Shown here: piece after piece, positions 1 through 64,000 of the stretch
How positions within the stretch are numbered: the stretch's first letter is position 1
Layout: every line of letters begins with the position of its first letter
Source: a virus
Virus record (IMG/VR): IMGVR_UViG_3300044655_001100
Location: 1-64,000 of that record
Length of the DNA: 64,000 bases
Reading direction: 5' to 3' (one strand)
Made by a program: the position numbers and the translations under genes
Notes under the pieces: model-generated
Told to the model about the DNA's origin: nothing
Seen by the model: only the letters and a program-made list of their open reading frames with translations
The model's database searches: none

Positions 1-2
1 TT

Positions 3-953
3 GTTTACATGAACGGATCGACCGATTATCTTTCGGTTCATGCAGATGCCTCCGTTAGCTATAATGTTGTCCCAAACAACTTCTGGTTCTCAGCTTCTCT
101 CACAAACCAGACACTGACAGAGGTTGTCGGCACAACGGCATCAGTCAGGGCGTCTATAAATGCGGCACAAGCTATTCCGCAGAACGTAATTACGAAAGTT
201 GCGCTTAATCAAGCCCAATTTGACCCGCAAAGCTGGCTGAACTACGCCAACAACCGGATTATCCCGACAATTCCGGGTTATTACCAATTCTCTTCTTTAG
301 GAAGTTGGCAGGTAACAACAGAGTTCAATCGTTCGATACAGGTTCGGAAGAACGGAGCTGCCATAACTGTGGCCGATACGTTCACTGCTGGCGGCACAAT
401 GGAACTGTCGGACGCCGTATATATGAACGGCTCGACAGACTATCTTGAACTGTATGTGTTCCAAGCTTCGGCTGCGGCTGTTAACCTTGACAATAACATT
501 GCATACACATTCTTCATTGTCTCCCTCGTCGGCGCTAATCAGGCGGTGCCTGCGGTCAGGGAGACAACAAGCGCATACGGAATTGGCTCCAACACCACCG
601 GGTCCAATCAATACGCGAATTGTGAACTTGATAACCTTCGGTTCTTCTGGAGAGGCGGCGGTGGTGCATCGGTCTTCATTTCTACGATTTCCGGAACGAC
701 GACCATTCAAGGTGCTTATGGCCGAAATGCTTACGGTGGTGGCGCGGATGCCTTGGGTCTTGCACCCGGAACCGGCAGTGGTCCTCTCACCGTTACGACG
801 ACGCCAGTAGCCCTCACGGTCAACTGGTCAACCATGGGCCAAATCATCGCAACATTCCGGGATATTGGTGCTGGAAGAAGCTATCAGATGAACGCTATCC
901 TTCAGCATAGCTACCAGAACAGCCAAATCTTCGTTAACCGCATCAGCGACTAA
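3..953 (+). CDS. Tail fibre protein with C1q-like domains, 5' end outside window
   Basis: The frame is open to the left edge. The first visible codons read VYMNGSTDY, and the same string recurs internally as AVYMNGSTDYLELY, so the ATG at position 9 lies inside a domain and the gene is cut by the window. The visible part has at least one complete C1q/TNF-like jelly-roll repeat (roughly residues 45-180: AIPQNVITKVALNQ, then GYYQFSSLGSW, then NGSTDYLELYVFQ) and the tail of an earlier copy. Such domains trimerise at fibre tips. Its function is inferred as receptor binding. A similar domain is at the C-terminus of the protein at 10535-11428. An AGGAG-type site follows, serving the next gene. Confidence 0.75.
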   Translation, partial: VYMNGSTDYLSVHADASVSYNVVPNNFWFSASLTNQTLTEVVGTTASVRASINAAQAIPQNVITKVALNQAQFDPQSWLNYANNRIIPTIPGYYQFSSLGSWQVTTEFNRSIQVRKNGAAITVADTFTAGGTMELSDAVYMNGSTDYLELYVFQASAAAVNLDNNIAYTFFIVSLVGANQAVPAVRETTSAYGIGSNTTGSNQYANCELDNLRFFWRGGGGASVFISTISGTTTIQGAYGRNAYGGGADALGLAPGTGSGPLTVTTTPVALTVNWSTMGQIIATFRDIGAGRSYQMNAILQHSYQNSQIFVNRISD

Positions 954-1008
954 CAACAAACGGGCGGGAACCAACATCCCGCCCTCCTCTATTCTTAGGA
1001 GATAGGCC

Positions 1009-1293
1009 ATGAGCCTTTATGAAAAGATTATCGCAATTCATCCAGAACTAAAGCCAGAAGATTTTCATCCAGCCACTGGCTCAATCCTTTTGCAGGATGA
1101 CAGTGATGGCTTCGGACCGCATATTGCCAAGTGGGAACATCCTACACTTGCTCAGCCTTCTGATTCAGAACTCGGCATTACCCGCAATCCTGCGACCGTA
1201 ATCATTGAAGGCGAGATCATTCAACCAGCGCCAATGATTACAAGTGATAAAGTAATTGACATGACAGCACTTATGTCTGCTCCAACTGAGTAA
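1009..1293 (+). CDS. Small tail-fibre-associated protein (XkdW-like)
   Basis: A 94-residue protein preceded by a good Shine-Dalgarno (TTAGGAGATAGGCCATG). The N-terminal half has the pattern LYEKIIAIHPELKPEDF followed by SILLQDDSDG and W-HPTLAQPS. I recognise this from small proteins encoded beside phage fibre genes, often annotated XkdW-like. It sits between two fibre genes and probably assists or decorates fibres. The role is inference from context. Confidence 0.55.
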   Translation: MSLYEKIIAIHPELKPEDFHPATGSILLQDDSDGFGPHIAKWEHPTLAQPSDSELGITRNPATVIIEGEIIQPAPMITSDKVIDMTALMSAPTE

Positions 1294-1326
1294 TATAGCT
1301 GACATTTTTCCAATAGGATTTTGAGA

Positions 1327-3675
1327 ATGAGTAATCTTCCGATATCGGGCTTGCCAACAGGCTTACCAGTCAGCGACACAGATTTGCTGGCTGATACACA
1401 GGCTAGTGGCACAGGTCCGGTACAGATTACAGCTTCCGGTCTCAAAACCTATATTGGAAATGGGTTGACACTTACGAATGCCGTTATTAACAGCCCGTTC
1501 TCCATCAATGGCGTTAATTATTCTTGGCCATCATCAAACGGGCCTTCTGGTTCTGTCATCACGAATGATGGGGCAGGAAACCTAACATGGTCGCTTAACC
1601 CGCTTGCTGGAACAGTTACATCAGTTAATGTTTCTGGTGGCTTGACAGGTCTGACAACTATTAACGGCCCTATTACTTCTGTAGGCACGATTGACCTTGC
1701 GGGTGTCTTGAATGTCGCTCACGGCGGCACTGGTGGCACAAATCGCACATCAGCGATGATGAATATTCTGCCGCCTATTAGCTCAACGACAGCGGCTTAT
1801 GCCTTATTCAACGATGGCATTGGCACATATTATTGGGCGTATGCAGGTGGTGGTAGCGCACCGGGTGTTCTGAATATTTCTACTGGAACAACTGGTCTGC
1901 TTGCGAACGGTTCATCTGGAAACGTAAACGGAAATGTTCTGCTTAGCGGCGTTTTGAAGGTCAGCAATGGCGGCACTGGTATTTCCTCTCTTGGGGCTGC
2001 TGGTCAAGTTCTGACATCAGACCCACTTATGTCCAATACAACAGCAGTTTGGGACTACCCTAGAGCGGCTGGCGCTGACGGCGAAATCCAATTCAATAAT
2101 GCAGATAGGTTTGCTGCGTCTCCAAATTTTACATTTGCTGACGGTCTTTATGCTACTCTTACTCTAGGCAAATCTGGTTCAGCTAACGGCGATTTGAGAC
2201 TGCAAAATATTTTATCGCCAACTGGACATGTCCGTATTACTGTTGATCCAAATTCGACTACTTCTTGGATGCTTACCCTTCCAACTGATGGCGGTTCAGT
2301 TGGTCAGGTTCTGACGACAGATGGCACGGGAATAACAAGCTGGACGACACCTCCGAGCGGTATCGAAGTCGGCGTCACGACAATCACGAGCGGAACGGCT
2401 GGCTCTATCCCATACAATAACGGAACGGTTTATTCCGAAGACAACGCCAATCTGTTTTGGGACGACACGGCAAAACAACTGTCGATTGGCACAAACACAA
2501 CTGCAACAACCCCCGCAGACATTCAGCTTCAGGTTGTAAAAGATGCGCTGATTGCAGGTATGACGGTTGGTCTGGGCCCTGCTCAGGGTGCGACGAATAC
2601 AGCAGTTGGTAAGTCTGTTCTTGCTGCGAATACGGTTGACGGCAATCTGACAGGCATCGGCGTTGAGGCCCTTACAGCGAATACTAGCGGCATTAGGAAC
2701 ACCGCCGTTGGTTATCAGTCTGCATACAGCAACACGATAGGCAACCAAAACACCGCATTCGGAGCCTATGCTTTATATTACAACGATGCGGACAATAATA
2801 CAGGCTTAGGGTTCCAAGCATGTTCTTTTAATGTTTCTGGGACAAACAACACGGCTGTCGGCGCAAATACATTAGCGGCTTCCGGCGCGGACAGTCAAAA
2901 CACGGCTGTCGGATCAAATGTATTGAATGCGTTTACCGGCGGTAACAACAACACAGCGGTCGGCGCATTTGCAGCGCAGGTTTTGCAGGGCGGCACAGAC
3001 AATACATTTATTGGCGCTAACGCTTCTGGAATTTCAAACACAAGCGTAGACAGAAATACCGGCGTTGGCAGTCGTTCTCTGGAAAATACAAGCAGTAGCA
3101 ACAACACGGCTGTCGGCGTAGAATCCTTACAGTCAAATACTGCAAATACTGGCGGTAACACGGCTGTTGGTTATCGTTCGCTCAGAAACTGTCAGGGAGC
3201 AAGAAATACGTCCATTGGACGCCTTGCGATGTCTTTTGACACCGTAACGGGAGCCGAAAATACGGCGCTCGGCATTAGCGCACTCGGTTCTCTTACCTCA
3301 GGTAATTACAATACCGCCCTTGGAAAAAGCGCTGGTTTTGGCATAACAAGCGGATCAAGCAATACATTAGTCGGTGCATATGACGCTGGTGCGGCCCCAA
3401 TAAGTGGGACGGGAAGCAATTACATTGTTCTGTCTGATGGCGATGGAAACGTCCCAGTTTTTTGGGAAGGCTTAACAAGAAATCAAATTTGCAACGGTCC
3501 TGTTGTAACCCAAGGATATACCGTTGCTGGTTTAGCTGCTATAGCATCTCCTATTGTTGGAATGCGTGTTCATGTGACTGATGCAAATGCTCCATCGTTT
3601 TTGGCAACGCTTGCTGGCGGTGGTTCGATTAGATGCCCTGCGTTTTATGATGGCACAAACTGGGTAGCTGGCTAA
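1327..3675 (+). CDS. Tail fibre with GGTG repeats and YadA-type NTAVG repeats
   Basis: About 782 residues. I chose ATG 1327 over the upstream TTG at 1321 because AGGA lies 8 bases before it. The N-terminal half carries phage-fibre motifs (HGGTGG, NGGTGISSLG, GAGNLTWS). Residues about 423-700 are roughly a dozen degenerate repeats of the NTAVG.xAL type, the left-handed beta-roll seen in trimeric autotransporter heads (Hep/Hag). The C-terminus has YIVLSDGDGN then a small terminal domain. This predicts a long trimeric adhesin on the virion. The stop overlaps the next start (TAATG). A second fibre with the same repeat is at 9101-10519. Confidence 0.75.
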   Translation: MSNLPISGLPTGLPVSDTDLLADTQASGTGPVQITASGLKTYIGNGLTLTNAVINSPFSINGVNYSWPSSNGPSGSVITNDGAGNLTWSLNPLAGTVTSVNVSGGLTGLTTINGPITSVGTIDLAGVLNVAHGGTGGTNRTSAMMNILPPISSTTAAYALFNDGIGTYYWAYAGGGSAPGVLNISTGTTGLLANGSSGNVNGNVLLSGVLKVSNGGTGISSLGAAGQVLTSDPLMSNTTAVWDYPRAAGADGEIQFNNADRFAASPNFTFADGLYATLTLGKSGSANGDLRLQNILSPTGHVRITVDPNSTTSWMLTLPTDGGSVGQVLTTDGTGITSWTTPPSGIEVGVTTITSGTAGSIPYNNGTVYSEDNANLFWDDTAKQLSIGTNTTATTPADIQLQVVKDALIAGMTVGLGPAQGATNTAVGKSVLAANTVDGNLTGIGVEALTANTSGIRNTAVGYQSAYSNTIGNQNTAFGAYALYYNDADNNTGLGFQACSFNVSGTNNTAVGANTLAASGADSQNTAVGSNVLNAFTGGNNNTAVGAFAAQVLQGGTDNTFIGANASGISNTSVDRNTGVGSRSLENTSSSNNTAVGVESLQSNTANTGGNTAVGYRSLRNCQGARNTSIGRLAMSFDTVTGAENTALGISALGSLTSGNYNTALGKSAGFGITSGSSNTLVGAYDAGAAPISGTGSNYIVLSDGDGNVPVFWEGLTRNQICNGPVVTQGYTVAGLAAIASPIVGMRVHVTDANAPSFLATLAGGGSIRCPAFYDGTNWVAG

Positions 3676-4385
3676 TGGCTCTTAATGACAATCTTAGCAA
3701 CAGCTGGAATTTCGATCCTTCATTAGGTGAGATTATCTTAGGCGCATATGCTAGGTGCGGAATACGAAGAACCGAAATCACAACACAAATGATGGCGGAT
3801 GCCCGTTTTGAAGCCAATCTTGTAATGTCAGATTGGCAAGGAGATGGGTTAAACACGTATCAAGTTGAGTTAGTAACTCAGAATATTTTTAATGGGGAAG
3901 ACGCATATGTTATCCCCAATACAACAGTATTCACTCTTGATATGTATATCCGCCAGAATCCAGATCAGGCAAATCCAACGGACAGATTGATTATTCCAAT
4001 TAGCCGCAGTGACTATGCCGCAATCTCTAACAAAAAGATGCCGGGATTTCCAACGTCAGTTTGGATAGATCGTCAGTTACAGCCGATAGCTTATCTCTGG
4101 CCAGTTCCTAATTTTGATATTGTTAACGGACTGCAATATTACGTTCAAAAGCGTTCTATGGACAGTAATACAGTTAACGGCGAACAAGTTCAGATGCCGT
4201 TTGAAGCGTATGATGCATATGTGTGGTGCTTAGCTGAGAGGTTGGCATACATATATAGTCCTGATAGAATTGCTATGATACTGCCACGTAAGCAGCAAGC
4301 CTATCAAAGGATGTTACAGGCTACCACGGAGAACACACCGCTCGATTTTCAGGTCGAAGTGGGTTCATATTTTAGGGTTGGGTAA
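3675..4385 (+). CDS. Head-tail adaptor-like structural protein (gp4/SU10 adaptor type)
   Basis: 236 residues with N-terminal helices (LGEIILGAYARCGIRR, RFEANLVMSDWQGDGLN), a beta-rich centre containing IAYLWPVP, and C-terminal helices (AYDAYVWCLAERLAYIYS). This is the layout of P22 gp4 and SU10-type adaptor proteins, which lengthen the portal channel. The gene at 19457 has a similar layout, so the phage seems to carry two members. The match is by pattern only; a tail-tube role is the main alternative. It follows a fibre gene directly and is followed by a homing endonuclease. Confidence 0.5.
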   Translation: MALNDNLSNSWNFDPSLGEIILGAYARCGIRRTEITTQMMADARFEANLVMSDWQGDGLNTYQVELVTQNIFNGEDAYVIPNTTVFTLDMYIRQNPDQANPTDRLIIPISRSDYAAISNKKMPGFPTSVWIDRQLQPIAYLWPVPNFDIVNGLQYYVQKRSMDSNTVNGEQVQMPFEAYDAYVWCLAERLAYIYSPDRIAMILPRKQQAYQRMLQATTENTPLDFQVEVGSYFRVG

Positions 4386-4389
4386 GCGT

Positions 4390-5121
4390 ATGCTTCAAGA
4401 GGCTGCTGCATACAAAAGTAAATGGCAGAAGGCCCAACGTGCTCGTTTGAAAAGCGGGTGCGTTAATGATTCTTATGTATATGTGCATCTTGCGGAAGAC
4501 AGCGGTGAACCGTTTTATGTTGGTATTGGGCATACTGTGGGCAGGCCTTGGGATAAAACATGTCGCACTATTGAACACAGAAAAAATATAAGAGAACATG
4601 GTTATCAAGTAGAAATTATTATTGATAATGTAACAGAAGACACGGCACTTTACTGGGAAAGAACATGGATAAAATCACTTCGTTTGCAAGGTTTTAATCT
4701 AGAAAATAAAGCATCTGGAGGACAGCGCGGCTGGAGACATACAGAAGATTCTCGCCGCAAAATGTCTGAAAATAATTCTATGCGGAATAATGAATTTCGA
4801 AAAAACCAAAAACTTGGTGCTATCGTAGCATGGGAATCTCCAGAAAGAAAAGAAAACCTTTCGCGTAATAATCCTATGAAAGATCCAGAAATTGCGGAAA
4901 AGAACGCTTCCTTGCGCCGAGGAAAAGAACTTCCTTCAATGAAAGGAGGATTGCATCCTCGTGCTCAAAAAATAATAGAAATTGATGACAATAAATTATT
5001 TAATTCTATAAAAGAAGCTGCTGATTATTATGGATTAAAAAGTGTTGATATTTGTGCTGTCTGCAAAGGAAGGCAAAAAACAACAGGCAAGCGTATATTT
5101 AAATATGTAGAGGAGGCGTAA
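4390..5121 (+). CDS. GIY-YIG homing endonuclease with NUMOD motifs
   Basis: The catalytic N-terminal domain has YVYVHL then EPFYVGIG and RPWDK, with a later RTWIKSL segment, matching the GIY-YIG nuclease fold. The middle has NUMOD3-like repeats (GWRHTEDSRRKMSEN, NNPMKDPE). The C-terminus (IKEAADYYGLKSVDICAVCKGRQ) looks like a NUMOD1/IENR helix-turn-helix DNA-binding segment. The start is TTG 4378 or ATG 4390; GGGTAAG precedes the ATG. The gene is clearly AT-richer than the structural genes on both sides, which fits a free-standing homing gene inserted between them. Confidence 0.85.
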   Translation: MLQEAAAYKSKWQKAQRARLKSGCVNDSYVYVHLAEDSGEPFYVGIGHTVGRPWDKTCRTIEHRKNIREHGYQVEIIIDNVTEDTALYWERTWIKSLRLQGFNLENKASGGQRGWRHTEDSRRKMSENNSMRNNEFRKNQKLGAIVAWESPERKENLSRNNPMKDPEIAEKNASLRRGKELPSMKGGLHPRAQKIIEIDDNKLFNSIKEAADYYGLKSVDICAVCKGRQKTTGKRIFKYVEEA

Positions 5122-5122
5122 C

Positions 5123-6475
5123 ATGGCGTACGCTTCAATTTGCGGAAAAGCTGTAGCAAACGTAAATTCACCTGTTGCTTTCGCGACATGTGATAGATGT
5201 GCATCCGTCTATAATCACAATCAATTACGGTGGCAATACGATTACCGAGGCAGAACACTTCAAAATCTCCGCATACTTGTCTGCGAGAGGTGTGAAGACG
5301 AAGGACAGCCACAATTAAAACCAAGAATTTTGCCACCAGACCCGGTCAGCATCGCAAACGCAAGACCTTATCCTTATTGCTACGCAGAAGAAGACGACAG
5401 ATTTACAACCAACCCTGCGCTTCCTAATGTTGATTTAGGAACGACGGCAAATATTACGTTAGCCGGTTTTCAATTTGTTGATGGCGTCCAGTGTGTTGGC
5501 GGCGAATTAGTCCTTGTCAAAAACCAGACTGATGCTACCAAGAATGGTATCTACAAAGTATCGTCAGGTCTTTGGGTTTTACAAGGCTATAACAATGACA
5601 CCAAGAAATGGTTTAGTGTCGATCTGAATGAGATCACTTATTATTTCGAGCTTGGTTATTATCAAGGCGCGGTGAATGTTGCTCGTGGGTTAACACAATA
5701 CGCCAAGCTGTTTCAGATCACATTTGATCCGAATGGATTGTTGGCGACGGGCACAGCTGTAACGGCTGCTATTGTTAGTGCAAGTCTTGTCAATCATTAT
5801 GATTTTTATACCGGCATCTACATGGAAGGTGCCGACGAGCGTATTACTGAAACTCTTGATGTCAGAACAACGCAACAGACTGGCGCGGCCCCTGGCAGCT
5901 TGAATGAAATCCCAGGTTACTCAAACATCGTCCCTGGGTGGTGCTTGATTGGCAGGCCAAACCAGAACCCATATGGTTGTGGCTCAAAGATTGGATTGCC
6001 CCCTGGGTTTGATAGTCTGCCATTTGCTGGCCCATTAGCGCCGACATTACAGAATCAGTCGATTAATTATTGGTATAATGATATACTTCAGCCGTATCAG
6101 TGGATCGGTGCGAATAACGTTACAGCGACATGGTATCCGAATGACTGGTGGCCAAACCCAGGACCAGGGGCACCATGGAATCCGATTGCCTTAATGAATC
6201 AAGCAAACAGCTGGATTAACAATGTAAATCTGGTTGATTTTTGGGGTAATAACTTGAATCAACAGGTAGATTGGGGTAATTATTTAGCTCAGCCAATCTT
6301 CCCACCAGGCGGCGAAATTCTGTGGACCAACGACAAGTGCGAATTGGTATTGTGGCATGATACGCGACAACCACCGCAGCCGTTGCCTAACCCGTTGATT
6401 ACGGGCGTTGCAGGTTTCAATGTCAACTTTGGGGTTATTTATCCAAATACTTTGCCGCCAATAGGGTTAAATTAA
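5123..6475 (+). CDS. Virion protein with N-terminal zinc-binding module
   Basis: 450 residues. The N-terminus has two CxxC pairs (C23/C26 and C54/C57) framing LRWQYDYRG, a module I know from uncharacterised phage structural proteins with the form DRCG..LRWQ-D..G. Residues about 110-200 hold a fibre-associated domain (TTANITL then VDGVQ then LVLVKNQTDATKNGIY) that also occurs in the giant fibre at 11906-17179. The C-terminal half is rich in W, P and N. Probably a tail or fibre-attachment protein; the exact role is unknown. It is flanked on both sides by GIY-YIG genes. Confidence 0.6.
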   Translation: MAYASICGKAVANVNSPVAFATCDRCASVYNHNQLRWQYDYRGRTLQNLRILVCERCEDEGQPQLKPRILPPDPVSIANARPYPYCYAEEDDRFTTNPALPNVDLGTTANITLAGFQFVDGVQCVGGELVLVKNQTDATKNGIYKVSSGLWVLQGYNNDTKKWFSVDLNEITYYFELGYYQGAVNVARGLTQYAKLFQITFDPNGLLATGTAVTAAIVSASLVNHYDFYTGIYMEGADERITETLDVRTTQQTGAAPGSLNEIPGYSNIVPGWCLIGRPNQNPYGCGSKIGLPPGFDSLPFAGPLAPTLQNQSINYWYNDILQPYQWIGANNVTATWYPNDWWPNPGPGAPWNPIALMNQANSWINNVNLVDFWGNNLNQQVDWGNYLAQPIFPPGGEILWTNDKCELVLWHDTRQPPQPLPNPLITGVAGFNVNFGVIYPNTLPPIGLN

Positions 6476-7101
6476 TGACTAATCTTTCAGGCTCATTTGT
6501 ATATTGCCATCTGAAGGCAGATTCAGATGAGCCTTTTTATGTTGGCATAGGCACCAATGTTAAGCGCCCATGGGATATGCACAACGGGCGTTCGCAATGG
6601 CATAAGGATACTGTTAAAAAACACGGCGTTCGGGTTGAAATAATCATTGACGAACTTGATCGTAAAACGGCAAAATTTTGGGAAGTTAAATGGATTAAGG
6701 CTCTTAAAGATTCTGGGTATAAATTAGTTAATATGACTTCTGGAGGCGATGGCTTGAATGGTATGAGCCTTTCGCAAGAAACTAAAAATAAAATAAGCTT
6801 ATCGCTTTTATCTAAAGGAGAAAATCATCATAGTAAATCTCCTGAGCATAGAGCTAAAAATAGTTCTAGACAAAAGGCTAATTCAGAAAATCATATTATG
6901 AAATTGCCTGAAAAAAGAGAATGGAAAAAGCAAGAATGGGAAGAAAAGTTTGGCGGTAGCCCTATGCTTATTCCAGAAATAGCTAAAAAAGTAAGTGTTA
7001 CAAGAAAAGCCCAATGGGCAACGTTAGAATTCCGCATGAAAATGCTCCCAAGTTCGTGGTACAATTCAAATGTCCGCGATAAATTTTATTGGGGAGCCTA
7101 G
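6475..7101 (+). CDS. Second GIY-YIG homing endonuclease
   Basis: 208 residues. FVYCHLKADSDEPFYVGIG and KRPWD form the GIY-YIG core, and VKWIKALKDSGYKLVNMTSGG follows as in the first copy. The remainder is lysine/asparagine-rich with NUMOD3-like segments (SLSQETKNKISLSL, KSPEHRAKNSSRQKA). It overlaps the stop of the upstream gene by one base (TAATG), lies only 3 bases before the next gene, and is AT-rich. Homologous to 4390-5121 but diverged and lacking the C-terminal IENR-like segment. Confidence 0.85.
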   Translation: MTNLSGSFVYCHLKADSDEPFYVGIGTNVKRPWDMHNGRSQWHKDTVKKHGVRVEIIIDELDRKTAKFWEVKWIKALKDSGYKLVNMTSGGDGLNGMSLSQETKNKISLSLLSKGENHHSKSPEHRAKNSSRQKANSENHIMKLPEKREWKKQEWEEKFGGSPMLIPEIAKKVSVTRKAQWATLEFRMKMLPSSWYNSNVRDKFYWGA

Positions 7102-7104
7102 CTA

Positions 7105-8313
7105 ATGGCCGTTCCTTATATCTTCAGCCAATATTTAGGAGGCGGTGGAATCCCGTTGGCGCAGCTGGATGCCAACTTTGCCTATTTGACGAGCGGTAAT
7201 CCTGTACTCACTAATTTAACCTTGACAGGCAATCTTACGGTTGCTGGCACATCTACTTTTAATGGCACAACGGCGATTAATGGCCCACTGACGATTGATG
7301 GATTTAGTGTCAACCCAACAGGTGTTACGGGAACGGGCCTTCTTGTATTTAATACAGGTCCAACTCTTGTTGCTCCGAACCTTGGAACGCCTGCAAGCGC
7401 AAATTTGGCAAACTGCACCAACCTACCGATTAGCACAGGTGTTTCTGGGTTGGGTGCTGGCGTTGCGACTGCACTGTCGAATGCGCCAGACACTGCTGGC
7501 GGATTTATTACATATTCATCAAATACGACGGTTCCGACGGGTGCGGTATTCCATTTTGCTGCGCCAGCCATTCCACCTGGTTATTTAGTTTGTAATGGCG
7601 CTGGATATAGCACGGCTGTTTATCCTGCGTTGTTTGCTGTTATTGGATATACGTTTGGTGGTTCTGCGGGAACATTTAATGTCCCAAATTTAACGGGCGC
7701 ATTTATTCGTGGCGTTGGTGGCAATGCTGCTGCTTTGGGTGTCTTACAGCAAGATGGATTTGAGACACATAATCATAATTTAACCGATCCTGGTCATGAT
7801 CATACGCACACCGACCCTGGACATACGCATACTGTAACAGACCCTGGTCATACGCACACGATCAACGACCCTAGCCATAATCATACTGTAACCGATCCTG
7901 GGCATAATCACAGTATCAACGACCCAAGTCATACTCATGGCGCATCATCAAGTGATTCTGGCCACCTTCATGACATAAGTGGCACAGGGCCGAATGCAAA
8001 TGGCGGCGGTGCTGGCTGGCTTGTAAACCCTCAGGGGTTTATTACGCAAACTTTAACTGGCTTTGCAAACATTACCACAAGCATTGCAGGCGCATTAACG
8101 GGCGTATCCAATAACGCAAATGTGACGGGCGTAAGCAATGTTGCGAATACAACGGGCGTTACAAACAATACAAACACGACAGGCGTGACGAACGATACGA
8201 ATACGACTGGCATTACGAACGATGATAATACGACAGGCATTACGATAGACAATACGGGCATTAACGAAACAAGGCCATATAACATGGCGTTAGTTCCCGC
8301 GATTAAATACTGA
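7105..8313 (+). CDS. Tail collar fibre with His-rich DPGHTH repeats
   Basis: 402 residues. The N-terminal module PYIFSQYLGGGGIPLAQLD..FAYL is shared with the next gene and probably anchors the fibre. A phage collar domain (pfam07484 type) spans about 150-250: PPGYLVCNGAGYSTAVYPALFAVIG then FNVPNLTGAFIRG. It is followed by about seven tandem units of the DPGHTH/DPSHNH kind (about residues 225-285), then TGPNANGGGAGWLVNP, then NTTGVTN repeats, and ends ETRPYNMAL. HxH motifs of this kind bind iron in T4 gp12-like short tail fibres. Expected role: receptor-binding fibre tip stabilised by metal. Confidence 0.75.
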   Translation: MAVPYIFSQYLGGGGIPLAQLDANFAYLTSGNPVLTNLTLTGNLTVAGTSTFNGTTAINGPLTIDGFSVNPTGVTGTGLLVFNTGPTLVAPNLGTPASANLANCTNLPISTGVSGLGAGVATALSNAPDTAGGFITYSSNTTVPTGAVFHFAAPAIPPGYLVCNGAGYSTAVYPALFAVIGYTFGGSAGTFNVPNLTGAFIRGVGGNAAALGVLQQDGFETHNHNLTDPGHDHTHTDPGHTHTVTDPGHTHTINDPSHNHTVTDPGHNHSINDPSHTHGASSSDSGHLHDISGTGPNANGGGAGWLVNPQGFITQTLTGFANITTSIAGALTGVSNNANVTGVSNVANTTGVTNNTNTTGVTNDTNTTGITNDDNTTGITIDNTGINETRPYNMALVPAIKY

Positions 8314-8323
8314 GGAATAGATA

Positions 8324-9085
8324 ATGGCTGTAGTTCCTTACCAATTTGCATCGTATCCGGGTGGACAAACGATACCTTTGTCCCAGCTCGATGCAAACTT
8401 TGCCTATCTCGCCAATGGCAATGCAACATTTTCTAACTTAGTTGTTAACGGCCAGATCACATTTAACGGCACTCCGATAACGGGCGTTTCTGGAACGGGC
8501 CTTATGGTCCTATCCAACGGCGCTAGTCTTGTTTCGCCAACGCTAACAAACGCAACCCTTATCAATCCTGCTCTTGGAACGCCTATCTCTGGCACTTTGA
8601 CAAACTGCACTGGGTTGCCGTTGACTGGCTTGACAGGTTTAGGCACAGGCGTTCGCACAGCTTTAGGCTTGGCTGTTAATTCAGCGAATGGATTGCTGAC
8701 CTATCCATCGCCAGCTGGAACTGTTGGCCAAGTATTGACGTTGAATAGTTCTGGCGTTCCAGTATGGGGCCCAGGTGGCACGACTGTTGCGATCACGAAT
8801 GATGTTTCGACGGCTGCGGATGAGTTTCCATTATTTGCAAATACATCATCTGGTATTGCCACTACGGTATATACCTCCAGCCCGAATTACACGTATAATC
8901 CAGCAACTGGCGTATTGGTTTCTCCACGGCCTGCATCGTCATCTGGATTTTATTTATGTGCGCAGAATATTGTTGCTAGTTATACGATCCCAGCTGGGTA
9001 TAATGCTCAATCTACGGGTCCAATAGCTCTCGCAGCAGGCGTAATTATCACAGTCCCCGCAGGCGCTGCGTGGGTCGTCGTTTAA
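8324..9085 (+). CDS. Tail fibre protein, short
   Basis: 253 residues, with TGAGGAATAGATAATG giving a good ribosome-binding site. The N-terminus (VPYQFASYPGGQTIPLSQLD..FAYLANGN) is homologous to that of the preceding fibre. A middle repeat reads LGTPISGTLTNCTGLPL. The last 50 residues (SYTIPAGYN, then GPIALAAGV, then AAWVVV at the stop) form a terminal module also found in the proteins ending at 11885 and 17179. The modular make-up indicates an exchangeable receptor-binding protein. Confidence 0.7.
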   Translation: MAVVPYQFASYPGGQTIPLSQLDANFAYLANGNATFSNLVVNGQITFNGTPITGVSGTGLMVLSNGASLVSPTLTNATLINPALGTPISGTLTNCTGLPLTGLTGLGTGVRTALGLAVNSANGLLTYPSPAGTVGQVLTLNSSGVPVWGPGGTTVAITNDVSTAADEFPLFANTSSGIATTVYTSSPNYTYNPATGVLVSPRPASSSGFYLCAQNIVASYTIPAGYNAQSTGPIALAAGVIITVPAGAAWVVV

Positions 9086-9100
9086 TAAGAGGTTACTAAA

Positions 9101-10519
9101 ATGGTCGCTAAAGTAATTGCAGACACGTTCGTCGCATCAGGCGGCACACCGAATAATATTACGCTCGATACGGCGGGTAATGTCACGATTGGCAATGGCC
9201 TTATATCAACAGCTGATGCGACGATTAATGGCGTTCGTGTCGGCAATGGCGGCGGCGATATTGCGACGAACACCGCTGTTGGCGCTAGTGCTTTGACGGC
9301 AAATACCGCAGGCACCAACAACGTCGCCGTTGGCGCTAGTGCTTTGGCGGCGAATACGAGCGATCATAACGTCGCTGTAGGCTCCGGCGCTCTTGCATTA
9401 AATGTTGGAGGAACGCAAAATGTTGCAGTAGGAAGCGCTGCCCTTGCATCTAACATATCTTCAAACAATAACATCGCTATAGGACGTTTGGCTCTTAACT
9501 CAACTACCAGCGGAAACAATGTCGCCGTTGGTAGCCAGTCGCTTCAGGCAAATGTCAGCGGAACCAATAACTGTGCTTTAGGTGGCGGGACTCTTCGCCT
9601 TAATACCTCCGGTGTAAATAATACAGCTGTAGGTAATCAGGCTTTATTTAACAACAATGCGAACGGAAATTCTGCGATTGGTTTTGCAGCTCTGTATAGC
9701 AACACTACCGGCACACCGAATACAGCTGTTGGATATCAAGCCCTCAACCTCAACGTCTCCGGCACCAACAACGTCGCTGTTGGTGACAGTGCTTTGGCGG
9801 CGAATACGGGGAGCCAGAATACAGCAGTTGGTAGTCTTGCGCTTAGAGATAATATCGGAGGTCAGGGCAACTGTGGTTTTGGATATGGCGCTGGTACTAT
9901 CACAACCACTGGTAATTATAATATTTCCATTGGTTTTACAGCTTTAAATCAAAATTCGACTGGCAGTAATAATGTCGCAATTGGCGGTGGAGCATTATAT
10001 GCTAATACTTCAGATAATAATACAGCCGTTGGATTTAATTCTCTTATAAGTAATACCACAGGAATTAACAATGCGGCATTTGGTGTTAATTCTGGGGCTG
10101 ATGCTCTTATTAACCTCACAACACAAAATAACTACGTTGTCCTCGGCAACAATTCCACACAATTCCTCTACTGCAAAACAGCGACAATCACGACATCTGA
10201 CGTTCGTGATAAGATTGTTGACGGTGCTGTTCCACACGGATTAAGCTTTGTTAATCAAATCAACCCGATCAGCTACAAGTTTAAGGCAGAACGCGAAGAT
10301 ACAGTTGCTCAAGAAAACGAGCCGGTTCGATACGGCTTCTCCGCTCAAGAAATTCTCGCACTTGAGGGTGATAATCCAGCCATTATTGAGGCATCAAACC
10401 CTGATAAACTGGCATTTAACAGCGCCTATTTAATTCCTGTGCTTGTTAACGCGATCAAAGAACTCTCGGCCAAGAACGATGCTCTTGAGGCCCGTCTTGC
10501 TGCATTAGAATCTAAGTAA
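9101..10519 (+). CDS. Tail fibre with NTAVG repeats and C-terminal S74 chaperone domain
   Basis: 472 residues. Residues about 57-337 are YadA-head-like repeats (NTAVGASALTANT, NNVAVGDSALAANT). From about residue 366 the sequence SDVRDKIVDG, then FVNQINPISYKF, then YGFSAQEIL, ending in a coiled coil (AKNDALEARLAALE), is the intramolecular chaperone (peptidase S74, endosialidase type). In this family a Ser-Asp pair self-cleaves after trimerisation, and SD occurs at the domain start. The protein should fold as a trimer and shed its C-terminus. Upstream site AAGAGG. Confidence 0.85.
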   Translation: MVAKVIADTFVASGGTPNNITLDTAGNVTIGNGLISTADATINGVRVGNGGGDIATNTAVGASALTANTAGTNNVAVGASALAANTSDHNVAVGSGALALNVGGTQNVAVGSAALASNISSNNNIAIGRLALNSTTSGNNVAVGSQSLQANVSGTNNCALGGGTLRLNTSGVNNTAVGNQALFNNNANGNSAIGFAALYSNTTGTPNTAVGYQALNLNVSGTNNVAVGDSALAANTGSQNTAVGSLALRDNIGGQGNCGFGYGAGTITTTGNYNISIGFTALNQNSTGSNNVAIGGGALYANTSDNNTAVGFNSLISNTTGINNAAFGVNSGADALINLTTQNNYVVLGNNSTQFLYCKTATITTSDVRDKIVDGAVPHGLSFVNQINPISYKFKAEREDTVAQENEPVRYGFSAQEILALEGDNPAIIEASNPDKLAFNSAYLIPVLVNAIKELSAKNDALEARLAALESK

Positions 10520-10534
10520 TAAGGACACACTACC

Positions 10535-11428
10535 ATGCCAGTAACAATTGACGGCACAGCAGGCGTTATATCGCCAAATATGACAGTCACAACATTGACG
10601 CCGGGGTCTACTGTCGGCGTTGGCACTGGCGGTATTTTAAATAGCAGTGGTGGCGGTGGCGGTGGTGGTTCTGGAACTGCTGGGCAGTTGGCATATTATG
10701 CGGCAACAGGAACAACTTCTGTCGGCACAAATGCTGGCACGGGCGTTATTACGGCTATTGGACTTGCGGCTAATACAGCTGGCGGTATTTTAGTTCCATC
10801 AGCAGCTGGTACAGCGGGGCAGGTTTTACTTGGCGCTGGTTCTGGCGCAAGTCCAACATGGAGTTCCACGCCAACCCTTGGTGTTGTTGGAACGACTGCT
10901 GGAACGTTGGCGTTGGCTGGATCTACAAGTGGCTCAACGACATTAGCGGCATCTGCCATTGCTGGAACGACGACGGCTACGTTACCTGCACGGACTGGCA
11001 ATCTGATGATGGATGGGCCTGCGTTTAGTGTTTATCAAAGCGCGGCTCAAGCTGCATTACCTGCTGGAACACCTACAAAGATTTCACTACAAACAGAAGA
11101 ATTTGATACAAATAATAATTTTGATAACGCAACTAATTACCGATTTACTCCAACTGTTGCAGGATATTATCAAATTAACGGTAGCGTTCAAGTTTCTGGT
11201 GTTACCACGGGTCTAACATCTTATATTTACAAAAATGGTTTATCTTACAAACAAGGAAGTTATCTCCAAACATCCTCATCAACCCCAATATCTAATGTTG
11301 GTTCTGTTATTTATTTTAATGGAACAACAGATTATATCGAATTATGGGCATATACAGTAACCTCCTTGTCAGTAATTTCATCCAGTTCTTCTACTTTCTT
11401 AAACGGTTGCCTCATCCGTGGCGCATAA
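10535..11428 (+). CDS. Tail fibre with C-terminal C1q-like domain
   Basis: 297 residues. The start MPVTIDGTAGVISP and the low-complexity glycine run are typical of fibre shafts. Repeats such as GTAGQLAYYAATGT recur in the fibre at 17206. From about residue 165 a C1q-like domain follows (AQAALPAGTPTKISLQ, then VAGYYQINGSVQV, then FNGTTDYIELWAY), homologous to the partial protein at the left edge. Probable trimeric receptor-binding tip. It lies in an unbroken run of fibre genes. Confidence 0.75.
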   Translation: MPVTIDGTAGVISPNMTVTTLTPGSTVGVGTGGILNSSGGGGGGGSGTAGQLAYYAATGTTSVGTNAGTGVITAIGLAANTAGGILVPSAAGTAGQVLLGAGSGASPTWSSTPTLGVVGTTAGTLALAGSTSGSTTLAASAIAGTTTATLPARTGNLMMDGPAFSVYQSAAQAALPAGTPTKISLQTEEFDTNNNFDNATNYRFTPTVAGYYQINGSVQVSGVTTGLTSYIYKNGLSYKQGSYLQTSSSTPISNVGSVIYFNGTTDYIELWAYTVTSLSVISSSSSTFLNGCLIRGA

Positions 11429-11456
11429 CTCTATAATCTACTAAGGACCAAGAACC

Positions 11457-11885
11457 ATGGCCCAACGCCAAATACCCAACCTACCAGCGGCAGTATCTCT
11501 GTCTCCAACTGCACTCATCGAAATTGTGCAAAATGGAACAAGTATGAGAGCCTCTGCTGGGCAGATTGCGAAGCTTGGGTCATCGGTTGTTTTTGATGTT
11601 GTAAATAATGTTTCGGACACAGCGGTATTTTATCCGATTTATTTGAGTATTTATGAAGGCACAACGAATATCGCTTATGCGTCGAGTCCAAATTATTTAT
11701 ATGTTCCGCAAGAGGGTAGATTATCGTCGCTGCGTCCAGAGGCGATGCAGGGTGTTGCGTATAATAAGAATGCAGTTACACAGAATTACACATTTCCAAC
11801 TGGCGATAATGGTATGAGCGCAGGGCCTGTCACCATATCGGCGGTTTTGACTGTTCCCACAGGGTCTAATTGGGTCGTCGTCTGA
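11457..11885 (+). CDS. Small fibre-tip protein
   Basis: 142 residues. The N-terminus (MAQRQIPNLPAAVSLSPTAL) resembles the attachment segment of other fibres. The C-terminal about 35 residues (NYTFPTGDNGMSAGPVTIS then SNWVVV at the stop) are the same terminal module as in 8324-9085 and 11906-17179. It looks like a fibre reduced to its anchoring and terminal modules, perhaps a head-fibre or accessory fibre. No catalytic motif is visible. Confidence 0.55.
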   Translation: MAQRQIPNLPAAVSLSPTALIEIVQNGTSMRASAGQIAKLGSSVVFDVVNNVSDTAVFYPIYLSIYEGTTNIAYASSPNYLYVPQEGRLSSLRPEAMQGVAYNKNAVTQNYTFPTGDNGMSAGPVTISAVLTVPTGSNWVVV

Positions 11886-11905
11886 ACGGCTAGAGGATTT
11901 ATAAG

Positions 11906-14900
11906 ATGAGCGTTACGATCAACGGCACCAATAACTCAATCGCTTTTCCGGGCACAACCTCTGGAACGATTACGCTTTCGGCCACTCCTGCATCTGGAAC
12001 ACGCACACAGTATCTGCCAAACGCAGATGGAACATTGTTGCTTGCGACTGTTGTTATGAACTTCCCCACAACGCTTGGCGCAGCGGGTAACGTTCTTTCA
12101 ACCGATGGCGCTGGTAATCTTTCTTGGATATCTGGCGGCGGTGTTGGATCTGTAACATCAGTTAATGCAGCGACAGTTGCAGGTATGGGGCTGTCATTTA
12201 GTGGTGGACCGATTACAGCTGCTGGCACGTTAACTCTTGGCGGCACTCTTTCGATTGCTAATGGCGGCACGGGTCAAACAACGGCAGCGGCAGCTGCTAA
12301 TGCGTTGCTTCCTGCGCAGACTGCTCCTCAAGCTGGTTATGTGCTTTCAACCGATGGCGCTGGTGTATTAAGCTGGATAGCTAACGTCACGGCACCTGCT
12401 GCACCAGTTAATTCGGTTCAGTTTAATAATGCTGGATCTTTTGACGGCGACTCAGACTTTACTTTTGTTAGTGGCGTTAATGCTGTGCTTAGCGTTGGTA
12501 GCTTTGCTGGCAAAACTGGCGTTCTCAAGCTTCAGAATACTGGCATTAGCGGAAGTGTAACAATTGCTCCACCGACAGGCGCTCTTGCGTCTTGGACATT
12601 GACGCTTCCAAATAATGACGGTGCTGCGGGTGAATTCCTGACAACAGACGGCGCAGGAAATACGTCGTGGGCCCCAGCTGGTGGCGGTGGTGGTTCTGTT
12701 ACGAGCGTTGATGTGTCTGGTGGGTTAACAGGTCTAACGACTTCTGGCGGACCTATTCTGACTTCTGGCACAATCACGCTGGCCGGAACGCTTAATGTTT
12801 CAAACGGCGGCACAGGCGCAACGACTGCGATTGCTGCTCTTAATAATCTTCTGCCTACTCAGGGCGGCAATGCTGGACAGTATCTCACAACAGACGGCTT
12901 GAATAACGTCTCTTGGGACTCGATTGATATATCAACCGCATCTGTTACGGGCATTCTTCCGGTTGCCAAGGGTGGCACAGGGCTCAACGCTGTAGGACCT
13001 GCGGGTGAAGTTCTAATATCAAACGGAACGACAGCTGGCTGGGCAGCGCTTCCTCCTGTTGCGGATCTTTCTGGTGGCGGCGCAGGTCAGGTTCCGTATC
13101 AATCTGCTGCTAATAATACTGCATTTGTTGCTGCTGGAACGGTTGGTCAGGTTTTTCAATCTAACGGCACTGCTGCTCCAACTTGGGGCCCAATCAATTT
13201 AGCGTCGGCTGCCTCAGTCACAAACATCTTGCCAATCGCCAATGGCGGCACAGGCTTGTCTGCACTGGGCGCAAGTGTGCAAACGGCGCTTGGTGTTAAC
13301 GTCGGATCAGCTGGCTCTATAGTTCTAAATGGCGGCGCTCTCGGAACTCCTGCCTCTGGCGATCTGTCAAACTGCACAAATCTTGATTTGACATCTGGCG
13401 TTGCGAACGTTCTTCCGATTGCCAATGGTGGCACGGGGTTGAACACCGTTGGTCCTGCGGGTGAGATTCTCATTTCAGACGGCACGGGTGCAGCGTGGGC
13501 TGCAATGCCACCAGCCACTGATATTGCAAATGGTGCTGCTGGACAAATTCCATATCAAACAGCGCCAGACACAACGTCATTTGTTACGGTTGGAACGGCT
13601 GGTCAGATCCTGCAATCAAATGGTGCAGCTGCGCCGACATGGATTAATGTCCCAAATGCACCGTCAATTGCTGGCGGTATTGCGTCGGAAGTTCTGTATC
13701 AATCATCACCTGGCGTCACGGCTTTTGTTCCAAACGGAACGATTGGCGAATCGCTTCTTTCGAACGGCGTTGGCGCACCCGCATGGGGGCCGCTTGATCT
13801 GAGCCTCGCGGCTGCTGTTACAGGTATCCTGCCAATTGCTCATGGTGGCACAGGTCTGGCTGCTCTTGGTGCTGGCGTTCAGACGGCGCTTTCAAACGCT
13901 GCTGGCGGCGCAAATGGTTTTGCGACACTTAATGCTTCGGGCATCCTTCCGACAACGCAGGGCGGCATCGGCGGTGCGCTGAATGCTGGCTGGACATCAA
14001 TCCTTGGCGCTGCCCCTGGCACAGGCGTTGGCACGGCTCTTGGAATCAACGTCGGCACAGCTGGTTCGTTTGTCGTTAATGGTGGAGCTCTTGGTACGCC
14101 AGCCTCTGGTGTTTTGACGAATGCAACGGGCCTTCCGCTAACAACGGGCGTTACAGGAATCCTGCCGATTGCGAATGGTGGCACTGGTCTTGGCGTAATT
14201 GGCACAGTTGGTCAGGTTCTAACGTCTGACGGCACGAATGCTGTTTGGGCGAATGAGTCGGCGTTTGCGGCAGATTTGTCTGGCGGCGCTGCATCTCAGC
14301 TTCTTTATCAGTCAGCTGCAAACACAACGGCTTTCCTGCCAAACGGCACAGCTGGTCAGGTTCTCCAGTCGAATGGTGCGCTTGCTCCTCAGTGGGTGAC
14401 TTCGGACGTCACAATTGGCACGACGAGCATTCCACTTGACGGCTCTTCGGTGTCTCTTGCTGGCGTTAGTTTTGTAACGCTTACACAAGACCCACCAACA
14501 GCGCTTGATGCTGCGACAAAGCAATATGTGGATCTTGCCACATCTTCCGTAAACCGCATGGCTCCTGTTGATGCGGCAACAACTGGCCCTATTACCCTTA
14601 GTGGTGCGCAGACGGTTGACGGCGTTCCCCTTGTTGGTGGTGAACGTGTTCTTGTTAAGAACCAAGTAGCCCCTGCAGACAACGGCGTTTATGACGTTGG
14701 AACGCCTTGGACACGTTCTGCAGATGCAGATACGTGGAATGAATATGTTGCGGCACAGGTTTATGTTCTGAATGGCTCGACGCAAGATGCGACTTCTTGG
14801 ATTCAGACGTCCCCAGCTGGTGGAACGCTTGGTAGCACTGCGCTGAATTGGGAACAGACATCTGGCATTAATAGTTACGCTGCCGGTATTGGCCTTACAC

Positions 14901-17179
14901 AGGCTGGTAACGTCTTTAACAATGCTGGCGTTCTTTCGTTTTCTGGCAGCACGACTGGCTTAACACCTGCTCTTGCGACAACTGGTGCTGTATCTCTTGG
15001 TGGTACGCTCCTTCCTGCTCACGGCGGCACGGGCTTAAATGCGCTTGGCACGGGTGTGGCTACAGCGCTCGGCATCAACGTCGGCACAGCTGGCTCCTTC
15101 GTCGTCAACGGCGGCGCTCTCGGAACGCCTTCTTCTGGCACACTGACGAACGCGACTGGCTTGCCGATTTTAACAGGCGTATCTGGCCTTGGCACAAACG
15201 TAGCGACCTTCCTTGCAACGCCGTCGAGCGCTAACCTTGCGGCAGCGATTACAGATGAGACAGGCTCTGGCGCACTTGTGTTTGCGAACTCGCCAACATT
15301 GGTTACGCCAAATCTTGGAACGCCGTCTACGCTTGTTCTGACAAATGCGACGGGCCTTAATTTAACGACAGGCGTGACAGGTATATTGCCTATTGCGAAC
15401 GGAGGCACAGGACTTTCGGCACTCGGCACAGGCATTCAGACAGCGCTCGGCACAAATCTTGGTGCAGTTGGTGGCTTGCTGACGGTTGGCGCTACGCCGC
15501 TCACGAACAATGGTGTTCTTCTTGGAACATCTGTAGCGGGTGAACTTGGTTCGACAGCAGTTGGCATAACGGGTCAGATTCTGATCGGTCAGACAGCTTC
15601 TGCGCCAATTTGGTCATCTACAGTTACTTTGGGCGTTCAAGGCACGACTGCTGGCGTATTACGTCTTGCAAACACGAATGCTGGTAACTTCCCAACGACG
15701 ATTTCGTCTAGTGCATCGGCAACTGCTGCGTGGACTCTGACGCTCCCAGTTGATGATGGATTGGCGGGTCAGGTTCTCTCGACTGACGGCAACGGCCTTA
15801 CATCGTGGATTGCGAATGACGCTGGCATCACTGTTAATACGACAGCGATTATCGGTGGCACAACAAACCGTATTCTTTATGACAATGCTGGCACCGTTGG
15901 TGAATTACCTGTCGGAACTGGCGTTGCTGCGGCGATTGCAGCAAACGTCGGCGCTGCTGGCGGCTTCCTGATTAATGGTGCAACACCACTGACGGCAAAT
16001 GGCGTCGTTCTTGGCACATCGACACTGGGTCAGCTTGGTTCGACGGCTGTTGGAACGACAGGTCAGGTGTTTATTGGAAACACGGCTGCTGCTCCTTCGT
16101 GGTCATCGACGCTAGTTCTTGGAACACAGAGCACAACAGCTGGTGTATTACGCCTTACGAATACGGCTGTTGGCGCATTCCCAACGACAATTCAATCGGC
16201 TTCTGGCGCTACAATGGCGTGGACATTAACATTGCCACCAGATGATGGTTTGGCTGGTTATGTTCTTGCGACAGACGGATCTGGCAATACAACATGGGTT
16301 GATAAAGCCGCACTAGGTTTCACTCAAGGGTCTGTTCCATTTATCGGCGCTGCTGGCGATCTTGCTCAAGATAACGCTAATTTCTTCTTCGATAACACGA
16401 ATAATCGCCTTGGGTTAATTACATCTGCCCCAGATGTAACGCTTGATGTTGGATTGGCCACTGACGCAATTGCAATGCCTAAAGGCACAACGCTTGAGCG
16501 TCCAAATCCTGCGGCCCCTGGCTACACACGCTTTAACATCACTACTGATGCTCTTGAGACATTTGATGGAACTGATTGGGTTAGAGCAAGTCAAGGCGTC
16601 TATTCATTAGGTTCTGTTTTATTTGCAGATGCTAATGGAGCAATAGCGGAAGATAATTCAAACTTCTTCTGGGATAACACGACGAAGACGTTGGCTCTTG
16701 GTGAAGCGTCAACAAGTGATGGACAGCTGAAGCTCTACAGCAATCTTTCTGCAAATAGTGTTAGTATTTTCTCTGGAAACAACACTGTTTCTTGGAACTT
16801 AATACTTCCTGTTGATGATGGCGCAGCTGGTCAAGCACTTATCACAGACGGTTCTGGCGTAACGTCATGGGGCGCTGCTGGTGCGACCATTACGGACACG
16901 ACGGCTGCTGGCACGAATTATCCTGTCTTTGCGAATGCTAATACAGGCACATTCTCAACTGCCTATGTTACGAGCACCAAATATACCTTCAACCCTAGCA
17001 CGGGTCAGCTGACTGCGCCGAATATGGCGTCATCTGCGGGTATCCATTTGAATGCTCAGGCGATAACGGCTAGTTACACAATTCCAGCTGGTTACAATGG
17101 ATTAAGTGCTGGGCCTGTTGTATTATCTGGCGGCGTGACCGTTACAGTCGCGGCAGGCGGAAACTGGGCAGTAGTTTAA
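11906..17179 (+). CDS. Giant tail fibre (1757 aa) with GGTG repeats
   Basis: The longest fibre of the array. About ten copies of ILPIANGGTGLSALG-type units alternate with GTPASGxLTNATGLPLTTGV units across residues 100-1240. Blocks with GQVLSTDGAGNLSW-like sequence recur throughout. Residues about 853-988 contain the fibre-associated domain TGPITLSGAQTVDGVPLVGG then LVKNQVAPADNGVYDV, also present in 5123-6475. The last 36 residues are the shared terminal module (SYTIPAGYNGLSAGPVVLSG, ending NWAVV). Repeats at the DNA level make the gene prone to recombination between copies. It is presumably a long beta-structured trimeric fibre. Confidence 0.8.
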   Translation: MSVTINGTNNSIAFPGTTSGTITLSATPASGTRTQYLPNADGTLLLATVVMNFPTTLGAAGNVLSTDGAGNLSWISGGGVGSVTSVNAATVAGMGLSFSGGPITAAGTLTLGGTLSIANGGTGQTTAAAAANALLPAQTAPQAGYVLSTDGAGVLSWIANVTAPAAPVNSVQFNNAGSFDGDSDFTFVSGVNAVLSVGSFAGKTGVLKLQNTGISGSVTIAPPTGALASWTLTLPNNDGAAGEFLTTDGAGNTSWAPAGGGGGSVTSVDVSGGLTGLTTSGGPILTSGTITLAGTLNVSNGGTGATTAIAALNNLLPTQGGNAGQYLTTDGLNNVSWDSIDISTASVTGILPVAKGGTGLNAVGPAGEVLISNGTTAGWAALPPVADLSGGGAGQVPYQSAANNTAFVAAGTVGQVFQSNGTAAPTWGPINLASAASVTNILPIANGGTGLSALGASVQTALGVNVGSAGSIVLNGGALGTPASGDLSNCTNLDLTSGVANVLPIANGGTGLNTVGPAGEILISDGTGAAWAAMPPATDIANGAAGQIPYQTAPDTTSFVTVGTAGQILQSNGAAAPTWINVPNAPSIAGGIASEVLYQSSPGVTAFVPNGTIGESLLSNGVGAPAWGPLDLSLAAAVTGILPIAHGGTGLAALGAGVQTALSNAAGGANGFATLNASGILPTTQGGIGGALNAGWTSILGAAPGTGVGTALGINVGTAGSFVVNGGALGTPASGVLTNATGLPLTTGVTGILPIANGGTGLGVIGTVGQVLTSDGTNAVWANESAFAADLSGGAASQLLYQSAANTTAFLPNGTAGQVLQSNGALAPQWVTSDVTIGTTSIPLDGSSVSLAGVSFVTLTQDPPTALDAATKQYVDLATSSVNRMAPVDAATTGPITLSGAQTVDGVPLVGGERVLVKNQVAPADNGVYDVGTPWTRSADADTWNEYVAAQVYVLNGSTQDATSWIQTSPAGGTLGSTALNWEQTSGINSYAAGIGLTQAGNVFNNAGVLSFSGSTTGLTPALATTGAVSLGGTLLPAHGGTGLNALGTGVATALGINVGTAGSFVVNGGALGTPSSGTLTNATGLPILTGVSGLGTNVATFLATPSSANLAAAITDETGSGALVFANSPTLVTPNLGTPSTLVLTNATGLNLTTGVTGILPIANGGTGLSALGTGIQTALGTNLGAVGGLLTVGATPLTNNGVLLGTSVAGELGSTAVGITGQILIGQTASAPIWSSTVTLGVQGTTAGVLRLANTNAGNFPTTISSSASATAAWTLTLPVDDGLAGQVLSTDGNGLTSWIANDAGITVNTTAIIGGTTNRILYDNAGTVGELPVGTGVAAAIAANVGAAGGFLINGATPLTANGVVLGTSTLGQLGSTAVGTTGQVFIGNTAAAPSWSSTLVLGTQSTTAGVLRLTNTAVGAFPTTIQSASGATMAWTLTLPPDDGLAGYVLATDGSGNTTWVDKAALGFTQGSVPFIGAAGDLAQDNANFFFDNTNNRLGLITSAPDVTLDVGLATDAIAMPKGTTLERPNPAAPGYTRFNITTDALETFDGTDWVRASQGVYSLGSVLFADANGAIAEDNSNFFWDNTTKTLALGEASTSDGQLKLYSNLSANSVSIFSGNNTVSWNLILPVDDGAAGQALITDGSGVTSWGAAGATITDTTAAGTNYPVFANANTGTFSTAYVTSTKYTFNPSTGQLTAPNMASSAGIHLNAQAITASYTIPAGYNGLSAGPVVLSGGVTVTVAAGGNWAVV

Positions 17180-17205
17180 TAGTCAAAACTTAGAGGTTTT
17201 ATAAA

Positions 17206-18183
17206 ATGGCGACGATTACACTCAACGGCTCAGCATCGGGCTCTATTAATCTTACCGTTCCTGCGGCTGCTGGGACGAATACTGTTACCATCCCCGCCGC
17301 TACTGGCACGTTGATGCTGTCAACTAATTCTTATTCTTGGCCAGCCAGCTACGGCACGAGTGGTCAGGTTCTTTCAACTGATGGTGCGGGTAATCTTTCG
17401 TGGATTAATGCTGGCAGCGGCGGCGGAACGGTTAATTCTGGCACATCAGGTCAACTTGCATATTATGCTGCTACAGGAACTGCTGTAAGTGGATTGACGC
17501 TTGGAACAGGCGTTCAAACGGCGATTGGTATTGCCGCAAATACTGTTGGGGGAATTGTTACATATAATGGAACGGCACCCACTCAAACAGTTTTAAGTTC
17601 TGGTTCTGGAACATATACAGTACCTACGGGCGTTAAATATATCCGTATCCAAATGTGCGGTGGCGGTGGCGGTGGTACCGGCGTTACCCCTGGTGTTGGT
17701 TACGGAACTGGGGGTTCTGGTGGAACTACATCATTTGGTTCGTATAGTGCTTCTGGTGGTGGCGGTGGCACAAACACAGGATCTGGAGTTAGAGGGCTAA
17801 CTGTTACAGGATCACCAACTATAATTATAAACGGAAACGATGGAAATAATTCCACTTTTGTAGGAATATCTTCTACTTCCGGCGGCGGAAATGGCGGAGC
17901 ATCATTTTTTGGCGCTGGCGGCAATGGAGGTAAACCGGGTTCTAGTGGTGCGAACGCTTTTGTTTATGGCGCTGGCGGAGGGGGTATGGGTGGTGATTCT
18001 GGAAGTTCTGTCTCTCCTGGATGCGGAGGAGGGGGCTCTCCCTATATCTCAACAATAATTGCATCTCCTGCTGCTACATATTCTTACGTCGTTGCAGCTG
18101 GTGGTGCAGCTGGTGCTGGAACTTTGTCAGGCGGAGCAGGTAGTTCTGGCGTTATTATCATTGACGAATATTACAATTACTAA
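17206..18183 (+). CDS. Glycine-rich tail adhesin
   Basis: 325 residues. The N-terminal part has fibre repeats (TLNGSASGSINLTVPAAAG, SGQVLSTDGAGNLSW). After YTVPTGVKYIRIQMCGGGGG the protein is dominated by glycine-rich runs separated by short variable stretches (GTGGSGGTTSFG, GAGGNGGKPGSSGAN, GGGMGGDSGSS), ending GSSGVIIIDEYYNY. This resembles the polyglycine-sandwich adhesins of T-even-like phages (gp38 type), where variable loops between glycine helices contact the receptor. The similarity is structural style, not proven homology. Confidence 0.7.
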   Translation: MATITLNGSASGSINLTVPAAAGTNTVTIPAATGTLMLSTNSYSWPASYGTSGQVLSTDGAGNLSWINAGSGGGTVNSGTSGQLAYYAATGTAVSGLTLGTGVQTAIGIAANTVGGIVTYNGTAPTQTVLSSGSGTYTVPTGVKYIRIQMCGGGGGGTGVTPGVGYGTGGSGGTTSFGSYSASGGGGGTNTGSGVRGLTVTGSPTIIINGNDGNNSTFVGISSTSGGGNGGASFFGAGGNGGKPGSSGANAFVYGAGGGGMGGDSGSSVSPGCGGGGSPYISTIIASPAATYSYVVAAGGAAGAGTLSGGAGSSGVIIIDEYYNY

Positions 18184-18192
18184 GGTGCAATC

Positions 18193-18390
18193 ATGAAAAG
18201 ATATGCGATTATAAAAGGCGAAGAAGTCATCAACGTAGTATCTTACGAAAACCCTCCGTCAAATCCACCACTTGGGTTTCCAGCTGATCACATTGCTGTT
18301 GAATCAGAACGTGCCAGCCCTGGATGGCTTTATAAAAATGGGCAATTAATCGATACTATACCGATTATTCCTCATGTAATTGAAAAATAA
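18193..18390 (+). CDS. Small tail-fibre-associated protein
   Basis: 65 residues, preceded by AAGGTGCAATCATG. The sequence MKRYAIIKGEEVINVVSYEN then PGWLYKNGQLIDT is like short proteins encoded after phage fibres that may be assembly factors. It closes the adhesin array. No catalytic motif is visible. Confidence 0.55.
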   Translation: MKRYAIIKGEEVINVVSYENPPSNPPLGFPADHIAVESERASPGWLYKNGQLIDTIPIIPHVIEK

Positions 18391-18395
18391 GATCA

Positions 18396-18494
18396 GTGTC
18401 CGTTCCAGAAAAAATAGACTCTATAATGTTGGGAATGGAATCTGTATTCGTAATGATGCCAATAGTGTTTATTTGGATCATGATGAGGAAGTAA
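18396..18494 (+). CDS. Small single-span membrane protein (32 aa)
   Basis: A GTG-started frame, 5 bases after the previous stop, reads MSVPEKIDSIML then a hydrophobic segment containing VFVMMPIVFIWIMM and ends MMRK. The form (charged N-terminus, one transmembrane segment, basic end) is common for tiny phage membrane proteins. No strong Shine-Dalgarno is visible, so translation would depend on coupling. A competing frame (18380-18562) has no such character. Confidence 0.35.
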   Translation: MSVPEKIDSIMLGMESVFVMMPIVFIWIMMRK

Positions 18495-18516
18495 AAAGTA
18501 GTAAGGACAAGTTCTT

Positions 18517-18885
18517 ATGCCGCTTAATTTATTGCCAACGACGATTACGAGTGAGCCTTTAGATGGGCTGCTGCAGTATGACGTTCTGACACAGGTGATA
18601 TATTACAGCGATGCAGATACGACAGGTGATTTTCAGATAAACTTTCGCGGTGATTCTGAAACAACATTTGCGTCAACTGTCCCAGTTGGCAATACTCTTG
18701 AGTTAACGCTTTTCGCTAATATGGGCGAAACAGCACATTCACTAACTGAAATAACGATTGATGGCGAGGCTCCATCACAGATCTTAGGAGTAAAGCAATT
18801 ACCTATTCTTTGGAACAGAAACGTAATTGCACAAATTTCCTTCAGCATAACGCAAGTTTCTGAAGGAGTTTTTTTGCTGTATTGA
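18517..18885 (+). CDS. Conserved-type phage structural protein, unknown role
   Basis: 122 residues, preceded by AGTAAGGACAAG. Beta-rich (DFQINFRGDSETTFAS, LELTLFANMGETAH, NVIAQISFSITQV). It resembles the protein at 22241-22603 in pattern: both end in a hydrophobic beta segment containing S(I/T)ITxS/Q. Such proteins occur near tail genes of many uncultured podoviruses. Function unknown. Confidence 0.5.
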   Translation: MPLNLLPTTITSEPLDGLLQYDVLTQVIYYSDADTTGDFQINFRGDSETTFASTVPVGNTLELTLFANMGETAHSLTEITIDGEAPSQILGVKQLPILWNRNVIAQISFSITQVSEGVFLLY

Positions 18886-18898
18886 GTTATAAAGATTT

Positions 18899-18942
18899 AA
18901 CCCCCACGCAACGGGGGTTATATAAGTCGGGGGATGGTCCCC
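18899..18942 (+). terminator. Tandem GC hairpins, possible terminator
   Basis: AACCCCC (18899-18905) pairs with GGGGGTT (18913-18919) around a 7-base loop. A second hairpin GGGGA/TCCCC follows at 18930-18942. There is no long T tract after either, so efficiency as a rho-independent terminator is uncertain. They lie between two rightward genes and may instead be a processing or stability element. Confidence 0.4.
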
Positions 18943-18975
18943 TGACACTCTAGCGCTTAGAGGAGCGTATTTAAA

Positions 18976-19164
18976 ATGGAACAAGAACCAGTAACGATCA
19001 CTTTGACTGTAGCTCAATGGAATTCTATTCTTGGCGCATTGTCAACAGCCCCTTTTCAGGTCGTGAATCAGATTTCTGAAGCGGTCAATGCGTTGCAGGT
19101 GGCTGCAGGCCCTCAGGTAGAAGAGGCTGCCAAGAAACATGCCCCAGCTGAAGCTGCTGAATAA
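18976..19164 (+). CDS. Small hypothetical phage protein
   Basis: 62 residues, preceded by AGAGGAGCGTATTTAAAATG. The sequence VTITLTVAQWNSILGALSTA then FQVVNQISEAVNAL then an Ala/Glu/Lys-rich tail is typical of a small phage family encoded upstream of adaptor genes. Predicted short helix pair. Role unknown. Confidence 0.55.
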   Translation: MEQEPVTITLTVAQWNSILGALSTAPFQVVNQISEAVNALQVAAGPQVEEAAKKHAPAEAAE

Positions 19165-19173
19165 TTATCAAAT

Positions 19174-19206
19174 GGGCCAGTCTTAAGGGGCTGGCCCTCA
19201 TTCTAT
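19174..19206 (+). terminator. Hairpin terminator-like
   Basis: GGGCCAG (19174-19180) pairs perfectly with CTGGCCC (19191-19197) around a 10-base loop, followed by TCATTCTATCT. The stem is strong but the T tract is poor. Confidence 0.45.
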
Positions 19207-19223
19207 CTAACGGGCCATCGATC

Positions 19224-19457
19224 ATGGATAATCAATCAATCATCAATATGGCTCTTGGAACCATATTGCTTATCGCTGGATGGTTCGCACGAGAGTTATG
19301 GGTTGCCGTTAAAGATTTAAAAAATGATTTGCATGACTTGGAAATTATATTGCCAAATGAATATGTAAAACGCGATGAATACATGGATACAATGCGCGAA
19401 GTGAAAGATATGCTTTATAAGATATTTGAGCGCTTGGATAATAAGGCAGATCGATAA
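19224..19457 (+). CDS. Membrane-anchored coiled-coil protein
   Basis: 77 residues. An N-terminal transmembrane segment (IINMALGTILLIAGWFARELW) is followed by a helical region (AVKDLKNDLHDLEI) and a charged coiled coil (DTMREVKDMLYKIFERLDNK). The layout matches small phage proteins with the pattern GWFAR.LW..V..L, sometimes called holin- or XhlA-like. It overlaps the start of the adaptor gene by one base, so the two are coupled. The role in lysis or assembly is not clear. Confidence 0.6.
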   Translation: MDNQSIINMALGTILLIAGWFARELWVAVKDLKNDLHDLEIILPNEYVKRDEYMDTMREVKDMLYKIFERLDNKADR

Positions 19458-20143
19458 TGGCAATGGATTATAATTCATATGTCGATAGTCTTGCAAACTT
19501 GATGACAGCAAATCCTTTGGAACCTGAGTTCCAGATATTTTTGCCTGACTGTATCACGTACGCAGAAAAAAGATTATATAGAGAGCTCGACCTCATTAAT
19601 ACTGTTGCTGCTGCAACTGGCAGCTTAACTGCAAACGATAGATTATTTAATTTACCAGCAGCGCCTTACGGAAGTTTTATAACAACACAGGGCGTTAATG
19701 TTTTTGCAAATAACCAGCGTGTTCAATTACAGCCAGTTTCTATTTCATTTCTTAATGCTGTTTGGGGAACAGCTGCAACTAAAGGCGTTCCTGAATATTT
19801 TGCAATGTTAACGCAAGACAGTCTTTTACTTGGGCCTTATCCAGATCAAAATTACGTTGCTGAAGTTATCGGAACATATCGCCCAGAACCTTTGTCGCCT
19901 ACAAATCCAACAACATTTATAACAGAATATTTGCCAGACTTGTTCTTGGCTGCTTCGATGGTGTTTGCATCGGGCTATCAAAGAGACTTTGGCGCACAGT
20001 CGGATAACCCTGCACAGTCGCAGTCGTGGGAGAACCAATACACATTGCTGTTTAAAGGTGCCAACCTTGAGGCTCTCAGGCAGAAATTCAGTGGCCCCGC
20101 CTGGACTTCGCTCTCTGCTATACCTGTTGCGGATTCGAGGTAA
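19457..20143 (+). CDS. Phage adaptor protein (SU10/P22 gp4-like)
   Basis: 228 residues. NPLEPEFQIFLPDCITYAEKRLYRELDL is the N-terminal helical part that docks to the portal in SU10-type adaptors. The centre has beta strands with QDSLLLGPYPDQNYVAEVI and TYRPEPLS, and the C-terminus has helices (LPDLFLAASMVFASGYQRDFG). It sits directly before the nozzle-like gene, the usual order adaptor then nozzle in podoviruses. Predicted to form a dodecameric ring under the portal. Confidence 0.65.
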   Translation: MAMDYNSYVDSLANLMTANPLEPEFQIFLPDCITYAEKRLYRELDLINTVAAATGSLTANDRLFNLPAAPYGSFITTQGVNVFANNQRVQLQPVSISFLNAVWGTAATKGVPEYFAMLTQDSLLLGPYPDQNYVAEVIGTYRPEPLSPTNPTTFITEYLPDLFLAASMVFASGYQRDFGAQSDNPAQSQSWENQYTLLFKGANLEALRQKFSGPAWTSLSAIPVADSR

Positions 20144-20146
20144 GCC

Positions 20147-22237
20147 GTGCCGTTTGCTGAGATCAACCTCGTTCCGAGCGTTAATACTGAGAGTACGCCA
20201 GCAGATAATCCTACGGGCATATCTGAGAGCAATTTCATACGCTGGAAAGGTGCGCTTCCAGAAAAGCGTGGCGGCGCTTCATTATATATTAACGACAGAC
20301 TAGATGGTATCCCAAACGATATTCAGTCTTGGGGTGATTTAGACGGAAAGCCTTATGTTGCTGTCAGTACAGATGAAGAGGTTTATGCCTATTCAACAAT
20401 TAATTCAGCAACAACAATTATTACGCCTCAGTATTTGGTGAGACCGTCTGTTACCCCTATTGTATCTACAATTGCTGGAAGTTCACAAGTTACAATTACA
20501 GATCCATCAGTTCCAAGAATCAGCACTTATGATTATGTGACATTTGATACTCAGTATTACATTGGCGGACTTCTTTTAAACGAAACATATCCTGTAGTAT
20601 CTGGTGGCGGTGTAACAACTTATATAATTAATGTGGCCCCTCAAGTTGCGTCAACTACGACGACAACTGGCCAGCTGCCTGAATTTATTACAGTTCAAGG
20701 TTCAACAGAAATTAAAGTTAATTTTCCACTTGAGTATCAAAATGGTGTATTAGAAGTTGGAACTAAACTTGGATTTGTTGCGCCTACATCTGTTGGTGGG
20801 TTGACCGTTGTTGGTCAATATATAGTTTCAAAGATATTAAGCACAACGCAATTTGTATTCGTTGATAACGAAGTTGCCGCTACAAACGGCACTTCTTTTA
20901 TGAACGGCGGTAATCTTTCTTTACGTTACTGGATAACTCAAGGTCCAACTCTTGTTGGATCTGGGTATGGCACAAATTTATACGGTCAGTATGGATATGG
21001 TGTTGGGTCAAACGAAGCACCCCTTACGGGTAATCCATATCGATCAAACAACTGGTGGCTAGATTCGAGAGGCAATGCCTTAATTGCGTCTGCTTCTGGT
21101 GGCCCAATATTCTTTTACAATACAAATTACGGGTTTAAAAATCTATCTATCTTAAATAAAGCGCCTATTTCCAGTAATGGATCTTTTGTTGCAATGCCTT
21201 ATGGTCATGTCATGGCTTGGGGCTGTTCTGATCCAATTAATCCTGTTCAGTCGCCTCTTTACATAAGATGGTCAGACGCAAATGATCCAAATAACTGGTC
21301 TCTTGCTGGCAACAGTGATGCAGGATTTTACAACGTCCCAACTGGATCTAAGGTTGTAAGAGGCATTCAGGGTCAGACCCAGCAATACTGGTTCACGGAT
21401 ATTGATCTCTATGCCGCTCAATATATCGGATATCCGGGCACATACGGGTTTAATAAAATCGGCAATGGATGTGGTCTTGTTGCGCCAAGGGCCGTGGGCC
21501 TTTTAGCTGGCTCAATTTATTGGATGAGCCAACGCCAATTCTTTGTCTGTCCTCAAGGTGGTTCACCGCAAGCAATTCCGTGTTCTGTTTGGGATTTTAT
21601 ATTTCAAAACATTGATATGAAATATATTGATAAGGTTGTTTGCGGAACGAACTCGCTGTTTAATGAAGTCAATTGGTTTTTCCCGACAATGGGTCAGGGA
21701 GATGGGCCAGATCCAGACAATCCATATAATGGTCTAGCAACTGCTTATGTTTGCTACAATGCCCAATACCAAGAATGGGACTATGGGTTCATGAATCGAA
21801 CTGCATGGTTCGATCAATCACTTGTCGGTGAGCCATTATCTGCCGATCCTGCGGGTTATGTTTATCAGCAAGACACGCAATATAACCAAGCGTTTGGGCC
21901 TCTGACATATCCAATTAATGCTTGGTTTAAAACAGGTTATGTCAGTATAACAAATGGCCAAGATTTAGCATTCGTGGACTGGATTATTCCAGACATGCGT
22001 TGGGGTGAATGGGACCAGCCTCAAGACGCAGACTTATCTATGACTTTTTATGTAACAGATTATGCAGGTCAAGAGCCAAGGGTTCATGGTCCTTATGCCT
22101 TTAACAAGCAGACGCAATTTATCAATCCAAGAATGCGTGGACGATTTATGGCGATAAAAGTTGAAAGTAATGACCTAAATAGTTTCTGGCGTTTGGGTTC
22201 GATACGGTATCGCATCGCTCAGAGCGGGAGACGTTAA
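20147..22237 (+). CDS. Tail nozzle / DNA-stabilisation protein (P22 gp10-like)
   Basis: 696 residues, GTG start 3 bases after the adaptor stop. The N-terminus FIRWKGALPEKRGGASLY followed by WGDLDGKPYVAVSTDEEVY is the pattern of P22 gp10 and SU10 nozzle proteins (a beta-propeller starting with packaged-DNA stabilisation motifs). Later regions contain W-rich blades (DPNNWSLAGNSDAG, QEWDYGFMNRTAWFDQS, LSMTFYVTDYAGQEP). It should form the hexameric nozzle that closes the tail channel. P22 gp10 is shorter (about 470 aa); this length is closer to larger nozzles. Confidence 0.7.
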   Translation: MPFAEINLVPSVNTESTPADNPTGISESNFIRWKGALPEKRGGASLYINDRLDGIPNDIQSWGDLDGKPYVAVSTDEEVYAYSTINSATTIITPQYLVRPSVTPIVSTIAGSSQVTITDPSVPRISTYDYVTFDTQYYIGGLLLNETYPVVSGGGVTTYIINVAPQVASTTTTTGQLPEFITVQGSTEIKVNFPLEYQNGVLEVGTKLGFVAPTSVGGLTVVGQYIVSKILSTTQFVFVDNEVAATNGTSFMNGGNLSLRYWITQGPTLVGSGYGTNLYGQYGYGVGSNEAPLTGNPYRSNNWWLDSRGNALIASASGGPIFFYNTNYGFKNLSILNKAPISSNGSFVAMPYGHVMAWGCSDPINPVQSPLYIRWSDANDPNNWSLAGNSDAGFYNVPTGSKVVRGIQGQTQQYWFTDIDLYAAQYIGYPGTYGFNKIGNGCGLVAPRAVGLLAGSIYWMSQRQFFVCPQGGSPQAIPCSVWDFIFQNIDMKYIDKVVCGTNSLFNEVNWFFPTMGQGDGPDPDNPYNGLATAYVCYNAQYQEWDYGFMNRTAWFDQSLVGEPLSADPAGYVYQQDTQYNQAFGPLTYPINAWFKTGYVSITNGQDLAFVDWIIPDMRWGEWDQPQDADLSMTFYVTDYAGQEPRVHGPYAFNKQTQFINPRMRGRFMAIKVESNDLNSFWRLGSIRYRIAQSGRR

Positions 22238-22240
22238 CCC

Positions 22241-22603
22241 ATGGATGCTAATACAACAGCCTTACAGAATTTGGTCATTGCGTATAACCAAAACACAAAG
22301 TCATCGACGAATGTTGCGGGTGAAGTAACATCCATTACTTATATTGGCCCAACACAGGTAGTGGTAAATACAGGGGCTTGTCGCCTTGTAAATGTTTCCC
22401 TTGTTGTTGCTGGCGGCGGAAACGTTAATTTCTACAATTCTCAGGCGTTGGTGGCATTGCCTGCGAATAGTTTACTATATGTTTTGCCTTCAACGGCTAC
22501 TGTAGGTATTACACAGGTTGGATTGCAGTTTTCTAGTGGTTTAATAATTGATGTTCCTGCTGGCGTTTCCATTAATTGCACCTACAGCATCACAAGGTCA
22601 TAA
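22241..22603 (+). CDS. Small beta-rich structural protein
   Basis: 120 residues, beta-rich, with [19 protein letters not shown] and [20 protein letters not shown]. It directly follows the nozzle gene by 3 bases and is similar in style to the protein at 18517-18885. Similar small proteins occur near tail genes in many environmental phages and may decorate capsid or tail. No precise function. Confidence 0.5.
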
Positions 22604-22608
22604 ATAAA

Positions 22609-23172
22609 ATGCCGTTAAAATCTGGAAAAAGCCAATCTGCAATTAGTTCTAACATTAGAACTGAAATGGATGCTGGTAAGCCGCAAAAACAGGCTGTGGC
22701 AATCGCCTTGAACACGGCTCGTAAAGCCATGGAAAAGGGTGGCTCTCCAGATGATAAGAAAGTTTATCACGGGCCTTTGAAGGCGGCTATTCCGGGGCGC
22801 ACGGATAGAATGCCTATTCATGTGACAAGTGGTAGCTATGTTCTTCCGGCTGATATTGTAAGTGGCCTAGCTGAAGGAAATACGGAAGCTGGCTACGAGA
22901 TCATTAAAAAAATGATTGAGGAAGCTAAGGCAAAGGGTGGAAGCGTAGGATTAACAAAGAAGTATGGTCTCAATGGTTTGTATCATGAGCCCAGATCCAA
23001 AGTTGCTGTGCTGGTTGCTGGAGGGGAATATATCCTTTCTCCCGAAGAGGTAGAGGCATTTGGCGATGGCGATTTAGATGCTGGTCACAAGGTGCTGGAT
23101 AATTTTGTTAAATCCCAGCGTCAAAAGACGATTAAAACACTCAAAAAGCTGCCTGGCCCGGCCAAGGACTGA
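22609..23172 (+). CDS. Conserved phage protein with two IPGRTDR/PSGSYV-type modules
   Basis: 187 residues from ATG 22609 ([20 protein letters not shown]). [14 protein letters not shown] is the short helical motif found at the N-terminus of many phage proteins of unknown role. Then come [20 protein letters not shown] and [19 protein letters not shown]: two related G-x-Y-(V/I)-L-(P/S) modules each followed by a GxxxxG helix. Commonly encoded between tail and internal virion protein genes. The earlier in-frame ATG at 22576 overlaps the upstream gene and lacks a ribosome-binding site. Confidence 0.6.
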
Positions 23173-23235
23173 TGTTTGATTCTATTAGTGTTTAAGGGTA
23201 TAATTGTAGGTTAAACCTCACAAAAGGCATAGATA

Positions 23236-23715
23236 ATGATTTCGTTTGATGATTGTCCAGATGTTCGGTTAGCCGATATTGAGGACATCCCGTCAATCAT
23301 GACCCTAACTCGCCTAGCGGCTGAGGAAGACGCTCAGCATCCTTATGACCCTGAAAAGGTTTGGAATGTCGTACGTCGTCATTATGAGAAAACAGGCGGA
23401 CTTGTTGCTGTAGCTGGCCCCAAGGGTGAGCCAGTGCGTGGTTTCTTAATTATGATTGTAGATGAGATTTGGTATAGCCCAGATTATCAGCTTTTGGAGT
23501 TGAGTTTATTTGTGGCGCCTGAACATCGCAAATCGACATTAGCTAAGCAGCTAATGGCCTTCTCCAAGGCGGCTTCTGAAGGTTTAAAATTAGATCTTAC
23601 GATTGGTGTTCTTTCAAATGAGAGAACATCTGCGAAAGTTCGTCTGTATCAAAGACAGTTTAAAACAGCGGGTGCCTATTTTGTTTATAGGCCACAGTCG
23701 GCAGTTAATGGTTAA
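23236..23715 (+). CDS. GNAT-family acetyltransferase
   Basis: 159 residues. VRLADIEDIPSIMTLTRLAA is the N-terminal GNAT helix. YQLLELSLFVAPEHRKSTLAKQLMAF is the acetyl-CoA-binding motif A (strand then (Q/R)xxGxG/A-like loop; here HRKSTLA). TIGVLSNERTSAKVRLYQR then FKTAGAYFVYR is motif B. Such enzymes are often encoded beside phage internal virion proteins. The substrate is unknown: a protein N-terminus, tRNA or host factor. Confidence 0.75.
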   Translation: MISFDDCPDVRLADIEDIPSIMTLTRLAAEEDAQHPYDPEKVWNVVRRHYEKTGGLVAVAGPKGEPVRGFLIMIVDEIWYSPDYQLLELSLFVAPEHRKSTLAKQLMAFSKAASEGLKLDLTIGVLSNERTSAKVRLYQRQFKTAGAYFVYRPQSAVNG

Positions 23716-24370
23716 GGGTGATATATTGTTTAAGATTTGCAGATGCTGTAAATCAGAGAAGCCTTTATCTGACTTTTCAAAAAGAAGTCGGGAAAAGGAT
23801 GGTTTAAATTATTATTGCAAATCATGCGAAGCAGATCGTGTTAAAGAATGGCGTCAAAAAAATCCAGACAAAAAACAAGCGCAGAGCCGTAAATGGAAAC
23901 AGGAAAACCCTGAGAAGGTGAAAATTTCTTCAGCTAAGCGTTATGAAAAGAAAAAAGATGACATTTTGTCTAAAAGTAAAGAATGGAAAGAAAATAATAA
24001 GGAATATTTGAGCCAAAAGCGCAAAGAAGATTATAAAGCCAATAAAGAAATAGAATTGGCTAAACAAAAAAAATATCGCCAAACTCATAGGCCAAAGTTA
24101 AATGCAAAAGCTGCTTCCGAAAGAGCAGCAAAAAAACAAGCTACGCCTAAATGGCTTACGGTAGACCATAAAACATTTATAGAGATTCAATATCAAATGG
24201 CGAAGCTATTAGAAGATAGAATGGGTATAGAATATCATGTTGATCATATTCACCCACTTCAAAATGAGAGCGTCTGCGGCCTTCATGTGCCATGGAATCT
24301 TCGTGTAATTCCTGCCGTCGATAATATTCGTAAGGGCAACAAGTTAATAGGAGGCGACCTTGGGAAGTAA
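23708..24370 (+). CDS. HNH endonuclease, likely homing
   Basis: 220 residues from ATG 23708, which overlaps the GNAT stop by 8 bases. N-terminal zinc-binding motif (FKICRCCKSEKPLSDFSKRS, then YYCKSCEA), a long Lys/Glu-rich coiled segment, and C-terminal HNH core YHVDHIHPLQNESVCGLHVP then WNLRVIPAVDNIRKGNK. Very AT/Lys-rich compared with neighbours. Its end overlaps the TTG start of the giant virion gene. Free-standing homing gene between virion genes. Confidence 0.8.
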   Translation: MVKGDILFKICRCCKSEKPLSDFSKRSREKDGLNYYCKSCEADRVKEWRQKNPDKKQAQSRKWKQENPEKVKISSAKRYEKKKDDILSKSKEWKENNKEYLSQKRKEDYKANKEIELAKQKKYRQTHRPKLNAKAASERAAKKQATPKWLTVDHKTFIEIQYQMAKLLEDRMGIEYHVDHIHPLQNESVCGLHVPWNLRVIPAVDNIRKGNKLIGGDLGK

Positions 24371-27300
24371 AGGTGGCGGCGGTGGCGGAAGCGGCTCAAA
24401 CAGCTTCGGGTTTAGCAGCGGTACGTCTACATTTACGCCTAACCCGCAAGCTATGGCAGCTTTCCAGCAGTCATTAGGCTTGGCGCAGAACGCTGTTTCA
24501 CGCCCATACGAGCCCTACCAGGGGCAAATGGTTGCTGGTTTTACACCAGACCAGATGGCTGCAATGCAGGGTGTTCGTAATACGCAGGGTATTGCACAGC
24601 CATATATTAATACTGCTACAAATCTTACAGGACAGGCAGTAGATTATTCTAATCCTGCTAACTTTAATCAATATTCCTTAAATCAATATATGAATCCGTA
24701 TCAACAAAGTGTTGTTGATGCGACGATGAAGCAGTTGGCGCAGACACAAGCGCAAGCTGAACAACAAGCTCAAGGAAGATCTGCATTACAGGGAACATTT
24801 GGTGGGTCTGGACAATATTTAGGTCGTGCTGAAGTAGCCAGACAGCAAGGTTTGGCGCAAGCGCAAACACTTGCTCAGTTGAATGCTCAGAATTATCAGC
24901 AAGCTCAGAACCAGTATAATCAGCAACAGCAGCAAGCTATTCAGACTGCGCAGAACGCTGCTTATGGTTTGGGTCAGCTTGGCAATATGGCTCAAGCTAC
25001 ATCTCTTACTGGTATCAATTCGTTGCTACAATCTGGTTCTCTCCAGCAGCAACTGGCTCAGCAACAACTTACTGGCGCTTACAATCAGTGGCTCCAAGCA
25101 AAAGCATACCCTTATCAGCAAGCGGCTTTTTACTCAGGCATTGCATCTGGTATTGGCCCAAGCATGGGTGGAACAACTACCTATTCTGGCATCAACATGG
25201 GCCAGCAACAGCAAATGGGTGGTGGTGGAGGCGGTGGTGGCGGTGGCGGTGCTGGTGCAATTTCTTCTGTCATGTCTATGCTTCCAGCAATGTTCTCTGA
25301 TGAGGACGAAAAGACAGACAAAAAGAAACTTGGCAAAGATCCAGAAACTGGTCTGGATATGTATGCCTATCGATACAAAGGTGATCCTAAATCATATCCA
25401 AAAGTCGTTGGGCCTATGGCTCAGGATGTTGAAGAAAAATATCCTGGCTTTGTTTATGATATCGGCGGCAAGAAAGTCGTTTCTGACGGCGAAAGGTTTA
25501 TGCCGCGTGAAGGCCGTGCAACTGGTGGCTCATCCGCTGGTTCAGCTTCAACGGGTTCTACTGGATCGACAGCATCTACATCAACGGCTGCAAGATCTTC
25601 CAATGCCTCTGCGACTGCACCAACAGATGTGTATGCCGCACCATCTATGAGTTATGAATCTGCGGCGCCTATGGCTGGATCTTCCCAAGCTATGGCTTCG
25701 GAAGCTATTGACCCAGGAACTGCGCAGTTCTTAAAGGGTTTCTTAGATCCGCAAACAGCTAATGAAATTGCAAGAGCTAAATGGGTTTCTAAAGGAACTG
25801 AAACCCGTACAGCACCAGAAGATTCTTTTGGATATTTTTCAAATCTAGCCAATTATGCTGAAGGTGGTAGAGTTGAGTATGCTCATGGTGGCGGAAATGC
25901 GGGTGGCCCTTGGGGTGAATTGCCAGCACAAGTTAATCCAAGCCCATTATCTGGTTTAGGCCCAGTTGGTCAACTTCCACTTGCAACAGGTAAAGATACA
26001 CCTGGTTCATTGGGAGATATGAACAAAGGCTCTAAACTGATGTTTGGCGCCAATCCTATTGATAGCCCAATGGGATCTTTTGCCCTTGCTGCAGTTCCAT
26101 CTGCTTCTATGGCTCCATCCAATCTACCAGCTGAAGCTGAAAAACTTGCTAAGGCTGCGACACCTCCGAAGGCTGCAAGCACAGAGCACTTTTCTAAGCA
26201 AGGTGCTGAGATGGCTAAGTCTCAAGCTGCATCTGCTGTTCCAAAGGGTGGTGGAGGAGGTGGCAGTTCTGGTGGTGGCGGCGGTGGTATGCCGAAAATG
26301 CCAAGCATGAAGGGTCATGGTTCTCAAGCTGCGATTAGCAAACAAGCTAGTGGCAATCAGAGCGGTATCCCTTCTGAAAACACACCAAATACGGCAACTC
26401 AATCGCCAGAAGATCAAAAGGAACAAACGCAACCAACTCCAGAGTCACAAGACGCTAAGATCCCAGAATCAAACCAACCAATGGCTGAAGGGGCGCCTCC
26501 AGAAGCTGCTGGCGCCGAAGGTGGTGGTGAAGGCTTTGGTGGCATGGAAGGTGGCGCTGAAGCTGCTGTACCAGAGGCTCCCGCTCCAGAAGCTCCCGCC
26601 CCTGAAATGGGTGGCGGTGATATGGGTGGTGGCATGGGCGGCTTCCAAGACCTGTTTAGCGGCTTTGGTGGTTTCTTTGCTGATGGTGGACGTATCCATA
26701 AAGACGGCGGCGGTTTAATTCCAATGGGTAACGACGCTTTTGGTCGCCCAATGCCAGACTTTGACATGGAGCATGCCCTATTGATGGGACCGACAGTGTT
26801 AGATGCTGAAAGAAAAAGACGCCGAGGTTTTGATGGTGGCGGCGCTGCTGGTGCTGGTGGACCAGGCAGTGCTAGCGGATTTGGCCCAACTGGAGATCTA
26901 GGAGAGATTACACCTTCAGGTCTTGCTGAGGCTGGTGGTGTTGGCCCGTCTTCATTGCTTGGACAGCCCGGTGCAGGACTTGGGCAATTAACACTTGGCG
27001 TTGGTAATAAGCCGTCAGATCTTGCTGGGTTTGGCAAGCTAAAAGCAGGTCAAGAACAGCGCACAGGTAACGATCTTACCCAAGGCTGGATGCAGCAATA
27101 TAGAGACGAATATAAAGGTGGGCCTCAAAAGACACCAAAAGAGCAGGGTATGCCAGACATGCCTGATGCTGATTATTATAAAACACCTTTAAATATTTCC
27201 GATATCAGCATTGGTTCTAACGGGACGCCTAATCCTGGTGGAATTTCCTACACGCCAATTATGACTGGCATGAAGGGCAGTGGAATAGGATTATTCCCAA

Positions 27301-30300
27301 CATTTAATCCACCTACCAATGGGTCAGATTATAATGATACGTCTAAAATGTTCCAAGCACCAAAAACAAACGGAAAGGTGCAGGGATATTATACTGGTCT
27401 TGGTAGCCAGCAAGTAAATCCAGATAGTGGTTTATTTAATATTGATTACCTAGCACCATACTACGGCGGCTTCTATAAGGATGGTGGCCGTGTAGGTATG
27501 AAGGATGGTGGTACGCCTAAGCTTTCGACAATGGATCTAATCAAGATCCTTACTAAGCAAGGTGCAACACCTCAAGAAGCTATTATGCTTTCTTCTATTG
27601 CACATCCTGAAAGCGGCATGAATCCGTATGCGCATAATCCGAATGCTCGTACGGGTGATAATTCATACGGTCTTTTCCAAATCAATATGCTTGGTGGAAT
27701 GGGGCCAGAACGTCTTAAAAAGTTTGGATTAAAGAGCGCCAACGATTTGTATGACCCAAACACAAATGCTCGTGTCGCCTTGCAAATGCTGCGTGAAAGA
27801 GGAAGCCCAAAGGATTGGACGACTTGGACTAGTGGTAAGAACAAACCATTCTTATCGCAATCAAAGGAGGCGATGGCTGAATATTTGAACAATCCAAATA
27901 TTCGCAATGCACCAGTTAATTTTGAGTTCAATAAAGATCTTCCAGCAATGGCTCAAAAAGGAGCCTATGGATACATAGCACCCAGCGAAAGAGTTGCATC
28001 ATCTGGGTCTGGTCAGCTTCCGCTTAGCCAAGACAGTGAGCAGCATGGTTTCTTGATGGATATTCTTAATGGAATATTCGGAGATAAGGGTTTGCTCGGT
28101 GGCATAGCCAATGAAATATTTGGCCCAGAACAAGCTGCTGCTGCTCCAAGTGCTGCTAGAACGGCTCCTGCAAGTAGAGAAACGGCACCTGTTTCTAGAG
28201 ATGAAGCATCTGCTACAGCACAGCCAGCAGCTGCTGACTTTGCGCATGTTTATACACCTCCCGCTCCAACCGCACCTGCCGGAAGCACTCTTGGACAGTT
28301 AAATCCAGATGATCCTTCTGGCCCACTAAAACCAGTTGAGACGCAGGAAACACCATCTGTAGGCTTCAGCACAATGCAACCAGCTGAACCTGGCAGCAGA
28401 TTTGATGTTCTTCAGAAGTTACAGAATGCTCCTCAACCAGATCGTCGTGCAGAAGCTGAGGAAGCTTCTCAGACATTTTCCGCTCTTGAGGCTCCCCCAT
28501 CAGATTCAAATGAAACACCAGATCAAGGTGCTGAACAAGCTGCTAAGAAAGGTGGCCGTATTCGCAAGAAGTACGCTACGGATGGTGAAGTAAAAAAAGA
28601 CGCACCAGAAGAAAAAGAGCCAAAAGCTCAATCTGGCGAAGTAACTTACGATGTCCCTAAATTTGTTGCACCTTCATCACTTCAGCAAAGCCAGCCTTCG
28701 CAAGAAGGATTTGGTGGGTTGTTTGGTGATCAAGGTGGACAGGATTTCTACACTCGCTGGAAAACAAATCCTCTTTCTCAGTTGCTTTACCACCTAGGCC
28801 AAGGTGCTATGGCTCATCCTAATGCAAGTGTAGGCGAAGCTTTATTAGCTGGCGTTCCTCATGCGATGCAGGGATTTGCTAGTGCTATGCAGGATCAAAG
28901 AGCTCTTGCCGCTGAACAAGCTAAGAAACAACATGCAATAGATTTCGCTCTTGGTCTTAACAGGGCTGCTAATGAAGCCGTTCAAGAACGAGCTCATGGT
29001 GGTATGGTTAGGCATGGCTATGCAACTGATGGCGCCGTTGAGGGCGATTTCCTAAGTGACCTTGGCAATATGTTTGGTGGTGCGGAGCAAGCCTCTCCTG
29101 CTCCAAGCGCCGCTCCTGCCCAAGAGCAAGGTGGTCTATTTGACGGCATCTTTGGTGGTGCCGAAGAACCAGTTGCGGCCACTCAACGTGCTCCAAGAGC
29201 GGTTGCACAAGTTCCTCAAGAAGCTGGTTTCTTTGACCAGATCTTTGGTGGCCCAGAACCACAAGCTGCTGCCCCACAACCACAGCAGGAAAGAGGCTTC
29301 CTAGAAGATGTCTTTGGTGGCCCAGAGCAAGAAGCTGCACCACAGCGTCAAGCTGCTAGACCTGTAGCCACAGACAGGCAGTCTCGTGGGTTGATGGACG
29401 ATATATTTGGTTGGGATCAAGAAGAGCCTAGGGCTGCTCCAGCTAAGGCTCCTATTGTGGCCACAGATGAGAAGCCAGAAGCTCCTGCCACTGCTCCTAG
29501 GACTGCCCCGGTATCTGAGGGCCAGCCACCAGTGGCTCCAGCTGAAGGTACGAAACCAACTGAACCTAAGACAGAAGCTCCCGTGTCCACAGGACCAGCT
29601 GAGTTTGCTGGGCCTCTTTATCAGCACCCAATGCTTAAAGCATACGATAAGCAGATAAATGCTGCTCGTAATTATCCGGTAGTGACAAGAGAAGATGTTC
29701 TTGCCCGTGATAAGTTTGTTGCAGATCTAGAGCGTCAGAAAAAGAATACCTTTGATCAATTAAAGGACGATAGAGATTTTAGAGAAAAGCAAGAAGCAAA
29801 GAAAGCTACTCAATTAGCTGCTGAAGAAAAGGCAAAAGCTAAAGCGCAAGCAGATACTCCTGCTATGGGCAGAGCAAGAACTCAAGGTTCCAAAGAAATT
29901 GAAAAAGAAAAAGACATTACTGAAGTAGCCAAAGGAACTATGGGAGTTGCTAAAAAATATGCCGATGCGTTGAATGTAATTCAGTCTGGAGGCTGGACAG
30001 AAAAGAAGCTTGCATTGCTGGCCGAAACCCCGTCATTTATGCGTTCGCCAGAAGATGAGAAGCTTGTTGATGCTTATAATATCATTAACAAAACAGGCCC
30101 AGAGGCATTGGCTGCATATGTCAAGCAGTTCCCTGGACAGGTGAGAGTTGCAGAATTCACCATAGCTAAACAAGGCTTGCCAAGTCTTAAGAATAATCCA
30201 GAAGCCAATAAAGTTATTATTGCTCAAATGATGGGTAAATCTCAAAGACAGCAAGATAGATATGAGCATTTAAATAAGCTTCTGGAGAAGAATCCTAGCC

Positions 30301-30614
30301 CTATGGCTAATGAAGTTCAGAGCTATATGGAAAAGTGGGATAAAGATCCAAAGCATTCTCCTGAACATTATGAGCATGAGATTAAAAAACACCTTGGCAT
30401 CAAAGGTTCAAAGCCAGAAGTAGTTGAACCCAGCCAAGTTAAAGAACTAGAGCAAATGGGCATTAAAGGCGCCAAGTCGTATGGTATGCCTAAAGAAGCA
30501 AATGCTCCGAAGGCTGAAGGAGCTCCTCCTGCCCTAGAAGCAGGACATGAAGAGGGTGGTTATAGATTCAAAGGTGGCAACCCAGCAGATCAAAGCTCTT
30601 GGGAGAAAATCTAA
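24360..30614 (+). CDS. Giant internal virion/ejection protein with transglycosylase-like domain
   Basis: 2084 residues, TTG start. Order: Gly/Ser-rich N-terminus; Gln/Ala-rich helical region (about 60-280); an S74/endosialidase-like segment in the middle (about 311-372: SDEDEKTDKKKLGKDPETGL, then AYRYKGDPKSYPKVVGPMAQ); low-complexity linkers; a lysozyme-like transglycosylase domain (about 1053-1173) with SSIAHPESGMNPYAHNPNAR, whose E is the candidate catalytic acid, and NSYGLFQINM; then FGGxE repeats (about 1560-1690) and a C-terminal helical region. Five GGR(V/I)-type motifs punctuate the linkers. Fits an ejected protein that cuts peptidoglycan during DNA entry. Confidence 0.7.
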   Translation: MGSKGGGGGGSGSNSFGFSSGTSTFTPNPQAMAAFQQSLGLAQNAVSRPYEPYQGQMVAGFTPDQMAAMQGVRNTQGIAQPYINTATNLTGQAVDYSNPANFNQYSLNQYMNPYQQSVVDATMKQLAQTQAQAEQQAQGRSALQGTFGGSGQYLGRAEVARQQGLAQAQTLAQLNAQNYQQAQNQYNQQQQQAIQTAQNAAYGLGQLGNMAQATSLTGINSLLQSGSLQQQLAQQQLTGAYNQWLQAKAYPYQQAAFYSGIASGIGPSMGGTTTYSGINMGQQQQMGGGGGGGGGGGAGAISSVMSMLPAMFSDEDEKTDKKKLGKDPETGLDMYAYRYKGDPKSYPKVVGPMAQDVEEKYPGFVYDIGGKKVVSDGERFMPREGRATGGSSAGSASTGSTGSTASTSTAARSSNASATAPTDVYAAPSMSYESAAPMAGSSQAMASEAIDPGTAQFLKGFLDPQTANEIARAKWVSKGTETRTAPEDSFGYFSNLANYAEGGRVEYAHGGGNAGGPWGELPAQVNPSPLSGLGPVGQLPLATGKDTPGSLGDMNKGSKLMFGANPIDSPMGSFALAAVPSASMAPSNLPAEAEKLAKAATPPKAASTEHFSKQGAEMAKSQAASAVPKGGGGGGSSGGGGGGMPKMPSMKGHGSQAAISKQASGNQSGIPSENTPNTATQSPEDQKEQTQPTPESQDAKIPESNQPMAEGAPPEAAGAEGGGEGFGGMEGGAEAAVPEAPAPEAPAPEMGGGDMGGGMGGFQDLFSGFGGFFADGGRIHKDGGGLIPMGNDAFGRPMPDFDMEHALLMGPTVLDAERKRRRGFDGGGAAGAGGPGSASGFGPTGDLGEITPSGLAEAGGVGPSSLLGQPGAGLGQLTLGVGNKPSDLAGFGKLKAGQEQRTGNDLTQGWMQQYRDEYKGGPQKTPKEQGMPDMPDADYYKTPLNISDISIGSNGTPNPGGISYTPIMTGMKGSGIGLFPTFNPPTNGSDYNDTSKMFQAPKTNGKVQGYYTGLGSQQVNPDSGLFNIDYLAPYYGGFYKDGGRVGMKDGGTPKLSTMDLIKILTKQGATPQEAIMLSSIAHPESGMNPYAHNPNARTGDNSYGLFQINMLGGMGPERLKKFGLKSANDLYDPNTNARVALQMLRERGSPKDWTTWTSGKNKPFLSQSKEAMAEYLNNPNIRNAPVNFEFNKDLPAMAQKGAYGYIAPSERVASSGSGQLPLSQDSEQHGFLMDILNGIFGDKGLLGGIANEIFGPEQAAAAPSAARTAPASRETAPVSRDEASATAQPAAADFAHVYTPPAPTAPAGSTLGQLNPDDPSGPLKPVETQETPSVGFSTMQPAEPGSRFDVLQKLQNAPQPDRRAEAEEASQTFSALEAPPSDSNETPDQGAEQAAKKGGRIRKKYATDGEVKKDAPEEKEPKAQSGEVTYDVPKFVAPSSLQQSQPSQEGFGGLFGDQGGQDFYTRWKTNPLSQLLYHLGQGAMAHPNASVGEALLAGVPHAMQGFASAMQDQRALAAEQAKKQHAIDFALGLNRAANEAVQERAHGGMVRHGYATDGAVEGDFLSDLGNMFGGAEQASPAPSAAPAQEQGGLFDGIFGGAEEPVAATQRAPRAVAQVPQEAGFFDQIFGGPEPQAAAPQPQQERGFLEDVFGGPEQEAAPQRQAARPVATDRQSRGLMDDIFGWDQEEPRAAPAKAPIVATDEKPEAPATAPRTAPVSEGQPPVAPAEGTKPTEPKTEAPVSTGPAEFAGPLYQHPMLKAYDKQINAARNYPVVTREDVLARDKFVADLERQKKNTFDQLKDDRDFREKQEAKKATQLAAEEKAKAKAQADTPAMGRARTQGSKEIEKEKDITEVAKGTMGVAKKYADALNVIQSGGWTEKKLALLAETPSFMRSPEDEKLVDAYNIINKTGPEALAAYVKQFPGQVRVAEFTIAKQGLPSLKNNPEANKVIIAQMMGKSQRQQDRYEHLNKLLEKNPSPMANEVQSYMEKWDKDPKHSPEHYEHEIKKHLGIKGSKPEVVEPSQVKELEQMGIKGAKSYGMPKEANAPKAEGAPPALEAGHEEGGYRFKGGNPADQSSWEKI

Positions 30615-32845
30615 TGGCTGCTCCTTGGGAAAAATACCAACAGCAAGAGGCGCCATCTGAGGCACCAGCTGAGGCGGCTCCAGAAGCTCCCACAGAGGAA
30701 ACTGCTCCAGTAGAGGCTGCACCAGCCCCTACGGTTGAGGCTGCTCCAGAGACTGCAGGCCCGTGGACTAAATATCAAACAAAAGAAGCTCCTCCAGTTC
30801 AGGAAAGAACTGAGCCTGTTGCTGAAGCCCCAGTAGATACCGAAGAAGCATGGAAAAAGTCTGCTCAAGAACATCCCTATCTTGGTAGGGCAGCGGCAGC
30901 CTTAGAGGGTGCTGGAAGTTATATTCCATTCCGCAAAGACATATCGGCTGGATTACATGCTTTAACTGATTTCGGTGAAGGGTCTTTTGGAGAAAAGTTC
31001 AGTAGGGCTAAAAATGCTCAGACAAGAGCTCAGAAAGCTCTAGAGTCTGCATATCCTGGGGCATACTTCGCTGGCAACGTTGCTCCTATGTTTATACCGG
31101 GAGTTGGTGAAGGCTTAGCTGGGGCTGAAGGAGCTCTTGCCGCTGGAGCCTCTAAGTTACCCTTACTCAGCAAAGCACCACAGCTTGCGGGAGCCGTTGG
31201 CCTAAATGCCGCTATGGGCGCCGCTCAAGGTATTGGCGAGGGTGAAGGTAGCGAAAGGCTGAAGAACGCTGCTATGGCCGCCGGAGTTGGTGGCCTTGGT
31301 GGTGGTCTAATGCACGGGGCTGGACAGGCGTTTAATGCTGTTATGGGGCCAGCTACTAAAACAGCAACTCAAGAAGCTGCTGAAAGACTTGGAATTAAAG
31401 CTCCTAGATTTATTACAAGTGAATCTCCGACTCAACAGCAATTAGCTGCGACGGTGAAAGAAACGCCACTTGGTCTTGGATCTGCAATTGATAAATCTTA
31501 TGAGAAATTGCATGAAGATCTAGGAACTAAACTATTAGATGTTGCTGGTGCTCATGGAGCTAATGAAAAGACAGCTGGTGAATCAATACGTCAAGGTGTT
31601 CGTGGATGGGTAGGACCAAGAACAAAAGGTGTATTAAGTAAGGCATATCAAGCAGTAGAACAACATATTGATCCGTCGGTACAAACACCATTAAGCAATC
31701 TTCAAACTACATTTAAGAAAATGCAGGATGAAAATGTTAGAGCTGGTCTGGCTAAGACAAGTCCTACTATGAAGATTGTTGAAGAGGCTCAAAAGAGACA
31801 AAATGGTCTTACATACGAAGGTATTAATAAACTAAGAAAGACTTTAGGTGAAAAATACAAGGCTGCTTATAAAGACCCAACAATCAGTTCAACAGAACTT
31901 GATCGACTTTATGGTGCATTAAAAGAAGATCAGGGATTGGCTATTAAAAGAGCGGATATTAGTGGATCTGGCCGTGCAACAAGAACTTTTGAAAGAGCAA
32001 ATACCCTTGCTCAAAATATTAAAGATAAACGTGCGTATTTGCAAAAAATAACTGGTGTAAGCGAAACATCAAAATCAGATGAAGCTATATACAATCAGTT
32101 AGCCAATATGGCTAAGGGTAAAACTGGCGATGAGAAACGCATAGCTGCCGCTCGATCAGTAATGAGCCCTGCAGAATGGCGGGATGTTACTGGTGCTGTT
32201 GTTAATAATCTAGGCAGAGGATCAGATAACGCATTCTCCCCAGAAAGATTTATAACTGAATACGGTAAATTATCTGATGCTGGTAAAAATGCTTTATTTG
32301 GCCCTGCATCAAATCCTTTGAGACAAAATCTTGAGGATATAACCACAATAGCCAGAACAGTTAAGCAGAGTGGTAAATACATTAATAGGTCTAAAACCGC
32401 CCATGTTTTGAACAGCTTAAATATGTTGGGCAATATAGGAAAATGGGGTGGCGCCGCTATTGGTGGCTTGGGTGTAGAGGAAGCCGCTAGGGGTAAGCCA
32501 GAGGGACTTGGGACTGAGATTGGTGGGGCATTGTTGCTTTCATCATTATTGTCTTCTCCAAGAGGCTCTGGAGCCATTTTAAACTATATGAGAAACGCCA
32601 CACCTATGGCGGCTCAAGGACTTTTAAACGAAGCAAGAGTGCAAGCCGGTATGTCAAATCCAGATAGAGAGAATCGAGCGTCGGGTGGTAAGGTAGATAA
32701 GCGGGATTATCCAGCCAAGCGGCTTACCCGCATGGAGAGAGCTCTGAAGAGAGCACAAGACGCATTAGCAGAAGAAACAAAACCTATTATGCAAATGCCT
32801 GACAGTCATGTTGCTCATGCTCTTGAAATAGCAAAAGATAAATAG
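30614..32845 (+). CDS. Second ejection-type internal virion protein
   Basis: 743 residues, starting at ATG 30614 within TAATG of the upstream stop, with GGGAG 8 bases before. N-terminus AAPWEKYQQQEAPSE and GPWTKYQTKEAPP repeat a short PWxKYQ motif separated by Ala/Glu/Pro linkers. A Gly/Ala-rich hydrophobic zone (about 150-250: GAYFAGNVAPMFIPGVGEGL, LNAAMGAAQGIGEGEGS) resembles membrane-inserting segments of ejection proteins. A long helical body follows. The C-terminus RASGGKVDKRDYPAKRLTR then HVAHALEIAKDK is a tail common to phage virion proteins. Probably acts with the giant protein upstream. Confidence 0.6.
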   Translation: MAAPWEKYQQQEAPSEAPAEAAPEAPTEETAPVEAAPAPTVEAAPETAGPWTKYQTKEAPPVQERTEPVAEAPVDTEEAWKKSAQEHPYLGRAAAALEGAGSYIPFRKDISAGLHALTDFGEGSFGEKFSRAKNAQTRAQKALESAYPGAYFAGNVAPMFIPGVGEGLAGAEGALAAGASKLPLLSKAPQLAGAVGLNAAMGAAQGIGEGEGSERLKNAAMAAGVGGLGGGLMHGAGQAFNAVMGPATKTATQEAAERLGIKAPRFITSESPTQQQLAATVKETPLGLGSAIDKSYEKLHEDLGTKLLDVAGAHGANEKTAGESIRQGVRGWVGPRTKGVLSKAYQAVEQHIDPSVQTPLSNLQTTFKKMQDENVRAGLAKTSPTMKIVEEAQKRQNGLTYEGINKLRKTLGEKYKAAYKDPTISSTELDRLYGALKEDQGLAIKRADISGSGRATRTFERANTLAQNIKDKRAYLQKITGVSETSKSDEAIYNQLANMAKGKTGDEKRIAAARSVMSPAEWRDVTGAVVNNLGRGSDNAFSPERFITEYGKLSDAGKNALFGPASNPLRQNLEDITTIARTVKQSGKYINRSKTAHVLNSLNMLGNIGKWGGAAIGGLGVEEAARGKPEGLGTEIGGALLLSSLLSSPRGSGAILNYMRNATPMAAQGLLNEARVQAGMSNPDRENRASGGKVDKRDYPAKRLTRMERALKRAQDALAEETKPIMQMPDSHVAHALEIAKDK

Positions 32846-32858
32846 AAGGAATACGACT

Positions 32859-33806
32859 TTGGTTAATTCATTTTCTGACGGAAAAGGTCAGTTAGTTGAA
32901 CCTCCATATGGTAGTTACGTGGATAGCTGGCAATTACCAGTTAACAGTAACTTTGGCCTAACAGATGCATTAGTATCTGGAACGACGACTATTAATGTTG
33001 CAACCATACCTATATCAACGCCGTTTGTAACATTAGTTTTTCAAAACTTTGATACATCGCCAACACCTTGGCAGGTTCCATTAGCTGGCCAGAATCTTAG
33101 AATTGTTTTAACGGGAACTCTTGCATTTAATATCATTCTTTATATCCCTGCAAATACCCCTGGCATGTGGATAATTGATAATCAAACAAATGGCGCATTT
33201 GCAGTTACTGTTAAAACAACGGCAACCGCTTCTACTGGCGTCAATCCACCACAAGGGTATATGAGTTATATATTCTGTGATGGAACGAATGTTGATTGGG
33301 CAGATGCTGGAGGCGTTATAGCCAATCTTCCTGCTGCTATCCCACCAGGAGTAATTCAGGCGTATGCAGGAGGAAGTATTCCTGCAGGATGGTTGTATTG
33401 TGATGGAGCGGGTGTATCAAGAAATACATATGCTGCTTTATTTGCAGCCATAGGAACAATATGGGGTGTCGGAGACGGATCAACAACGTTTAATATCCCC
33501 AATTTTGTAGGCATGTTTTTGAGGGGAGCCAATAATGGTGGACCTGCCTTAGGTGTATTTCAGGACCAATCTTTCGCTTCTCATTCGCACCCAGCATCTT
33601 CATCGGATGCAGGTCATACTCACGGAATGCTCAATACAGGCCCTAACGCTAATGGTGGCGGCGCTGGCTGGCTTGTAAACCCAGAGAGAAATACAGGCTT
33701 AAATACGCTTACTGGATATGCTAACATTTCAACGACGGTAGGCGCATCAGGAGGACCAGAAACAAGACCCGTGAACTTTGGTGTATATTACATGATTAAA
33801 ACATAA
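32859..33806 (+). CDS. Tail collar domain fibre protein
   Basis: 315 residues, TTG start. N-terminus with PPYGSYVDSWQLPVNSNFGL, a phage appendage anchor type. Collar domain (pfam07484-like) at about 165-235: IPAGWLYCDGAGVSRNTYAA, FNIPNFVGMFLRGANN. The end carries HSHPASSSDAGHTHG and TGPNANGGGAGWLVNP, nearly identical to the collar fibre at 7105-8313, then ETRPVNFGVYYMIKT. Receptor-binding or short tail fibre. It is separated from the main fibre array by the whole ejection module. Confidence 0.75.
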   Translation: MVNSFSDGKGQLVEPPYGSYVDSWQLPVNSNFGLTDALVSGTTTINVATIPISTPFVTLVFQNFDTSPTPWQVPLAGQNLRIVLTGTLAFNIILYIPANTPGMWIIDNQTNGAFAVTVKTTATASTGVNPPQGYMSYIFCDGTNVDWADAGGVIANLPAAIPPGVIQAYAGGSIPAGWLYCDGAGVSRNTYAALFAAIGTIWGVGDGSTTFNIPNFVGMFLRGANNGGPALGVFQDQSFASHSHPASSSDAGHTHGMLNTGPNANGGGAGWLVNPERNTGLNTLTGYANISTTVGASGGPETRPVNFGVYYMIKT

Positions 33807-33817
33807 AAGGTTGTGTT

Positions 33818-34396
33818 GTGCAGATATTTGATGATTTTTTAAATCCTAAAAATGCAAATTCCGTAGAAAGTTTACTTTGCTCTCCGGATTTTGAATGGTT
33901 TTTCCTAAGTTTCGGGACATGCCCTTCAGAGCATTTAAATATGAAACCAGAGTATGCAGTCCATGACAGGCCGCAATTTTCACATGCGTTTTATACAGGT
34001 AATGTTGTCAATTCTTCTCATTATCGTCATGTAAAATGCATTGTAGAATCTTTAGAACAAAAAACAGGAAAAAGTTTCTTTGACAAAATGTATCGTCTAA
34101 AATCCAACCTTCTTTTAAAAGATGAGAATTTTGGGAAAAACGATCATCATTTTCCGCACACTGATATATCTGATGGTATGTCCCTTATTTATTATGTAAA
34201 TGATAGCGACGGAGATACATTTTTGTTTAACGAAAAAGATATCAGTGATACTTTAACATTATCGCATAGGATAAGCCCTAAGAGGAATAGGGCAATATTG
34301 TTTGATTCAAGTAAACTTCACGCCAGTTCTTCTCCAAAGATATCTAAATATAGATTAGTTGTTAACATTGTTTTTAAAAATTACGGAGAGGTTTAA
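33818..34396 (+). CDS. 2OG-Fe(II) oxygenase
   Basis: 192 residues, GTG start. The iron triad is visible as H114-x-D116 (FPHTDISDG) and H168 (KLHASSSP), with R179 (SKYR) placed to hold 2-oxoglutarate. This is the double-stranded beta-helix arrangement of phage 2OG-Fe(II) hydroxylases. The substrate is unknown: a virion or host protein, or a nucleobase. The stop overlaps the next start by one base (TAATG); the two oxygenases form a pair. Confidence 0.75.
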   Translation: MQIFDDFLNPKNANSVESLLCSPDFEWFFLSFGTCPSEHLNMKPEYAVHDRPQFSHAFYTGNVVNSSHYRHVKCIVESLEQKTGKSFFDKMYRLKSNLLLKDENFGKNDHHFPHTDISDGMSLIYYVNDSDGDTFLFNEKDISDTLTLSHRISPKRNRAILFDSSKLHASSSPKISKYRLVVNIVFKNYGEV

Positions 34397-34989
34397 TGTT
34401 AAAATCTCCGCAAAATATGAGTTGGCCTTTTTACGGAGATCATGTCCACAATTATGCCTATTATGACAATGTTTTTAATCATAGTGAAATACAATTTATT
34501 ATTGACCATGCAAAAAAATATGAATTAGAAAAAGCAAAATTAGAAAATAATAACGAGCAAGCGTCGATAAGAGACAATGAGATTGTTTTTATTGGGCCAC
34601 AGGGAATTGAATGGCTTTTTGAGCGTTTAACACAAGCTTGCCATGAAATGAATGATAAATTCTTTCGATTTGATATATTTGGTTTGGCAGAAGGTTTACA
34701 ATTTACGCAATATACGGCCCCAGGCCAGCACTATAAAATTCATATGGACAAGTTGTTTCAAAGAAATGTCCGTAAGTTAAGCATTGTTATTCAGCTTACA
34801 GACGAAAATGAATATGAAGGCGGCGATCTTGAGCTTGTTCTTGGCGCTGGAGACGATACTGTAAAGATGCCTCGTAAAAAGGGCAAGCTGATCATGTTTC
34901 CTAGTTACATCATCCATCAAGTTACGCCTATTACCAAAGGGCAAAGGCATAGTTTGGTAGGGTGGATAACAGGGAAGCCATTTGTATGA
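34396..34989 (+). CDS. PKHD-type 2OG-Fe(II) oxygenase
   Basis: 197 residues. H116-x-D118 (YKIHMDKL), H174 (IIHQVTPIT) and R184 (GQRHSLVGWI) form the complete Fe/2OG set. EYEGGDLELVLG and KGKLIMFPSYIIHQV match PKHD/PiuC-like hydroxylases, widespread in cyanophages and other aquatic phages. Diverged from the preceding oxygenase in sequence but probably a partner. The last 4 bases overlap the next small membrane gene. Confidence 0.85.
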   Translation: MLKSPQNMSWPFYGDHVHNYAYYDNVFNHSEIQFIIDHAKKYELEKAKLENNNEQASIRDNEIVFIGPQGIEWLFERLTQACHEMNDKFFRFDIFGLAEGLQFTQYTAPGQHYKIHMDKLFQRNVRKLSIVIQLTDENEYEGGDLELVLGAGDDTVKMPRKKGKLIMFPSYIIHQVTPITKGQRHSLVGWITGKPFV

Positions 34990-35114
34990 TGCATCCCGAT
35001 CACTTCGACTTCATTATAAAAATGATGAAGGCGTTCTTGATTGCATCTATATGCATATACTCATTTAAACTTGGACGCACAGTTTATGTCTTGTATATGA
35101 TGGGGGATTATTAA
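34986..35114 (+). CDS. Small membrane protein in lysis cassette (42 aa)
   Basis: Starts MMHPDHFDFIIKMMKAF with a hydrophobic segment (AFLIASICIYSF) and ends YMMGDY. ATG at 34986 overlaps the oxygenase stop (ATGATG context), and its stop abuts the endolysin ATG at 35115. Position directly before the endolysin makes it a holin or antiholin candidate, but it is short for a holin. Confidence 0.5.
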   Translation: MMHPDHFDFIIKMMKAFLIASICIYSFKLGRTVYVLYMMGDY

Positions 35115-35618
35115 ATGAAAGAGAATTATGCACAGGCCTTAAAACAGGTCTTAAAGTACGAAGGTGGAAAAGTTGACGACCCCAGAGATCCCGGTGGCCG
35201 CACTGCTTTTGGCATCACCCAGGATACTTACGATGCATGGCGCAAGAAACAAAACTTGCCGACAGTTGATGTATTTACGATCAGTCAGGCAGATGTGGCG
35301 GCCATTTACCGCCAAGAATATTGGGATCGTATTCGTGGAGATGATTTGCCCTCTGGCGTTGATTTTGCTGTGTTCGATTATGCAGTAAACTCAGGCGTCA
35401 GTCGTGCAGCTAAAACCCTTCAAGCGGTCGTTGGCGTTACGCAGGACGGTCAGATCGGCCCAGCTACCATACAAGCCGCTAAAACGTATGTGGCTATGAC
35501 AGTCACTAATAGACGCCTTGCTTTCATGCAAAGCCTGTCGATCTGGTCAACGTTTGGTAGGGGCTGGTCGGCACGAATAGCGGATGTAAAGAACCAGATT
35601 ATTGCTCTCACTAAATAG
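35115..35618 (+). CDS. Endolysin, glycosyl hydrolase 108 family
   Basis: 167 residues. KYEGGKVDDPRDPGGRTAFG is the GH108 (pfam05838) catalytic signature with E16 as the likely acid. QEYWDRIRGDDLPSGVDFAV and FDYAVNSGVSRAAKTLQ follow, then a C-terminal PG_binding_3-like part (DGQIGPATIQAA). No signal peptide, so export needs the cassette's holin. Cuts peptidoglycan glycan strands for lysis. Followed by small membrane and spanin genes. Confidence 0.9.
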   Translation: MKENYAQALKQVLKYEGGKVDDPRDPGGRTAFGITQDTYDAWRKKQNLPTVDVFTISQADVAAIYRQEYWDRIRGDDLPSGVDFAVFDYAVNSGVSRAAKTLQAVVGVTQDGQIGPATIQAAKTYVAMTVTNRRLAFMQSLSIWSTFGRGWSARIADVKNQIIALTK

Positions 35619-35628
35619 GGAGGATGAT

Positions 35629-35772
35629 ATGCTGAAGGATGACATCAGATGGGCTCTATGGGCCATTGTTTTCACTTTGGCTATCTTTGGCACCGCTATG
35701 TTAGCTGGATGCAGCGAATTAAAATATGCTGAATGTTTGGCTAGAGACAACACACGTAACCCATGTCAATAG
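35629..35772 (+). CDS. Small lipoprotein in lysis cassette (47 aa)
   Basis: MLKDDIRWALW then a hydrophobic stretch ending in the lipobox LAGC, leaving a mature peptide of about 20 residues (CSELKYAECLARDNTRNPCQ). Preceded by GGGAGGATGATATG. It looks like an o-spanin (Rz1-type) or other lysis lipoprotein, though a clearer nested Rz1 candidate lies at 36082. An extra lipoprotein in the cassette is unusual. Confidence 0.6.
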   Translation: MLKDDIRWALWAIVFTLAIFGTAMLAGCSELKYAECLARDNTRNPCQ

Positions 35773-35781
35773 GAGATTATA

Positions 35782-35949
35782 ATGGGAATTTTTAAAAACC
35801 TTCTCACAACTATCCCTGGTATCTTAACGTTGCTTTCCGTTGCTTACCAATCTTGGCAGACTAAAACAATTGACTGGCCAGCTATGCAGAATGCTCTTGT
35901 TGGGGTTGGCTTGGTGTTCGCCAAGGATTATAATGTTGTTGGTAAATGA
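35782..35949 (+). CDS. Small hydrophobic phage protein (55 aa)
   Basis: MGIFKNLLTTIPGILTLLSV then ALVGVGLVFAKDYNVVG. The final GLxFAKDxNV(V/T)G motif is one I recognise in small phage proteins encoded near lysis genes. One or two hydrophobic helices. AGGAGATTATAATG precedes the start. It overlaps the next gene by 4 bases (ATGA). Role unknown; holin accessory is possible. Confidence 0.6.
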   Translation: MGIFKNLLTTIPGILTLLSVAYQSWQTKTIDWPAMQNALVGVGLVFAKDYNVVGK

Positions 35950-36188
35950 TAAGCGTTATATTATCAATCATATCTTCCCTGTTTTCTTTGGCAGGGAAGG
36001 TATTTGATTTCTTATATGCCAAGCAACTGACGGATGCTGGAAAGGCAGAACAACAAGTTGCTGATCTAAAGGCCCAGATAGATGCTGCTCATAAGGCGTT
36101 ACAAGCTAGGATTGTTGCTGAGCGTGACGCTTCCGCTAATCCTGACGGGGTGTCAAACGACGACGATGGATTCAAGCGTCCAGACTGA
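35946..36188 (+). CDS. Inner-membrane spanin (Rz-like)
   Basis: 80 residues: N-terminal membrane anchor (ISVILSIISSLFSLAGKVF) then a periplasmic coiled coil (AGKAEQQVADLKAQIDAAHK) and a short charged end (NDDDGFKRPD). A lipoprotein frame is nested in its 3' half in another frame, the hallmark of Rz/Rz1 spanin pairs. Short compared with lambda Rz. Confidence 0.6.
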   Translation: MISVILSIISSLFSLAGKVFDFLYAKQLTDAGKAEQQVADLKAQIDAAHKALQARIVAERDASANPDGVSNDDDGFKRPD

Positions 36189-36315
36189 TGAATGCTTAAT
36201 ATTTAAGCCTATTACATGGAGTTCCAAGGATACTAAGCCTACAGTTGTTCAAGTGAAGTCTCATAATGCTGCTGGTAAAGCTGCTTGTAATTGGGGCAAG
36301 AAAACAAATGGATAA
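36082..36315 (+). CDS. Outer-membrane spanin lipoprotein (Rz1-like), nested start
   Basis: 77 residues starting inside the Rz-like gene in another frame. Signal MLLIRRYKLGLLLSVTLPL with lipobox LTGC at about residue 23, then a mature part with two further cysteines (DECLIFKPITWSSKD, KAACNWGKK). Expected to anchor in the outer membrane and bridge to the inner-membrane spanin to fuse membranes at lysis. Confidence 0.65.
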   Translation: MLLIRRYKLGLLLSVTLPLILTGCQTTTMDSSVQTDECLIFKPITWSSKDTKPTVVQVKSHNAAGKAACNWGKKTNG

Positions 36316-36445
36316 AAAAACATATATAATGATTTTAATTATATTTTTATCATGGGCATTTATTTTATTAATTGTAAAAAATAATTATTCTACAAGAGAT
36401 TATATTACTCCAGAAGAAGAAAGCGCATTAACTTTTATCAGATAA
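36308..36445 (+). CDS. Small single-span membrane protein (45 aa)
   Basis: Starts at ATG 36308, overlapping the stop of the Rz1-like gene. MDKKTYIMILIIFLSWAFIL is a strong transmembrane segment, followed by a charged tail (NNYSTRDYITPEEESA). It closes the lysis operon. A holin or antiholin is the natural guess; nothing more specific is visible. Confidence 0.5.
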   Translation: MDKKTYIMILIIFLSWAFILLIVKNNYSTRDYITPEEESALTFIR

Positions 36446-36456
36446 AATGATATAAT
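36428..36456 (+). promoter_or_regulatory. Sigma70-like promoter
   Basis: TTAACT (36428-36433), a 17-base spacer and TATAAT (36451-36456), followed by a T-rich stretch. It lies at the end of the lysis operon, about 60 bases before the metallophosphoesterase start, and would give that gene its own transcript. Confidence 0.45.
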
Positions 36457-36517
36457 CTTTTTTAAATTACTAATAATATTCACTAGCACATAAATAACAA
36501 TCCAAAAGGAATGCAAA

Positions 36518-37621
36518 GTGCCAACACCCTCCGTGTCTGCTGAAGAACTTCAGCTTACTTATGATTTATACCAATCTTTGGGTAATGCTATTGCTGTGGG
36601 GATTAGGCTTGGCATTTCTAAAAGCGCAGTTAATAGAAGACTTCAAAAATATGAGGAGGGTAAAACAAAATTCACAGCGCCAAAGCTTCCGTCGAAAAGC
36701 CGTGACATTGAACAATTGATCAAAGATCGGATTGAAGAAAGTAGGAGAGCTAAAAATGCAGATGCTTCCAGAGATCTCATTCGCATTCCTGTACACATTG
36801 ATGGCCCATTTGGTCTACTCATACTTGGCGACCCACACGTTGATGATGCGGGTTGCGACTTCGAATTGCTTGCGCAACACAGGCAAATAATCAAAGACCA
36901 TCCATTCATTCTGGGAGCATCTGTTGGTGACTATCAGAATGGATGGATAGGAAGATTGGGTGCTTTGTATGGTGAGCAGCAAACAACAAGTAAAGAAGCG
37001 TGGAAGCTGGTGGATTGGCTGGTTAGCGAAATTAAGTGGCTTTTTCTTATTGCTGGTAATCACGATTTATGGGCAGGTGTGGGTGATCCACTGGAGTGGA
37101 TTGCAGCCCAGCAAGGTAGTCTCTACGAGCCGCACGGTGTCCGCATCGAATTGCATCACCCATGTGGGGCCAAGACAAGGGTTCACGCGAGGCACGATTT
37201 CCCTGGAACGTCGATTTACAGCCAGCTGCATGGACCACGCCGTGAAGCAATAATGGGTTATAGAGATGATTTAATTATATGTGGACATAAACATACAGGA
37301 GCATGTGAAACGTTTGTCACTCCTGACGGAAATGTATGTCAAATTGTCAGAGTATCTGGATATAAAGTTGCAGATTCCTATGCAAAACAACTGGGTTTAA
37401 AGAAGCATAATATTTTTCCTGGGGCGCTTTGCATAATAGATCCATCCGCTCCAAATACTTCACCAAATCGTGTTTTTACTGCCCCAAGCGTGGAGAAAGG
37501 TGTTATTATTTTAAACGCTCTCAGAGCAGATTTCGAGTCATCACGGGGCATTTCCAATGTGCAAAAACACAAACAAAAAACTCGTTCAAAACAACAACTT
37601 AGTCGGCGGAATTCACGATAA
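36518..37621 (+). CDS. Metallophosphoesterase with N-terminal HTH
   Basis: 367 residues, GTG start. The N-terminus (LGNAIAVGIRLGISKSAVNR) reads as a helix-turn-helix. The calcineurin-like phosphoesterase core has GDPHVDD (104-110), GASVGDYQNG, IAGNHDLWAG and ICGHKHTGAC, so the metal-binding D, H, N and H residues are all present. Phage members of this family may be nucleases, phosphatases or involved in DNA repair; specificity cannot be read here. Its 3' end overlaps the next small gene by 65 bases. Confidence 0.8.
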   Translation: MPTPSVSAEELQLTYDLYQSLGNAIAVGIRLGISKSAVNRRLQKYEEGKTKFTAPKLPSKSRDIEQLIKDRIEESRRAKNADASRDLIRIPVHIDGPFGLLILGDPHVDDAGCDFELLAQHRQIIKDHPFILGASVGDYQNGWIGRLGALYGEQQTTSKEAWKLVDWLVSEIKWLFLIAGNHDLWAGVGDPLEWIAAQQGSLYEPHGVRIELHHPCGAKTRVHARHDFPGTSIYSQLHGPRREAIMGYRDDLIICGHKHTGACETFVTPDGNVCQIVRVSGYKVADSYAKQLGLKKHNIFPGALCIIDPSAPNTSPNRVFTAPSVEKGVIILNALRADFESSRGISNVQKHKQKTRSKQQLSRRNSR

Positions 37622-37832
37622 AATATTAATTGAAAACGAATCAAATTTATCCGATGCGTATAATGATGCATGTGTTTGGATTGCTGAATTACAATTACAA
37701 ATAGATACTCTTAAAGCAAAGGTATCATCAGGTTACGTACGTCACGATACTTCCAAAATAAAATGGAAATCTAAGAGTATGGTTCCAGCCGTTGATGCAG
37801 GTGATAGCTGGATAGATACTGGAAAACTTTAA
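37557..37832 (+). CDS. Small hypothetical protein
   Basis: 91 residues. Begins inside the phosphoesterase gene in another frame. The helical part SDAYNDACVWIAELQLQIDT could be a short coiled coil; the end reads KWKSKSMVPAVDAGDSWIDT. One base separates it from the HNH gene. I do not recognise a family. A later start is possible. Confidence 0.45.
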   Translation: MCKNTNKKLVQNNNLVGGIHDKILIENESNLSDAYNDACVWIAELQLQIDTLKAKVSSGYVRHDTSKIKWKSKSMVPAVDAGDSWIDTGKL

Positions 37833-37833
37833 T

Positions 37834-38346
37834 ATGATAACACAAGAATATTTAAAATCTGCGTTAAAATATAATCCAGATACAGGTGAGTTTTTTTGGA
37901 AATATCGTGAAGATATGCCGAAACAATGGAATTCTCTTTGGTCGGGAAAAAAAATAATAGGAAGAAGATGTAAACGAGGTTATTTGTATATATCAATATG
38001 CAATAAAAGATATGGAGCACACAGATTAGCATTTTTATATGTAAATGGCTGGTTACCAACAGAAGTTGATCATATTGATGCTAATGGAAAAAAGGACGAT
38101 AACCGAATAAAAAATTTAAGGTCGGCATCAAGTATTGAAAACAAAAATAATGTAGGAATTAGAAAGAACAGTACTAGCGGTTTCAAGGGAGTTTGTTGGC
38201 ATAAGGGTGCTAATGGATGGATATCTCGCATTAGGGTTGATTCAAAAAGGATTAATCTTGGTATTTTTGATTGCCCAGCCGCAGCATCATTTGCCTATCA
38301 AGTAGCTTCAAATATTCATCACGGTGAGTTTGGTAGAATTGTTTAG
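37834..38346 (+). CDS. HNH homing endonuclease with AP2-like domain
   Basis: 170 residues. N-terminal FFWKYRE..P type segment, then the HNH core (YGAHRLAFLYVNGWLPTEVD, HIDANGKKDDNRIKNLRSAS), then an AP2-like DNA-binding part (SGFKGVCWHKGANGWISRIR, INLGIFDCPAAASFAYQ). This is the common phage HNH-AP2 homing endonuclease layout. AT-rich. A homologue with the same layout is at 55614-56192. Confidence 0.9.
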   Translation: MITQEYLKSALKYNPDTGEFFWKYREDMPKQWNSLWSGKKIIGRRCKRGYLYISICNKRYGAHRLAFLYVNGWLPTEVDHIDANGKKDDNRIKNLRSASSIENKNNVGIRKNSTSGFKGVCWHKGANGWISRIRVDSKRINLGIFDCPAAASFAYQVASNIHHGEFGRIV

Positions 38347-38364
38347 TTTAATACGGGGGTTATA

Positions 38365-38595
38365 ATGGCGGATGATGGGTTTGAATTTATCGAAACTCCT
38401 GACGGTAATACGATGATGTTGGAGGATAGAATAACAGCAAGAGTAAATGCGTATATTCAGTTAATGCATACTGTCCGGAATATGAAAGAAGATGAATTAG
38501 TAGCAGAGGGGATGCGCATGTTAGAGCGAATTCGCCTCTCTATTCACATTACACCTGAAAGAGATGTTGCTGTTATGAAGGGTGGTAAATCATAA
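38365..38595 (+). CDS. Small hypothetical protein
   Basis: 76 residues, preceded by GGGGGTTATAATG. The sequence FEFIETPDGNTMMLEDRITA then VNAYIQLMHTVRNMKEDELV then EGMRMLERIRLSIH is helical. It is the last rightward gene before the strand switch and ends 4 bases from the opposing tRNA gene. Family not recognised. Confidence 0.5.
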   Translation: MADDGFEFIETPDGNTMMLEDRITARVNAYIQLMHTVRNMKEDELVAEGMRMLERIRLSIHITPERDVAVMKGGKS

Positions 38596-38598
38596 AAA

Positions 38599-38674
38599 TG
38601 GTGCCCGTTAAGAGATTCGAACTCCTGACCTACTGATTACAAATCAGTTGCGCTACCAGCTGCGCTAAACGGGC
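38599..38674 (-). tRNA. tRNA-Thr: tRNA-Thr (anticodon TGT)
   Basis: Read on the minus strand: acceptor GCCCGTT pairs with AACGGGC, the anticodon stem ACTGA/TCAGT holds loop TTTGTAA with anticodon TGT (codon ACA), and the T arm AGGAG-TTCGAAT-CTCTT is intact. The 3' CCA is encoded. Length 76. The upstream minus-strand gene stops two bases before the 5' end, so the tRNA is cotranscribed with the early operon. Phages with AT-richer genomes than the host often carry a tRNA for A-ending codons. Confidence 0.95.
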
Positions 38675-38675
38675 A

Positions 38676-38858
38676 TTACTCTTTATCTTTTTCTTTAACT
38701 ATCCCTAGTTCTTTTTCAAGAACTTTTATTTCTTCACGCAGACGGACGATCTCATCTCTAGCATCGCCAAGCATTTGCTCATGGGCGCTTAACAAAGAGC
38801 GTCCATTTAGTCGGCAGTCAATTCTTCTGACTATATCAATCACGGGCATTTGAGACAA
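38676..38858 (-). CDS. Small coiled-coil protein
   Basis: 60 residues, with a C-terminal heptad-rich helix (ARDEIVRLREEIKVLEKELG) ending KEKDKE. Its start overlaps the small membrane gene upstream. The last gene of the leftward early operon before the tRNA. Unknown family. Confidence 0.5.
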   Translation of the reverse strand: MSQMPVIDIVRRIDCRLNGRSLLSAHEQMLGDARDEIVRLREEIKVLEKELGIVKEKDKE

Positions 38859-38934
38859 AAAGCCATACTAGGAAAGCAGCGAAGCTCCCCCCACTTATGG
38901 CAATTGCCCAAGAAAGTAAATCGCTGTCGCTCAC
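38836..38934 (-). CDS. Small membrane protein (32 aa)
   Basis: GTG start overlapping the upstream stop (GTGA), which implies translational coupling. The sequence SDSDLLSWAIAISGGSFAAF then LVWLFVSNARD contains one hydrophobic span. It overlaps the next gene start by 23 bases. Supported by the coupling and composition only. Confidence 0.4.
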   Translation of the reverse strand: MSDSDLLSWAIAISGGSFAAFLVWLFVSNARD

Positions 38935-39536
38935 GCATTGACCCTAGTAGCAGTTGCTTCCCAAATAACGCTCTCTACTAACTTGGTCGGGTCTGTAGCA
39001 TCCTGTGTAATGAATTGCGTAGCCACAGGGCCAAGTCCCAGCTGCATCCAGTATCGAGCTCCAGTTGCTGGCTTACCATTCCAAGACTGTAGATAGCTGA
39101 AGACTAGGACGTTATCGTATGTAACCCCAGCAGCAGTGTAAGATGTAAGAAGCTGCTCAAAAGCCACAATCTGATCGCCGCAACTCGTGGCTGGTGGCCA
39201 GCATTTAAAGAAGTCAAACTGTGGGAAGTTCTGATATGTGCTTCCAATGGCTTGAAATTCTCCCCAACCAATCGCAGGTGAGAGGACGACCTTTTTGTTG
39301 TTGGGATAGTCATCTCGCCACTCCGCAATCCCAAATCCTGGGTTATAACGGTAATACCATCTATTTAGCCATGTTAAATTGGCATCGTAATTATTATAGA
39401 GAATGCTATCGCTGCCAACGTCATAACTGAAGACACTGGTGAAATTAGGAGCCCCTTCAGCCTTATAATCAAACCTTCTTAGCTCATGGGTTTTGAATAA
39501 AGGCCAATAGGCGGGTACAAAAATAGGGTTGCTCAT
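38931..39536 (-). CDS. Hypothetical protein, aromatic-rich
   Basis: 201 residues, unusually rich in W, Y and F (TWLNRWYYRYNPGFGIAEW, FPQFDFFKCWPPATSCGDQ, LVFSYLQSWNGKPA). No signal peptide. The composition suggests a beta-rich, possibly virion or carbohydrate-binding fold, but the gene lies in the early leftward operon rather than among tail genes. I do not recognise a family. It overlaps the upstream gene by 4 bases. Confidence 0.5.
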   Translation of the reverse strand: MSNPIFVPAYWPLFKTHELRRFDYKAEGAPNFTSVFSYDVGSDSILYNNYDANLTWLNRWYYRYNPGFGIAEWRDDYPNNKKVVLSPAIGWGEFQAIGSTYQNFPQFDFFKCWPPATSCGDQIVAFEQLLTSYTAAGVTYDNVLVFSYLQSWNGKPATGARYWMQLGLGPVATQFITQDATDPTKLVESVIWEATATRVNA

Positions 39537-39904
39537 GGTATCTCCGTTTGAAAAACAATACCTTTTTCAAAAGCTTTTTTCAACTTTAATAGTTTTATTT
39601 GCCTATTTCTTCTAGCATGAACCAATTGCGTAGACCGGCAAATCTTTTCCAATCTATCATCATAATATCGGCCTTTGGTAGCCGCCATCTTTTTATGTAA
39701 ATATAAGCAGGACGTATGGTCAAGATTAAGGATTTTGCCTAATTGCGGGTAAGATGGTGGTTTCTCACTGTTCCTTAATTCATATATTATTTTAGCCCTA
39801 GCAGCTGTAATAGCTATATCTCTTCTTGCCCTAGATAATATAGCTTCTTTAGGCATATTATAATTCTTAGCTGTTTCATCTATTATTTTCTTAATTCTGC
39901 TCAT
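39533..39904 (-). CDS. DnaA domain IV-like DNA-binding protein
   Basis: 123 residues. SRARRDIAITAARAKIIYEL then PPSYPQLGKILNLDHTSCLY matches the C-terminal DNA-binding domain of DnaA: the (R)xxxxxxARxxxxYxL helix, the spacer, then iG..l..DHtT.ly. No AAA+ ATPase part is present. Stand-alone proteins of this type occur in alphaproteobacterial phages. It may bind DnaA boxes in host or phage DNA and affect initiation. It overlaps the upstream small HTH gene by 14 bases. Confidence 0.65.
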   Translation of the reverse strand: MSRIKKIIDETAKNYNMPKEAILSRARRDIAITAARAKIIYELRNSEKPPSYPQLGKILNLDHTSCLYLHKKMAATKGRYYDDRLEKICRSTQLVHARRNRQIKLLKLKKAFEKGIVFQTEIP

Positions 39905-40097
39905 TTTTAACCAACCCCAAATGCTTCCAACGTTTTCCTAATTTTATCGCTGATATTGTTCGTTGATTTATACCAAACTCTATAGCTAATGCTTCTTGCT
40001 TCTCACCATCATTTGCACGTTTAAAAATCTGTCTAATTTGCCACTCTTTTAACTTGTGATTTGCATGTTGCTCACCACGTACGCCACACAGACTCAT
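39891..40097 (-). CDS. Small helix-turn-helix protein
   Basis: 68 residues from the ATG that overlaps the upstream stop (ATGA); AAGGGA lies upstream. GEQHANHKLKEWQIRQIFKR then QEALAIEFGINQRTISAIKL then GKRWKHL is the HTH often fused to homing endonucleases. Here it stands alone. It may be a remnant of, or captured from, an HNH gene, or a small regulator. Confidence 0.55.
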   Translation of the reverse strand: MSLCGVRGEQHANHKLKEWQIRQIFKRANDGEKQEALAIEFGINQRTISAIKLGKRWKHLGLVKNEQN

Positions 40098-40369
40098 TTT
40101 TTTAATTCCCTTATCCTCCAAGCAATACCAGCGGCGGTATCACAAATCCCCTGACAATAGGGATCGTCCCGGTTATATTCGTCATTCATACTTTCAGCTA
40201 TTTCGGCTGCTTTTTCTATTGCCTCTTCCCATCCGCTCTCCCATGCAAGAAGCATAGTCATATCCGGTTGGCGTAATTTCGAGACTTCTTGCTGCAGTCT
40301 GCGAATTATTAAAATCTTTTCCTCTGAACTTAGTTTGCTGAGTTCCCGATCATGCCAACCCTGTTCCAT
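40094..40369 (-). CDS. Small hypothetical phage protein
   Basis: 91 residues, charged and helical: LSSEEKILIIRRLQQEVSKL then WEEAIEKAAEIAESMNDEYN then GICDTAAGIAWRIRELKK. Its ending resembles the C-terminal R(I/E)LRK of the gene at 60773-61048, a style common in small early phage proteins. Overlaps neighbours at both ends. Confidence 0.5.
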   Translation of the reverse strand: MEQGWHDRELSKLSSEEKILIIRRLQQEVSKLRQPDMTMLLAWESGWEEAIEKAAEIAESMNDEYNRDDPYCQGICDTAAGIAWRIRELKK

Positions 40370-40568
40370 CGTATTCGCCTTTTAGATCTCGTATAGCCTT
40401 GGCGACTTCCTTCTTCCGCTCTTCGGCATGTATCTTACTTACTATATGTTTGGCGCCAATGTCATAAGCCTCAACGACCTTGGCTGCGCTCTCCAAGCCA
40501 TCCAGCAACCCTCGCCCATAGGCGTTCTGAATCATCCAGTGAACATCAGATTCGTTAAATATTGCCAC
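40350..40568 (-). CDS. Small hypothetical phage protein
   Basis: 72 residues. NAYGRGLLDGLESAAKVVEA then HAEERKKEVAKAIRDLKG resembles the phage pattern YxxGyxxgxexaAkvxe...aIRxLk found in small early proteins. Overlaps both neighbours. Unknown role. Confidence 0.5.
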   Translation of the reverse strand: MAIFNESDVHWMIQNAYGRGLLDGLESAAKVVEAYDIGAKHIVSKIHAEERKKEVAKAIRDLKGEYDGTGLA

Positions 40569-40758
40569 GATCAGCCTCTAGCTCCTTGATCTTCTCCAAG
40601 AGGCGCTGGTTCATAATCTCACTGGTCTTTTTGCGCTGGGCCTCACAGCCAGCATTTAAGGCGGCTTTCATGCCTTCCTTGTTAATTAGCTGACGATCAC
40701 CACCAAAGCCTACTAAGGCTATCCAAGCAGCGTCAATTGCCTCATCGTACCAGTCCAT
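40555..40758 (-). CDS. Small hypothetical phage protein
   Basis: 67 residues from ATG 40758, preceded by AAGGAGAGATCA, the strongest ribosome-binding site nearby. An in-frame ATG at 40782 overlaps the upstream stop (TGATG) and is the alternative start. MDWYDEAIDAAWIALVGFGG then a helical charged end. Unknown role. Confidence 0.5.
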   Translation of the reverse strand: MDWYDEAIDAAWIALVGFGGDRQLINKEGMKAALNAGCEAQRKKTSEIMNQRLLEKIKELEADRGNI

Positions 40759-40781
40759 TGATCTCTCCTTAGTGTAAGCCA

Positions 40782-41018
40782 TCAGTTTACAGGCTCATCT
40801 TCCCGTATAGCGGCAGCTATCATCTTGCCTTCGTTTGGGTAATAGATGTTTTCAGCTATTTTGGCGCAACGCTCACGCTCTTGCTTTAGCTCTGCCTCTA
40901 GTTCAGCGATGCGCTTTGCTTGTGCTTCTAATGCGTCTGCGGATTCTCCGGCATCGCCGTCTTGCAAATGTTCTTGTAGAAGCCGCAATCGCTGCACTAG
41001 GTCTGAATAGTCAGTCAT
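40782..41018 (-). CDS. Small coiled-coil phage protein, paralogue A
   Basis: 78 residues from the ATG overlapping the upstream stop (ATGA at 41015-41018). MTDYSDLVQRLR then ADALEAQAKRIAELEAELKQ then ERCAKIAENIYYPNEGKM then AAAIRED. The N-terminus MTDYSDLVQRLR is nearly the same as MTDHTDLVQRLR of the gene at 41209, so the two are paralogues. Such proteins (DLVxRLR....aadxIexLe) are common in alphaproteobacterial phages. Function unknown. Confidence 0.55.
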   Translation of the reverse strand: MTDYSDLVQRLRLLQEHLQDGDAGESADALEAQAKRIAELEAELKQERERCAKIAENIYYPNEGKMIAAAIREDEPVN

Positions 41019-41212
41019 TCTCGCCCCATCGTAATGTTCTGCTGCGCACGGATGTCTTGGTTTGCATACGTCCAGCATTCCCTACCATCGTCCAGAAACA
41101 CAACCCAAAGCAGATTATGCTCTGGGCCATAGTCTATCACCAGGTGCGCAAGGCCACTGCCCCTAGGTGTCATTACAGGCAATGGAGGATTCAGCTGCTG
41201 GATGTGGGTCAC
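41015..41212 (-). CDS. Small conserved phage protein
   Basis: 65 residues: IQQLNPPLPVMTPRGSGLAH then LVIDYGPEHNLLWVVFLDD then ECWTYANQDIRAQQNIT. I recognise this as a small family seen in many phages (LNPPlPv.TPkG.GlAhfliDYG.E..l.Wv). Beta-rich. Function unknown. Sits between the two paralogues with ATGA overlaps on each side. Confidence 0.6.
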   Translation of the reverse strand: MTHIQQLNPPLPVMTPRGSGLAHLVIDYGPEHNLLWVVFLDDGRECWTYANQDIRAQQNITMGRE

Positions 41213-41565
41213 TTCTTATCCTCACTCTCCAAAATAACGTCCGATGCTGATGTTTGACTCAAAATATCCTCACCTGCGCGAATTAAGTAATCTGGTATCT
41301 CTGTCGTCATTGTCATTTGATTGCGCTTGGCATCCTGCGAACTAACGTATTTAAACAATTCCGTCATCCATCCCTGTAAGAACGCAATACGTCTTGACAT
41401 TAGTTTACGTTTCCAGAGATAGGCGTCACACTCGAATTTCAGTTGATGTTCAAGTTCCTCAATCCGATTTGCTTGTTCCTCAATAGCGTCGGCGGCTTCG
41501 CATTCAGCTACAAGATCGTTCCACTTGGTTCTCAGTCGCTGCACAAGGTCTGTATGGTCAGTCAT
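41209..41565 (-). CDS. Small coiled-coil phage protein, paralogue B
   Basis: 118 residues. MTDHTDLVQRLR then AADAIEEQANRIEELEHQLK repeats the module of the gene at 40782-41018; then a longer helical C-terminus (MSRRIAFLQGWMTELFKYVS). Start overlaps the upstream stop as ATGA. Function unknown. Confidence 0.55.
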   Translation of the reverse strand: MTDHTDLVQRLRTKWNDLVAECEAADAIEEQANRIEELEHQLKFECDAYLWKRKLMSRRIAFLQGWMTELFKYVSSQDAKRNQMTMTTEIPDYLIRAGEDILSQTSASDVILESEDKK

Positions 41566-41723
41566 TTCTTCAATTTCCTTATAGCTGCAGCCAGTTCTTC
41601 TTTGGGTAAGTCAAGACTGTTTAATAAATTTGCCGCATCATCAATGGCGCCATTATAAACTTCTCGAAAGATAAAAGTTAATATTTGCAATTCTCGCTCA
41701 TTTAATTCTGAATCTTCGCTCAT
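41562..41723 (-). CDS. Small hypothetical protein (53 aa)
   Basis: ATG at 41723; the stop overlaps the next ATG as ATGA. The sequence SEDSELNERELQILTFIFRE then YNGAIDDAANLLNSLDLPKE then LAAAIRKLKK is helical and acidic with a basic tail. The gap-free packing with both neighbours supports it as a gene. Confidence 0.5.
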   Translation of the reverse strand: MSEDSELNERELQILTFIFREVYNGAIDDAANLLNSLDLPKEELAAAIRKLKK

Positions 41724-41728
41724 AATAA

Positions 41729-42160
41729 TTACCTACAAAGAGGGACACCAAATTTATTCAAATCATTTCCAGTCATTTTAGTCCATTTTGTGGTTTTCAA
41801 AGCTCCGTGACTGTCTAAATATTCTGTAACAGCTGGATACCTCCTATTGTAAGCAGAGCGTAAAACGTCATTTCCTTCTTCACTTATTTGTTTTGTAAAT
41901 GGGTTATGAGCTCCGTGGAACCAAAATTGACTATCTGGCTGAACACAAGTCGCATGGGCGAGGCTCATAGTTCCAGCTGAATGATAGCTCTTTCCGGTAG
42001 CTGGCCTAGCATTGTCTAAATGAAGGGCTTGCCAGCATCTACGGGGATCGCCACCGTGAGCAGCCGTGCAGCCATAATCTTTGTCGCCTATGCCTGGTAG
42101 CTGATAGCTACAGCCAGTAAAAAGCAAAATATAAAAAACAAGCAGATAATTAAGTTTCAT
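41729..42160 (-). CDS. Lipoprotein with ClpP-like hydrolase motifs (paralogue of next upstream gene)
   Basis: 143 residues. Signal MKLNYLLVFYILLFTGC with lipobox FTGC. The mature part reads SAGTMSLAHATCVQPDSQFW then FHGAHNP, LRSAYNRRYPAVTEYLDSHG and NKFGVPLC. These align by eye with SACTLALTVPNVCV, WHQAYEP and RSLGIPDC of the protein at 42404-43210. The S-A-(C/G)-T serine and the FH/WH histidine resemble ClpP/SppA-fold exported hydrolases. Likely a periplasmic lipoprotein acting on the host envelope; superinfection exclusion is speculative. Confidence 0.55.
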   Translation of the reverse strand: MKLNYLLVFYILLFTGCSYQLPGIGDKDYGCTAAHGGDPRRCWQALHLDNARPATGKSYHSAGTMSLAHATCVQPDSQFWFHGAHNPFTKQISEEGNDVLRSAYNRRYPAVTEYLDSHGALKTTKWTKMTGNDLNKFGVPLCR

Positions 42161-42161
42161 A

Positions 42162-42401
42162 TTAATTGGCCTTTTTGGTTCTCTTTCTTGGTGCAGCTTT
42201 AGCGGTAGGCGCCTTAACTGGTGTGGGGGCTGGTACAGGAAGGCTTTTTAATCTTTCTATTTCTTGCTTTAGTTCCTGAATTTCTTCGTCTTGCGTAATG
42301 ATTATACGAGCCGCCTCATCCATCGTTATCTGGGCTGAAGGTGGGATATAGCTTTTACCCCAGCTTTTCAGTTGCTCTATTAATAGTTCAAGATTTATCA
42401 T
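42162..42401 (-). CDS. Small coiled-coil protein with Pro/Ala/Lys tail
   Basis: 79 residues: INLELLIEQLKSWGKSYIPP then a coiled coil (EEIQELKQEIERLKSL) then a basic Pro/Ala tail ending RKRTKKAN. It lies between the two related hydrolase-like genes with 1-2 base gaps. Nucleic-acid binding through the tail is possible. No family recognised. Confidence 0.5.
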   Translation of the reverse strand: MINLELLIEQLKSWGKSYIPPSAQITMDEAARIIITQDEEIQELKQEIERLKSLPVPAPTPVKAPTAKAAPRKRTKKAN

Positions 42402-42403
42402 GG

Positions 42404-43210
42404 TCAGTTCCCCGCTGTTTCATAACGTCCCGTAAGCATATCATATTCCAATACGGTTGCCTTACCGGTATTCCAGTCAGTGCATGTCATTTCATCTGGC
42501 ACGACCTCAACGGATCGGCAGATCTTTCTTTCAATAGCTATGTCATTTTTGGTGTATTGAATTGCGGAGACATACATCCCCTGCTTGTCCCAATAATATA
42601 TGTTTATAGATGCCACGCCGTTTTTGAAATTGTATTTTTTTATGTTCAATTTCCCAAATTGGGAAGTTGAGGTATTGCCAGCCCACTGCCAGTATTTAGC
42701 CCAATCAGCTTCCTTCTGCTCCTCTGGGGTCAGAGAAGGCTCTGGAGCCTCTGTAGGCTGTTGGGTGGGTGTATTGCCGTAATTGACGTTAGCAGCCACT
42801 GTAGGGGCTTTGTAGGGCGTTTCATCACAATCTGGGATGCCTAATGATCGCAGATCGGAATAATTAAGGGTTGCCTCAGTGCTGTAGGAGGCTTGGATCT
42901 TGCCTTCGAGATGCTGTCTTATACGTGTTGGCAAATTGGCCAACATCCGATTGGTTACATCTGGACGTAATCTATGGGTATCTGGCTCATAGGCTTGGTG
43001 CCAAGCAACGATAGCCATCTCATCAACGCATACGTTAGGAACCGTCAGAGCTAGGGTGCAAGCTGATCGGCATTGACCCCTAATCTCTACCCGTATGCCT
43101 TTCTCACGATAATTGAAGGCGGCATCCTCATATTTATGAACGTAGCCCCCGTAATCTTTTGTGATCACAACGGGTGAGTTAACTGGTGGCACATCTAGAA
43201 ACATTGGCAT
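42404..43210 (-). CDS. ClpP-like exported hydrolase candidate
   Basis: 268 residues. RVEIRGQCRSACTLALTVPN contains the G-x-C-x-S-A-C-T motif whose serine is the likely nucleophile in ClpP-fold proteins, followed by VCVDEMAIVAWHQAYEP (candidate catalytic His), SDLRSLGIPDC, a Pro/Thr linker (TPTQQPTEAPEPSLTPEE) and a separate C-terminal domain (KYWQWAGNTSTSQFGKLN to CTDWNTGKATVLEYD). No clear signal peptide at this start; a hydrophobic in-frame stretch precedes the ATG without a usual start codon. Paralogous to the lipoprotein at 41729. Confidence 0.5.
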   Translation of the reverse strand: MPMFLDVPPVNSPVVITKDYGGYVHKYEDAAFNYREKGIRVEIRGQCRSACTLALTVPNVCVDEMAIVAWHQAYEPDTHRLRPDVTNRMLANLPTRIRQHLEGKIQASYSTEATLNYSDLRSLGIPDCDETPYKAPTVAANVNYGNTPTQQPTEAPEPSLTPEEQKEADWAKYWQWAGNTSTSQFGKLNIKKYNFKNGVASINIYYWDKQGMYVSAIQYTKNDIAIERKICRSVEVVPDEMTCTDWNTGKATVLEYDMLTGRYETAGN

Positions 43211-43275
43211 AGGCGTAAATCCGATGGTTAGGTTAAGACCACCTATACATAGCGCATAATTAATAGAGCGTCAAT

Positions 43276-43575
43276 TCAGTGTTTTAAGTATTCTTTGGCA
43301 AACTTTTTTTCTTTTTTTTCTGCTTCTTCAGATTCTTGATAAGTAGCTTTGGCATGGTCGCAGATCCTGCTTAACATGCTCTCCATTTCTTCTGGGTGGA
43401 TGTATTTAAATAACGTAGATCCAACTAGCGTTCCTAAAACAAAAAACGCATCTTGATAGTGCGGATATAGCATATCAATAACGCTTTCAGTCGCCTCAGT
43501 AGCCAGCATGGTTTTCTGATATCTAGCTTTTAGCTCTGGTGAATTTGGATCAAACTCATCGTCATCAATATCCAT
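43276..43575 (-). CDS. Hypothetical acidic protein
   Basis: 99 residues: DIDDDEFDPNSPELKARYQK then a hydrophobic centre (DAFFVLGTLVGSTLF) and a helical C-terminus (LSRICDHAKATYQESEEAEK). Preceded by AGGAGGGGAAAATG, a very strong ribosome-binding site. No family recognised. Confidence 0.55.
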   Translation of the reverse strand: MDIDDDEFDPNSPELKARYQKTMLATEATESVIDMLYPHYQDAFFVLGTLVGSTLFKYIHPEEMESMLSRICDHAKATYQESEEAEKKEKKFAKEYLKH

Positions 43576-43760
43576 TTTCCCCTCCTAATAAAATTACTGG
43601 GTTTGCGAAATTTCACGGGTACTAGATGATCACCTAGTGGCTACCCGAATATCGCCTTGTAGCGCCTCAACGTCACACCCTAAATGTCAATAAAGGATGC
43701 TGTTTCACGCTCCCCCGTTGCCCAGTATCCGGTTGGGGGTCGGAGTCTGCCACTAGGTAT
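43576..43760. other. 185-base non-coding gap with hairpins
   Basis: CCCCC (43712-43716) pairs with GGGGG (43735-43739), lying just downstream of the leftward gene at 43761 and so a possible weak terminator without a T tract. ACTAG...CTAGT forms a small inverted repeat near 43620. No convincing short gene is seen. Confidence 0.35.
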
Positions 43761-44147
43761 TCAGTAGAATCCACCGCAGCTACGGCCATAATAACCGCCA
43801 TCACACTGCATATAGAAACCGCGAGGGCCGTAATAGTTGCCACCTTGATGAGGGAATTTTGCAATCCGGCCATCGCTGGCGCCACAAGCATAGCTTACAT
43901 AATACCAAGTAATTGGCCCCGGCATTGCGTCTGCAAAAAACCCACCAGATTTACTATGTGAATCTAATATTTGATAGTTGCCTTTGCATGTTGCTCTAGC
44001 CTCTTGATAGCAATCGCTAGAACTTCCCTGGCAGCTTGTCTGATGGATCTGACGACCATCTGGCCCTTGTGCAGATTGTGTCTCAGCATAAGCGGCTCCA
44101 ATCATAATCCAAATAAGAATTGCAAATACTAAAAATGCCAGTCTCAT
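43761..44147 (-). CDS. Secreted cysteine-rich protein
   Basis: 128 residues. A clear signal peptide (LAFLVFAILIWIMIGAAYA, cleavage after AYA) precedes a mature region with six cysteines (QTSCQGSSSDCYQEARATC, SYACGASDG, YMQCDGGYYGRSCGGFY). It should be exported and disulphide-bonded in the periplasm. Its small size, early-operon position and secretion suggest an envelope effector such as superinfection exclusion, but no homologue is recognised. Confidence 0.55.
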   Translation of the reverse strand: MRLAFLVFAILIWIMIGAAYAETQSAQGPDGRQIHQTSCQGSSSDCYQEARATCKGNYQILDSHSKSGGFFADAMPGPITWYYVSYACGASDGRIAKFPHQGGNYYGPRGFYMQCDGGYYGRSCGGFY

Positions 44148-44210
44148 CGTAAACTCCGTTGGTAAATGGGTGGGATAACAGACCCCACCCTATAGTTATT
44201 ATACGTTATG

Positions 44211-44633
44211 TCAAGCTGAGAAATCGATGTTGTTGTTGGCCTTGGCATTGTTATTGTTGGTCTTAGCCGTTACCACATTTGTAGCTTCTGGGAGCTTGGC
44301 CAGCACTGGTGATGTCTCACGCAGCAATTCATCCTCAAGACCCTTCTCAAGGATATTAGAGATCCGGTCGATTACAGGACTTGTAGAGCCACCAACTGGC
44401 GCCAAAGAAGAGTGCTCACTGGTTGATGTCTCTGGGCCTTCGAGATGCTGGATAGCCGATTCTACGGCCATTTGAACCCGCATGTCATTATCCCTAAATG
44501 GGCCATTGTATCCTATAGCATACAAAAGTTCACGAATAGCATTATTAATAATTGACTTTTGCCTAGCCTGTAGTGCCGGACCTGTTAAAGCACCATTGGT
44601 GACTGCCTTTAAGTTAGTTACGCTCAGCATCAT
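44211..44633 (-). CDS. Hypothetical protein with Asn-rich tail
   Basis: 140 residues: LQARQKSIINNAIRELLYAI then NDMRVQMAVESAIQHLEG then a linker and a low-complexity end (AKTNNNNAKANNNIDFSA). Mostly helical. Overlaps the start region of the next upstream gene by 20 bases. No family recognised. Confidence 0.5.
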   Translation of the reverse strand: MMLSVTNLKAVTNGALTGPALQARQKSIINNAIRELLYAIGYNGPFRDNDMRVQMAVESAIQHLEGPETSTSEHSSLAPVGGSTSPVIDRISNILEKGLEDELLRETSPVLAKLPEATNVVTAKTNNNNAKANNNIDFSA

Positions 44634-44787
44634 TTTTCTCCTTTATATGCACCGTTATTTTCTTTTTAGGGGCATTGGTGCGGCGCTCCCAAACCGGCGT
44701 GTTCCACCATTTCTTAAATGTTGGCCACACCTCAGCTACAAATGCCGCACAGCAAATCGCTGTTACAGCAATTCCAATCCAAATCAT
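44614..44787 (-). CDS. Small membrane protein
   Basis: 57 residues from ATG 44787, which overlaps the upstream stop. IWIGIAVTAICCAAFVAEVW is a transmembrane segment, followed by a basic cytoplasmic-type tail (RRTNAPKKKITVHIKEKN). The longer in-frame start lies inside the upstream gene and is less likely. Confidence 0.5.
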   Translation of the reverse strand: MIWIGIAVTAICCAAFVAEVWPTFKKWWNTPVWERRTNAPKKKITVHIKEKNDAERN

Positions 44788-45098
44788 TGTGTATCCTCTA
44801 TCCAATTCTTTAATGCCCCTTCGTAGCGGAACCATTGTCCTTGGTGTCTGTAATGCTCAAATGATTTTTCAATTTCACCCAATAATTTTATTCCGCCTGG
44901 TATTTCTTTTATTATTGTAAGCTCAAAAGGGCAGTTAGATTGCAAATCTTTTAAAAACCATTTTGTGCTTGACGATCTGCAAAGCCTGACAAAGTTCTCA
45001 CATTTAACAAATAATATTTTTTCGTTTACTAGCTGTCTCAATCGACGTTTTTTTGCATCACATATATCATCTTCCTCGTAGTTTAATGAACTAAGCAT
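44784..45098 (-). CDS. Degenerate GIY-YIG-like protein (T5orf172/Mug113 type)
   Basis: 104 residues. The C-terminal half LQSNCPFELTIIKEIPGGIK then EIEKSFEHYRHQGQWFRYEG matches the second half of the GIY-YIG family of the form LQtgcP.elrll..ipg...E..lH..f...r..GEWF. The first half, where GIY and the KIG.s...R catalytic segment should be, reads KILFVKCENFVRLCRSSSTK and has lost the GIY tyrosine and probably the catalytic arginine. The conserved E is kept. It is a pseudo-enzyme or a repurposed DNA-binding protein. Confidence 0.55.
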   Translation of the reverse strand: MLSSLNYEEDDICDAKKRRLRQLVNEKILFVKCENFVRLCRSSSTKWFLKDLQSNCPFELTIIKEIPGGIKLLGEIEKSFEHYRHQGQWFRYEGALKNWIEDTQ

Positions 45099-45107
45099 AC
45101 TAATCTC

Positions 45108-45464
45108 CTACTCAAACATTGGCTTTCTTGGCGGAAGTTCTAATTTTGGCTTTTTCTCTTTTTTAGCAAAACCTCTTGATTGTATTTTTTGTTTTGAGGG
45201 CGCCGCCCCTAAATGTTTGGCCTCTACTCTCTTTGCCTTGGCTATACGAGCCACATCATCTTTAGTCTTTTCAGAATGGCATGGGAGACATAGCAAGCGG
45301 CTATTTTCAAATGTGGGCTCTCCTAAAAGCCCGTCAGCCCTAATGTGATCAATCTGCCATTTCCGGCATGGAAGACCACAAAGATCACAATAGGTGACAC
45401 CATCCTTAGTCGCCGCTTTTATGCGCTCAACTATAATAGCTTTAGTAAAATTACGCCTTACCAT
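45108..45464 (-). CDS. HNH endonuclease
   Basis: 118 residues. GVTYCDLCGLPCRKWQIDHI then SRLLCLPCHSEKTKDDVARI is a complete classical HNH with two CxxC zinc pairs and the DH..N..H catalytic set (IDHI, EN, CHSEK). The C-terminus is basic (RGFAKKEKKPKLELPPRKP). This form is typical of phage HNH proteins linked to packaging or recombination rather than homing. It overlaps the upstream gene by 14 bases. Confidence 0.8.
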   Translation of the reverse strand: MVRRNFTKAIIVERIKAATKDGVTYCDLCGLPCRKWQIDHIRADGLLGEPTFENSRLLCLPCHSEKTKDDVARIAKAKRVEAKHLGAAPSKQKIQSRGFAKKEKKPKLELPPRKPMFE

Positions 45465-45750
45465 ATTTAATCTTCATAGCTTTCAATGCGTCATCTGTTC
45501 CATATGCTGGTGTAATTCTAACTGGGTCTTTAGAGCTTGGGCCTTGTGTTTCCCAAAACTTTAATGGTGCCCTATTAACTTCCAGTTCTTTCACCATAGA
45601 CTCCGCTTCACTAATAAAAACACGAATTGAACTATTAGTGACTTCAGAGATCGTCAACTTATTCTTTTTTGTAAATGATTTAAGCTTTCGGGCCACGCTT
45701 GCCTCAAGACGGGTGCTAAACCCAACAAGCTTTGCTTTTCTTTTCTTCAT
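45451..45750 (-). CDS. Small protein with ribbon-helix-helix-like N-terminus
   Basis: 99 residues. KLVGFSTRLEASVARKLKSF then TKKNKLTISEVTNSSIRVFI fits a strand-helix-helix DNA-binding fold. The C-terminal half (PLKFWETQGPSSKDPVRITP) is of unknown structure. Overlaps upstream by ATGA. Possibly an early regulator. Confidence 0.45.
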   Translation of the reverse strand: MKKRKAKLVGFSTRLEASVARKLKSFTKKNKLTISEVTNSSIRVFISEAESMVKELEVNRAPLKFWETQGPSSKDPVRITPAYGTDDALKAMKIKYGKA

Positions 45751-46088
45751 CCTATTCTCCGTTCAATTCTTGATGTTGCTTCACGGCTTACCTCTTCGCT
45801 AAACCGCATTCTTAAATAGTCTAATTGGACTTTGGCTTTGTTCGCTTTAGTCCTGGCGGTGACTGTATCTTCAACCAGCCGGAGCCAGTCGTCGGAGGCT
45901 TTAACTCTTGCTTCTGCTCTGGAGATTGGGATGTCACCGTGGTCTGCCATCCATTGTGAGAGGATACTACTTTTTGAGTCTTCGAGGAGTCGTGCTGCAT
46001 GATCAAGATCAACCCATTCCTCTGCCGCTATCCGATAGAGTTCAGATAGCGGCATATCGTTTTTGTTAAGGTCAGATACCCCATTCAT
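45747..46088 (-). CDS. Conserved phage protein linked to ERF recombination cassette
   Basis: 113 residues: LSELYRIAAEEWVDLDHAAR then SSILSQWMADHGDIPISRAE then VKASDDWLRLVEDTVTARTK then KAKVQLDYLRMRFSEE. I recognise this helical family from many phages, regularly encoded beside ERF or other annealing proteins. Likely an accessory of recombination or replication. It overlaps the upstream gene by 17 bases. Confidence 0.6.
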   Translation of the reverse strand: MNGVSDLNKNDMPLSELYRIAAEEWVDLDHAARLLEDSKSSILSQWMADHGDIPISRAEARVKASDDWLRLVEDTVTARTKANKAKVQLDYLRMRFSEEVSREATSRIERRIG

Positions 46089-46314
46089 TATCGTCTCTGC
46101 TCACTTGTTTGGCAGGAGCACCGCCCATGCCTTGTGGCTCCGATACCGAAACGCTCAAGAACTTCTTGCCGGCTTTAGATGTCTTCTTCCAACCAGCAAG
46201 ACGATACTCTTTGCCTTCGACATTTAACTTTCCTGTAAAGTCAGGTGATTTCTCTGTTTTCTTTTCGTCTACAGGGAAAAGAGTTCCGGTATTGGTGTTA
46301 TCGTACTCAGCCAT
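46072..46314 (-). CDS. DUF736-like or small OB-type protein
   Basis: 80 residues. DFTGKLNVEGKEYRLAGWKK then SKAGKKFLSVSVSEPQG follows the G.L....kY.laGw.k.....F.svs pattern of small beta proteins such as DUF736, found next to phage recombination genes. Single-strand DNA binding is possible but not shown. Confidence 0.5.
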   Translation of the reverse strand: MAEYDNTNTGTLFPVDEKKTEKSPDFTGKLNVEGKEYRLAGWKKTSKAGKKFLSVSVSEPQGMGGAPAKQVSRDDNEWGI

Positions 46315-46942
46315 TTACATGCTCCTTAAGTGCTGCTTCTACTTGGTTATAAACTTTAGTTACTTCCTGTACGTGTTCCTTGTGCAAAGAACGCTTTATG
46401 CTTCCATTTGCTTTTTTCCATGCTTCTAACTCATCGTTAGATGTAACTTCGTAAAGACTCTCAACAGCCTTATCCATTAGGTTCTTAGATTCAGTATCGC
46501 TTAAGACTTTAACCTGTGGCTTAACGTCTGGAAGAATATCTTTGTCATGGCTATCCGCATCCTTCTCGCCAGTAGGCACCTTGAAGATAGCTCTCAAGAA
46601 ATACTTCTCAGCATAGGACTGAGCCGAAGCATAAGCCTGTGGGCCAGAAGCTTTGACAGTCACTTGGCGATGGATAGGGCCATAGCTGTCACCCTCCTCG
46701 CTAACCAGATGCAGTTCATAATTAGCTGTCAGATAGCCCTTGTCTGTGACTACGCTAACCTCATCAATGATCACAAATATGCCAGCCTCAGCCATGATAG
46801 GGCCAAGAGCCTCATAAAAGCTGTCAACGGTTACATAGTTGTAGTTAGCAAATTCATTGCGTTTGTCATGGTGCAGCTTTTTGATATTGCGCTTTACCGC
46901 AATGACCTTAACCGCAACGGTCTTTGGCATGGTTGGCATCAC
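46307..46942 (-). CDS. ERF-family single-strand annealing protein
   Basis: 211 residues. IKKLHHDKRNEFANYNYVTV then DSFYEALGPIMAEAGIFVII then ASGPQAYASAQSYAEKYFLR then IFKVPTGEKDADSHD is the ERF superfamily pattern (ARIA..l..i.Kd..n....Y.y.s......i.p.l.e.g......a.sYa.Ry.l...l.i....DD). The C-terminal part is helical. Acts in homologous recombination by annealing single strands, paired with the YqaJ-type exonuclease whose gene overlaps it by 4 bases. Confidence 0.85.
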   Translation of the reverse strand: MMPTMPKTVAVKVIAVKRNIKKLHHDKRNEFANYNYVTVDSFYEALGPIMAEAGIFVIIDEVSVVTDKGYLTANYELHLVSEEGDSYGPIHRQVTVKASGPQAYASAQSYAEKYFLRAIFKVPTGEKDADSHDKDILPDVKPQVKVLSDTESKNLMDKAVESLYEVTSNDELEAWKKANGSIKRSLHKEHVQEVTKVYNQVEAALKEHVNG

Positions 46943-47586
46943 TTGACTCCTTCGATATGGTTGAATTTAGCGTTTTCGAGTTTCTTGATCTCTTCATCAA
47001 CTTCTTTAAGGAAGTTAACAACGATCTCTTCCAACTGAGCGATAAACAAATCATCCCGCTCTATACGCTCAAGGTAGATGCGGTATTGCTCTGGCAAGCG
47101 TGGATCAAACGACATAAAGTCACAAAACTTTCTGCCTGTACAAGCCATCTGCCATTGGACTTGAAAGTTATGGTCTTCCGGCATCTTGTTTTCACGCAAT
47201 GTCAAAACATGCGTAACCGTAGTAGGGCATTTGATTTCCAAAAGTCCATCGGTTCCTACTAGACCATCGGGGGATGCCCCAGCACGTTCGATACGTGGAT
47301 GTTTGACAAATGGCGCATCCGTAACATTGTCCCATACAATTTCACGATATGCTTCACGGGCCATTTCCTCAGTGTCAATGCCATGCTGCATAGCTTCTGA
47401 CGTTGGTATCTTAATTGATACACCAGTGATAATCTCAGCGATTAGCTGGTTTTTATACGTCTCACGGGTTGCATAAAAGCTACCGTTCTTTTGCTTCTTA
47501 GCAATATCCTTAAGCTTAGATGCAGTTACCAAACCACGGCGCTGCTCAAACCATGCCGTACTGCGTTGTGCAATTTCGTTTTCCAT
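46939..47586 (-). CDS. YqaJ-type (lambda exonuclease-like) recombination nuclease
   Basis: 215 residues. QRSTAWFEQRRGLVTASKLK is the N-terminal signature. The catalytic set is GASPDGLVG (D107) and LLEIKCP (E117, K119), then NFQVQWQMACTGRKFCDFMS. This is the PD-(D/E)XK 5'-3' exonuclease that makes 3' single strands for ERF to anneal. ATGA overlap with the ERF gene suggests co-translation. Confidence 0.9.
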   Translation of the reverse strand: MENEIAQRSTAWFEQRRGLVTASKLKDIAKKQKNGSFYATRETYKNQLIAEIITGVSIKIPTSEAMQHGIDTEEMAREAYREIVWDNVTDAPFVKHPRIERAGASPDGLVGTDGLLEIKCPTTVTHVLTLRENKMPEDHNFQVQWQMACTGRKFCDFMSFDPRLPEQYRIYLERIERDDLFIAQLEEIVVNFLKEVDEEIKKLENAKFNHIEGVK

Positions 47587-47597
47587 TACAATGCTCC

Positions 47598-47867
47598 TTA
47601 GAAATCTATCTCGTCTAAAGCCAGTTCTTCTTCTTCTTTAGTCATTGGCGTAATTACTGACTGAAATGCTGAGTTAAAAGCATTTACACCATTGCGCAAA
47701 GCATTACGCAAAAGTTGATGGTCGGATGGATCTATTGCGGGAAATGTAACTCGAACTGAACCAAAATCTTTTGATTGATCAGTAAGACTTAACGTAACGG
47801 AATAGCTATCTTCACTAAAAGATAACGAAAATGTTTTGTCTGAATACACGATTGTGTAGGGTCGCAT
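47598..47867 (-). CDS. Small hypothetical protein, first gene of early leftward operon
   Basis: 89 residues, with CGGAGCTTACTGATG as ribosome-binding site. Beta-rich N-terminus (TIVYSDKTFSLSFSEDSYSV, TLSLTDQSKDFGSVRVTF) and acidic end (MTKEEEELALDEIDF). It opens the recombination cassette behind the promoter at 47906-47934. No family recognised. Confidence 0.5.
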   Translation of the reverse strand: MRPYTIVYSDKTFSLSFSEDSYSVTLSLTDQSKDFGSVRVTFPAIDPSDHQLLRNALRNGVNAFNSAFQSVITPMTKEEEELALDEIDF

Positions 47868-47878
47868 CAGTAAGCTCC

Positions 47879-47915
47879 GTTGTAAGCATGTTGTAAGATG
47901 TAAGATGATTACAAC
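47879..47915. promoter_or_regulatory. Repeated GTTGTAAG sites, operator candidate
   Basis: GTTGTAAG occurs at 47879-47886 and 47890-47897 as direct repeats 11 bases apart, and TTACAAC at 47909-47915 in inverted orientation. The cluster covers the -10 region and start of the leftward promoter, so a repressor could bind here. Which repressor is unknown. Confidence 0.4.
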
Positions 47916-47934
47916 GTGTATAATTAGGTGTCAA
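47906..47934 (-). promoter_or_regulatory. Sigma70-like leftward promoter
   Basis: On the minus strand TTGACA (47934-47929), 17 bases, TAATCA (47911-47906). The -35 is a perfect consensus; the -10 is weak, which suits a regulated promoter. It lies within the end of the methyltransferase gene and drives the small gene at 47598 plus the ERF/exonuclease genes. Confidence 0.5.
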
Positions 47935-48712
47935 GGCGTTTTGTATAATATTCTTCGTGCTTCTTGATAGCCAACCCAATTATCTCTGGTATCTGAGGAA
48001 CTACAGCATTTCCTAGGGCTCTAGTTCTGTCCATCCGGTTGGAAACCCCATGAGCCACTCGATGAATGGCGGGTTCACATGGCCATCCCCCTTTTTCCAT
48101 CCTACGGATAACGCTACTTGTGTACCTAGATGAGAAGACTTTTCTATCGGTCTGAGATCCCCCCGATGATTCTGATTCCGGCATGTCATCCCCATCACCG
48201 AATCCGATGCCTTGGGGGTAGGCCACAATCCAGACTCTCTCACGGATGTGCGGTGCGCCAATGCTGGCCGCCGATATGCTTTCCCATTCTGCGTCATACC
48301 CGATCTCGGCCAAATCTCCGAGAACGGTGTCCATTCCTCTAGCAAGCAACCCTGGGACGTTTTCCACGATGACGTATCTGGGTCGTATTTCGCTAATAAG
48401 TCTGGCGAATTCTGACCATAATCCGCTGCGCTTTCCTTCAATCCCATTTTTTGCGCCAGCTGTGCTAACGTCCTGGCACGGGAACCCCCCACAGATTGCC
48501 TCAACGGTGATTCCGTCTCTTCTAAGTTGCTCTCCTGAAATAGTGGTAACGTCTTCATAAAGCGGAACCTCTGGCCAATGCTTGGATAAAACTTTTTTAC
48601 AAAACGGATCTATTTCACAAAAGGCTACAGTCTGAAAAGCTTGGGACCTTTCGAGCCCCAAGCTAAACCCACCAATGCCAGAAAATAAATCAAGCAGTTT
48701 TATAGGAGCCAT
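47924..48712 (-). CDS. DNA C5-cytosine methyltransferase
   Basis: 262 residues from the ATG that overlaps the ATPase stop (TGATG). Motif I LLDLFSGIGGFSLGLE, motif IV GGFPCQDVSTAG with the catalytic Cys, motif VI VIVENVPGL, motif VIII GAPHIRERVWIVA, motif X ALGNAVVPQI. The target-recognition part between VIII and X is short. No cognate restriction enzyme is adjacent; instead it is coupled to a GHKL ATPase. It may protect phage DNA from host restriction or act with the ATPase. A second long frame (48013-48558) overlaps it. Confidence 0.9.
   Translation of the reverse strand: MAPIKLLDLFSGIGGFSLGLERSQAFQTVAFCEIDPFCKKVLSKHWPEVPLYEDVTTISGEQLRRDGITVEAICGGFPCQDVSTAGAKNGIEGKRSGLWSEFARLISEIRPRYVIVENVPGLLARGMDTVLGDLAEIGYDAEWESISAASIGAPHIRERVWIVAYPQGIGFGDGDDMPESESSGGSQTDRKVFSSRYTSSVIRRMEKGGWPCEPAIHRVAHGVSNRMDRTRALGNAVVPQIPEIIGLAIKKHEEYYTKRLDT
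48013..48558 (-). CDS. Overlapping +1-frame ORF inside C5-methyltransferase gene (WPTP/WLMGFP family)
   Basis: 181 residues lying wholly inside the methyltransferase gene, in the +1 frame. Motifs: LLAKYDPDTSSWKTSQGCL, FSEIWPRSGMTQNGKAYRR, GLWPTPKASDS and NPPFIEWLMGFPTGWTELE at the end. The same motifs occur in the +1-frame ORF inside the other methyltransferase (58449-59606). I recall such WPTP..D/WLMGFP sequences as separately annotated phage proteins. An AGAGG lies about 10 bases before its ATG. Whether it is translated is unknown; constraint from the methyltransferase frame is the alternative. Confidence 0.4.
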   Translation of the reverse strand: MKTLPLFQESNLEETESPLRQSVGGSRARTLAQLAQKMGLKESAADYGQNSPDLLAKYDPDTSSWKTSQGCLLEEWTPFSEIWPRSGMTQNGKAYRRPALAHRTSVRESGLWPTPKASDSVMGMTCRNQNHRGDLRPIEKSSHLGTQVALSVGWKKGDGHVNPPFIEWLMGFPTGWTELEP

Positions 48713-50583
48713 CAAGATGCCTGTTTCAGTGATGTCACATTGTAGCGCGACATTTTTAACATGGCATCGCTCATCATATCTTCCCAAAATCCTGCCGATA
48801 CGGACAAACTTTCTGGAGAATACCCTTTTTCAATCGAAGAGCTAGACCAAATACCTTCTATTTCATTGCTTCGTGCAGTTATCCACGCACTACCAACTAA
48901 GTATTCAAATTGCTCTTTAATTTTTTCTCTTGCTGCTTCTCTCATTTCAGCTTGATCTGGGTATCCAGGGTAATGATTGCATAACGCTTCCCATGCATCA
49001 TTAAACCATTTGTGATTTAGATTAAGATATAGCGTATTGTTTCCATCATAAGACGCAAACATACCGGCGCCAATTTTTGTTAGAATATCTTCCTCATCAT
49101 CAAGCCATTGTGGGTCTGGCATAATGTAAAGATTTTCATCATATTTTATTTTACGTTGTCCTCTTTTAGCTATATTAATACGAATAGTATCGTTGTTTGG
49201 TGGGTTAGGGTTTGGTGGAGTTGGAGGTCTTGGTTTCCACGGCCTATGAATTCTAACACGTTCTGCGGTTTCATCATCGGAAGCTTCTTCTCCTTCCTTA
49301 GAAACTTGAGGGGTTGTTTTCTTTAATTTCAATCTGTCCAGCTTTTCCTGCAGGCGTTTTTTGGATTTCTCACTGGAAGATATGCTTTTGTCGTATTCCT
49401 TAATTTTATCCAATACCCATTGCGGTCTGTATTCCCACATAATCTCACTAAAATCTTCAAGCTTTACCTCCTCGTCTGGTTTATCCGTATAGGATAGAAA
49501 TGAACGGTCGCTGCTTGAAGCAATATTAAGATAATTATCCGGCAACTCTACGATAACTGATATAAATCTCCAACCAAAACGAATCCCTAACTTATGGGCG
49601 CAATCAGACCATTTCTGTTTTGTAGTATTTGAGCGTAAGTCATAAAATTCGTTTTTATAAACAATGCCTCCACGACTGCCAAATGAAAACATATTGCCGT
49701 CTTCTGCCCTTGTTCCAGATCTATTGGGTGATTTTGGATCATGGAAAAAATGAATTTTAATTCCATCTTGGCATCTAACAATATCGTGTTTATCCCACCA
49801 TGCAGATCCATCCTGCTTAATTCTATTATCCATAGCGGTCATAGTCCAGAATTGACGTGGACTCATCTCATCTGGTCTACTATGAGTTCCTTGGTGAAAA
49901 CGTATTTCCGCATTCTCTGGTATTCTAAAATAACGATTGAATAAATATAGGCCAAGCCAAAGCTGATCTTCTTTTACTTTTGGATCATAGGGATAAAAAC
50001 AAGTATTTTGATTATACTCGTTACCAAATAGCGTCACTTCCGTCCATTCATCTTCTGTAGAATAGCGACCTTCTTGAGCAACGATATCAGTAACATCATC
50101 AATTGTATCAGTTGTTCCATCTTCATATTGGTATTTCATTCTTCCATATGTTTTACCGTCATCTGAAAGCTTTAATATTGTTTCATGTACAGAACCTTGT
50201 CGGCATGATCGTATTCTAAGACCTTTTTTATTTGATTTAAGAGAGGCTATCTTGGCGCCAATTCCATAATTATCCGTGAGAGATCTAATTTTATTTAACA
50301 CTACTGAAAGATCTGACATTAAATGTAGATCTTTTCGGCTCATGCCTGGCCCATTATTCCAGATGGAAAGTTTAGGGGCATCCCCTAATTCTGGAATAAA
50401 TGTAGGATAAAATCTTATAAATCCTTTTCCAGAAACGTCTTGAGTAGAAGCCTCAATTGCGTTTTGAGTTAACTCTCGCATCATCATACCGGACGGGCAT
50501 TTTTCAATGTCGCGATAAATGGAAAATTCTTCGCCACCATCAGAAGCGTATTTTAGTGGATCAACATCATTGTATGATGCCAT
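48712..50583 (-). CDS. GHKL (MORC/Hsp90-like) ATPase
   Basis: 623 residues. N-terminal ATP-binding motifs: N-box RELTQNAIEAS (E37, N41), G1 box IWNNGPGMS (74-82; the usual Asp is Asn76) and G2 box DNYGIGAK (104-111). The middle contains a transducer-like region, then a coiled coil (about 405-430), a proline-rich linker (HRPWKPRPPTPPNPNPP) and a C-terminal domain with DPQWLDDEEDILTKI and EQFEYLVGSAWIT. MutL/MORC-type GHKL ATPases were described as partners in restriction-modification loci (Iyer, Abhiman and Aravind 2008). It is coupled by TGATG to a C5-methyltransferase. Role inferred: DNA-level silencing, defence or counter-defence. Confidence 0.7.
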   Translation of the reverse strand: MASYNDVDPLKYASDGGEEFSIYRDIEKCPSGMMMRELTQNAIEASTQDVSGKGFIRFYPTFIPELGDAPKLSIWNNGPGMSRKDLHLMSDLSVVLNKIRSLTDNYGIGAKIASLKSNKKGLRIRSCRQGSVHETILKLSDDGKTYGRMKYQYEDGTTDTIDDVTDIVAQEGRYSTEDEWTEVTLFGNEYNQNTCFYPYDPKVKEDQLWLGLYLFNRYFRIPENAEIRFHQGTHSRPDEMSPRQFWTMTAMDNRIKQDGSAWWDKHDIVRCQDGIKIHFFHDPKSPNRSGTRAEDGNMFSFGSRGGIVYKNEFYDLRSNTTKQKWSDCAHKLGIRFGWRFISVIVELPDNYLNIASSSDRSFLSYTDKPDEEVKLEDFSEIMWEYRPQWVLDKIKEYDKSISSSEKSKKRLQEKLDRLKLKKTTPQVSKEGEEASDDETAERVRIHRPWKPRPPTPPNPNPPNNDTIRINIAKRGQRKIKYDENLYIMPDPQWLDDEEDILTKIGAGMFASYDGNNTLYLNLNHKWFNDAWEALCNHYPGYPDQAEMREAAREKIKEQFEYLVGSAWITARSNEIEGIWSSSSIEKGYSPESLSVSAGFWEDMMSDAMLKMSRYNVTSLKQAS

Positions 50584-50584
50584 T

Positions 50585-50743
50585 TTATATTCCTTTTTTT
50601 TGATTGGCTTGAAAATAAACGGGTTGTGATATTTCTTGAGAAATCATTGCACCAACCCCGTAATTTTGTTTTTTATTTAATTTACCCAACCAACTAATTG
50701 GGTCGTACATCAGTTTTCTTTTTTTGTTCTTTGAACAATTCAC
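50585..50743 (-). CDS. Small basic protein upstream of GHKL ATPase
   Basis: 52 residues from GTG 50743, which has AAAAGGGGG 5-6 bases upstream. The in-frame ATG at 50791 lies inside the predicted promoter and cannot be used from it. NCSKNKKRKLMYDPISWLGK then KKQNYGVGAMISQEISQPVY. It ends 1 base before the ATPase ATG and contains its ribosome-binding site (AAGGA), so translation is probably coupled. No family recognised. Confidence 0.4.
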   Translation of the reverse strand: MNCSKNKKRKLMYDPISWLGKLNKKQNYGVGAMISQEISQPVYFQANQKKGI

Positions 50744-50775
50744 ATCAACCCCCTTTTGTAGACGAACTTCATGCC

Positions 50776-50804
50776 GATATACGATATGCATAGATTAGCG
50801 TCAA
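50776..50804 (-). promoter_or_regulatory. Sigma70-like promoter for ATPase/methyltransferase operon
   Basis: On the minus strand TTGACG (50804-50799), 17 bases, TATATC (50781-50776). It would start transcription near 50769, upstream of the small gene, the GHKL ATPase and the methyltransferase. Confidence 0.5.
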
Positions 50805-50810
50805 TATGCA

Positions 50811-50863
50811 GAATGGATAATTATTCTGTTGCGTGATTATTCTACATAGTGTAATGAAGGAAA
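50811..50863. promoter_or_regulatory. Divergent control region with repeated TTATTCT
   Basis: Between the leftward ATPase operon and the rightward Cro-like gene. AGAAT and ATTCT flank an 8-base centre near 50811-50828, and TTATTCT is repeated about 17 bases further right. These could be operators for the Cro-like protein encoded immediately to the right. AAGGAAA precedes its ATG. Confidence 0.4.
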
Positions 50864-51064
50864 ATGAGCAGGAAACCTTTAGAAATCAGATACACCACTC
50901 CAGAAATGGAGCGTTTAGCGTTCTCACTTGGGGCGTATAAAGTCACTGTATGGAGCTGGCGGCGCCGTGGGGTGCCTTTGGCATGGCAGATCAAACTGCA
51001 CCAAGCAAGCAAGGGAAGCATCAAGCTTACCGATTTCGAACGTCCTACACATAAGGTCAATTAA
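50864..51064 (+). CDS. Cro/YdaS-like HTH repressor
   Basis: 66 residues. MERLAFSLGAYKVTVWSWRR then GVPLAWQIKLHQASKGSIKL has the form of small Cro/YdaS-type regulators (helix-turn-helix with VxxWxxRGVPxxW). It starts the rightward early operon and faces the ATPase operon across a shared control region, so it probably controls both. Confidence 0.75.
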   Translation: MSRKPLEIRYTTPEMERLAFSLGAYKVTVWSWRRRGVPLAWQIKLHQASKGSIKLTDFERPTHKVN

Positions 51065-51068
51065 TATC

Positions 51069-51299
51069 ATGGACGATCTCGAATCCTCTGCTTTTGCTTT
51101 TTGTTCTCATTTGTCAAAAACAATACCCGATTGGGTTATTGAAATGACTAACATTCTTGTGGCGATGAAAGACAAAATCCCGTCAACTCCCACTGAAAGA
51201 TTTAATATCTATAAAAATAACAATATCCCCGAAGTGATTTATATTTCCTTTGATCGTGAAGCCACAGAAAAGGCATTAGCACGTATCCATGCGCATTGA
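51069..51299 (+). CDS. Small hypothetical protein
   Basis: 76 residues from ATG 51069, 4 bases after the Cro-like stop. SAFAFCSHLSKTIPDWVIEM then IYKNNNIPEVIYISFDREAT. Mixed alpha/beta. Overlaps the next gene by 11 bases. No family recognised. Confidence 0.45.
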   Translation: MDDLESSAFAFCSHLSKTIPDWVIEMTNILVAMKDKIPSTPTERFNIYKNNNIPEVIYISFDREATEKALARIHAH

Positions 51300-51495
51300 T
51301 GTTTCCGAAACGACGGATAGATTTTGTGACTCTTGTGGTGAATACGCCATGCTCGGCGTGGGAAGAAAAAAACCATATAAGAAAAACCCAGAGGGCGTTG
51401 AGAAGTGGTTTTGCGAAGTTTGTTTTGATCTTTACATAGGACCTACAGACGATGGCGGGGATCAGGATACAGCACGAAGCGAGGGTTCAGCGTGA
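51289..51495 (+). CDS. Small zinc-binding protein
   Basis: 68 residues with two CxxC knuckles: FCDSCGEYAMLG and FCEVCFDLYIG about 30 residues apart. The C-terminal tail is acidic and overlaps the nuclease gene by 44 bases. Likely a zinc ribbon; role unknown. Confidence 0.5.
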   Translation: MRIDVSETTDRFCDSCGEYAMLGVGRKKPYKKNPEGVEKWFCEVCFDLYIGPTDDGGDQDTARSEGSA

Positions 51496-51817
51496 AATCG
51501 TTAACTACATTCGTACAGTGGCTCCAGACTGCATGGTATTTGCCATCCCAAACGGCTCCCAAAGAACCGCCACAGGGCGCCCAGCTAATGCGGTTGTGGG
51601 CTTTACTGCAGGCGCACCGGATCTGGTGGTAGTTATTCCAGGCGGAAGGGTTCTGTGGCTAGAGGTTAAAGCTGACAAGGGACGTGTAAGCGATGCCCAG
51701 CTTGCCTTTCATTTACAACTGCAAGCAAGAGGCCATGACGTTGCGGTAGTTAGATCAATTGATGAAGTAAGAAATGCCTTTCGTGTTCTTGATATTAAAA
51801 CAAGGGAAATCCTATGA
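51452..51817 (+). CDS. VRR-NUC domain nuclease
   Basis: 121 residues. E15 (RVQREIVNY), GAPDLVVVIPGG (D57), LWLEVKADKG (E71, K73) and SDAQLAFHLQLQARGHDVAV (Q83) form the PD-(D/E)XK set of stand-alone viral VRR-NUC proteins. Such enzymes act on branched or Holliday-like DNA. Its stop overlaps the GcrA-like start by 4 bases. Confidence 0.85.
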   Translation: MAGIRIQHEARVQREIVNYIRTVAPDCMVFAIPNGSQRTATGRPANAVVGFTAGAPDLVVVIPGGRVLWLEVKADKGRVSDAQLAFHLQLQARGHDVAVVRSIDEVRNAFRVLDIKTREIL

Positions 51818-52341
51818 GTGTTAAAACAATTACCTGGACGGAAGAAATGGTCTCTTTGTTAAAAGAGAATGCGTCTCAAGGTCTTTCTGCTTCCGAAATA
51901 GCAGCAATTTTAAAAAATCAATTTCATTTGCCTTTCACCAGAAATGCCGTAATTGGCAAGGCTCACCGAATTAAAGTCAAAGTTGGGCGGCACAAATTAA
52001 TTGTTACAAAACCGGCGCCGAAGCCTGTACCGAAACCAGCACCTAAAGTTGAAACGGTTGTTGAGGCTAAGGCTCCCAAGAAACCAGTAAATAAAATTAA
52101 ATTCATTGTTCCTAAGTCAACAGTTATGCACGAATTTAAAAACCCAAAAGCACTGGGCATCGAATTGCTTTTTTTGAAAGAAGGCCAATGCCGGTATCCG
52201 CTAGGCGATGTTCAAAAGAACAATCTTAGGTTCTGCGCTGCACCAGTAGATTATGGAAGAAGCCAGTCTTACTGCGCTGATTGCTATTCTATTGTTTACT
52301 GCGCACCAAACTTTCATAAAAAAAGGGCAGCTACCGCTTAG
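51814..52341 (+). CDS. GcrA-like cell-cycle regulator
   Basis: 175 residues. WTEEMVSLLKENASQGLSAS then EIAAILKNQFHLPFTRNAVI then GKAHRIK is the DNA-binding helix-turn-helix of GcrA (pfam07750). A Lys/Pro/Ala linker leads to a cysteine-containing C-terminus (EGQCRYPLGD, RFCAAPV, YCADCYSIVYC), the usual GcrA ending that contacts sigma70. GcrA directs transcription from CcrM-methylated promoters in alphaproteobacteria. A phage copy could redirect host promoters or the phage's own. It supports an alphaproteobacterial host. Confidence 0.85.
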   Translation: MSVKTITWTEEMVSLLKENASQGLSASEIAAILKNQFHLPFTRNAVIGKAHRIKVKVGRHKLIVTKPAPKPVPKPAPKVETVVEAKAPKKPVNKIKFIVPKSTVMHEFKNPKALGIELLFLKEGQCRYPLGDVQKNNLRFCAAPVDYGRSQSYCADCYSIVYCAPNFHKKRAATA

Positions 52342-52363
52342 TAGCCGCCCCAAGTTAACCTAA

Positions 52364-53722
52364 TTAAAATCCATCCTCATCCTCATCATCCCAAAAATTA
52401 TCTGATTTAGTTTCTTTCAGGAATGATGGGATGTTTTCCTCTGGTTCATTTGTATCAGTTTCTGATACATCATTAGTTTCTGGCGCCTCTAAACCCCATG
52501 CTTCCCAGCCATCTCTTGCTCTTCTGGCATTCAATTCAATTTTGGGAAGGCTAGGAAAATAAGCTTCAATCATCCGGTAAATGCTGTCTGGCTTTACGCT
52601 GTGTTCCTGTACAGGATCGCTGAACACAGACGGGAATTGTGAACCAGGGGCTGGAGAAGGAATCACTCCCTTTACGCCAACCAATAAAATCTCATGCTGG
52701 TTTCTAAACCAGTAACCAGTTCCCATGCGATCTTTAACCCAGACTGCTTGAGACTTGTACGTGAAGCCCCATGATTCCATCACCCGCAAAGCATCGGGAA
52801 GCATTGGAACTGTAGCCCAGAGAAACAAAACAGAATTCCTATCTGCAATATCTCCTATTGGGAGATTGCAAATATCATCTGTTGTTTGACATGGATAATG
52901 ATTATCAGCGGATCGATCCATTCCGTTATCGCTGAAGGTTTTAAATTTCCACGGTGGATCAGCCAAAATGATTCCAAACTTGGCATCCGGTAGGGATATT
53001 TGTTTCTGACCTAGGACACGTTCCTTCTCGGCTCGTTCCTGCTTTTTTACCTCAGCCCTTGCCGATACCTTCTCTCCTCCTCTGGCCCTTTCAATCAGAG
53101 CGGCCTGTACATCCTCAGCCAGCTTCGCCAGTGCGTCTAATTCAACGCCAGCATCCAATGAGGTGCCTACGAGCTCAGCGATATCCTTGATGCTTTTAAC
53201 CCGCTTTGCGTCCCGCTCTACTGCTGCAGAGGATCGATTGGTGTCCCTAGCCACGGCTTGGGCTGAGTTGGAATGTTTGGTCTCAGATAGTTTCCCCTCA
53301 AATTGAGAGGAAATTCCCTCGTCTGATTCGTCCCTTGGACCAGTTTTGAGTCGGTATTTTATTTCTGCGATCTCTTTGAGTCGCGCAAAGTGCATAGATT
53401 GTTGGGCTGCAGTCAGTTCGTGCCGAATCAAATTTTCGCAAAGTTCAATTTGCTCTGCGTCTAGGGCATCTATTCCCTCTAAAACAGTGGCTTGGATATT
53501 TTCCCATTTAAGCCTTTTGGCTGCTTCCAGACGATGGCGCCCAGCAATCAGAACATATCCGTTTTCTTCTGTACGCCGTACGCAGATGGGATTTATCAGA
53601 CCAATATCACCCATAGATGCAGCGAGTCTTTCAACAAGGTCTGGTCTTTTGGGAATATGCCGATCATCAGAAATATGAATTAAAACAACACCAATATTCT
53701 CAACATTATGTTGATTTGTCAT
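52364..53722 (-). CDS. ParB-like domain fused to MT-A70 adenine methyltransferase
   Basis: 452 residues. An N-terminal ParB/Srx-type domain (about 10-120) has INPICVRR and VLIAGRHRLEAAKRL. A helical linker follows. The C-terminal MT-A70 domain has FGIILADPPWKFKTFS (DPPW at 255-258) then VLFLWATVPMLPDALRVMES, VWVKDRMGTGYWFRNQHEIL and KIELNARRARDGWEAWG. It methylates adenine N6. It is the only leftward gene in this rightward segment. Could protect phage DNA or alter GcrA/CcrM-like control. The acidic tail (NFWDDEDEDGF) is notable. Confidence 0.9.
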   Translation of the reverse strand: MTNQHNVENIGVVLIHISDDRHIPKRPDLVERLAASMGDIGLINPICVRRTEENGYVLIAGRHRLEAAKRLKWENIQATVLEGIDALDAEQIELCENLIRHELTAAQQSMHFARLKEIAEIKYRLKTGPRDESDEGISSQFEGKLSETKHSNSAQAVARDTNRSSAAVERDAKRVKSIKDIAELVGTSLDAGVELDALAKLAEDVQAALIERARGGEKVSARAEVKKQERAEKERVLGQKQISLPDAKFGIILADPPWKFKTFSDNGMDRSADNHYPCQTTDDICNLPIGDIADRNSVLFLWATVPMLPDALRVMESWGFTYKSQAVWVKDRMGTGYWFRNQHEILLVGVKGVIPSPAPGSQFPSVFSDPVQEHSVKPDSIYRMIEAYFPSLPKIELNARRARDGWEAWGLEAPETNDVSETDTNEPEENIPSFLKETKSDNFWDDEDEDGF

Positions 53723-53780
53723 GCGCCAACTCCTTATTAGGGCGCAGCGTCATAACATGGACTCAAGTATAATTATAGGG

Positions 53781-53870
53781 AAAAAAAGCGGCGGCGAGGA
53801 TGGTTGACATCACTCAGCCGCCAAGATACCTTTGGGGTATCAATTACGGGATTGCCGTCCCTAATTGATG
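53781..53870 (-). ncRNA. Three-hairpin RNA ending in an intrinsic terminator, upstream of MT-A70 gene
   Basis: Read on the minus strand: hairpin 1 is ATCAATTA/TAATTGAT with an inner GGGA/TCCC (53869-53839). Hairpin 2 is GATACC/GGTATC (53841-53825). Hairpin 3 is GGCGGC...GCCGCC (53822-53790) with an inner GATG/CATC and GAG/CTC, followed by GC and seven T (53787-53781). The last is a textbook rho-independent terminator, 59 bases before the methyltransferase ATG. This can be a small RNA or an attenuator leader for that gene. Hairpins 1 and 2 share three bases. Confidence 0.55.
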
Positions 53871-53908
53871 ACACTGCGTGAATAAAAACGATAGATCAGG
53901 ATTTATCC

Positions 53909-54169
53909 ATGTCACCAACTGACAATAAAAATACCGTCGAGAAGAACAAAAAGCAACCCCCTGTCGATGCACGGGCTGCACATGAACTGACGGCTAAGAT
54001 TCTCAACCATCTCCGCATGTCTGTCCATTACGCCCATCTGGCGGCAGACCATGACGAAATCTTTGATAACTTTGGGTTTGACCGTTCCGTAGAGCATTTT
54101 ATCGGCCATGCCAAAGACGTAGCCACCCTCCTCAATAAGTTGAGAAAAACTAGGGGGGTAACGGAATGA
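53909..54169 (+). CDS. Hypothetical protein
   Basis: 86 residues, with ATCAGGATTTATCCATG as start region. LTAKILNHLRMSVHYAHLAA then DHDEIFDNFGFDRSVEHFIG then VATLLNKLRKTRG, helical with several His. Alone between two structured non-coding regions. No family recognised. Confidence 0.5.
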   Translation: MSPTDNKNTVEKNKKQPPVDARAAHELTAKILNHLRMSVHYAHLAADHDEIFDNFGFDRSVEHFIGHAKDVATLLNKLRKTRGVTE

Positions 54170-54179
54170 AGTAGCTTTA

Positions 54180-54550
54180 TTGTATATACACCCCTCACGT
54201 AGCAGAGCCTTTTGAGGCCCATAGTAGCAGCGGCAGAACCGTGGCGAATGGGATCAGGTGAGGGAAGCGTCGTAGTATCGGACGTTAAAACGATGCCGCA
54301 CGAAGAGACTGAAAAACTACGTCAACGACGTATATTGGCAAGAGGTATACGCTCGTCACCGACAGAGAGATAGCTGCGGTTATGGTTTGGTAAATGCTGT
54401 CCACCAGACCGTTGTTCTTAGATGAGCAACAACCCGCATCCTTGCAGCGTTATGGATGGGACTCAACTCAACCGATTAAAACGCCTCTACCCCCTTACTA
54501 GGGGGGATAGGTGCGTCTGAACAGGATCTAATCTAACCGATTAAAGTGAT
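54180..54550 (+). ncRNA. Structured non-coding region, candidate RNA
   Basis: About 370 bases without a convincing gene but rich in nested pairing. CCCTCAC (54192-54198) pairs with GTGAGGG (54258-54264), enclosing GCCT/AGGC and CCCAT/ATGGG with an inner CGG/CCG. Further hairpins: TACGT/ACGTA near 54320, GTTGTTC/GAGCAAC near 54411-54433, CATCC/GGATG near 54437-54457, and a long terminal hairpin ACGC..CCCCCT/AGGGGG..GCGT (54481-54516). That hairpin is flanked by two copies of AACCGATTAAA (54470-54480, 54535-54545). Strand is a guess. No known RNA family is recognised. Confidence 0.5.
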
Positions 54551-54553
54551 AAA

Positions 54554-54658
54554 ATGGAAAACTTCATACAAATAAAACAGGAAAATGAAGCCATCGTAGC
54601 AGTCTGGATCTTGGGCGCCGTATGCGGGATATTATTATATTGGTGGAATTCTAGATGA
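54554..54658 (+). CDS. Small membrane protein (34 aa)
   Basis: MENFIQIKQENEAIVAVWIL then GAVCGILLYWWNSR: a charged N-terminus and one transmembrane segment. Its stop overlaps the next gene's ATG (ATGA), which supports translation. Nothing indicates a specific role. Confidence 0.5.
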   Translation: MENFIQIKQENEAIVAVWILGAVCGILLYWWNSR

Positions 54659-55140
54659 GAGTAATAACGCTAAGTCCTAAAGAATGCGCTTGGGGAATTG
54701 AGGTGGGTTACAAACGTATGTTTGAAAGCCCAAAGCAAGGGTATAAGGACAGTAGAGAATTAGCGGATGCCCCGGTAAGAACTAAAATCTGGATTGACGT
54801 TAATGGCGCCTGTGGTGAACTGGCTGCTTGCCTGGCACTAAATGTTGATTGGTCTGCCTCAGTTAACACTCCCGATGACCCAGATATAGTTATTGGTGAA
54901 AATAAAATAGATGTTAAAACCGCTGATAGGCATGGTAAAAGATTATTGATCCCAGATCATAATATAAATAAGCGATTGGATTGGTGGTATCTTCATGTTA
55001 CTGGATGCATACCAACGTATCATGTATGGGGCGCCATAAAGGTTACAGATGCATTTGAAGTAGGCAGTTATGAAGACCCAGACGGAAGAGGATGGGCTTC
55101 TTTCGTTGACAAAGTTGATTTAACTAAGAAATTCACGTGA
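54655..55140 (+). CDS. PD-(D/E)XK-like nuclease candidate
   Basis: 161 residues. GACGELAACLALNVDWSASV then DDPDIVIGENKIDVKTADRH gives the pattern E...D...(I)DVKT expected of a PD-(D/E)XK nuclease core (E early, D in PDIVI, D-x-K in IDVKT). KRLDWWYLHVTGCIPTYHVW follows as the next strands. Small phage proteins of this kind are common and may be resolvases or restriction-like enzymes. Overlaps both neighbours by 4 bases. Confidence 0.6.
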   Translation: MRVITLSPKECAWGIEVGYKRMFESPKQGYKDSRELADAPVRTKIWIDVNGACGELAACLALNVDWSASVNTPDDPDIVIGENKIDVKTADRHGKRLLIPDHNINKRLDWWYLHVTGCIPTYHVWGAIKVTDAFEVGSYEDPDGRGWASFVDKVDLTKKFT

Positions 55141-55568
55141 GAAATAAAATGGACGAAGAAAAAATTGAATCCGTAACATTTTATAAACAGTCTTATTATT
55201 CTACGCAAATATTTGAAAAGAATAATGCTGTTGGCTCGTTGATGAAAATATCTTTACCAAGGGTTAAGTTTCTTGAAAAGGATGGAGAATATCGTCCGGC
55301 ATGGGCTGTAGAAAAAGATAAGCCAAAAACAGTCATTCCCCCAGATGCGCCAGCCGCACAACATCGTGCTTTTAAAAAAGAAACTCGTAGAAAGTTAATG
55401 TACAAGCGTGGTGGCTATCCAATTACGCCGTTAGAACAAAAAGTATTTGATTTATTTGAACAAGGTCTTAGCTTAGCAGATGTATGCGAACAGACACGTA
55501 AAACACCGTCTACAGTCAGCGGTGCTTACAAAAGATATCAGATAAAAATACTAGCCAATAAAAAGTAA
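55137..55568 (+). CDS. Hypothetical protein with C-terminal helix-turn-helix
   Basis: 143 residues from GTG 55137 or ATG 55149. The N-terminal part is beta-rich with KFLEKDGEYRPAWAVEKDKP. The C-terminus ITPLEQKVFDLFEQGLSLAD then VCEQTRKTPSTVSGAYKRYQ is a helix-turn-helix like that of LuxR/sigma region 4 proteins. Probably a DNA-binding regulator. Confidence 0.5.
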   Translation: MRNKMDEEKIESVTFYKQSYYSTQIFEKNNAVGSLMKISLPRVKFLEKDGEYRPAWAVEKDKPKTVIPPDAPAAQHRAFKKETRRKLMYKRGGYPITPLEQKVFDLFEQGLSLADVCEQTRKTPSTVSGAYKRYQIKILANKK

Positions 55569-55613
55569 ATCTGATAAGCTGCCCCCCGTTAACACAAACA
55601 ATCGGGGTCACAG

Positions 55614-56192
55614 ATGAAAGTATTAACAAAGCCGCGAGAATTGGTATCTATTGATATAATTAAAGAATTTCTAGATTATAATGATAATACAGGGAAGCTG
55701 TATTGGAAAGTAAGAGATATTAAGTATTTTAATGATGGTGAGAGAAAAGCTAATGCATGTTCTATATGGAATTCTAGATATTCTGGGAAAGAGGCTGGAT
55801 GCATAGATGGCAGTAACAGAATTATTATAAGAATATTTAAAAATACATTTTTTGCTCATAGGCTTGCCTTTATTATTATGAAAGGGAGAGAACCAATTGA
55901 GCAAATAGATCACATTAATGGTGATTCTTTAGACAATAGATGGTGTAATCTTAGAGAATGTTTTGATTATGAAAATAAGCAAAATTTAACTTTGCGGTCA
56001 GATAGTTCTACAAAAGTTCAAGGTGTATATTTTCACAAAAAACGTACAAAAAATCCTTACGAATCTAGAATTAGATTGCGCGGCAAATCTTATCATCTAG
56101 GTATGTTTAAAACATCTGAAGAAGCAGATAAGGCATACTTAAAAGCAAAACAAAAATTACATACCTTCCAACCAACTCCAAGGGAGGGTTGA
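55614..56192 (+). CDS. HNH-AP2 homing endonuclease
   Basis: 192 residues. HNH core: FFAHRLAFIIMKGREPIEQI then DHINGDSLDNRWCNLRECFD. The C-terminal AP2-like part has VQGVYFHKKRTKNPYESRIR then SYHLGMFKTSEEADKAYLKA. AT- and Lys-rich. It lies 4 bases before the helicase gene, the kind of conserved gene such elements settle beside. Same layout as 37834-38346. Confidence 0.9.
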   Translation: MKVLTKPRELVSIDIIKEFLDYNDNTGKLYWKVRDIKYFNDGERKANACSIWNSRYSGKEAGCIDGSNRIIIRIFKNTFFAHRLAFIIMKGREPIEQIDHINGDSLDNRWCNLRECFDYENKQNLTLRSDSSTKVQGVYFHKKRTKNPYESRIRLRGKSYHLGMFKTSEEADKAYLKAKQKLHTFQPTPREG

Positions 56193-56196
56193 TATT

Positions 56197-57705
56197 ATGA
56201 AACAACTTCGTCCATATCAAACACAAGCTGTTAAAGAATTTTGGAACGTTTTTGATAAAGGAGAAAAACTTGTATTTGCTGCCCCCACAGGTGCTGGGAA
56301 AACTCGCGTTGCAGCCGAAATATTTTCCGTTGCAAGAGAGCGTGGTCTTAGATGCGCTTTTACTGTTCCATTCCTTTCATTGATAGATCAAACATGGGAT
56401 GCTTTTGCTCACGTTGGGATCAGTGAGCGTGATATGTCAATTATTCAGGCTGATAATCCTTTTTGTGACTATTCAAAAAATGTCCAAATATGTTCGGCTG
56501 ACACGCTTGTCCGCAGGAAAAATTTACCTGAAGTTGACGTTGTAATTTTTGATGAAGCTCATAGGCAATCTAAAATTTATAAAAGATGGATGGATGAATA
56601 TCCTAATGTTAAATTTTTGGCTATGTCAGCAACCCCGTGGGCCAAAGGCATGGCAGAGATCTGGGATAGATTGATTATAGTCAGTACAACAAGGGAATTA
56701 ATAGAGCAGAAATATTTATGCGATTATAAATATTACGCTCCCACGAGTCCTGATCTTACTGGCGTTAGAATTATTGCAGGCGACTACCATGAAGGAGAAT
56801 TGGGTAGCGCCATGAACAAGCCAGAGTTGATCGCAGATATCGTAAAAACATGGAAAGAAAAAGCAGAGAATCGCCCTACTTTATGCTTTTGTGTGACGAG
56901 AGAACATGCAAGAGAAGTTCAATCGCAGTTTTTAGAGAATGGCGTGGCTGCAGGCTATTGCGATGCTTATACCAGTGTAAGTGATCGCAAGGAATTAATT
57001 GATCAGCTTAAAACTGGTCAATTAAAGATTGTCGTTAATATTGGTACTTTAACTACAGGACTTGATGCTCCATTTTTAAGTTGTATCATTTTGGCTAGGC
57101 CAACTAAAAGTGAAATGTTATTTTTGCAAATTGTTGGTAGAGGTTTGCGCACTCATGGGTCTAAAGATCATTGTTTAATTCTTGATCATTCAGATACCGG
57201 GTTAAATCTTGGATTGCCTTGCACCATTCATTACACTGATTTGAAATCTGGAAAGATATCAAAGGAAGCTAAGGCGGCAGCTAAAGAAGCAGCTAAGGAA
57301 AAAAATACAAAACCTCATAAGTGCATTTCTTGCAATCACGTACATGATCGTTCGCTTATGGTCTGCCCCAGCTGTGGTCATATCCGCAAACGCATCAGCG
57401 ATGTTATTATGCGTGAAGGATATTTGTCTCAACTAGATCGTGACGGTAGCCAGAAAGCAATCATTGGCGTTGACAGAGCTATAAGACAAGATTGGTATAG
57501 TGGTCTTTTATATATCTGTATGGAACGGGGGTATGCCCAAGGCTGGGCTGCGCACAAATGGAAGGAAAAATTTGGTGGATTCCCCGATAACTATAACAAG
57601 ATTGCTAAGCCTCCTTCAAATGCTGTTCGCAGTTGGGTACGTTCTCGTCAGATTGCCTATGCTAAGGCTAAACAAAAGCAAACCGCACAGGGTATCACAT
57701 TCTGA
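56197..57705 (+). CDS. DEAD/DEAH-type superfamily 2 helicase with zinc fingers
   Basis: 502 residues. Q-motif-like LRPYQTQAVKEF, Walker A FAAPTGAGKTR (residues 28-37), DEAH box VVIFDEAHRQSK, motif III FLAMSATPWAKG, motifs V-VI NIGTLTTGLDAPFLSCIILA and QIVGRGLRTHGSKDHC. A C-terminal zinc ribbon (HKCISCNHVHDRSLMVCPSC) follows. Related to UvsW/RadD/T5 D10-type branch-migration helicases. Probably acts in replication restart and recombination with the ERF/YqaJ proteins. Confidence 0.9.
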   Translation: MKQLRPYQTQAVKEFWNVFDKGEKLVFAAPTGAGKTRVAAEIFSVARERGLRCAFTVPFLSLIDQTWDAFAHVGISERDMSIIQADNPFCDYSKNVQICSADTLVRRKNLPEVDVVIFDEAHRQSKIYKRWMDEYPNVKFLAMSATPWAKGMAEIWDRLIIVSTTRELIEQKYLCDYKYYAPTSPDLTGVRIIAGDYHEGELGSAMNKPELIADIVKTWKEKAENRPTLCFCVTREHAREVQSQFLENGVAAGYCDAYTSVSDRKELIDQLKTGQLKIVVNIGTLTTGLDAPFLSCIILARPTKSEMLFLQIVGRGLRTHGSKDHCLILDHSDTGLNLGLPCTIHYTDLKSGKISKEAKAAAKEAAKEKNTKPHKCISCNHVHDRSLMVCPSCGHIRKRISDVIMREGYLSQLDRDGSQKAIIGVDRAIRQDWYSGLLYICMERGYAQGWAAHKWKEKFGGFPDNYNKIAKPPSNAVRSWVRSRQIAYAKAKQKQTAQGITF

Positions 57706-57769
57706 TCTGTGATTGTATTGTAAATATAAGCCTCTTTCCTGTATATTGCGTTAAATCACGATTTATGGG

Positions 57770-58309
57770 ATGGGGGCTTCATTGGCTAGGGCTGGGCGCA
57801 AGCGTAAAATAAATGTTGAGCGCTATCCTAGTGGCGAGGCTAAACCCTCAAATGAGGTTAGCCCTGTTGCTATAAAGAGATTAATTATGGCTGCTACTGC
57901 ACGTATGGCTGATCCAGAGTGGGGATCGGTGATAGGCCGGTATTTTTTAACTGGGCAGATAACGCAATCACAATATGAAGCAGCTAAAAAGTTTGGCGCC
58001 CTAGCCGAATCATATGACCGCATGATGCAGGGTCCTAAGCCTCCAGCCCAGTGTATGGGGGAGAGAATTGTCAGTGCTCAAATTGATCCCTTCTCAGAAG
58101 CGGGTGAAGCAGAGGTTGAGCGCCATAAGGTAGTATCGGATAGCTTTGAAAAGATCCGTGGCATTGTGGGCAACCATTTATTGTTTGATGAGATGCGCCG
58201 GGTATGTGGTGGGGTTGGAGAGCTTCCAGAAAACTATGCTCGTTTTCTTATGATTAAAGCCGCTTTAGATAGCCTTGTTATCTTCTGGAAGATTGACTCA
58301 AAAAAGTAA
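57770..58309 (+). CDS. Conserved phage protein of unknown function
   Basis: 179 residues. AGRKRKINVERYPSGEAKPS then RMADPEWGSVIGRYFLTGQI then TQSQYEAAKKFGALAESYDR then a helical C-terminus. I recognise the family from many alphaproteobacterial phages (small terminase- or replication-like genes are usual neighbours), but its role is not known. The start may instead be TTG 57782. Last gene of the rightward operon, before a strong terminator. Confidence 0.55.
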   Translation: MGASLARAGRKRKINVERYPSGEAKPSNEVSPVAIKRLIMAATARMADPEWGSVIGRYFLTGQITQSQYEAAKKFGALAESYDRMMQGPKPPAQCMGERIVSAQIDPFSEAGEAEVERHKVVSDSFEKIRGIVGNHLLFDEMRRVCGGVGELPENYARFLMIKAALDSLVIFWKIDSKK

Positions 58310-58360
58310 TTGATTTAAGTCAAGTGTGTCTTCCCCCTTGGAAGATTAACCTCCCACTTA

Positions 58361-58388
58361 GCCGCTCCTCCCAGAGCGGCCTTTTTTC
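58361..58388 (+). terminator. Rho-independent terminator
   Basis: GCCGCTC (58361-58367), a 6-base loop and GAGCGGC (58374-58380) followed by CTTTTTTC. It ends the rightward helicase operon and touches the end of the opposing methyltransferase gene. Confidence 0.85.
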
Positions 58389-59691
58389 ACATAATTGCTT
58401 TGATCACCTCTGCCGCCAATTGCGGTACGATAGCATTGCCTAGGGCTTTTAGCTTTGCGGCTCTTGCTTCTGCTTTCGTGATGAGGAGCGGGATGGAGGG
58501 GCGCAATCCATCCATTCCTTCGGGAACCCCATGAGCCAAGCCACAAAGTCCGGATTGAGGGAACCACGGGGCTCGTCTGGTTTTTCCGTCGGCTCCTGTG
58601 ATCCAGATTGAATCTCTCCAATATGAAGAGACGCTATTGTTGAAACAGTAGCTCCTCGGTTTTGTCCCAGCCAAGAGCTCCCCGCTTCTGCTATGCTCTG
58701 AGCATTCGATGGGCCTTGATGGTTCTCGTTCGCTCTTGGTGTCGGCCAGGGAGCCGTATGTTGGTAGATCTCCTCTGATAGATATCCTGTCGTCCTGCCT
58801 GTCGCTGCTCTGGACGGACGTAATCCCTTCCGGTCCGCTGCGTCCGATGTTGTTGGTGTCGGCCATGTCGCTGCAGTCAGTAGCGCTGCTTCCGATAGAT
58901 TCTTCTGTCTGCCCTGATCCCATCGTTTCAGAGCTTTCTGTGGATCGCTGTATTCCCCGCCGCCCTTCTCTCTGCAATTCGGTGTCGGCCATGTCGAATG
59001 AATTGCTACTTGCTGGCCCAGTGTCGCTGTTTCCGGCCTCAACATTCGACTGGGAGGTATTGACGATCCGTCTTTCCAATCCCTCGCTCTGGGCGTTGTC
59101 CAGGTTCCTGCCTGAAAGCTCAAAGCCGATCCCCCTTGAGCATATTTCTTTTTTCTCATTCCCTTGTCGTCTGCGCATGGTGTTGTCCATGCTAACCCAA
59201 TAGAGTCTCTCTCTGATGTGAGGCGCATTGACCGAACATGCGCTAAGATTAAACGCTTGGCAGGAGTAGTCTTGACTTTCCAGATCATCGAAAACTCCAT
59301 CGAGCCAATTGAGCCCAGCTGCGCCACCAACTTGCTCTCCGATGGCGACAGGCGGTCTACATGCACTGATGAGTCTATAAAGGTGAGGCCAAAGATGCCG
59401 CTCATCGGCTTCCCCTTTCCCTTTCCCTGCAACGGAGAAAGGCTGACAGGGGCAGCTTCCTGACCAGATTTCCCGGTCCGATGGGAATCCTGCGAGTTTA
59501 AGGGCAAGTGGAAAGCCGGCGATTCCACAGAAGAAATGGGCTTGGACAAATCCTCTGACATCATCAGGCTGAATAAGCTGAATTGGTCGGCTGTCGATTT
59601 CACCATCTGGTATTAACCCCTTTTTAATAAGATTTTTTATCCATTCTATGCAGTATGGTTCAATCTCATTATAAAAATTCCATTTTTTCAT
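58387..59691 (-). CDS. DNA C5-cytosine methyltransferase, second copy
   Basis: 434 residues. Unusual N-terminus (WNFYNEIEPYCIEWIKNLIK then RPIQLIQPDDVRGF), then motif I FFCGIAGFPLAL, motif IV GSCPCQPFSVAG with the catalytic Cys, a motif VI variant IGEQVGGAAG, motif VIII NAPHIRERLYWVS and motif X ALGNAIVPQL. The region between VIII and X holds three MADT/LADT-type repeats. Diverged from the copy at 47924. No restriction partner is adjacent. It likely protects phage DNA. A very long +1-frame ORF (58449-59606) covers most of it. Confidence 0.9.
   Translation of the reverse strand: MKKWNFYNEIEPYCIEWIKNLIKKGLIPDGEIDSRPIQLIQPDDVRGFVQAHFFCGIAGFPLALKLAGFPSDREIWSGSCPCQPFSVAGKGKGEADERHLWPHLYRLISACRPPVAIGEQVGGAAGLNWLDGVFDDLESQDYSCQAFNLSACSVNAPHIRERLYWVSMDNTMRRRQGNEKKEICSRGIGFELSGRNLDNAQSEGLERRIVNTSQSNVEAGNSDTGPASSNSFDMADTELQREGRRGIQRSTESSETMGSGQTEESIGSSATDCSDMADTNNIGRSGPEGITSVQSSDRQDDRISIRGDLPTYGSLADTKSEREPSRPIECSEHSRSGELLAGTKPRSYCFNNSVSSYWRDSIWITGADGKTRRAPWFPQSGLCGLAHGVPEGMDGLRPSIPLLITKAEARAAKLKALGNAIVPQLAAEVIKAIM
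58449..59606 (-). CDS. Overlapping +1-frame ORF inside second methyltransferase gene (WPTP/WLMGFP family)
   Basis: 385 residues, entirely inside the methyltransferase gene in the +1 frame. Repeated motif W(P/T)TPxAxD: LAWTTPCADDKG, GTWTTPRARDWKDG, STWPTPNCREKGG, ATWPTPTTSDAADRKG, APWPTPRANENHQG, ending NPDFVAWLMGFPKEWMDCAP. The WPTP repeats correspond to the MADT/LADT repeats of the host frame. AAGGGG lies about 11 bases before the ATG. Shares motifs with 48013-48558. An unbroken 385-codon second frame with conserved motifs argues for a genuine overlapping gene, but expression is untested. Confidence 0.45.
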   Translation of the reverse strand: MVKSTADQFSLFSLMMSEDLSKPISSVESPAFHLPLNSQDSHRTGKSGQEAAPVSLSPLQGKGKGKPMSGIFGLTFIDSSVHVDRLSPSESKLVAQLGSIGSMEFSMIWKVKTTPAKRLILAHVRSMRLTSERDSIGLAWTTPCADDKGMRKKKYAQGGSALSFQAGTWTTPRARDWKDGSSIPPSRMLRPETATLGQQVAIHSTWPTPNCREKGGGEYSDPQKALKRWDQGRQKNLSEAALLTAATWPTPTTSDAADRKGLRPSRAATGRTTGYLSEEIYQHTAPWPTPRANENHQGPSNAQSIAEAGSSWLGQNRGATVSTIASLHIGEIQSGSQEPTEKPDEPRGSLNPDFVAWLMGFPKEWMDCAPPSRSSSRKQKQEPQS

Positions 59692-60209
59692 TTTTTGTTT
59701 CTCTGAAAATTATATGATTTAATTATCCAATCCTTAAAGTTTTGTATAGGCATATCATTTTTTGCTCTGTTACAAATCATGCAACAAGAAACACAGTTAT
59801 TTTTGTCATATCCATCTGTATTTACTACTCTATCAACTCCTTTTGAGGGATTTGTACCACAATAATGGCACTCACCCCAAAAAAAATGTTCAAATTCTTC
59901 TTTTGTAATATTCCATAAATAATTTCTTTTTTCAGCGCTTTTTCTATAATTATAAAATGCTTCATTGATAATAACTGTATCTTTTGACATACGTTCTCTT
60001 CCTACCCATGCCAATTTACGAGAGCAGGATGCACATGAGAAAACATTTCCCAATGCTAGTTTACTAAACCTTACTTTCCTTAGATTTCCGCAATTACATC
60101 TGCACAGTGCTATTGGAGCATTAGATTTTGATCCATCGTAACATTCAATTACTCTTAACTTACCAAACATCATTCCTAGTTTTATGTCGTTCTTTATTCC
60201 TCTAGCCAT
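59688..60209 (-). CDS. HNH endonuclease, likely homing
   Basis: 173 residues. LGMMFGKLRVIECYDGSKSN then ALCRCNCGNLRKVRFSKLAL then FSCASCSRKLAW is the zinc-binding N-terminal type seen in phage HNH proteins. The nuclease core is WGECHYCGTNPSKGVDRVVN then TDGYDKNNCVSCCMICNRAK then DMPIQNFKDWI. AT-rich. Overlaps the methyltransferase start by 4 bases. Confidence 0.85.
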   Translation of the reverse strand: MARGIKNDIKLGMMFGKLRVIECYDGSKSNAPIALCRCNCGNLRKVRFSKLALGNVFSCASCSRKLAWVGRERMSKDTVIINEAFYNYRKSAEKRNYLWNITKEEFEHFFWGECHYCGTNPSKGVDRVVNTDGYDKNNCVSCCMICNRAKNDMPIQNFKDWIIKSYNFQRNKK

Positions 60210-60218
60210 AGTAATTAC

Positions 60219-60419
60219 TCATTCGAGATCTTCGTCTTCTTCATTTTCCAATTCTGATGCTGTTGGTATTAAATTTGCCCTACAATATGCACTCTCAATT
60301 GTGTCCAAAACCGTGCAAAGCATACTGAAATTAGCGTCCAAATTATAAGAACTAATTTTTATTGTTGCTGTTAGTTCTTTGATTGCGTCCAAAAGTGCGT
60401 CAAATTGCTTATCATTCAT
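60219..60419 (-). CDS. Small hypothetical protein
   Basis: 66 residues: NDKQFDALLDAIKELTATIK then DANFSMLCTVLDTIESAYCR then ELENEEDEDLE. Helical, with an acidic end. Its ATG overlaps a TGA that ends a vestigial coding fragment (60417-60481). Unknown role. Confidence 0.45.
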   Translation of the reverse strand: MNDKQFDALLDAIKELTATIKISSYNLDANFSMLCTVLDTIESAYCRANLIPTASELENEEDEDLE

Positions 60420-60481
60420 TTTCTCAATTCCCTTACTAGTTTAGGCAATCTGCCTCTTGCTTCTTTACTGACACAAACTTT
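60417..60481 (-). pseudogene. Vestigial 3' end of the gene at 60773-61048
   Basis: On the minus strand this fragment translates, in one open frame without a usual start codon, as VSKEARGRLPKLVRELRK then TGA. The intact gene at 60773-61048 ends VAKEARGRLPKMVRELRK. The DNA is alike over about 50 bases. A copy of the gene's 3' end was left after an insertion or recombination event that placed the XRE gene (60492-60776) between the two copies. Confidence 0.6.
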
Positions 60482-60491
60482 TATTATTCAT

Positions 60492-60776
60492 TCAATCTAA
60501 TAAATCTATTATAACTTTTTTCAGTTTTTCTATTTCCTTTTTTAAATTTTCAATCTCCAAATCATTATTTGTTTTGGTAATTTCAAACAATAATTCTTGC
60601 GGTTTTACGCCAAGGTGGGGTGCAATTTTATTAGCCCATTCAGGCGTCATCTTGCGTCCTCCTTTTTCTGGCCAGGTTACAAGACGCCAAATTTCAACAG
60701 GTGCGCATCCTATCAATTTAGCAAGGCGAGGATTATTTAAACCTGCATCTGCCATCGCTTTTTTAAGATGAATCAT
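60492..60776 (-). CDS. XRE-type HTH transcriptional regulator
   Basis: 94 residues. MADAGLNNPRLAKLIGCAPV then EIWRLVTWPEKGGRKMTPEW then ANKIAPHLGVKPQELLFE is an XRE/Cro-CI helix-turn-helix. A C-terminal coiled coil (EIENLKKEIEKLKKVIIDLL) probably dimerises it. Its start overlaps the stop of the next upstream gene by 4 bases. It may be a control factor for the leftward small-gene operon. Confidence 0.75.
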   Translation of the reverse strand: MIHLKKAMADAGLNNPRLAKLIGCAPVEIWRLVTWPEKGGRKMTPEWANKIAPHLGVKPQELLFEITKTNNDLEIENLKKEIEKLKKVIIDLLD

Positions 60777-61048
60777 TTCCGCAATTCCCTAACCATCTTT
60801 GGCAGTCTGCCTCTTGCTTCTTTAGCTACACCAACTTCTATTTCCCAATTCTCAAGTAGATTGGCGCATGACTCAATTGCTCGATCATATCCGGCATCAT
60901 AGAACCCAACCATGCCGGCGGTAACGGCTATTTCTCCCTGTACACGCATTTGCTCATAAATGGCGGCATCTAGAACATCCTTGATTGATCCGTTCTCAAG
61001 AACTCTTTCTGCAGCTTCTAATGCTTGGGGTGTCCAGATAACTGCCAT
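60773..61048 (-). CDS. Small hypothetical phage protein
   Basis: 91 residues: TPQALEAAERVLENGSIKDV then AAIYEQMRVQGEIAVTAGMV then FYDAGYDRAIESCANLLENW. Helical. Its last 18 codons are duplicated at 60417-60481. No family recognised. Confidence 0.5.
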   Translation of the reverse strand: MAVIWTPQALEAAERVLENGSIKDVLDAAIYEQMRVQGEIAVTAGMVGFYDAGYDRAIESCANLLENWEIEVGVAKEARGRLPKMVRELRK

Positions 61049-61049
61049 G

Positions 61050-61319
61050 TTATAAACCTCTTGCTATTACGCCGGATCTAATAAGGTCATTCATTACCAT
61101 CTCAGCAGCTACGCAAACACTTCTGCCACTTTTAAGGGGGCCGATATAATTAAGAGCAAATTGCCTTCCCAGTTCATATGCAAAGTTATCCGCATCGTTC
61201 ATGTATCGATCATAGTGAAACCCAAGTTTTTTACGAACGTCTATAAAACCTTCTTTAAAAGCTTTACTGTTCATCAATCTTCGGATGCAATTAAACTCTT
61301 GAACTGTTATCTGGCTCAT
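61050..61319 (-). CDS. Small hypothetical phage protein
   Basis: 89 residues from ATG 61319, preceded by GGGGA; a TTG start at 61346 is the alternative. SQITVQEFNCIRRLMNSKAF then RKKLGFHYDRYMNDADNFAY then ELGRQFALNYIGPLKSGRSV. The stretch FAYELGRQFAL is common in small phage proteins. Overlaps the upstream gene. Role unknown. Confidence 0.5.
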   Translation of the reverse strand: MSQITVQEFNCIRRLMNSKAFKEGFIDVRKKLGFHYDRYMNDADNFAYELGRQFALNYIGPLKSGRSVCVAAEMVMNDLIRSGVIARGL

Positions 61320-61515
61320 TTCCCCGATCCAAATATTTCCTTCCAAGCTTAGTGAAGGGTAAAAAGGCTAATGTTATAAACACCAAGCCAATCATAGCGT
61401 CAGTGCTGCCATGTACTGCTTCCCAAATAAAACAAGCGGGAATAATCATTATGATTACAGGAAAAAGCCATTCTGTAACGAACAGAACGAAGATGATGAA
61501 GATTAAAATACCCAT
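61291..61515 (-). CDS. Small membrane protein
   Basis: 74 residues with two or three hydrophobic segments: GILIFIIFVLFVTEWLFPVI, IIMIIPACFIWEAVHG and AMIGLVFITLAFLPFTKLG, then a charged end. Overlaps neighbours on both sides. Unknown role. Confidence 0.5.
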   Translation of the reverse strand: MGILIFIIFVLFVTEWLFPVIIMIIPACFIWEAVHGSTDAMIGLVFITLAFLPFTKLGRKYLDRGNEPDNSSRV

Positions 61516-61718
61516 TATAATTCATCCATTACACGACGCAGTGCTGTGTCGCAGTTACTGGGAACGAAACCACAGAGCTCAACTACATGAGCGCCTATGG
61601 GTATGAGATGCGTACGAAACTTTTCAGCTTCTGCCCGATTGACGAAAACGAATTCTTTATAGATCGTTTCTTGCCTAGTCGGGATGGCAACCTTTAGCTT
61701 AAATATAAATGGTGTCAT
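61515..61718 (-). CDS. Small hypothetical protein, first gene of leftward operon
   Basis: 67 residues, preceded by ACGGAGTGCTAGATG. FKLKVAIPTRQETIYKEFVF then VNRAEAEKFRTHLIP then CGFVPSNCDTALRRVMDEL. Alpha/beta. It opens the operon driven by the promoter at 61765-61793. Confidence 0.5.
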   Translation of the reverse strand: MTPFIFKLKVAIPTRQETIYKEFVFVNRAEAEKFRTHLIPIGAHVVELCGFVPSNCDTALRRVMDEL

Positions 61719-61764
61719 CTAGCACTCCGTTTCTGTTTTAAGCATACCATACATTTTGCATAAT

Positions 61765-61793
61765 CCTATATGCATATTTCCGTAGTCTGTAAA
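61765..61793 (-). promoter_or_regulatory. Sigma70-like leftward promoter
   Basis: On the minus strand TTTACA (61793-61788), 17 bases, TATAGG (61770-61765). Transcription would start about 39 bases before the ATG at 61718. Confidence 0.4.
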
Positions 61794-61875
61794 TCAAAGA
61801 ACTTTTTTTCCAGAGTTCCTGGTTTCCCATGCGATATTTTTGCAAATCATTTTTTCACTTTTGATTTTTTCCCAA

Positions 61876-61949
61876 GTCCGATGGGGTATGATTTTTTTAA
61901 AAACGAAAATTGGTTTTCCGATTTCGATTCTCCGCAGGTCCGATGGGGT
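61876..61949. repeat. Two copies of GTCCGATGGGGT in T-rich DNA
   Basis: GTCCGATGGGGT is at 61876-61887 and again, exactly, at 61938-61949, 62 bases apart. Each is followed within a few bases by a T tract. They could be protein-binding sites of a control region or origin. Confidence 0.5.
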
Positions 61950-61993
61950 GTCGTTTTTTCAGAATCCAAAATCACTTTACCCCCGAAATTAAT

Positions 61994-62029
61994 GTAAACG
62001 TCTGTAAACAATGGTAAACAATGGTAAAC
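61994..62029. repeat. Four phased GTAAAC repeats (iteron-like), candidate origin or operator
   Basis: GTAAAC occurs at 61994, 62004, 62014 and 62024, a strict 10-base period, two of the units sharing the spacer AATG. All four would face the same side of the helix. Neighbouring DNA is AT-rich (61800-62000). Helically phased short repeats are typical of replication initiator or repressor binding. No initiator gene has been matched to it; the phage does encode a DnaA domain IV-like protein. Confidence 0.5.
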
Positions 62030-62059
62030 AAATGACAACATTAGGCCAAGTCCTATCAA

Positions 62060-62417
62060 TTTTGATTTGATATCTAATCATCTCAAGTCACTGTTTTCCT
62101 TATGCAAACCCCATTTTAACCCTAGCGCATATCGCCTGTAAGCCCCGCCTATGCGTCTTTTTCGGCGCCGCTATATCAGCCTAGTCTCTAGCCTTTTGGC
62201 CTATTTGCGCCGCTCTGAGGCTTGCCGCCGAATATTGCCTAAAGCCTTGTCTATGCTCAAAGCCCTATAGAGCCCCTTGGATAGCTCTTGATCATGCCTA
62301 GGGGTAAACCTAGCCCATAGCCTCAAGCCCTTACCAAAGCGCCACGAATGGCGATTGAGTAAAGCCTCAAATAGGCAAGCTTCTGCATTGGCGGCCGTTA
62401 GTGTTACGGCGCCTTTT
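62060..62417 (+). ncRNA. Non-coding segment ending in a rightward terminator, candidate RNA
   Basis: About 350 bases rich in GCCT/AGCC repeats and small hairpins (CGCC/GGCG near 62340, GCCT/AGGC near 62364). It ends in GGC(G)GCCGT/ACGGCGCC (62390-62413) followed by TTTT, a rightward intrinsic terminator. No gene on the plus strand reaches this terminator, so something else must be transcribed. The only visible frame is a 39-codon Arg/Leu-rich one at 62151-62270 without a ribosome-binding site. No promoter is clear. Confidence 0.35.
62390..62417 (+). terminator. Rightward rho-independent terminator
   Basis: Stem GGC-(G)-GCCGT (62390-62398) with ACGGC-GCC (62406-62413), 7-base loop, then TTTT. 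It faces the leftward terminator that follows. Confidence 0.6.
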
Positions 62418-62429
62418 ATGTTCAGTTAA

Positions 62430-62465
62430 ATTGGAAAGCCCCGCCAAGCCTTTGCCTAGCGGGGC
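62430..62465 (-). terminator. Leftward terminator of the right-end operon
   Basis: GCCCCGC (62465-62459 on the minus strand) pairs with GCGGGGC (62444-62438) around a 14-base loop, followed by TTTCCAATTTAA. It lies just after the stop of the gene at 62472. Confidence 0.6.
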
Positions 62466-62471
62466 GCCTAT

Positions 62472-62768
62472 CTATTCGCTAAAATCATCAATGCAAGCTT
62501 GTTCTAAGCTTGAGCCTTCCAGCAAGGCCGCCTCAATAAGGGGGTATAGCCAATGCTTTGAATCAATATTCTGATCTTTGTCTTTTACGCTTGAGGCGTA
62601 AACCTTGATCGAATTGATTTCGATATCATCAATATAGGGCTCAAAGATTCCAACTTCGGGGTCTTTCGGACGCCTAGCATATTGGACATCAGCGACCCCG
62701 CTTGCGTATATCGCCAAGCCTTTAACAAGCTCCAAATCATCGAAATAATATTCGAATGTGTAGGACAT
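62472..62768 (-). CDS. Hypothetical protein
   Basis: 98 residues: TFEYYFDDLELVKGLAIYAS then PEVGIFEPYIDDIEINSIKV then KHWLYPLIEAALLEGSSLEQ. Strongly acidic. I do not recognise a family. Last gene of the right-end leftward operon. Acidic small early proteins can be DNA mimics, but nothing specific is seen. Confidence 0.5.
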   Translation of the reverse strand: MSYTFEYYFDDLELVKGLAIYASGVADVQYARRPKDPEVGIFEPYIDDIEINSIKVYASSVKDKDQNIDSKHWLYPLIEAALLEGSSLEQACIDDFSE

Positions 62769-62770
62769 GA

Positions 62771-62923
62771 TTAGAGCCCTTTCCCTGTCTCAAGCTTGCG
62801 AATGGCTAATCTAATAAGCGCCAAATGCTGGGGGCTTTGATAGGGGCTAGGGTTGATTAGATTGAGCTCTAGCCACTCAATAGGCTGATTTAAACAAAGG
62901 ATATAGTATTCTCTTTTTGACAT
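62771..62923 (-). CDS. Small hypothetical protein (50 aa)
   Basis: ATG at 62923, preceded by CGGAGTCTAACT. SKREYYILCLNQPIEWLELN then PYQSPQHLALIRLAIRKLET. It ends 2 bases before the next start; the tight packing and a clear ribosome-binding site support it. Confidence 0.5.
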   Translation of the reverse strand: MSKREYYILCLNQPIEWLELNLINPSPYQSPQHLALIRLAIRKLETGKGL

Positions 62924-62996
62924 AGTTAGACTCCGTTTTTGTCGCTCTTGATTAAGCGCCTAAAGGCTGCATTTCTGCAGCCCTTAAACTCTCAAT

Positions 62997-63749
62997 CTAG
63001 AAACCCATATCAAGAGTCTTTGGGCATCTCTGAGGGGGCGGCACGAAATCGGGATTTTCGTCTAGGATTGCTTCAAGCTTTTCAATTCGGGATTCAGCTA
63101 GGCTTTGCTCAAAGCATTCAGAGTCTATAGCCTTCCAAAGCCCCTCATCAAAATCGCCATGCTCAACCATGCTCTCCAGCATGTTGAAGTCAAGATCATG
63201 CTCTCCCTTTAGGAAAGACATTATAAGAGTCCCGATTTCGTTATGATCCCATTCTCGCAAAGGCTTTGCTAACCATGTCTCAAGGTTATTGGAATAATGC
63301 GGAATAAATCCATCCCGCCTTGTAAAGCTTTCCTTGATACATTCATCAAGATCAACAAACAGATTGCGCTTGGCGGCGGCGTAAAGCTTTGCTGCGTCTT
63401 TCATAGAGATTGAGGCGAAAAGTCTGTCTGTCTCGAAATTATAATACCTAGGGCTTGTCATTTTCTCAAAGGTAAAAGAAATCTTTTCGCCCACAATGTC
63501 GGAAAAATAATTCTCAAAGGATTTTAACCATTCCTCTGCCAAATGCTCCCGCCAAATCTGATAGTTTATATTTTGATCAAAGATTAATTGATAATCTGCA
63601 TCATCAAGCCTTTCGTGTGCTTGCAAGCCCTCCTCTCTCTCTTTCTCAATTCTATATTCTATTTCACGCTCTAGGACCGAATCCATTTCATGCGAAAGGA
63701 TTGACTCATAGAAACCAGAAAAGGGGATAGTGGTTGAAAGGTTTTTCAT
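62997..63749 (-). CDS. Hypothetical acidic phage protein
   Basis: 250 residues from ATG 63749, preceded by AAGGAGTCGCGCT. KNLSTTIPFSGFYESILSHE then helical acidic sequence (REIEYRIEKEREEGLQ) and FDEGLWKAIDSECFEQSLAE, with a C-terminus PPPQRCPKTLDMGF. The opening PFxGFYESI is one I recall from phage and mobile-element proteins of unknown role. It may be an inhibitor of host defence given its size and charge, but this is speculation. Confidence 0.5.
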   Translation of the reverse strand: MKNLSTTIPFSGFYESILSHEMDSVLEREIEYRIEKEREEGLQAHERLDDADYQLIFDQNINYQIWREHLAEEWLKSFENYFSDIVGEKISFTFEKMTSPRYYNFETDRLFASISMKDAAKLYAAAKRNLFVDLDECIKESFTRRDGFIPHYSNNLETWLAKPLREWDHNEIGTLIMSFLKGEHDLDFNMLESMVEHGDFDEGLWKAIDSECFEQSLAESRIEKLEAILDENPDFVPPPQRCPKTLDMGF

Positions 63750-63760
63750 AGCGCGACTCC

Positions 63761-63994
63761 TTAGTATTCGGGATGGATAAATAGAACTGTGCAGCAACCA
63801 TAAGGGCGAAAATCTATCATGTCGCCAAAATCGTTGAGCCTTCCACGTAAACCAGAAAGCCCCAAGGCTTTTTTAGCGCGGCGCATAATTAGGGAACGGG
63901 GCGCATTATCGGGCGCCTCTATTGTCGCCCTCCTAACCCAAGAATAATTTGACTCGCCGCCGAAGGTATCTGTGTATTCTACGTTGAATTTCAT
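63761..63994 (-). CDS. Conserved phage/mobile-element protein
   Basis: 77 residues. NVEYTDTFGGESNYSWVRRA then RSLIMRRAKKALGLSGLRGR then GDMIDFRPYGCCTVLFI. This family (YTDTFGGEANYSWVRR) is familiar from phages and integrative elements of many proteobacteria. Function unknown. The upstream CGCGCTATG context matches that of the gene at 63749, and the window ends inside its leader. Confidence 0.65.
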   Translation of the reverse strand: MKFNVEYTDTFGGESNYSWVRRATIEAPDNAPRSLIMRRAKKALGLSGLRGRLNDFGDMIDFRPYGCCTVLFIHPEY

Positions 63995-64000
63995 AGCGCG

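Follow-up and report, generated by a model that had tools for sequence, protein, structure and literature searches.

A probable modular tail-fibre island with at least 11 fibre genes in a contig of a likely podovirus related to HTVC023P

The Ackermannviridae and the jumbo Klebsiella phage phiKp24 are myoviruses belonging to phage families other than that of the virus described here. Several receptor-binding proteins are carried by each of their virions, through a branched tail-spike complex in the former and as 14 tail spikes in the latter, and examples of branched as well as multi-fibre systems exist elsewhere among phages (PMC11414711). In the Kuravirus SU10, there are two fibre classes with different docking proteins, the long fibres being bound to the adaptor ring and the short ones to the nozzle (PMC9509320). 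Marine phage metaviromic islands contain tail fibre, C1q, YadA, gp38 and XkdW genes in a variable host-recognition region (PMC3909814), and recombining host-recognition variants were described for cryoconite phages (PMC7468147). Here, we describe a block of fibre genes that we consider fairly likely to be a modular, exchanging tail-fibre island, which would give a virion several kinds of fibre and several receptor specificities, and would allow quick replacement of tips.

The DNA that we analysed (the window, 64 kb) is the first part of a linear IMG/VR contig of 96,186 bp (G000, ~96.2 kb), the rest of which was examined as segments L003, with the terminase and portal genes, and L004. Family matches, together with synteny, place this uncultured phage among the podoviruses, as a relative of HTVC023P, CRP-901 and MW202675. 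Its TerL, MCP (gene at contig 85,552-86,466) and nozzle all link it to MW202675 and to HTVC023P- and CRP-901-type phages; the MCP is 80% identical to that of MW202675 and 38-40% identical to those of the HTVC023P/CRP-901 types, and the nozzle identities are 23-37% (tblastn). The window encodes an SU10-type tail adaptor (19457-20143; PF24175, 1.4e-18) and a nozzle/stabilization protein (20147-22237; phrog_3287, 3.8e-53; tblastn) related to the PDB nozzle proteins 8zkm and 8zkk (~1e-7), both on the + strand, so that a short tail is likely as far as can be read from the genes alone. No near relatives were found in a megablast search of phages, and searching genome contigs with the MCP revealed no host, prophage or relative. 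Outside the region described below, the window contains a tandem repeat, GTAAACAATG, at 62004-62031 (10-bp unit, 2.8 copies, 100% match).

The original prediction placed at least nine fibre or fibre-tip proteins at 3-18390, and nine fibre-like ORFs, one of them a C-terminal fragment, are indeed present there, every one on the + strand. They do not lie side by side as claimed, being interrupted by four non-fibre genes: a head-tail adaptor gene (3675-4385), a conserved zinc-ribbon tail protein gene (5123-6475) and two GIY-YIG homing endonuclease genes (4378-5121 and 6475-7101). Two small proteins (1009-1293 and 18193-18390) are also encoded within these limits; these six genes are on the + strand as well. 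The array runs on at the other end of the contig, and its first ORF (3-953) is incomplete. In the whole contig, at least 11 fibre genes, with the two halves of the fibre at the contig junction taken as one gene (12 entries if split), comprise ~21.3 kb of fibre coding sequence, or 22% of the contig. All on one strand, the fibre genes form an island flanked by the capsid/decoration genes on one side and the adaptor-nozzle genes on the other.

The fibres combine C1q-like, CtW, S74, collar or polyglycine tips with shafts of GGTG or YadA-type head repeats, and their N-terminal anchors fall into classes A-D (relatives also have E and F); the classes were seeded by regular expressions of our own making, with which the N-termini of the 1448-, 526- and 1757-aa fibres were not recovered. 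The ORF at 3-953 encodes the C-terminal end of a giant fibre, including one or more C1q-like tips (phrog_13989, 6.6e-11; collinearity with the circular relative G002). It is followed by the gene of a putative fibre-assembly chaperone (1009-1293), XkdW-like by eye, which had no match in PHROGs and NCBIfam and has a counterpart beside the same fibre in G002. The next fibre (1321-3675), probably starting at ATG 1327, joins anchor A to GGTG and YadA-type head repeats (phrog_6002, 9e-32; phrog_4636, tail spike, 1.5e-25) and has its C-terminus in common with a 1242-aa fibre of G002. Anchor B is present in two genes, one (7105-8313) with a tail-collar domain (PF07484, 5e-17) and His-rich repeats, and the other (8324-9085) with a CtW C-terminal domain and tail-fibre matches to GenBank phages. 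The fibre at 9101-10519 has anchor D, a YadA-type head and a C-terminal S74 chaperone (Peptidase_S74, PF13884, 1.8e-5; residues 366-419 of 472). Module profiles identified anchor C, a polyglycine linker and a C1q-like tip in the product of 10535-11428, and anchor A with a CtW tip and nearly no shaft in a short fibre of 142 aa (11457-11885), whose counterpart in G002 is likewise 142 aa long. Downstream are a giant GGTG-repeat fibre of 1757 aa with a CtW tip (11906-17179; phrog_27782, 2.6e-30), the N-terminus of which resembles class C by eye, and a fibre with anchor C and a polyglycine tip (17206-18183; phrog_863, 1.6e-6) weakly similar to the T-even gp38 group. A 65-aa protein (18193-18390) gave no match in profile and NCBIfam searches, and a small fibre-like protein (18517-18885, + strand; phrog_5906, 2.3e-9) has a C-terminus that clusters with the fibre ends of relatives.

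The tip types that had been named on first reading fared differently. The collar and S74 types were confirmed by the PF07484 and PF13884 matches, the latter (2e-5) above the cut-off, and the YadA-type adhesins by matches to YadA-type/tail-spike PHROGs (tail spike or virion proteins). GGTG repeats can be read directly in the sequence, but the giant fibre that carries them matches only PHROGs of unknown function; likewise, a glycine-rich protein is present, its match to phrog_863 ('tail fiber assembly') being weak. The C1q-like label is weak, as Pfam C1q was matched in one of nine aligned tips (7e-4) and not in the window tip of 10535-11428.

The head-tail adaptor-like protein among the fibre genes (phrog_12985, 5e-11; phrog_637, head-tail adaptor Ad3, 0.003) has homologues in 18 loci of this phage group. 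As in MW202675, where an 'intron associated endonuclease' is found at the matching place, the adaptor gene is followed by that of a homing endonuclease (4378-5121; phrog_314, 2.7e-15; PF22083). The zinc-ribbon protein (CDRC...CE.C), recognised by alignment, has an N-terminus common to 20 loci, and as a single-sequence probe it confirmed no relative. It contains an inserted fibre-type domain of ~125 aa (5417-5800; phrog_17264, phrog_11518) that is 41% identical over 79 aa to the 1757-aa fibre (7e-13), is missing from eight aligned relatives and was seen in this contig only. The second GIY-YIG endonuclease gene (6475-7101; phrog_314, 1.7e-12) directly precedes the anchor-B fibres. Other ORFs of endonuclease type were observed elsewhere: 23603-24370, near the nozzle genes, matches endonuclease VII-type PHROGs (phrog_1035, 3e-26) and is probably another homing endonuclease gene; an HNH-like ORF (L003:7330-7752) is nested, by eye, in another frame within a DNA methyltransferase-like ORF (L003:6371-8017); and the product of L004:6624-7361 clusters with HNH-like proteins that a number of relatives encode just after their MCP.

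At the other end of the contig, further fibre genes span 89,172-96,184. Two fibres of 1448 and 526 aa (89,172-94,999) lie upstream of the junction, and the last ORF (L004:15018-16184, contig 95,018-96,184) is the N-terminal piece of a giant fibre, 63% identical to residues 1-363 of a 2242-aa fibre of G002. Over 334 aa, the ORF at 3-953 shows 45% identity to the same protein (residues 1911-2237). Since the two ORFs are collinear with the two ends of the G002 fibre, we regard 3-953 as the C-terminal fragment of the giant fibre, the middle of which is missing from the linear contig. G002 was taken as circular on account of a 193-bp overlap, 99% identical, between the two ends of its contig.

The comparison among related phages that the original prediction had called for shows an island that grows and shrinks, with a widely varying number of fibres and exchanged modules. 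The distance from the MCP to the nozzle is 29.9 kb in this phage and 35.0 kb in G002, versus 7.8-16.9 kb (13.3 +/- 2.4 kb) in 12 other relatives and 13.0 kb in MW202675, so that the excess is far outside the spread. The claim of an unusually large adhesin coding load thus holds as measured against the phage's own relatives (29.9 kb vs a mean of 13.3 kb and a maximum of 16.9 kb). The core order of MCP, decoration, adaptor-1, zinc-ribbon, adaptor-2 and nozzle is kept in most relatives, adaptor-1 being displaced in G013, G014 and G016, and one to six fibres are recognisable around the core; these counts are lower bounds, and block length is the safer measure. The stretch from the MCP to adaptor-1 varies even between close relatives: in G009 (MCP 97% identical in amino acids), it is ~1.6 kb long and the fibre gene is absent, while in G006 (MCP 99% in amino acids, 92% in nucleotides) it holds two giant fibres before the contig ends. 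For G027 and G028, whose MCP is one codon longer, ungapped MCP identities and tree branches were discarded as artefacts (84% by tblastn). Contigs of this phage group (L185, L186, L206, L045 and others) often stop inside fibre or collagen-like repeats, and arrays are therefore probably undercounted in metagenomes. Three tandem copies of an SU10-type adaptor, diverged from each other, were observed in the MCP-to-nozzle orientation in L187 (12554-14588), L199 (11106-13140) and L204 (9701-11735), and three tandem copies also in L111 (2128-4225) and L112 (3736-5833); our phage has one. Relatives with three adaptors may have a tail with stacked or mixed adaptor rings.

Such variation would also be expected if adjacent fibre genes had simply accumulated by acquisition, as partly redundant genes serving no special apparatus, in the manner of marine-phage host-recognition islands. 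Variable islands of tail-fibre, C1q, YadA, gp38 and XkdW genes are known in marine phages (PMC3909814), and the relatives differ widely in fibre number. However, our phage and its relative G002, in which the same genes flank the block in the same order, both have a block about double the usual length for the family, and a number of its N- and C-terminal modules are found in both; the doubled size together with these conserved modules suggests that the block is kept. We regard ordinary accumulation as possible but rather unlikely.

The exchange of modules is seen in the combinations of tips with anchors. In profile searches, the S74 tip was found on anchor D in our phage, on B in G002, L186 and L201, on C in L193 and on E in L197, and in L206 an A anchor carries what looks, by eye, like an S74 end. 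The CtW tip occurs on an A anchor, on a B anchor and on the 1757-aa fibre. Residues 7-1057 of the 1448-aa fibre are 67% identical to fibre 1 of G006, which marks an orthologous shaft, whereas its C1q-like tip is 66% identical to the end of the adjacent fibre 2 of G006; the MCP genes of the two phages are 92% identical in DNA. This comparison suggests, at the level of sequence, that a tip moved between neighbouring fibres. The YadA/S74 part of the 9101-10519 fibre matches fibres of Pelagibacter, Methylophilales, Prochlorococcus and Bacillus phages from residue ~55 on, that is, past the anchor, which these cross-lineage matches usually leave out. In support of the earlier idea of interchangeable receptor-binding genes, therefore, tips are found on different anchors and one appears to have shifted between neighbours, which is an exchange of modules. 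Exact 18-mers repeated within the array cover 251 bp; in size-matched stretches of the rest, they cover 27 bp on average and 66 bp at most. Exact repeats between different array genes are just 14-19 nt long and in part a consequence of glycine-rich coding. The exchange probably proceeded by recombination across short repeats.

The multi-receptor branched apparatus of the original prediction was not borne out. In a complex of the Ackermannviridae kind, fibres would be bound to each other via conserved branching domains, with one of them anchored in the virion. Many fibres of differing length in one block would suit this architecture, as would the sharing of anchor B by two genes and of anchor A by at least three, and the 142-aa CtW fibre could serve as a connector. 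Profile searches of the fibre proteins against Pfam and PHROGs, which could miss distant homologues, nevertheless found no Gp10- or XD-like branching domain, and the N-termini of most fibres belong to shared classes, where a branched complex would have one anchored member. A branched complex thus seems improbable to us. PDB profile searches with anchors A and B, the adaptor-1 alignment and the products of 17206-18183 and 10535-11428 gave nothing credible, and the zinc-ribbon alignment gave one chance-level match only.

As for expression, a Shine-Dalgarno-like match, at least a short one, precedes every window fibre gene with its start in view (1327, 7105, 8324, 9101, 10535, 11457, 11906 and 17206). 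The genes without such a match in the same table (3675, 4390, 6475 and 19224) include no fibre gene. Gaps of 3-33 bp precede the window fibre genes, and sigma-70-like sites in window positions 1-20000 are not in excess over shuffles. The Shine-Dalgarno-like sites favour active genes over silent cassettes, while falling short of proof of expression. Reverse transcriptase (PF00078) had no match in the 96-kb record, with positive controls, and a diversity-generating retroelement was rejected. We regard as very unlikely a reservoir of tip cassettes that are, for the most part, silent or in decay, from which one or two fibres are expressed and others occasionally recombined in, as, for all the many tips, the exchange between neighbouring genes and the short repeats that would fit it, the ORFs are intact and preceded by these sites, no sign of a retroelement was found, and a similar array is present in G002, to which G010 (L045), from a different dataset, is 99.97% identical over a 14.1-kb overlap including the start of the array.

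If the block is, as we favour, a modular island that supplies several kinds of fibre to each virion, its anchor classes would dock, by analogy with SU10, at separate sites of the adaptor/nozzle/zinc-ribbon region; the docking sites are guesswork, as the anchors have no PDB match. A virion would carry fibres of different kinds, and those with the same anchor would compete for, or mix at, a single docking site, resulting in several receptor specificities and fast replacement of tips. Between relatives, the island grows, shrinks and swaps modules, probably via short-repeat recombination. That such competition of same-anchor genes for one site gives virions of one clone differing fibre mixtures is an unlikely extension. 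Should the reading be true, a podovirus of ~100 kb would be a combinatorial multi-receptor particle that spends about one-fifth of its genome on adhesion. With fibre numbers from one to at least 11 around a conserved core, comparison within this family can address how multi-receptor phages arose and which rules govern the exchange of anchors and tips, and the island may show a route by which phages exchange receptor-binding parts.

Compared with HTVC023P/CRP-901-type podophages and MW202675.1, the phage has homologous MCP, TerL and nozzle proteins, tail adaptor genes at matching places and, likewise, fibre genes between the MCP and the nozzle, but the genomes of those phages are 53-61 kb long and the present contig 96.2 kb. 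With SU10 it shares the SU10-type adaptor (PF24175) and the nozzle; SU10, however, has a single pair of long fibres, a single short fibre and no large array, in contrast to the at least 11 fibre genes found here. Fibres with modular N- and C-terminal parts are common to the Ackermannviridae and phiKp24 (PMC11414711) and to our phage, in which the profile searches found no XD/Gp10 domain. The T-even gp37/gp38 locus has its likeness in polyglycine tip proteins with weak phrog_863 matches, each of which in G002 comes directly after a fibre gene; unlike in that locus, the gp38-like polyglycine tip of 17206-18183 is fused to an anchor of its own. The marine metaviromic islands contain the same domain types but catalogue variable regions across many phages, and here at least 11 fibre genes stand in one block. 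The kind is thus already known from host-recognition islands and multi-fibre systems, and the island described here is a larger, podoviral version of it.

Follow-up and report, generated by a model that had tools for sequence, protein, structure and literature searches.

The window analyzed here, 64,000 nucleotides taken from a 96,186-base IMG/VR virus record, carries an ATPase gene followed on the same strand by a C5-cytosine methyltransferase (MTase) gene (Table 1). The ATPase open reading frame (ORF) contains the motifs RELTQNAIEAS, NNGPGMS, and DNYGIGAK, as stated in an initial annotation of this DNA, and the overlap of its stop codon with the MTase start described there is likewise seen in the sequence at 48712. 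Co-translation of the two genes is plausible in this one phage. The pair belongs to the recombination region of the genome, as judged from what follows 3' on the same strand: an 89-amino acid ORF and genes for a YqaJ exonuclease and an Erf annealing protein.

Upstream, the promoter proposed initially is recognizable as a promoter-like site; a strict consensus scan returned no promoter at these positions, and the TTGACG element and the 17-nucleotide spacing recur 5' of an ATPase gene at another locus (L001) that is 97% identical over its sequenced part. This promoter-like region is all that the two loci share in their upstream DNA. The small basic protein previously placed between promoter and ATPase gene found no support: its start codon falls within the promoter-like site, no protein family matches it, and the corresponding DNA is missing in L001. 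As it is also unrelated to a small helical protein encoded upstream of other members of the ATPase family, we rejected it as a third member of the system.

Table 1. Features of the locus and of the second MTase gene in the same phage (window coordinates).
Feature	Position	Strand	Description
ATPase gene (GHKL + S5-like)	48712..50583	-	623 aa; ORF list, structure, alignment
C5-cytosine MTase, catalytic chain (alpha-like)	47924..48712	-	262 aa from ATG; motifs I-VIII
TGATG, ATPase stop/MTase start	48710..48714	-	sequence; one base common to both ORFs
Overlapping +1-frame ORF, beta-like subunit candidate	48013..48558	-	181 aa; phrog_1008, E 2.8e-25
Shine-Dalgarno-like AGAGG	48568..48572	-	9 nt 5' of the overlapping-ORF ATG (48558)
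Promoter-like TTGACG-17-TATATC	50776..50804	-	sequence; TTGACG and spacing kept in L001
68-codon ORF, earlier "small basic protein"	50585..50791	-	probably not a gene
Second C5-MTase, same phage	58387..59691	-	434 aa; Pfam 7.6e-18
+1-frame ORF within second MTase	58449..59606	-	385 aa; phrog_1008, E 5.7e-29

The +1 reading frame within MTase genes

The MTase ORF was initially annotated as a complete C5-methyltransferase. Its assignment to this enzyme class stands (Pfam DNA_methylase, 9.3e-46), but as a single chain it is incomplete. Read in its own frame (frame 0), the protein matches M.HhaI over residues 4-169 only, corresponding to motifs I-VIII; matches to M.HhaI, M.HaeIII, and the Dnmt enzymes all extend only to about residue 170 at motif VIII, and when aligned by profile with single-chain relatives it can be followed only to column 182. 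Beyond motif VIII lies a short variable stretch, then a motif X-like ALGNAVVPQ near the end. Neither a motif IX nor a recognition domain is recognizable in the frame-0 protein, in which the matches end at about residue 170-180.

Inside this gene, the +1 frame contains a 181-codon ORF that matches the protein family phrog_1008 and ends in a motif IX-like segment (...HVNPPFIEWLMGFPTGWTELEP). Across 81 MTase genes (80 IMG/VR relatives and that of the window), the longest stop-free run has a median of 228 codons in the +1 frame versus 54 in the +2 frame. As a null model, synonymous codons were shuffled within each gene, which keeps both the protein and its codon usage; the +1 run then averages about 107 codons. 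Among 74 non-redundant MTase genes, the +1 frame was significantly open (p<0.01) in 54 and the +2 frame in none.

In a codon alignment, conservation of +1 amino acids and third positions exceeded the shuffle null only in MTase codons 51-235. It reached 0.52 against a null of 0.24 in codons 206-235, and rose above the null in codons 171-205 although frame 0 is hardly conserved there. Conversely, in codons 1-50 and 236-262 it is frame 0 that is well conserved, and +1 conservation was near the null. Synonymous sites in these flanking codons are saturated, an internal control indicating that the +1 signal is not explained by shared ancestry. The computational data thus show that many phages maintain an open +1 frame with conservation at the protein level, and that this is confined to the span of the ORF.

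A Shine-Dalgarno (SD)-like motif precedes the first start after the delimiting +1 stop in 24 of 35 cases, compared with 40 of 166 later starts (Fisher p 1e-6) and 15% of random positions. In a second clade (MNELALFAGAGGG...), the +1 ORF spans the length of the MTase gene, beginning at an ATG 4 nucleotides inside the MTase start; a stop precedes the ATG of this ORF (MSWLFSQALVAEYS...). With this clade included, the +1 frame was significantly open (p<0.01) in 36 of 47 genes of the wider set.

The arrangement is repeated by a second, divergent MTase of the same phage, which is 37% identical to the first over 111 amino acids. Its +1 stop-free run of 387 codons exceeds those of all 5000 synonymous shuffles, and the 385-amino acid +1 ORF therein (...GSLNPDFVAWLMGFPKEWMDC; C-terminal end LNPDFVAWLMGFPKEW) again matches phrog_1008. 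Neither the 181-codon ORF nor this second MTase with its like arrangement had been noticed in the initial annotation. The frame-0 chains of both MTases match phrog_363. Both families carry the label 'DNA methyltransferase', yet the phrog_1008 matches in the window are devoid of catalytic motifs and correspond to the overlapping +1 family.

The GHKL ATPase

The ATPase comprises an N box (R36 E37..N41..E44), a G1 box (W75-N76-x-G-x-G), and a G2 box (N105-x-G-x-G-A-K), with a disordered linker leading to a separate C-terminal domain at about residues 490-612. Pfam HATPase_c scored 0.0014, below its cut-off, and NCBIfam and PADLOC profiles gave no match. A search of PDB sequences with the ATPase alone as query returned nothing, and one with the family profile gave weak matches to HtpG, MORC3, and TRAP1 only. 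By structure, the GHKL fold and the likeness to Hsp90 and MORC proposed initially were borne out: an AlphaFold2 model (pLDDT 82.5) retrieved in Foldseek the SMCHD1 ATPase module (2e-11), Hsp90, MORC2/3/4, and GyrB, which confirms a Bergerat fold joined to an S5-type transducer.

In the GHKL superfamily, the N-box Glu is catalytic, the N-box Asn binds Mg, and the G1 Asp contacts adenine. Throughout an alignment of 45 family members, R36, E37, N41, E44, G78, G80, N105, G107, G109, A110, and K111 are invariant, whereas position 76 of G1 is Asn in 44 sequences and Asp in one. The catalytic Glu and the Mg-binding Asn are thus retained throughout, and the Asn at position 76 is a family trait rather than a sign of decay. 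The exchange of Asp for Asn had been read as a local weakening of ATP binding; the Asn is present, but as the family norm it does not argue for such a weakening. The analysis thereby marks an unnamed GHKL family in which Asn replaces the adenine-binding Asp.

This family is mostly alphaproteobacterial. Relatives were found on plasmids, at 66 genome loci (nearly all Alphaproteobacteria), and at 8 viral loci. A helical protein of 65-95 amino acids is often encoded directly upstream of the bacterial members (a cluster present in 27 of 76 loci), and some relatives are fused to TPR proteins or followed by one. Assignment to a known defense system was discarded given the missing PADLOC and NCBIfam matches and only few Gabija, DndB, and AbiE neighbors among housekeeping genes.

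Although MORC/paraMORC proteins and SMCHD1 have the same GHKL-plus-transducer fold, the window ATPase differs from them in its G1 Asn, its C-terminal domain, and the lack of a restriction-modification operon. Iyer et al. named a MORC-specific GhXhhpXXRhl motif in the S5 domain (PMC2292703); the motif occurs in none of the 45 family members, and by this test we rejected membership in the MORC family. The genes flanking the window ATPase do not constitute a MORC-type neighborhood with an SFII helicase or restriction-modification genes, and elsewhere the neighbors are heterogeneous. Viral structural matches include the GHKL-like phage protein RIIA; this likeness is one of fold, with no sequence match, and the ATPase family resides mostly on bacterial chromosomes.

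Two proposed accessory modules and competing readings

The explanation that we favor, and regard as reasonably probable, is that two separate accessory modules lie in one operon of a dsDNA phage: an independent GHKL+S5 ATPase, and a two-polypeptide C5-MTase made from overlapping frames. The MTase would be an incidental neighbor of the ATPase, which would act independently of it and, by analogy with other GHKL engines, most likely dimerize on ATP to clamp or remodel a DNA-protein complex. The catalytic chain (motifs I-VIII and X) would be read in frame 0 from 48712, whereas translation of a second chain, in the +1 frame, would begin at a separate internal start (48558). This second chain would supply a motif IX-like segment and probably part of target recognition. 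Both chains would then assemble into an active enzyme, as in the split M.EcoHK31I, that could methylate phage DNA against restriction.

The +1 ORF is thus probably the missing half of the MTase. Its C-terminus, LNPxWVEWLMGFPxGWT, resembles motif IX by eye (single-chain MTases at loci L226-L230 have LTPRECxRLQGFPDxx) and lies immediately before the frame-0 motif X; with the frame-0 likeness ending at motif VIII, this placement fits a split enzyme. Motif IX was also picked when the +1 protein was aligned by profile with single-chain MTases, at a non-significant P of 0.06. The joined +1 and frame-0 pieces gave no Pfam match, and the AlphaFold model of the +1 protein was poor (pLDDT 60).

A two-polypeptide MTase with motif IX provided in trans has precedent. 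The alpha gene of M.EcoHK31I reportedly harbors the beta gene in a different frame (Lee, Kam and Shaw, 1995), and the window MTase gene likewise contains a second ORF in another frame. In this YGGCCR enzyme, the larger chain bears motifs I-VIII and X and the smaller chain motif IX (PMC3404938), a division that, compared by description, agrees with that proposed for the window. The parallel is imperfect in two respects: the recognition domain of M.EcoHK31I has been placed in the larger chain (PMC3404938), which counts against the favored reading, and the window MTase is a phage orphan with no restriction enzyme nearby. M.AquI also forms one C5-MTase from two subunits, yet there motifs IX-X, together with the distal recognition region, reside in the small chain (PMC3404938), whereas in the window motif X belongs to the catalytic chain, whose gene contains the second ORF.

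Less likely, at a probability that we consider low, is that the product of the +1 ORF is a small protein in its own right, such as an MTase regulator or an anti-restriction factor, and supplies no motif IX. Such a protein would account for the strong conservation of the ORF, its own SD-like starts, an extent in one clade equal to the whole MTase gene, and the absence of a significant profile match to MTase domains. Against it, the +1 ORF was never seen without an MTase: all 55 viral loci found with the +1 protein encode a same-strand MTase in the frame one base behind, always at the +1 offset, a count that includes three loci in which the matched stretches adjoin instead of overlapping. The frame-0 chain moreover has no recognizable motif IX, and the conserved +1 C-terminus is motif IX-like and placed where that motif is expected. 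A related proposition, to which we likewise give only modest weight, is that the +1 product of phage C5-MTase genes has a function beyond motif IX and that the two frames are among the most widespread overlapping gene pairs of phages, hidden by annotation across many host phyla. Production of the second chain by programmed frameshift fusion was also considered; internal initiation is the more likely route, given that the ORF has start codons of its own that are preceded by SD-like sites.

We hold it to be very improbable that the +1 frame is open merely as a by-product of nucleotide composition or of amino acid conservation in frame 0, without encoding a second protein. In favor of this reading, several high-GC MTase genes are individually non-significant for +1 openness. 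It also draws support from the single-chain MTase control genes, in which the +1 frame was unusually open in three of five (p<0.01; a fourth at p=0.018), in the catalytic part where inspected. Openness alone is therefore not specific to the split type, and in the single-chain genes it is perhaps a trace of shared history. However, the shuffle null retains protein and codon usage, unrelated phage genes behave as expected under it (2 of 110 with +1 p<0.01, one of these resembling a C5-MTase from its N-terminus), and SD-like sites are enriched at +1 starts. Conservation above the null only inside the ORF borders, codons 171-205 included, largely refutes the by-product reading.

Equally improbable is a single functional system of ATPase and MTase, i.e., a MORC-like engine coupled to methylation for counter-defense, silencing, or exclusion, as suggested in the initial annotation. 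The TGATG overlap within one operon, the closeness of the GHKL-S5 fold to MORC and SMCHD1, the occurrence of prokaryotic MORCs with DCM genes (PMC2292703), and the Gabija genes or DndB adjoining a few bacterial relatives of the ATPase would all fit such a system. It is contradicted by the missing MORC motif (45 of 45), by the lack of either a helicase or an endonuclease partner in the gene pair, and by gene neighborhoods. Among 79 fetched ATPase loci, the window MTase adjoins the ATPase only in the window's own entry (L006); the sole other match is a 30%-identical MTase about 4 kb from the ATPase (L067). Two phage relatives of 73% identity (L007 and L008) have the ATPase beside HNH, Erf, and YqaJ genes and no MTase, and PF00145 matched none of 8 other ATPase-bearing viral records, several of which are fragments. 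From the MTase side, the ATPase is missing from about 3 kb around each of 80 related MTase genes, and a profile search, run without a positive control, did not find it in 30 whole MTase-bearing viral records. The search for the same pair in other phages thus found each gene alone in the loci and records covered, and on these counts we rejected a conserved ATPase-MTase pair. Separating the two genes keeps a false "ATPase-methyltransferase system" off lists of defense and counter-defense candidates.

Spread and annotation of the +1 family

Published descriptions of a frame overlapping an MTase gene, in a search with most subscription papers and REBASE outside its range, were limited to the M.EcoHK31I precedent and the ShiLan insertion. 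The latter likewise places an additional, out-of-frame ORF within a phage DNA methylase gene, but it is a mobile HNH nuclease insertion (PMC11855218), whereas the window +1 ORF overlaps the conserved MTase core and has no HNH match. In the literature searched, no paper recognized such overlaps as a dual-coding arrangement that is conserved throughout phages and has its own protein family, listed in PHROGs as 'DNA methyltransferase'; this absence does not by itself establish novelty.

If the two-chain arrangement is correct, many phage 'DNA methyltransferases' would be half annotated, among them those of mycobacteriophages and of Salmonella, Synechococcus, Vibrio, Pseudomonas, and other phages. 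Cloning a single ORF, codon-optimizing it, or assigning specificity from one chain would then yield dead or misread enzymes. The same genes would provide a large natural set of dual-coding sequences in which to follow the evolution of two proteins encoded by a single stretch of DNA. INPHARED contains 192 phage records that match the +1 protein, with hosts including Mycobacterium, Streptomyces, Vibrio, Synechococcus, and Stenotrophomonas. Both frames were annotated in none of the eight phage records inspected; for Pseudomonas phage phPA-G, it is the +1 frame that had been annotated, as a hypothetical gene.

A candidate partner of the ATPase

A helical protein of 65-95 amino acids lies directly 5' of the GHKL ATPase gene in 27 of the 76 loci. 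It follows the sequence pattern EGRTQSALDAIRKIGNLSN...KKIIKxLRDATxEIERKF and is a better candidate for the ATPase partner than the C5-methyltransferase.

Other neighbouring genes

Plasmids of Agrobacterium and Dinoroseobacter carry a Gabija-like AAA and UvrD gene pair just 3' of the ATPase relative. Directly 5' of the ATPase, locus L009 encodes DndB (DNA-sulfur modification-associated; Pfam), and the protein in the same place in L018 clusters with it. In loci mainly from Acetobacteraceae, long TPR-repeat proteins are fused to ATPase relatives or come after them. The window also encodes a ParB-methyltransferase fusion, which is kept in the related contig L001.

Features of the window and of related loci
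Feature	Sequence	Position	Strand	Placement
Helical protein, 65-95 aa	L002, L004, L005, L014, L015, L070 and others			directly 5' of ATPase
ParB N-terminal domain fused to MT-A70-type adenine methyltransferase	window	52364-53722	(-)	
ParB/MT-A70-type fusion	L001	3028-4359		
Gabija-like AAA + UvrD pair	L004; L005	9886-13027; 11321-14465		just downstream of ATPase relative
DndB	L009	1761-3215		directly 5' of ATPase
Protein clustering with DndB	L018	4382-5893		directly 5' of ATPase
TPR-repeat protein with ATPase relative	L034; L039; L062; L003	6001-10368; 5614-9357; 3516-6776; 9819-12071		fused to ATPase relative or following it
Second C5-methyltransferase	window	58387-59691	(-)	
Overlapping +1 ORF, 385 aa	window	58449-59606	(-)	within second C5-methyltransferase

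Reading frames in other methyltransferase genes

The +1 ORF of the phage's second C5-methyltransferase belongs to a family common with the +1 ORF of the first. In Mycobacterium phage Seabastian (L219, 505-1264), a shift of frame compared with phage SG4 has led to annotation of the frame-0 methyltransferase in two pieces, gp75 and gp76. The +1 frame is unusually open in ordinary single-chain C5-methyltransferase genes of Firmicutes plasmids (L226, L227 and L228).
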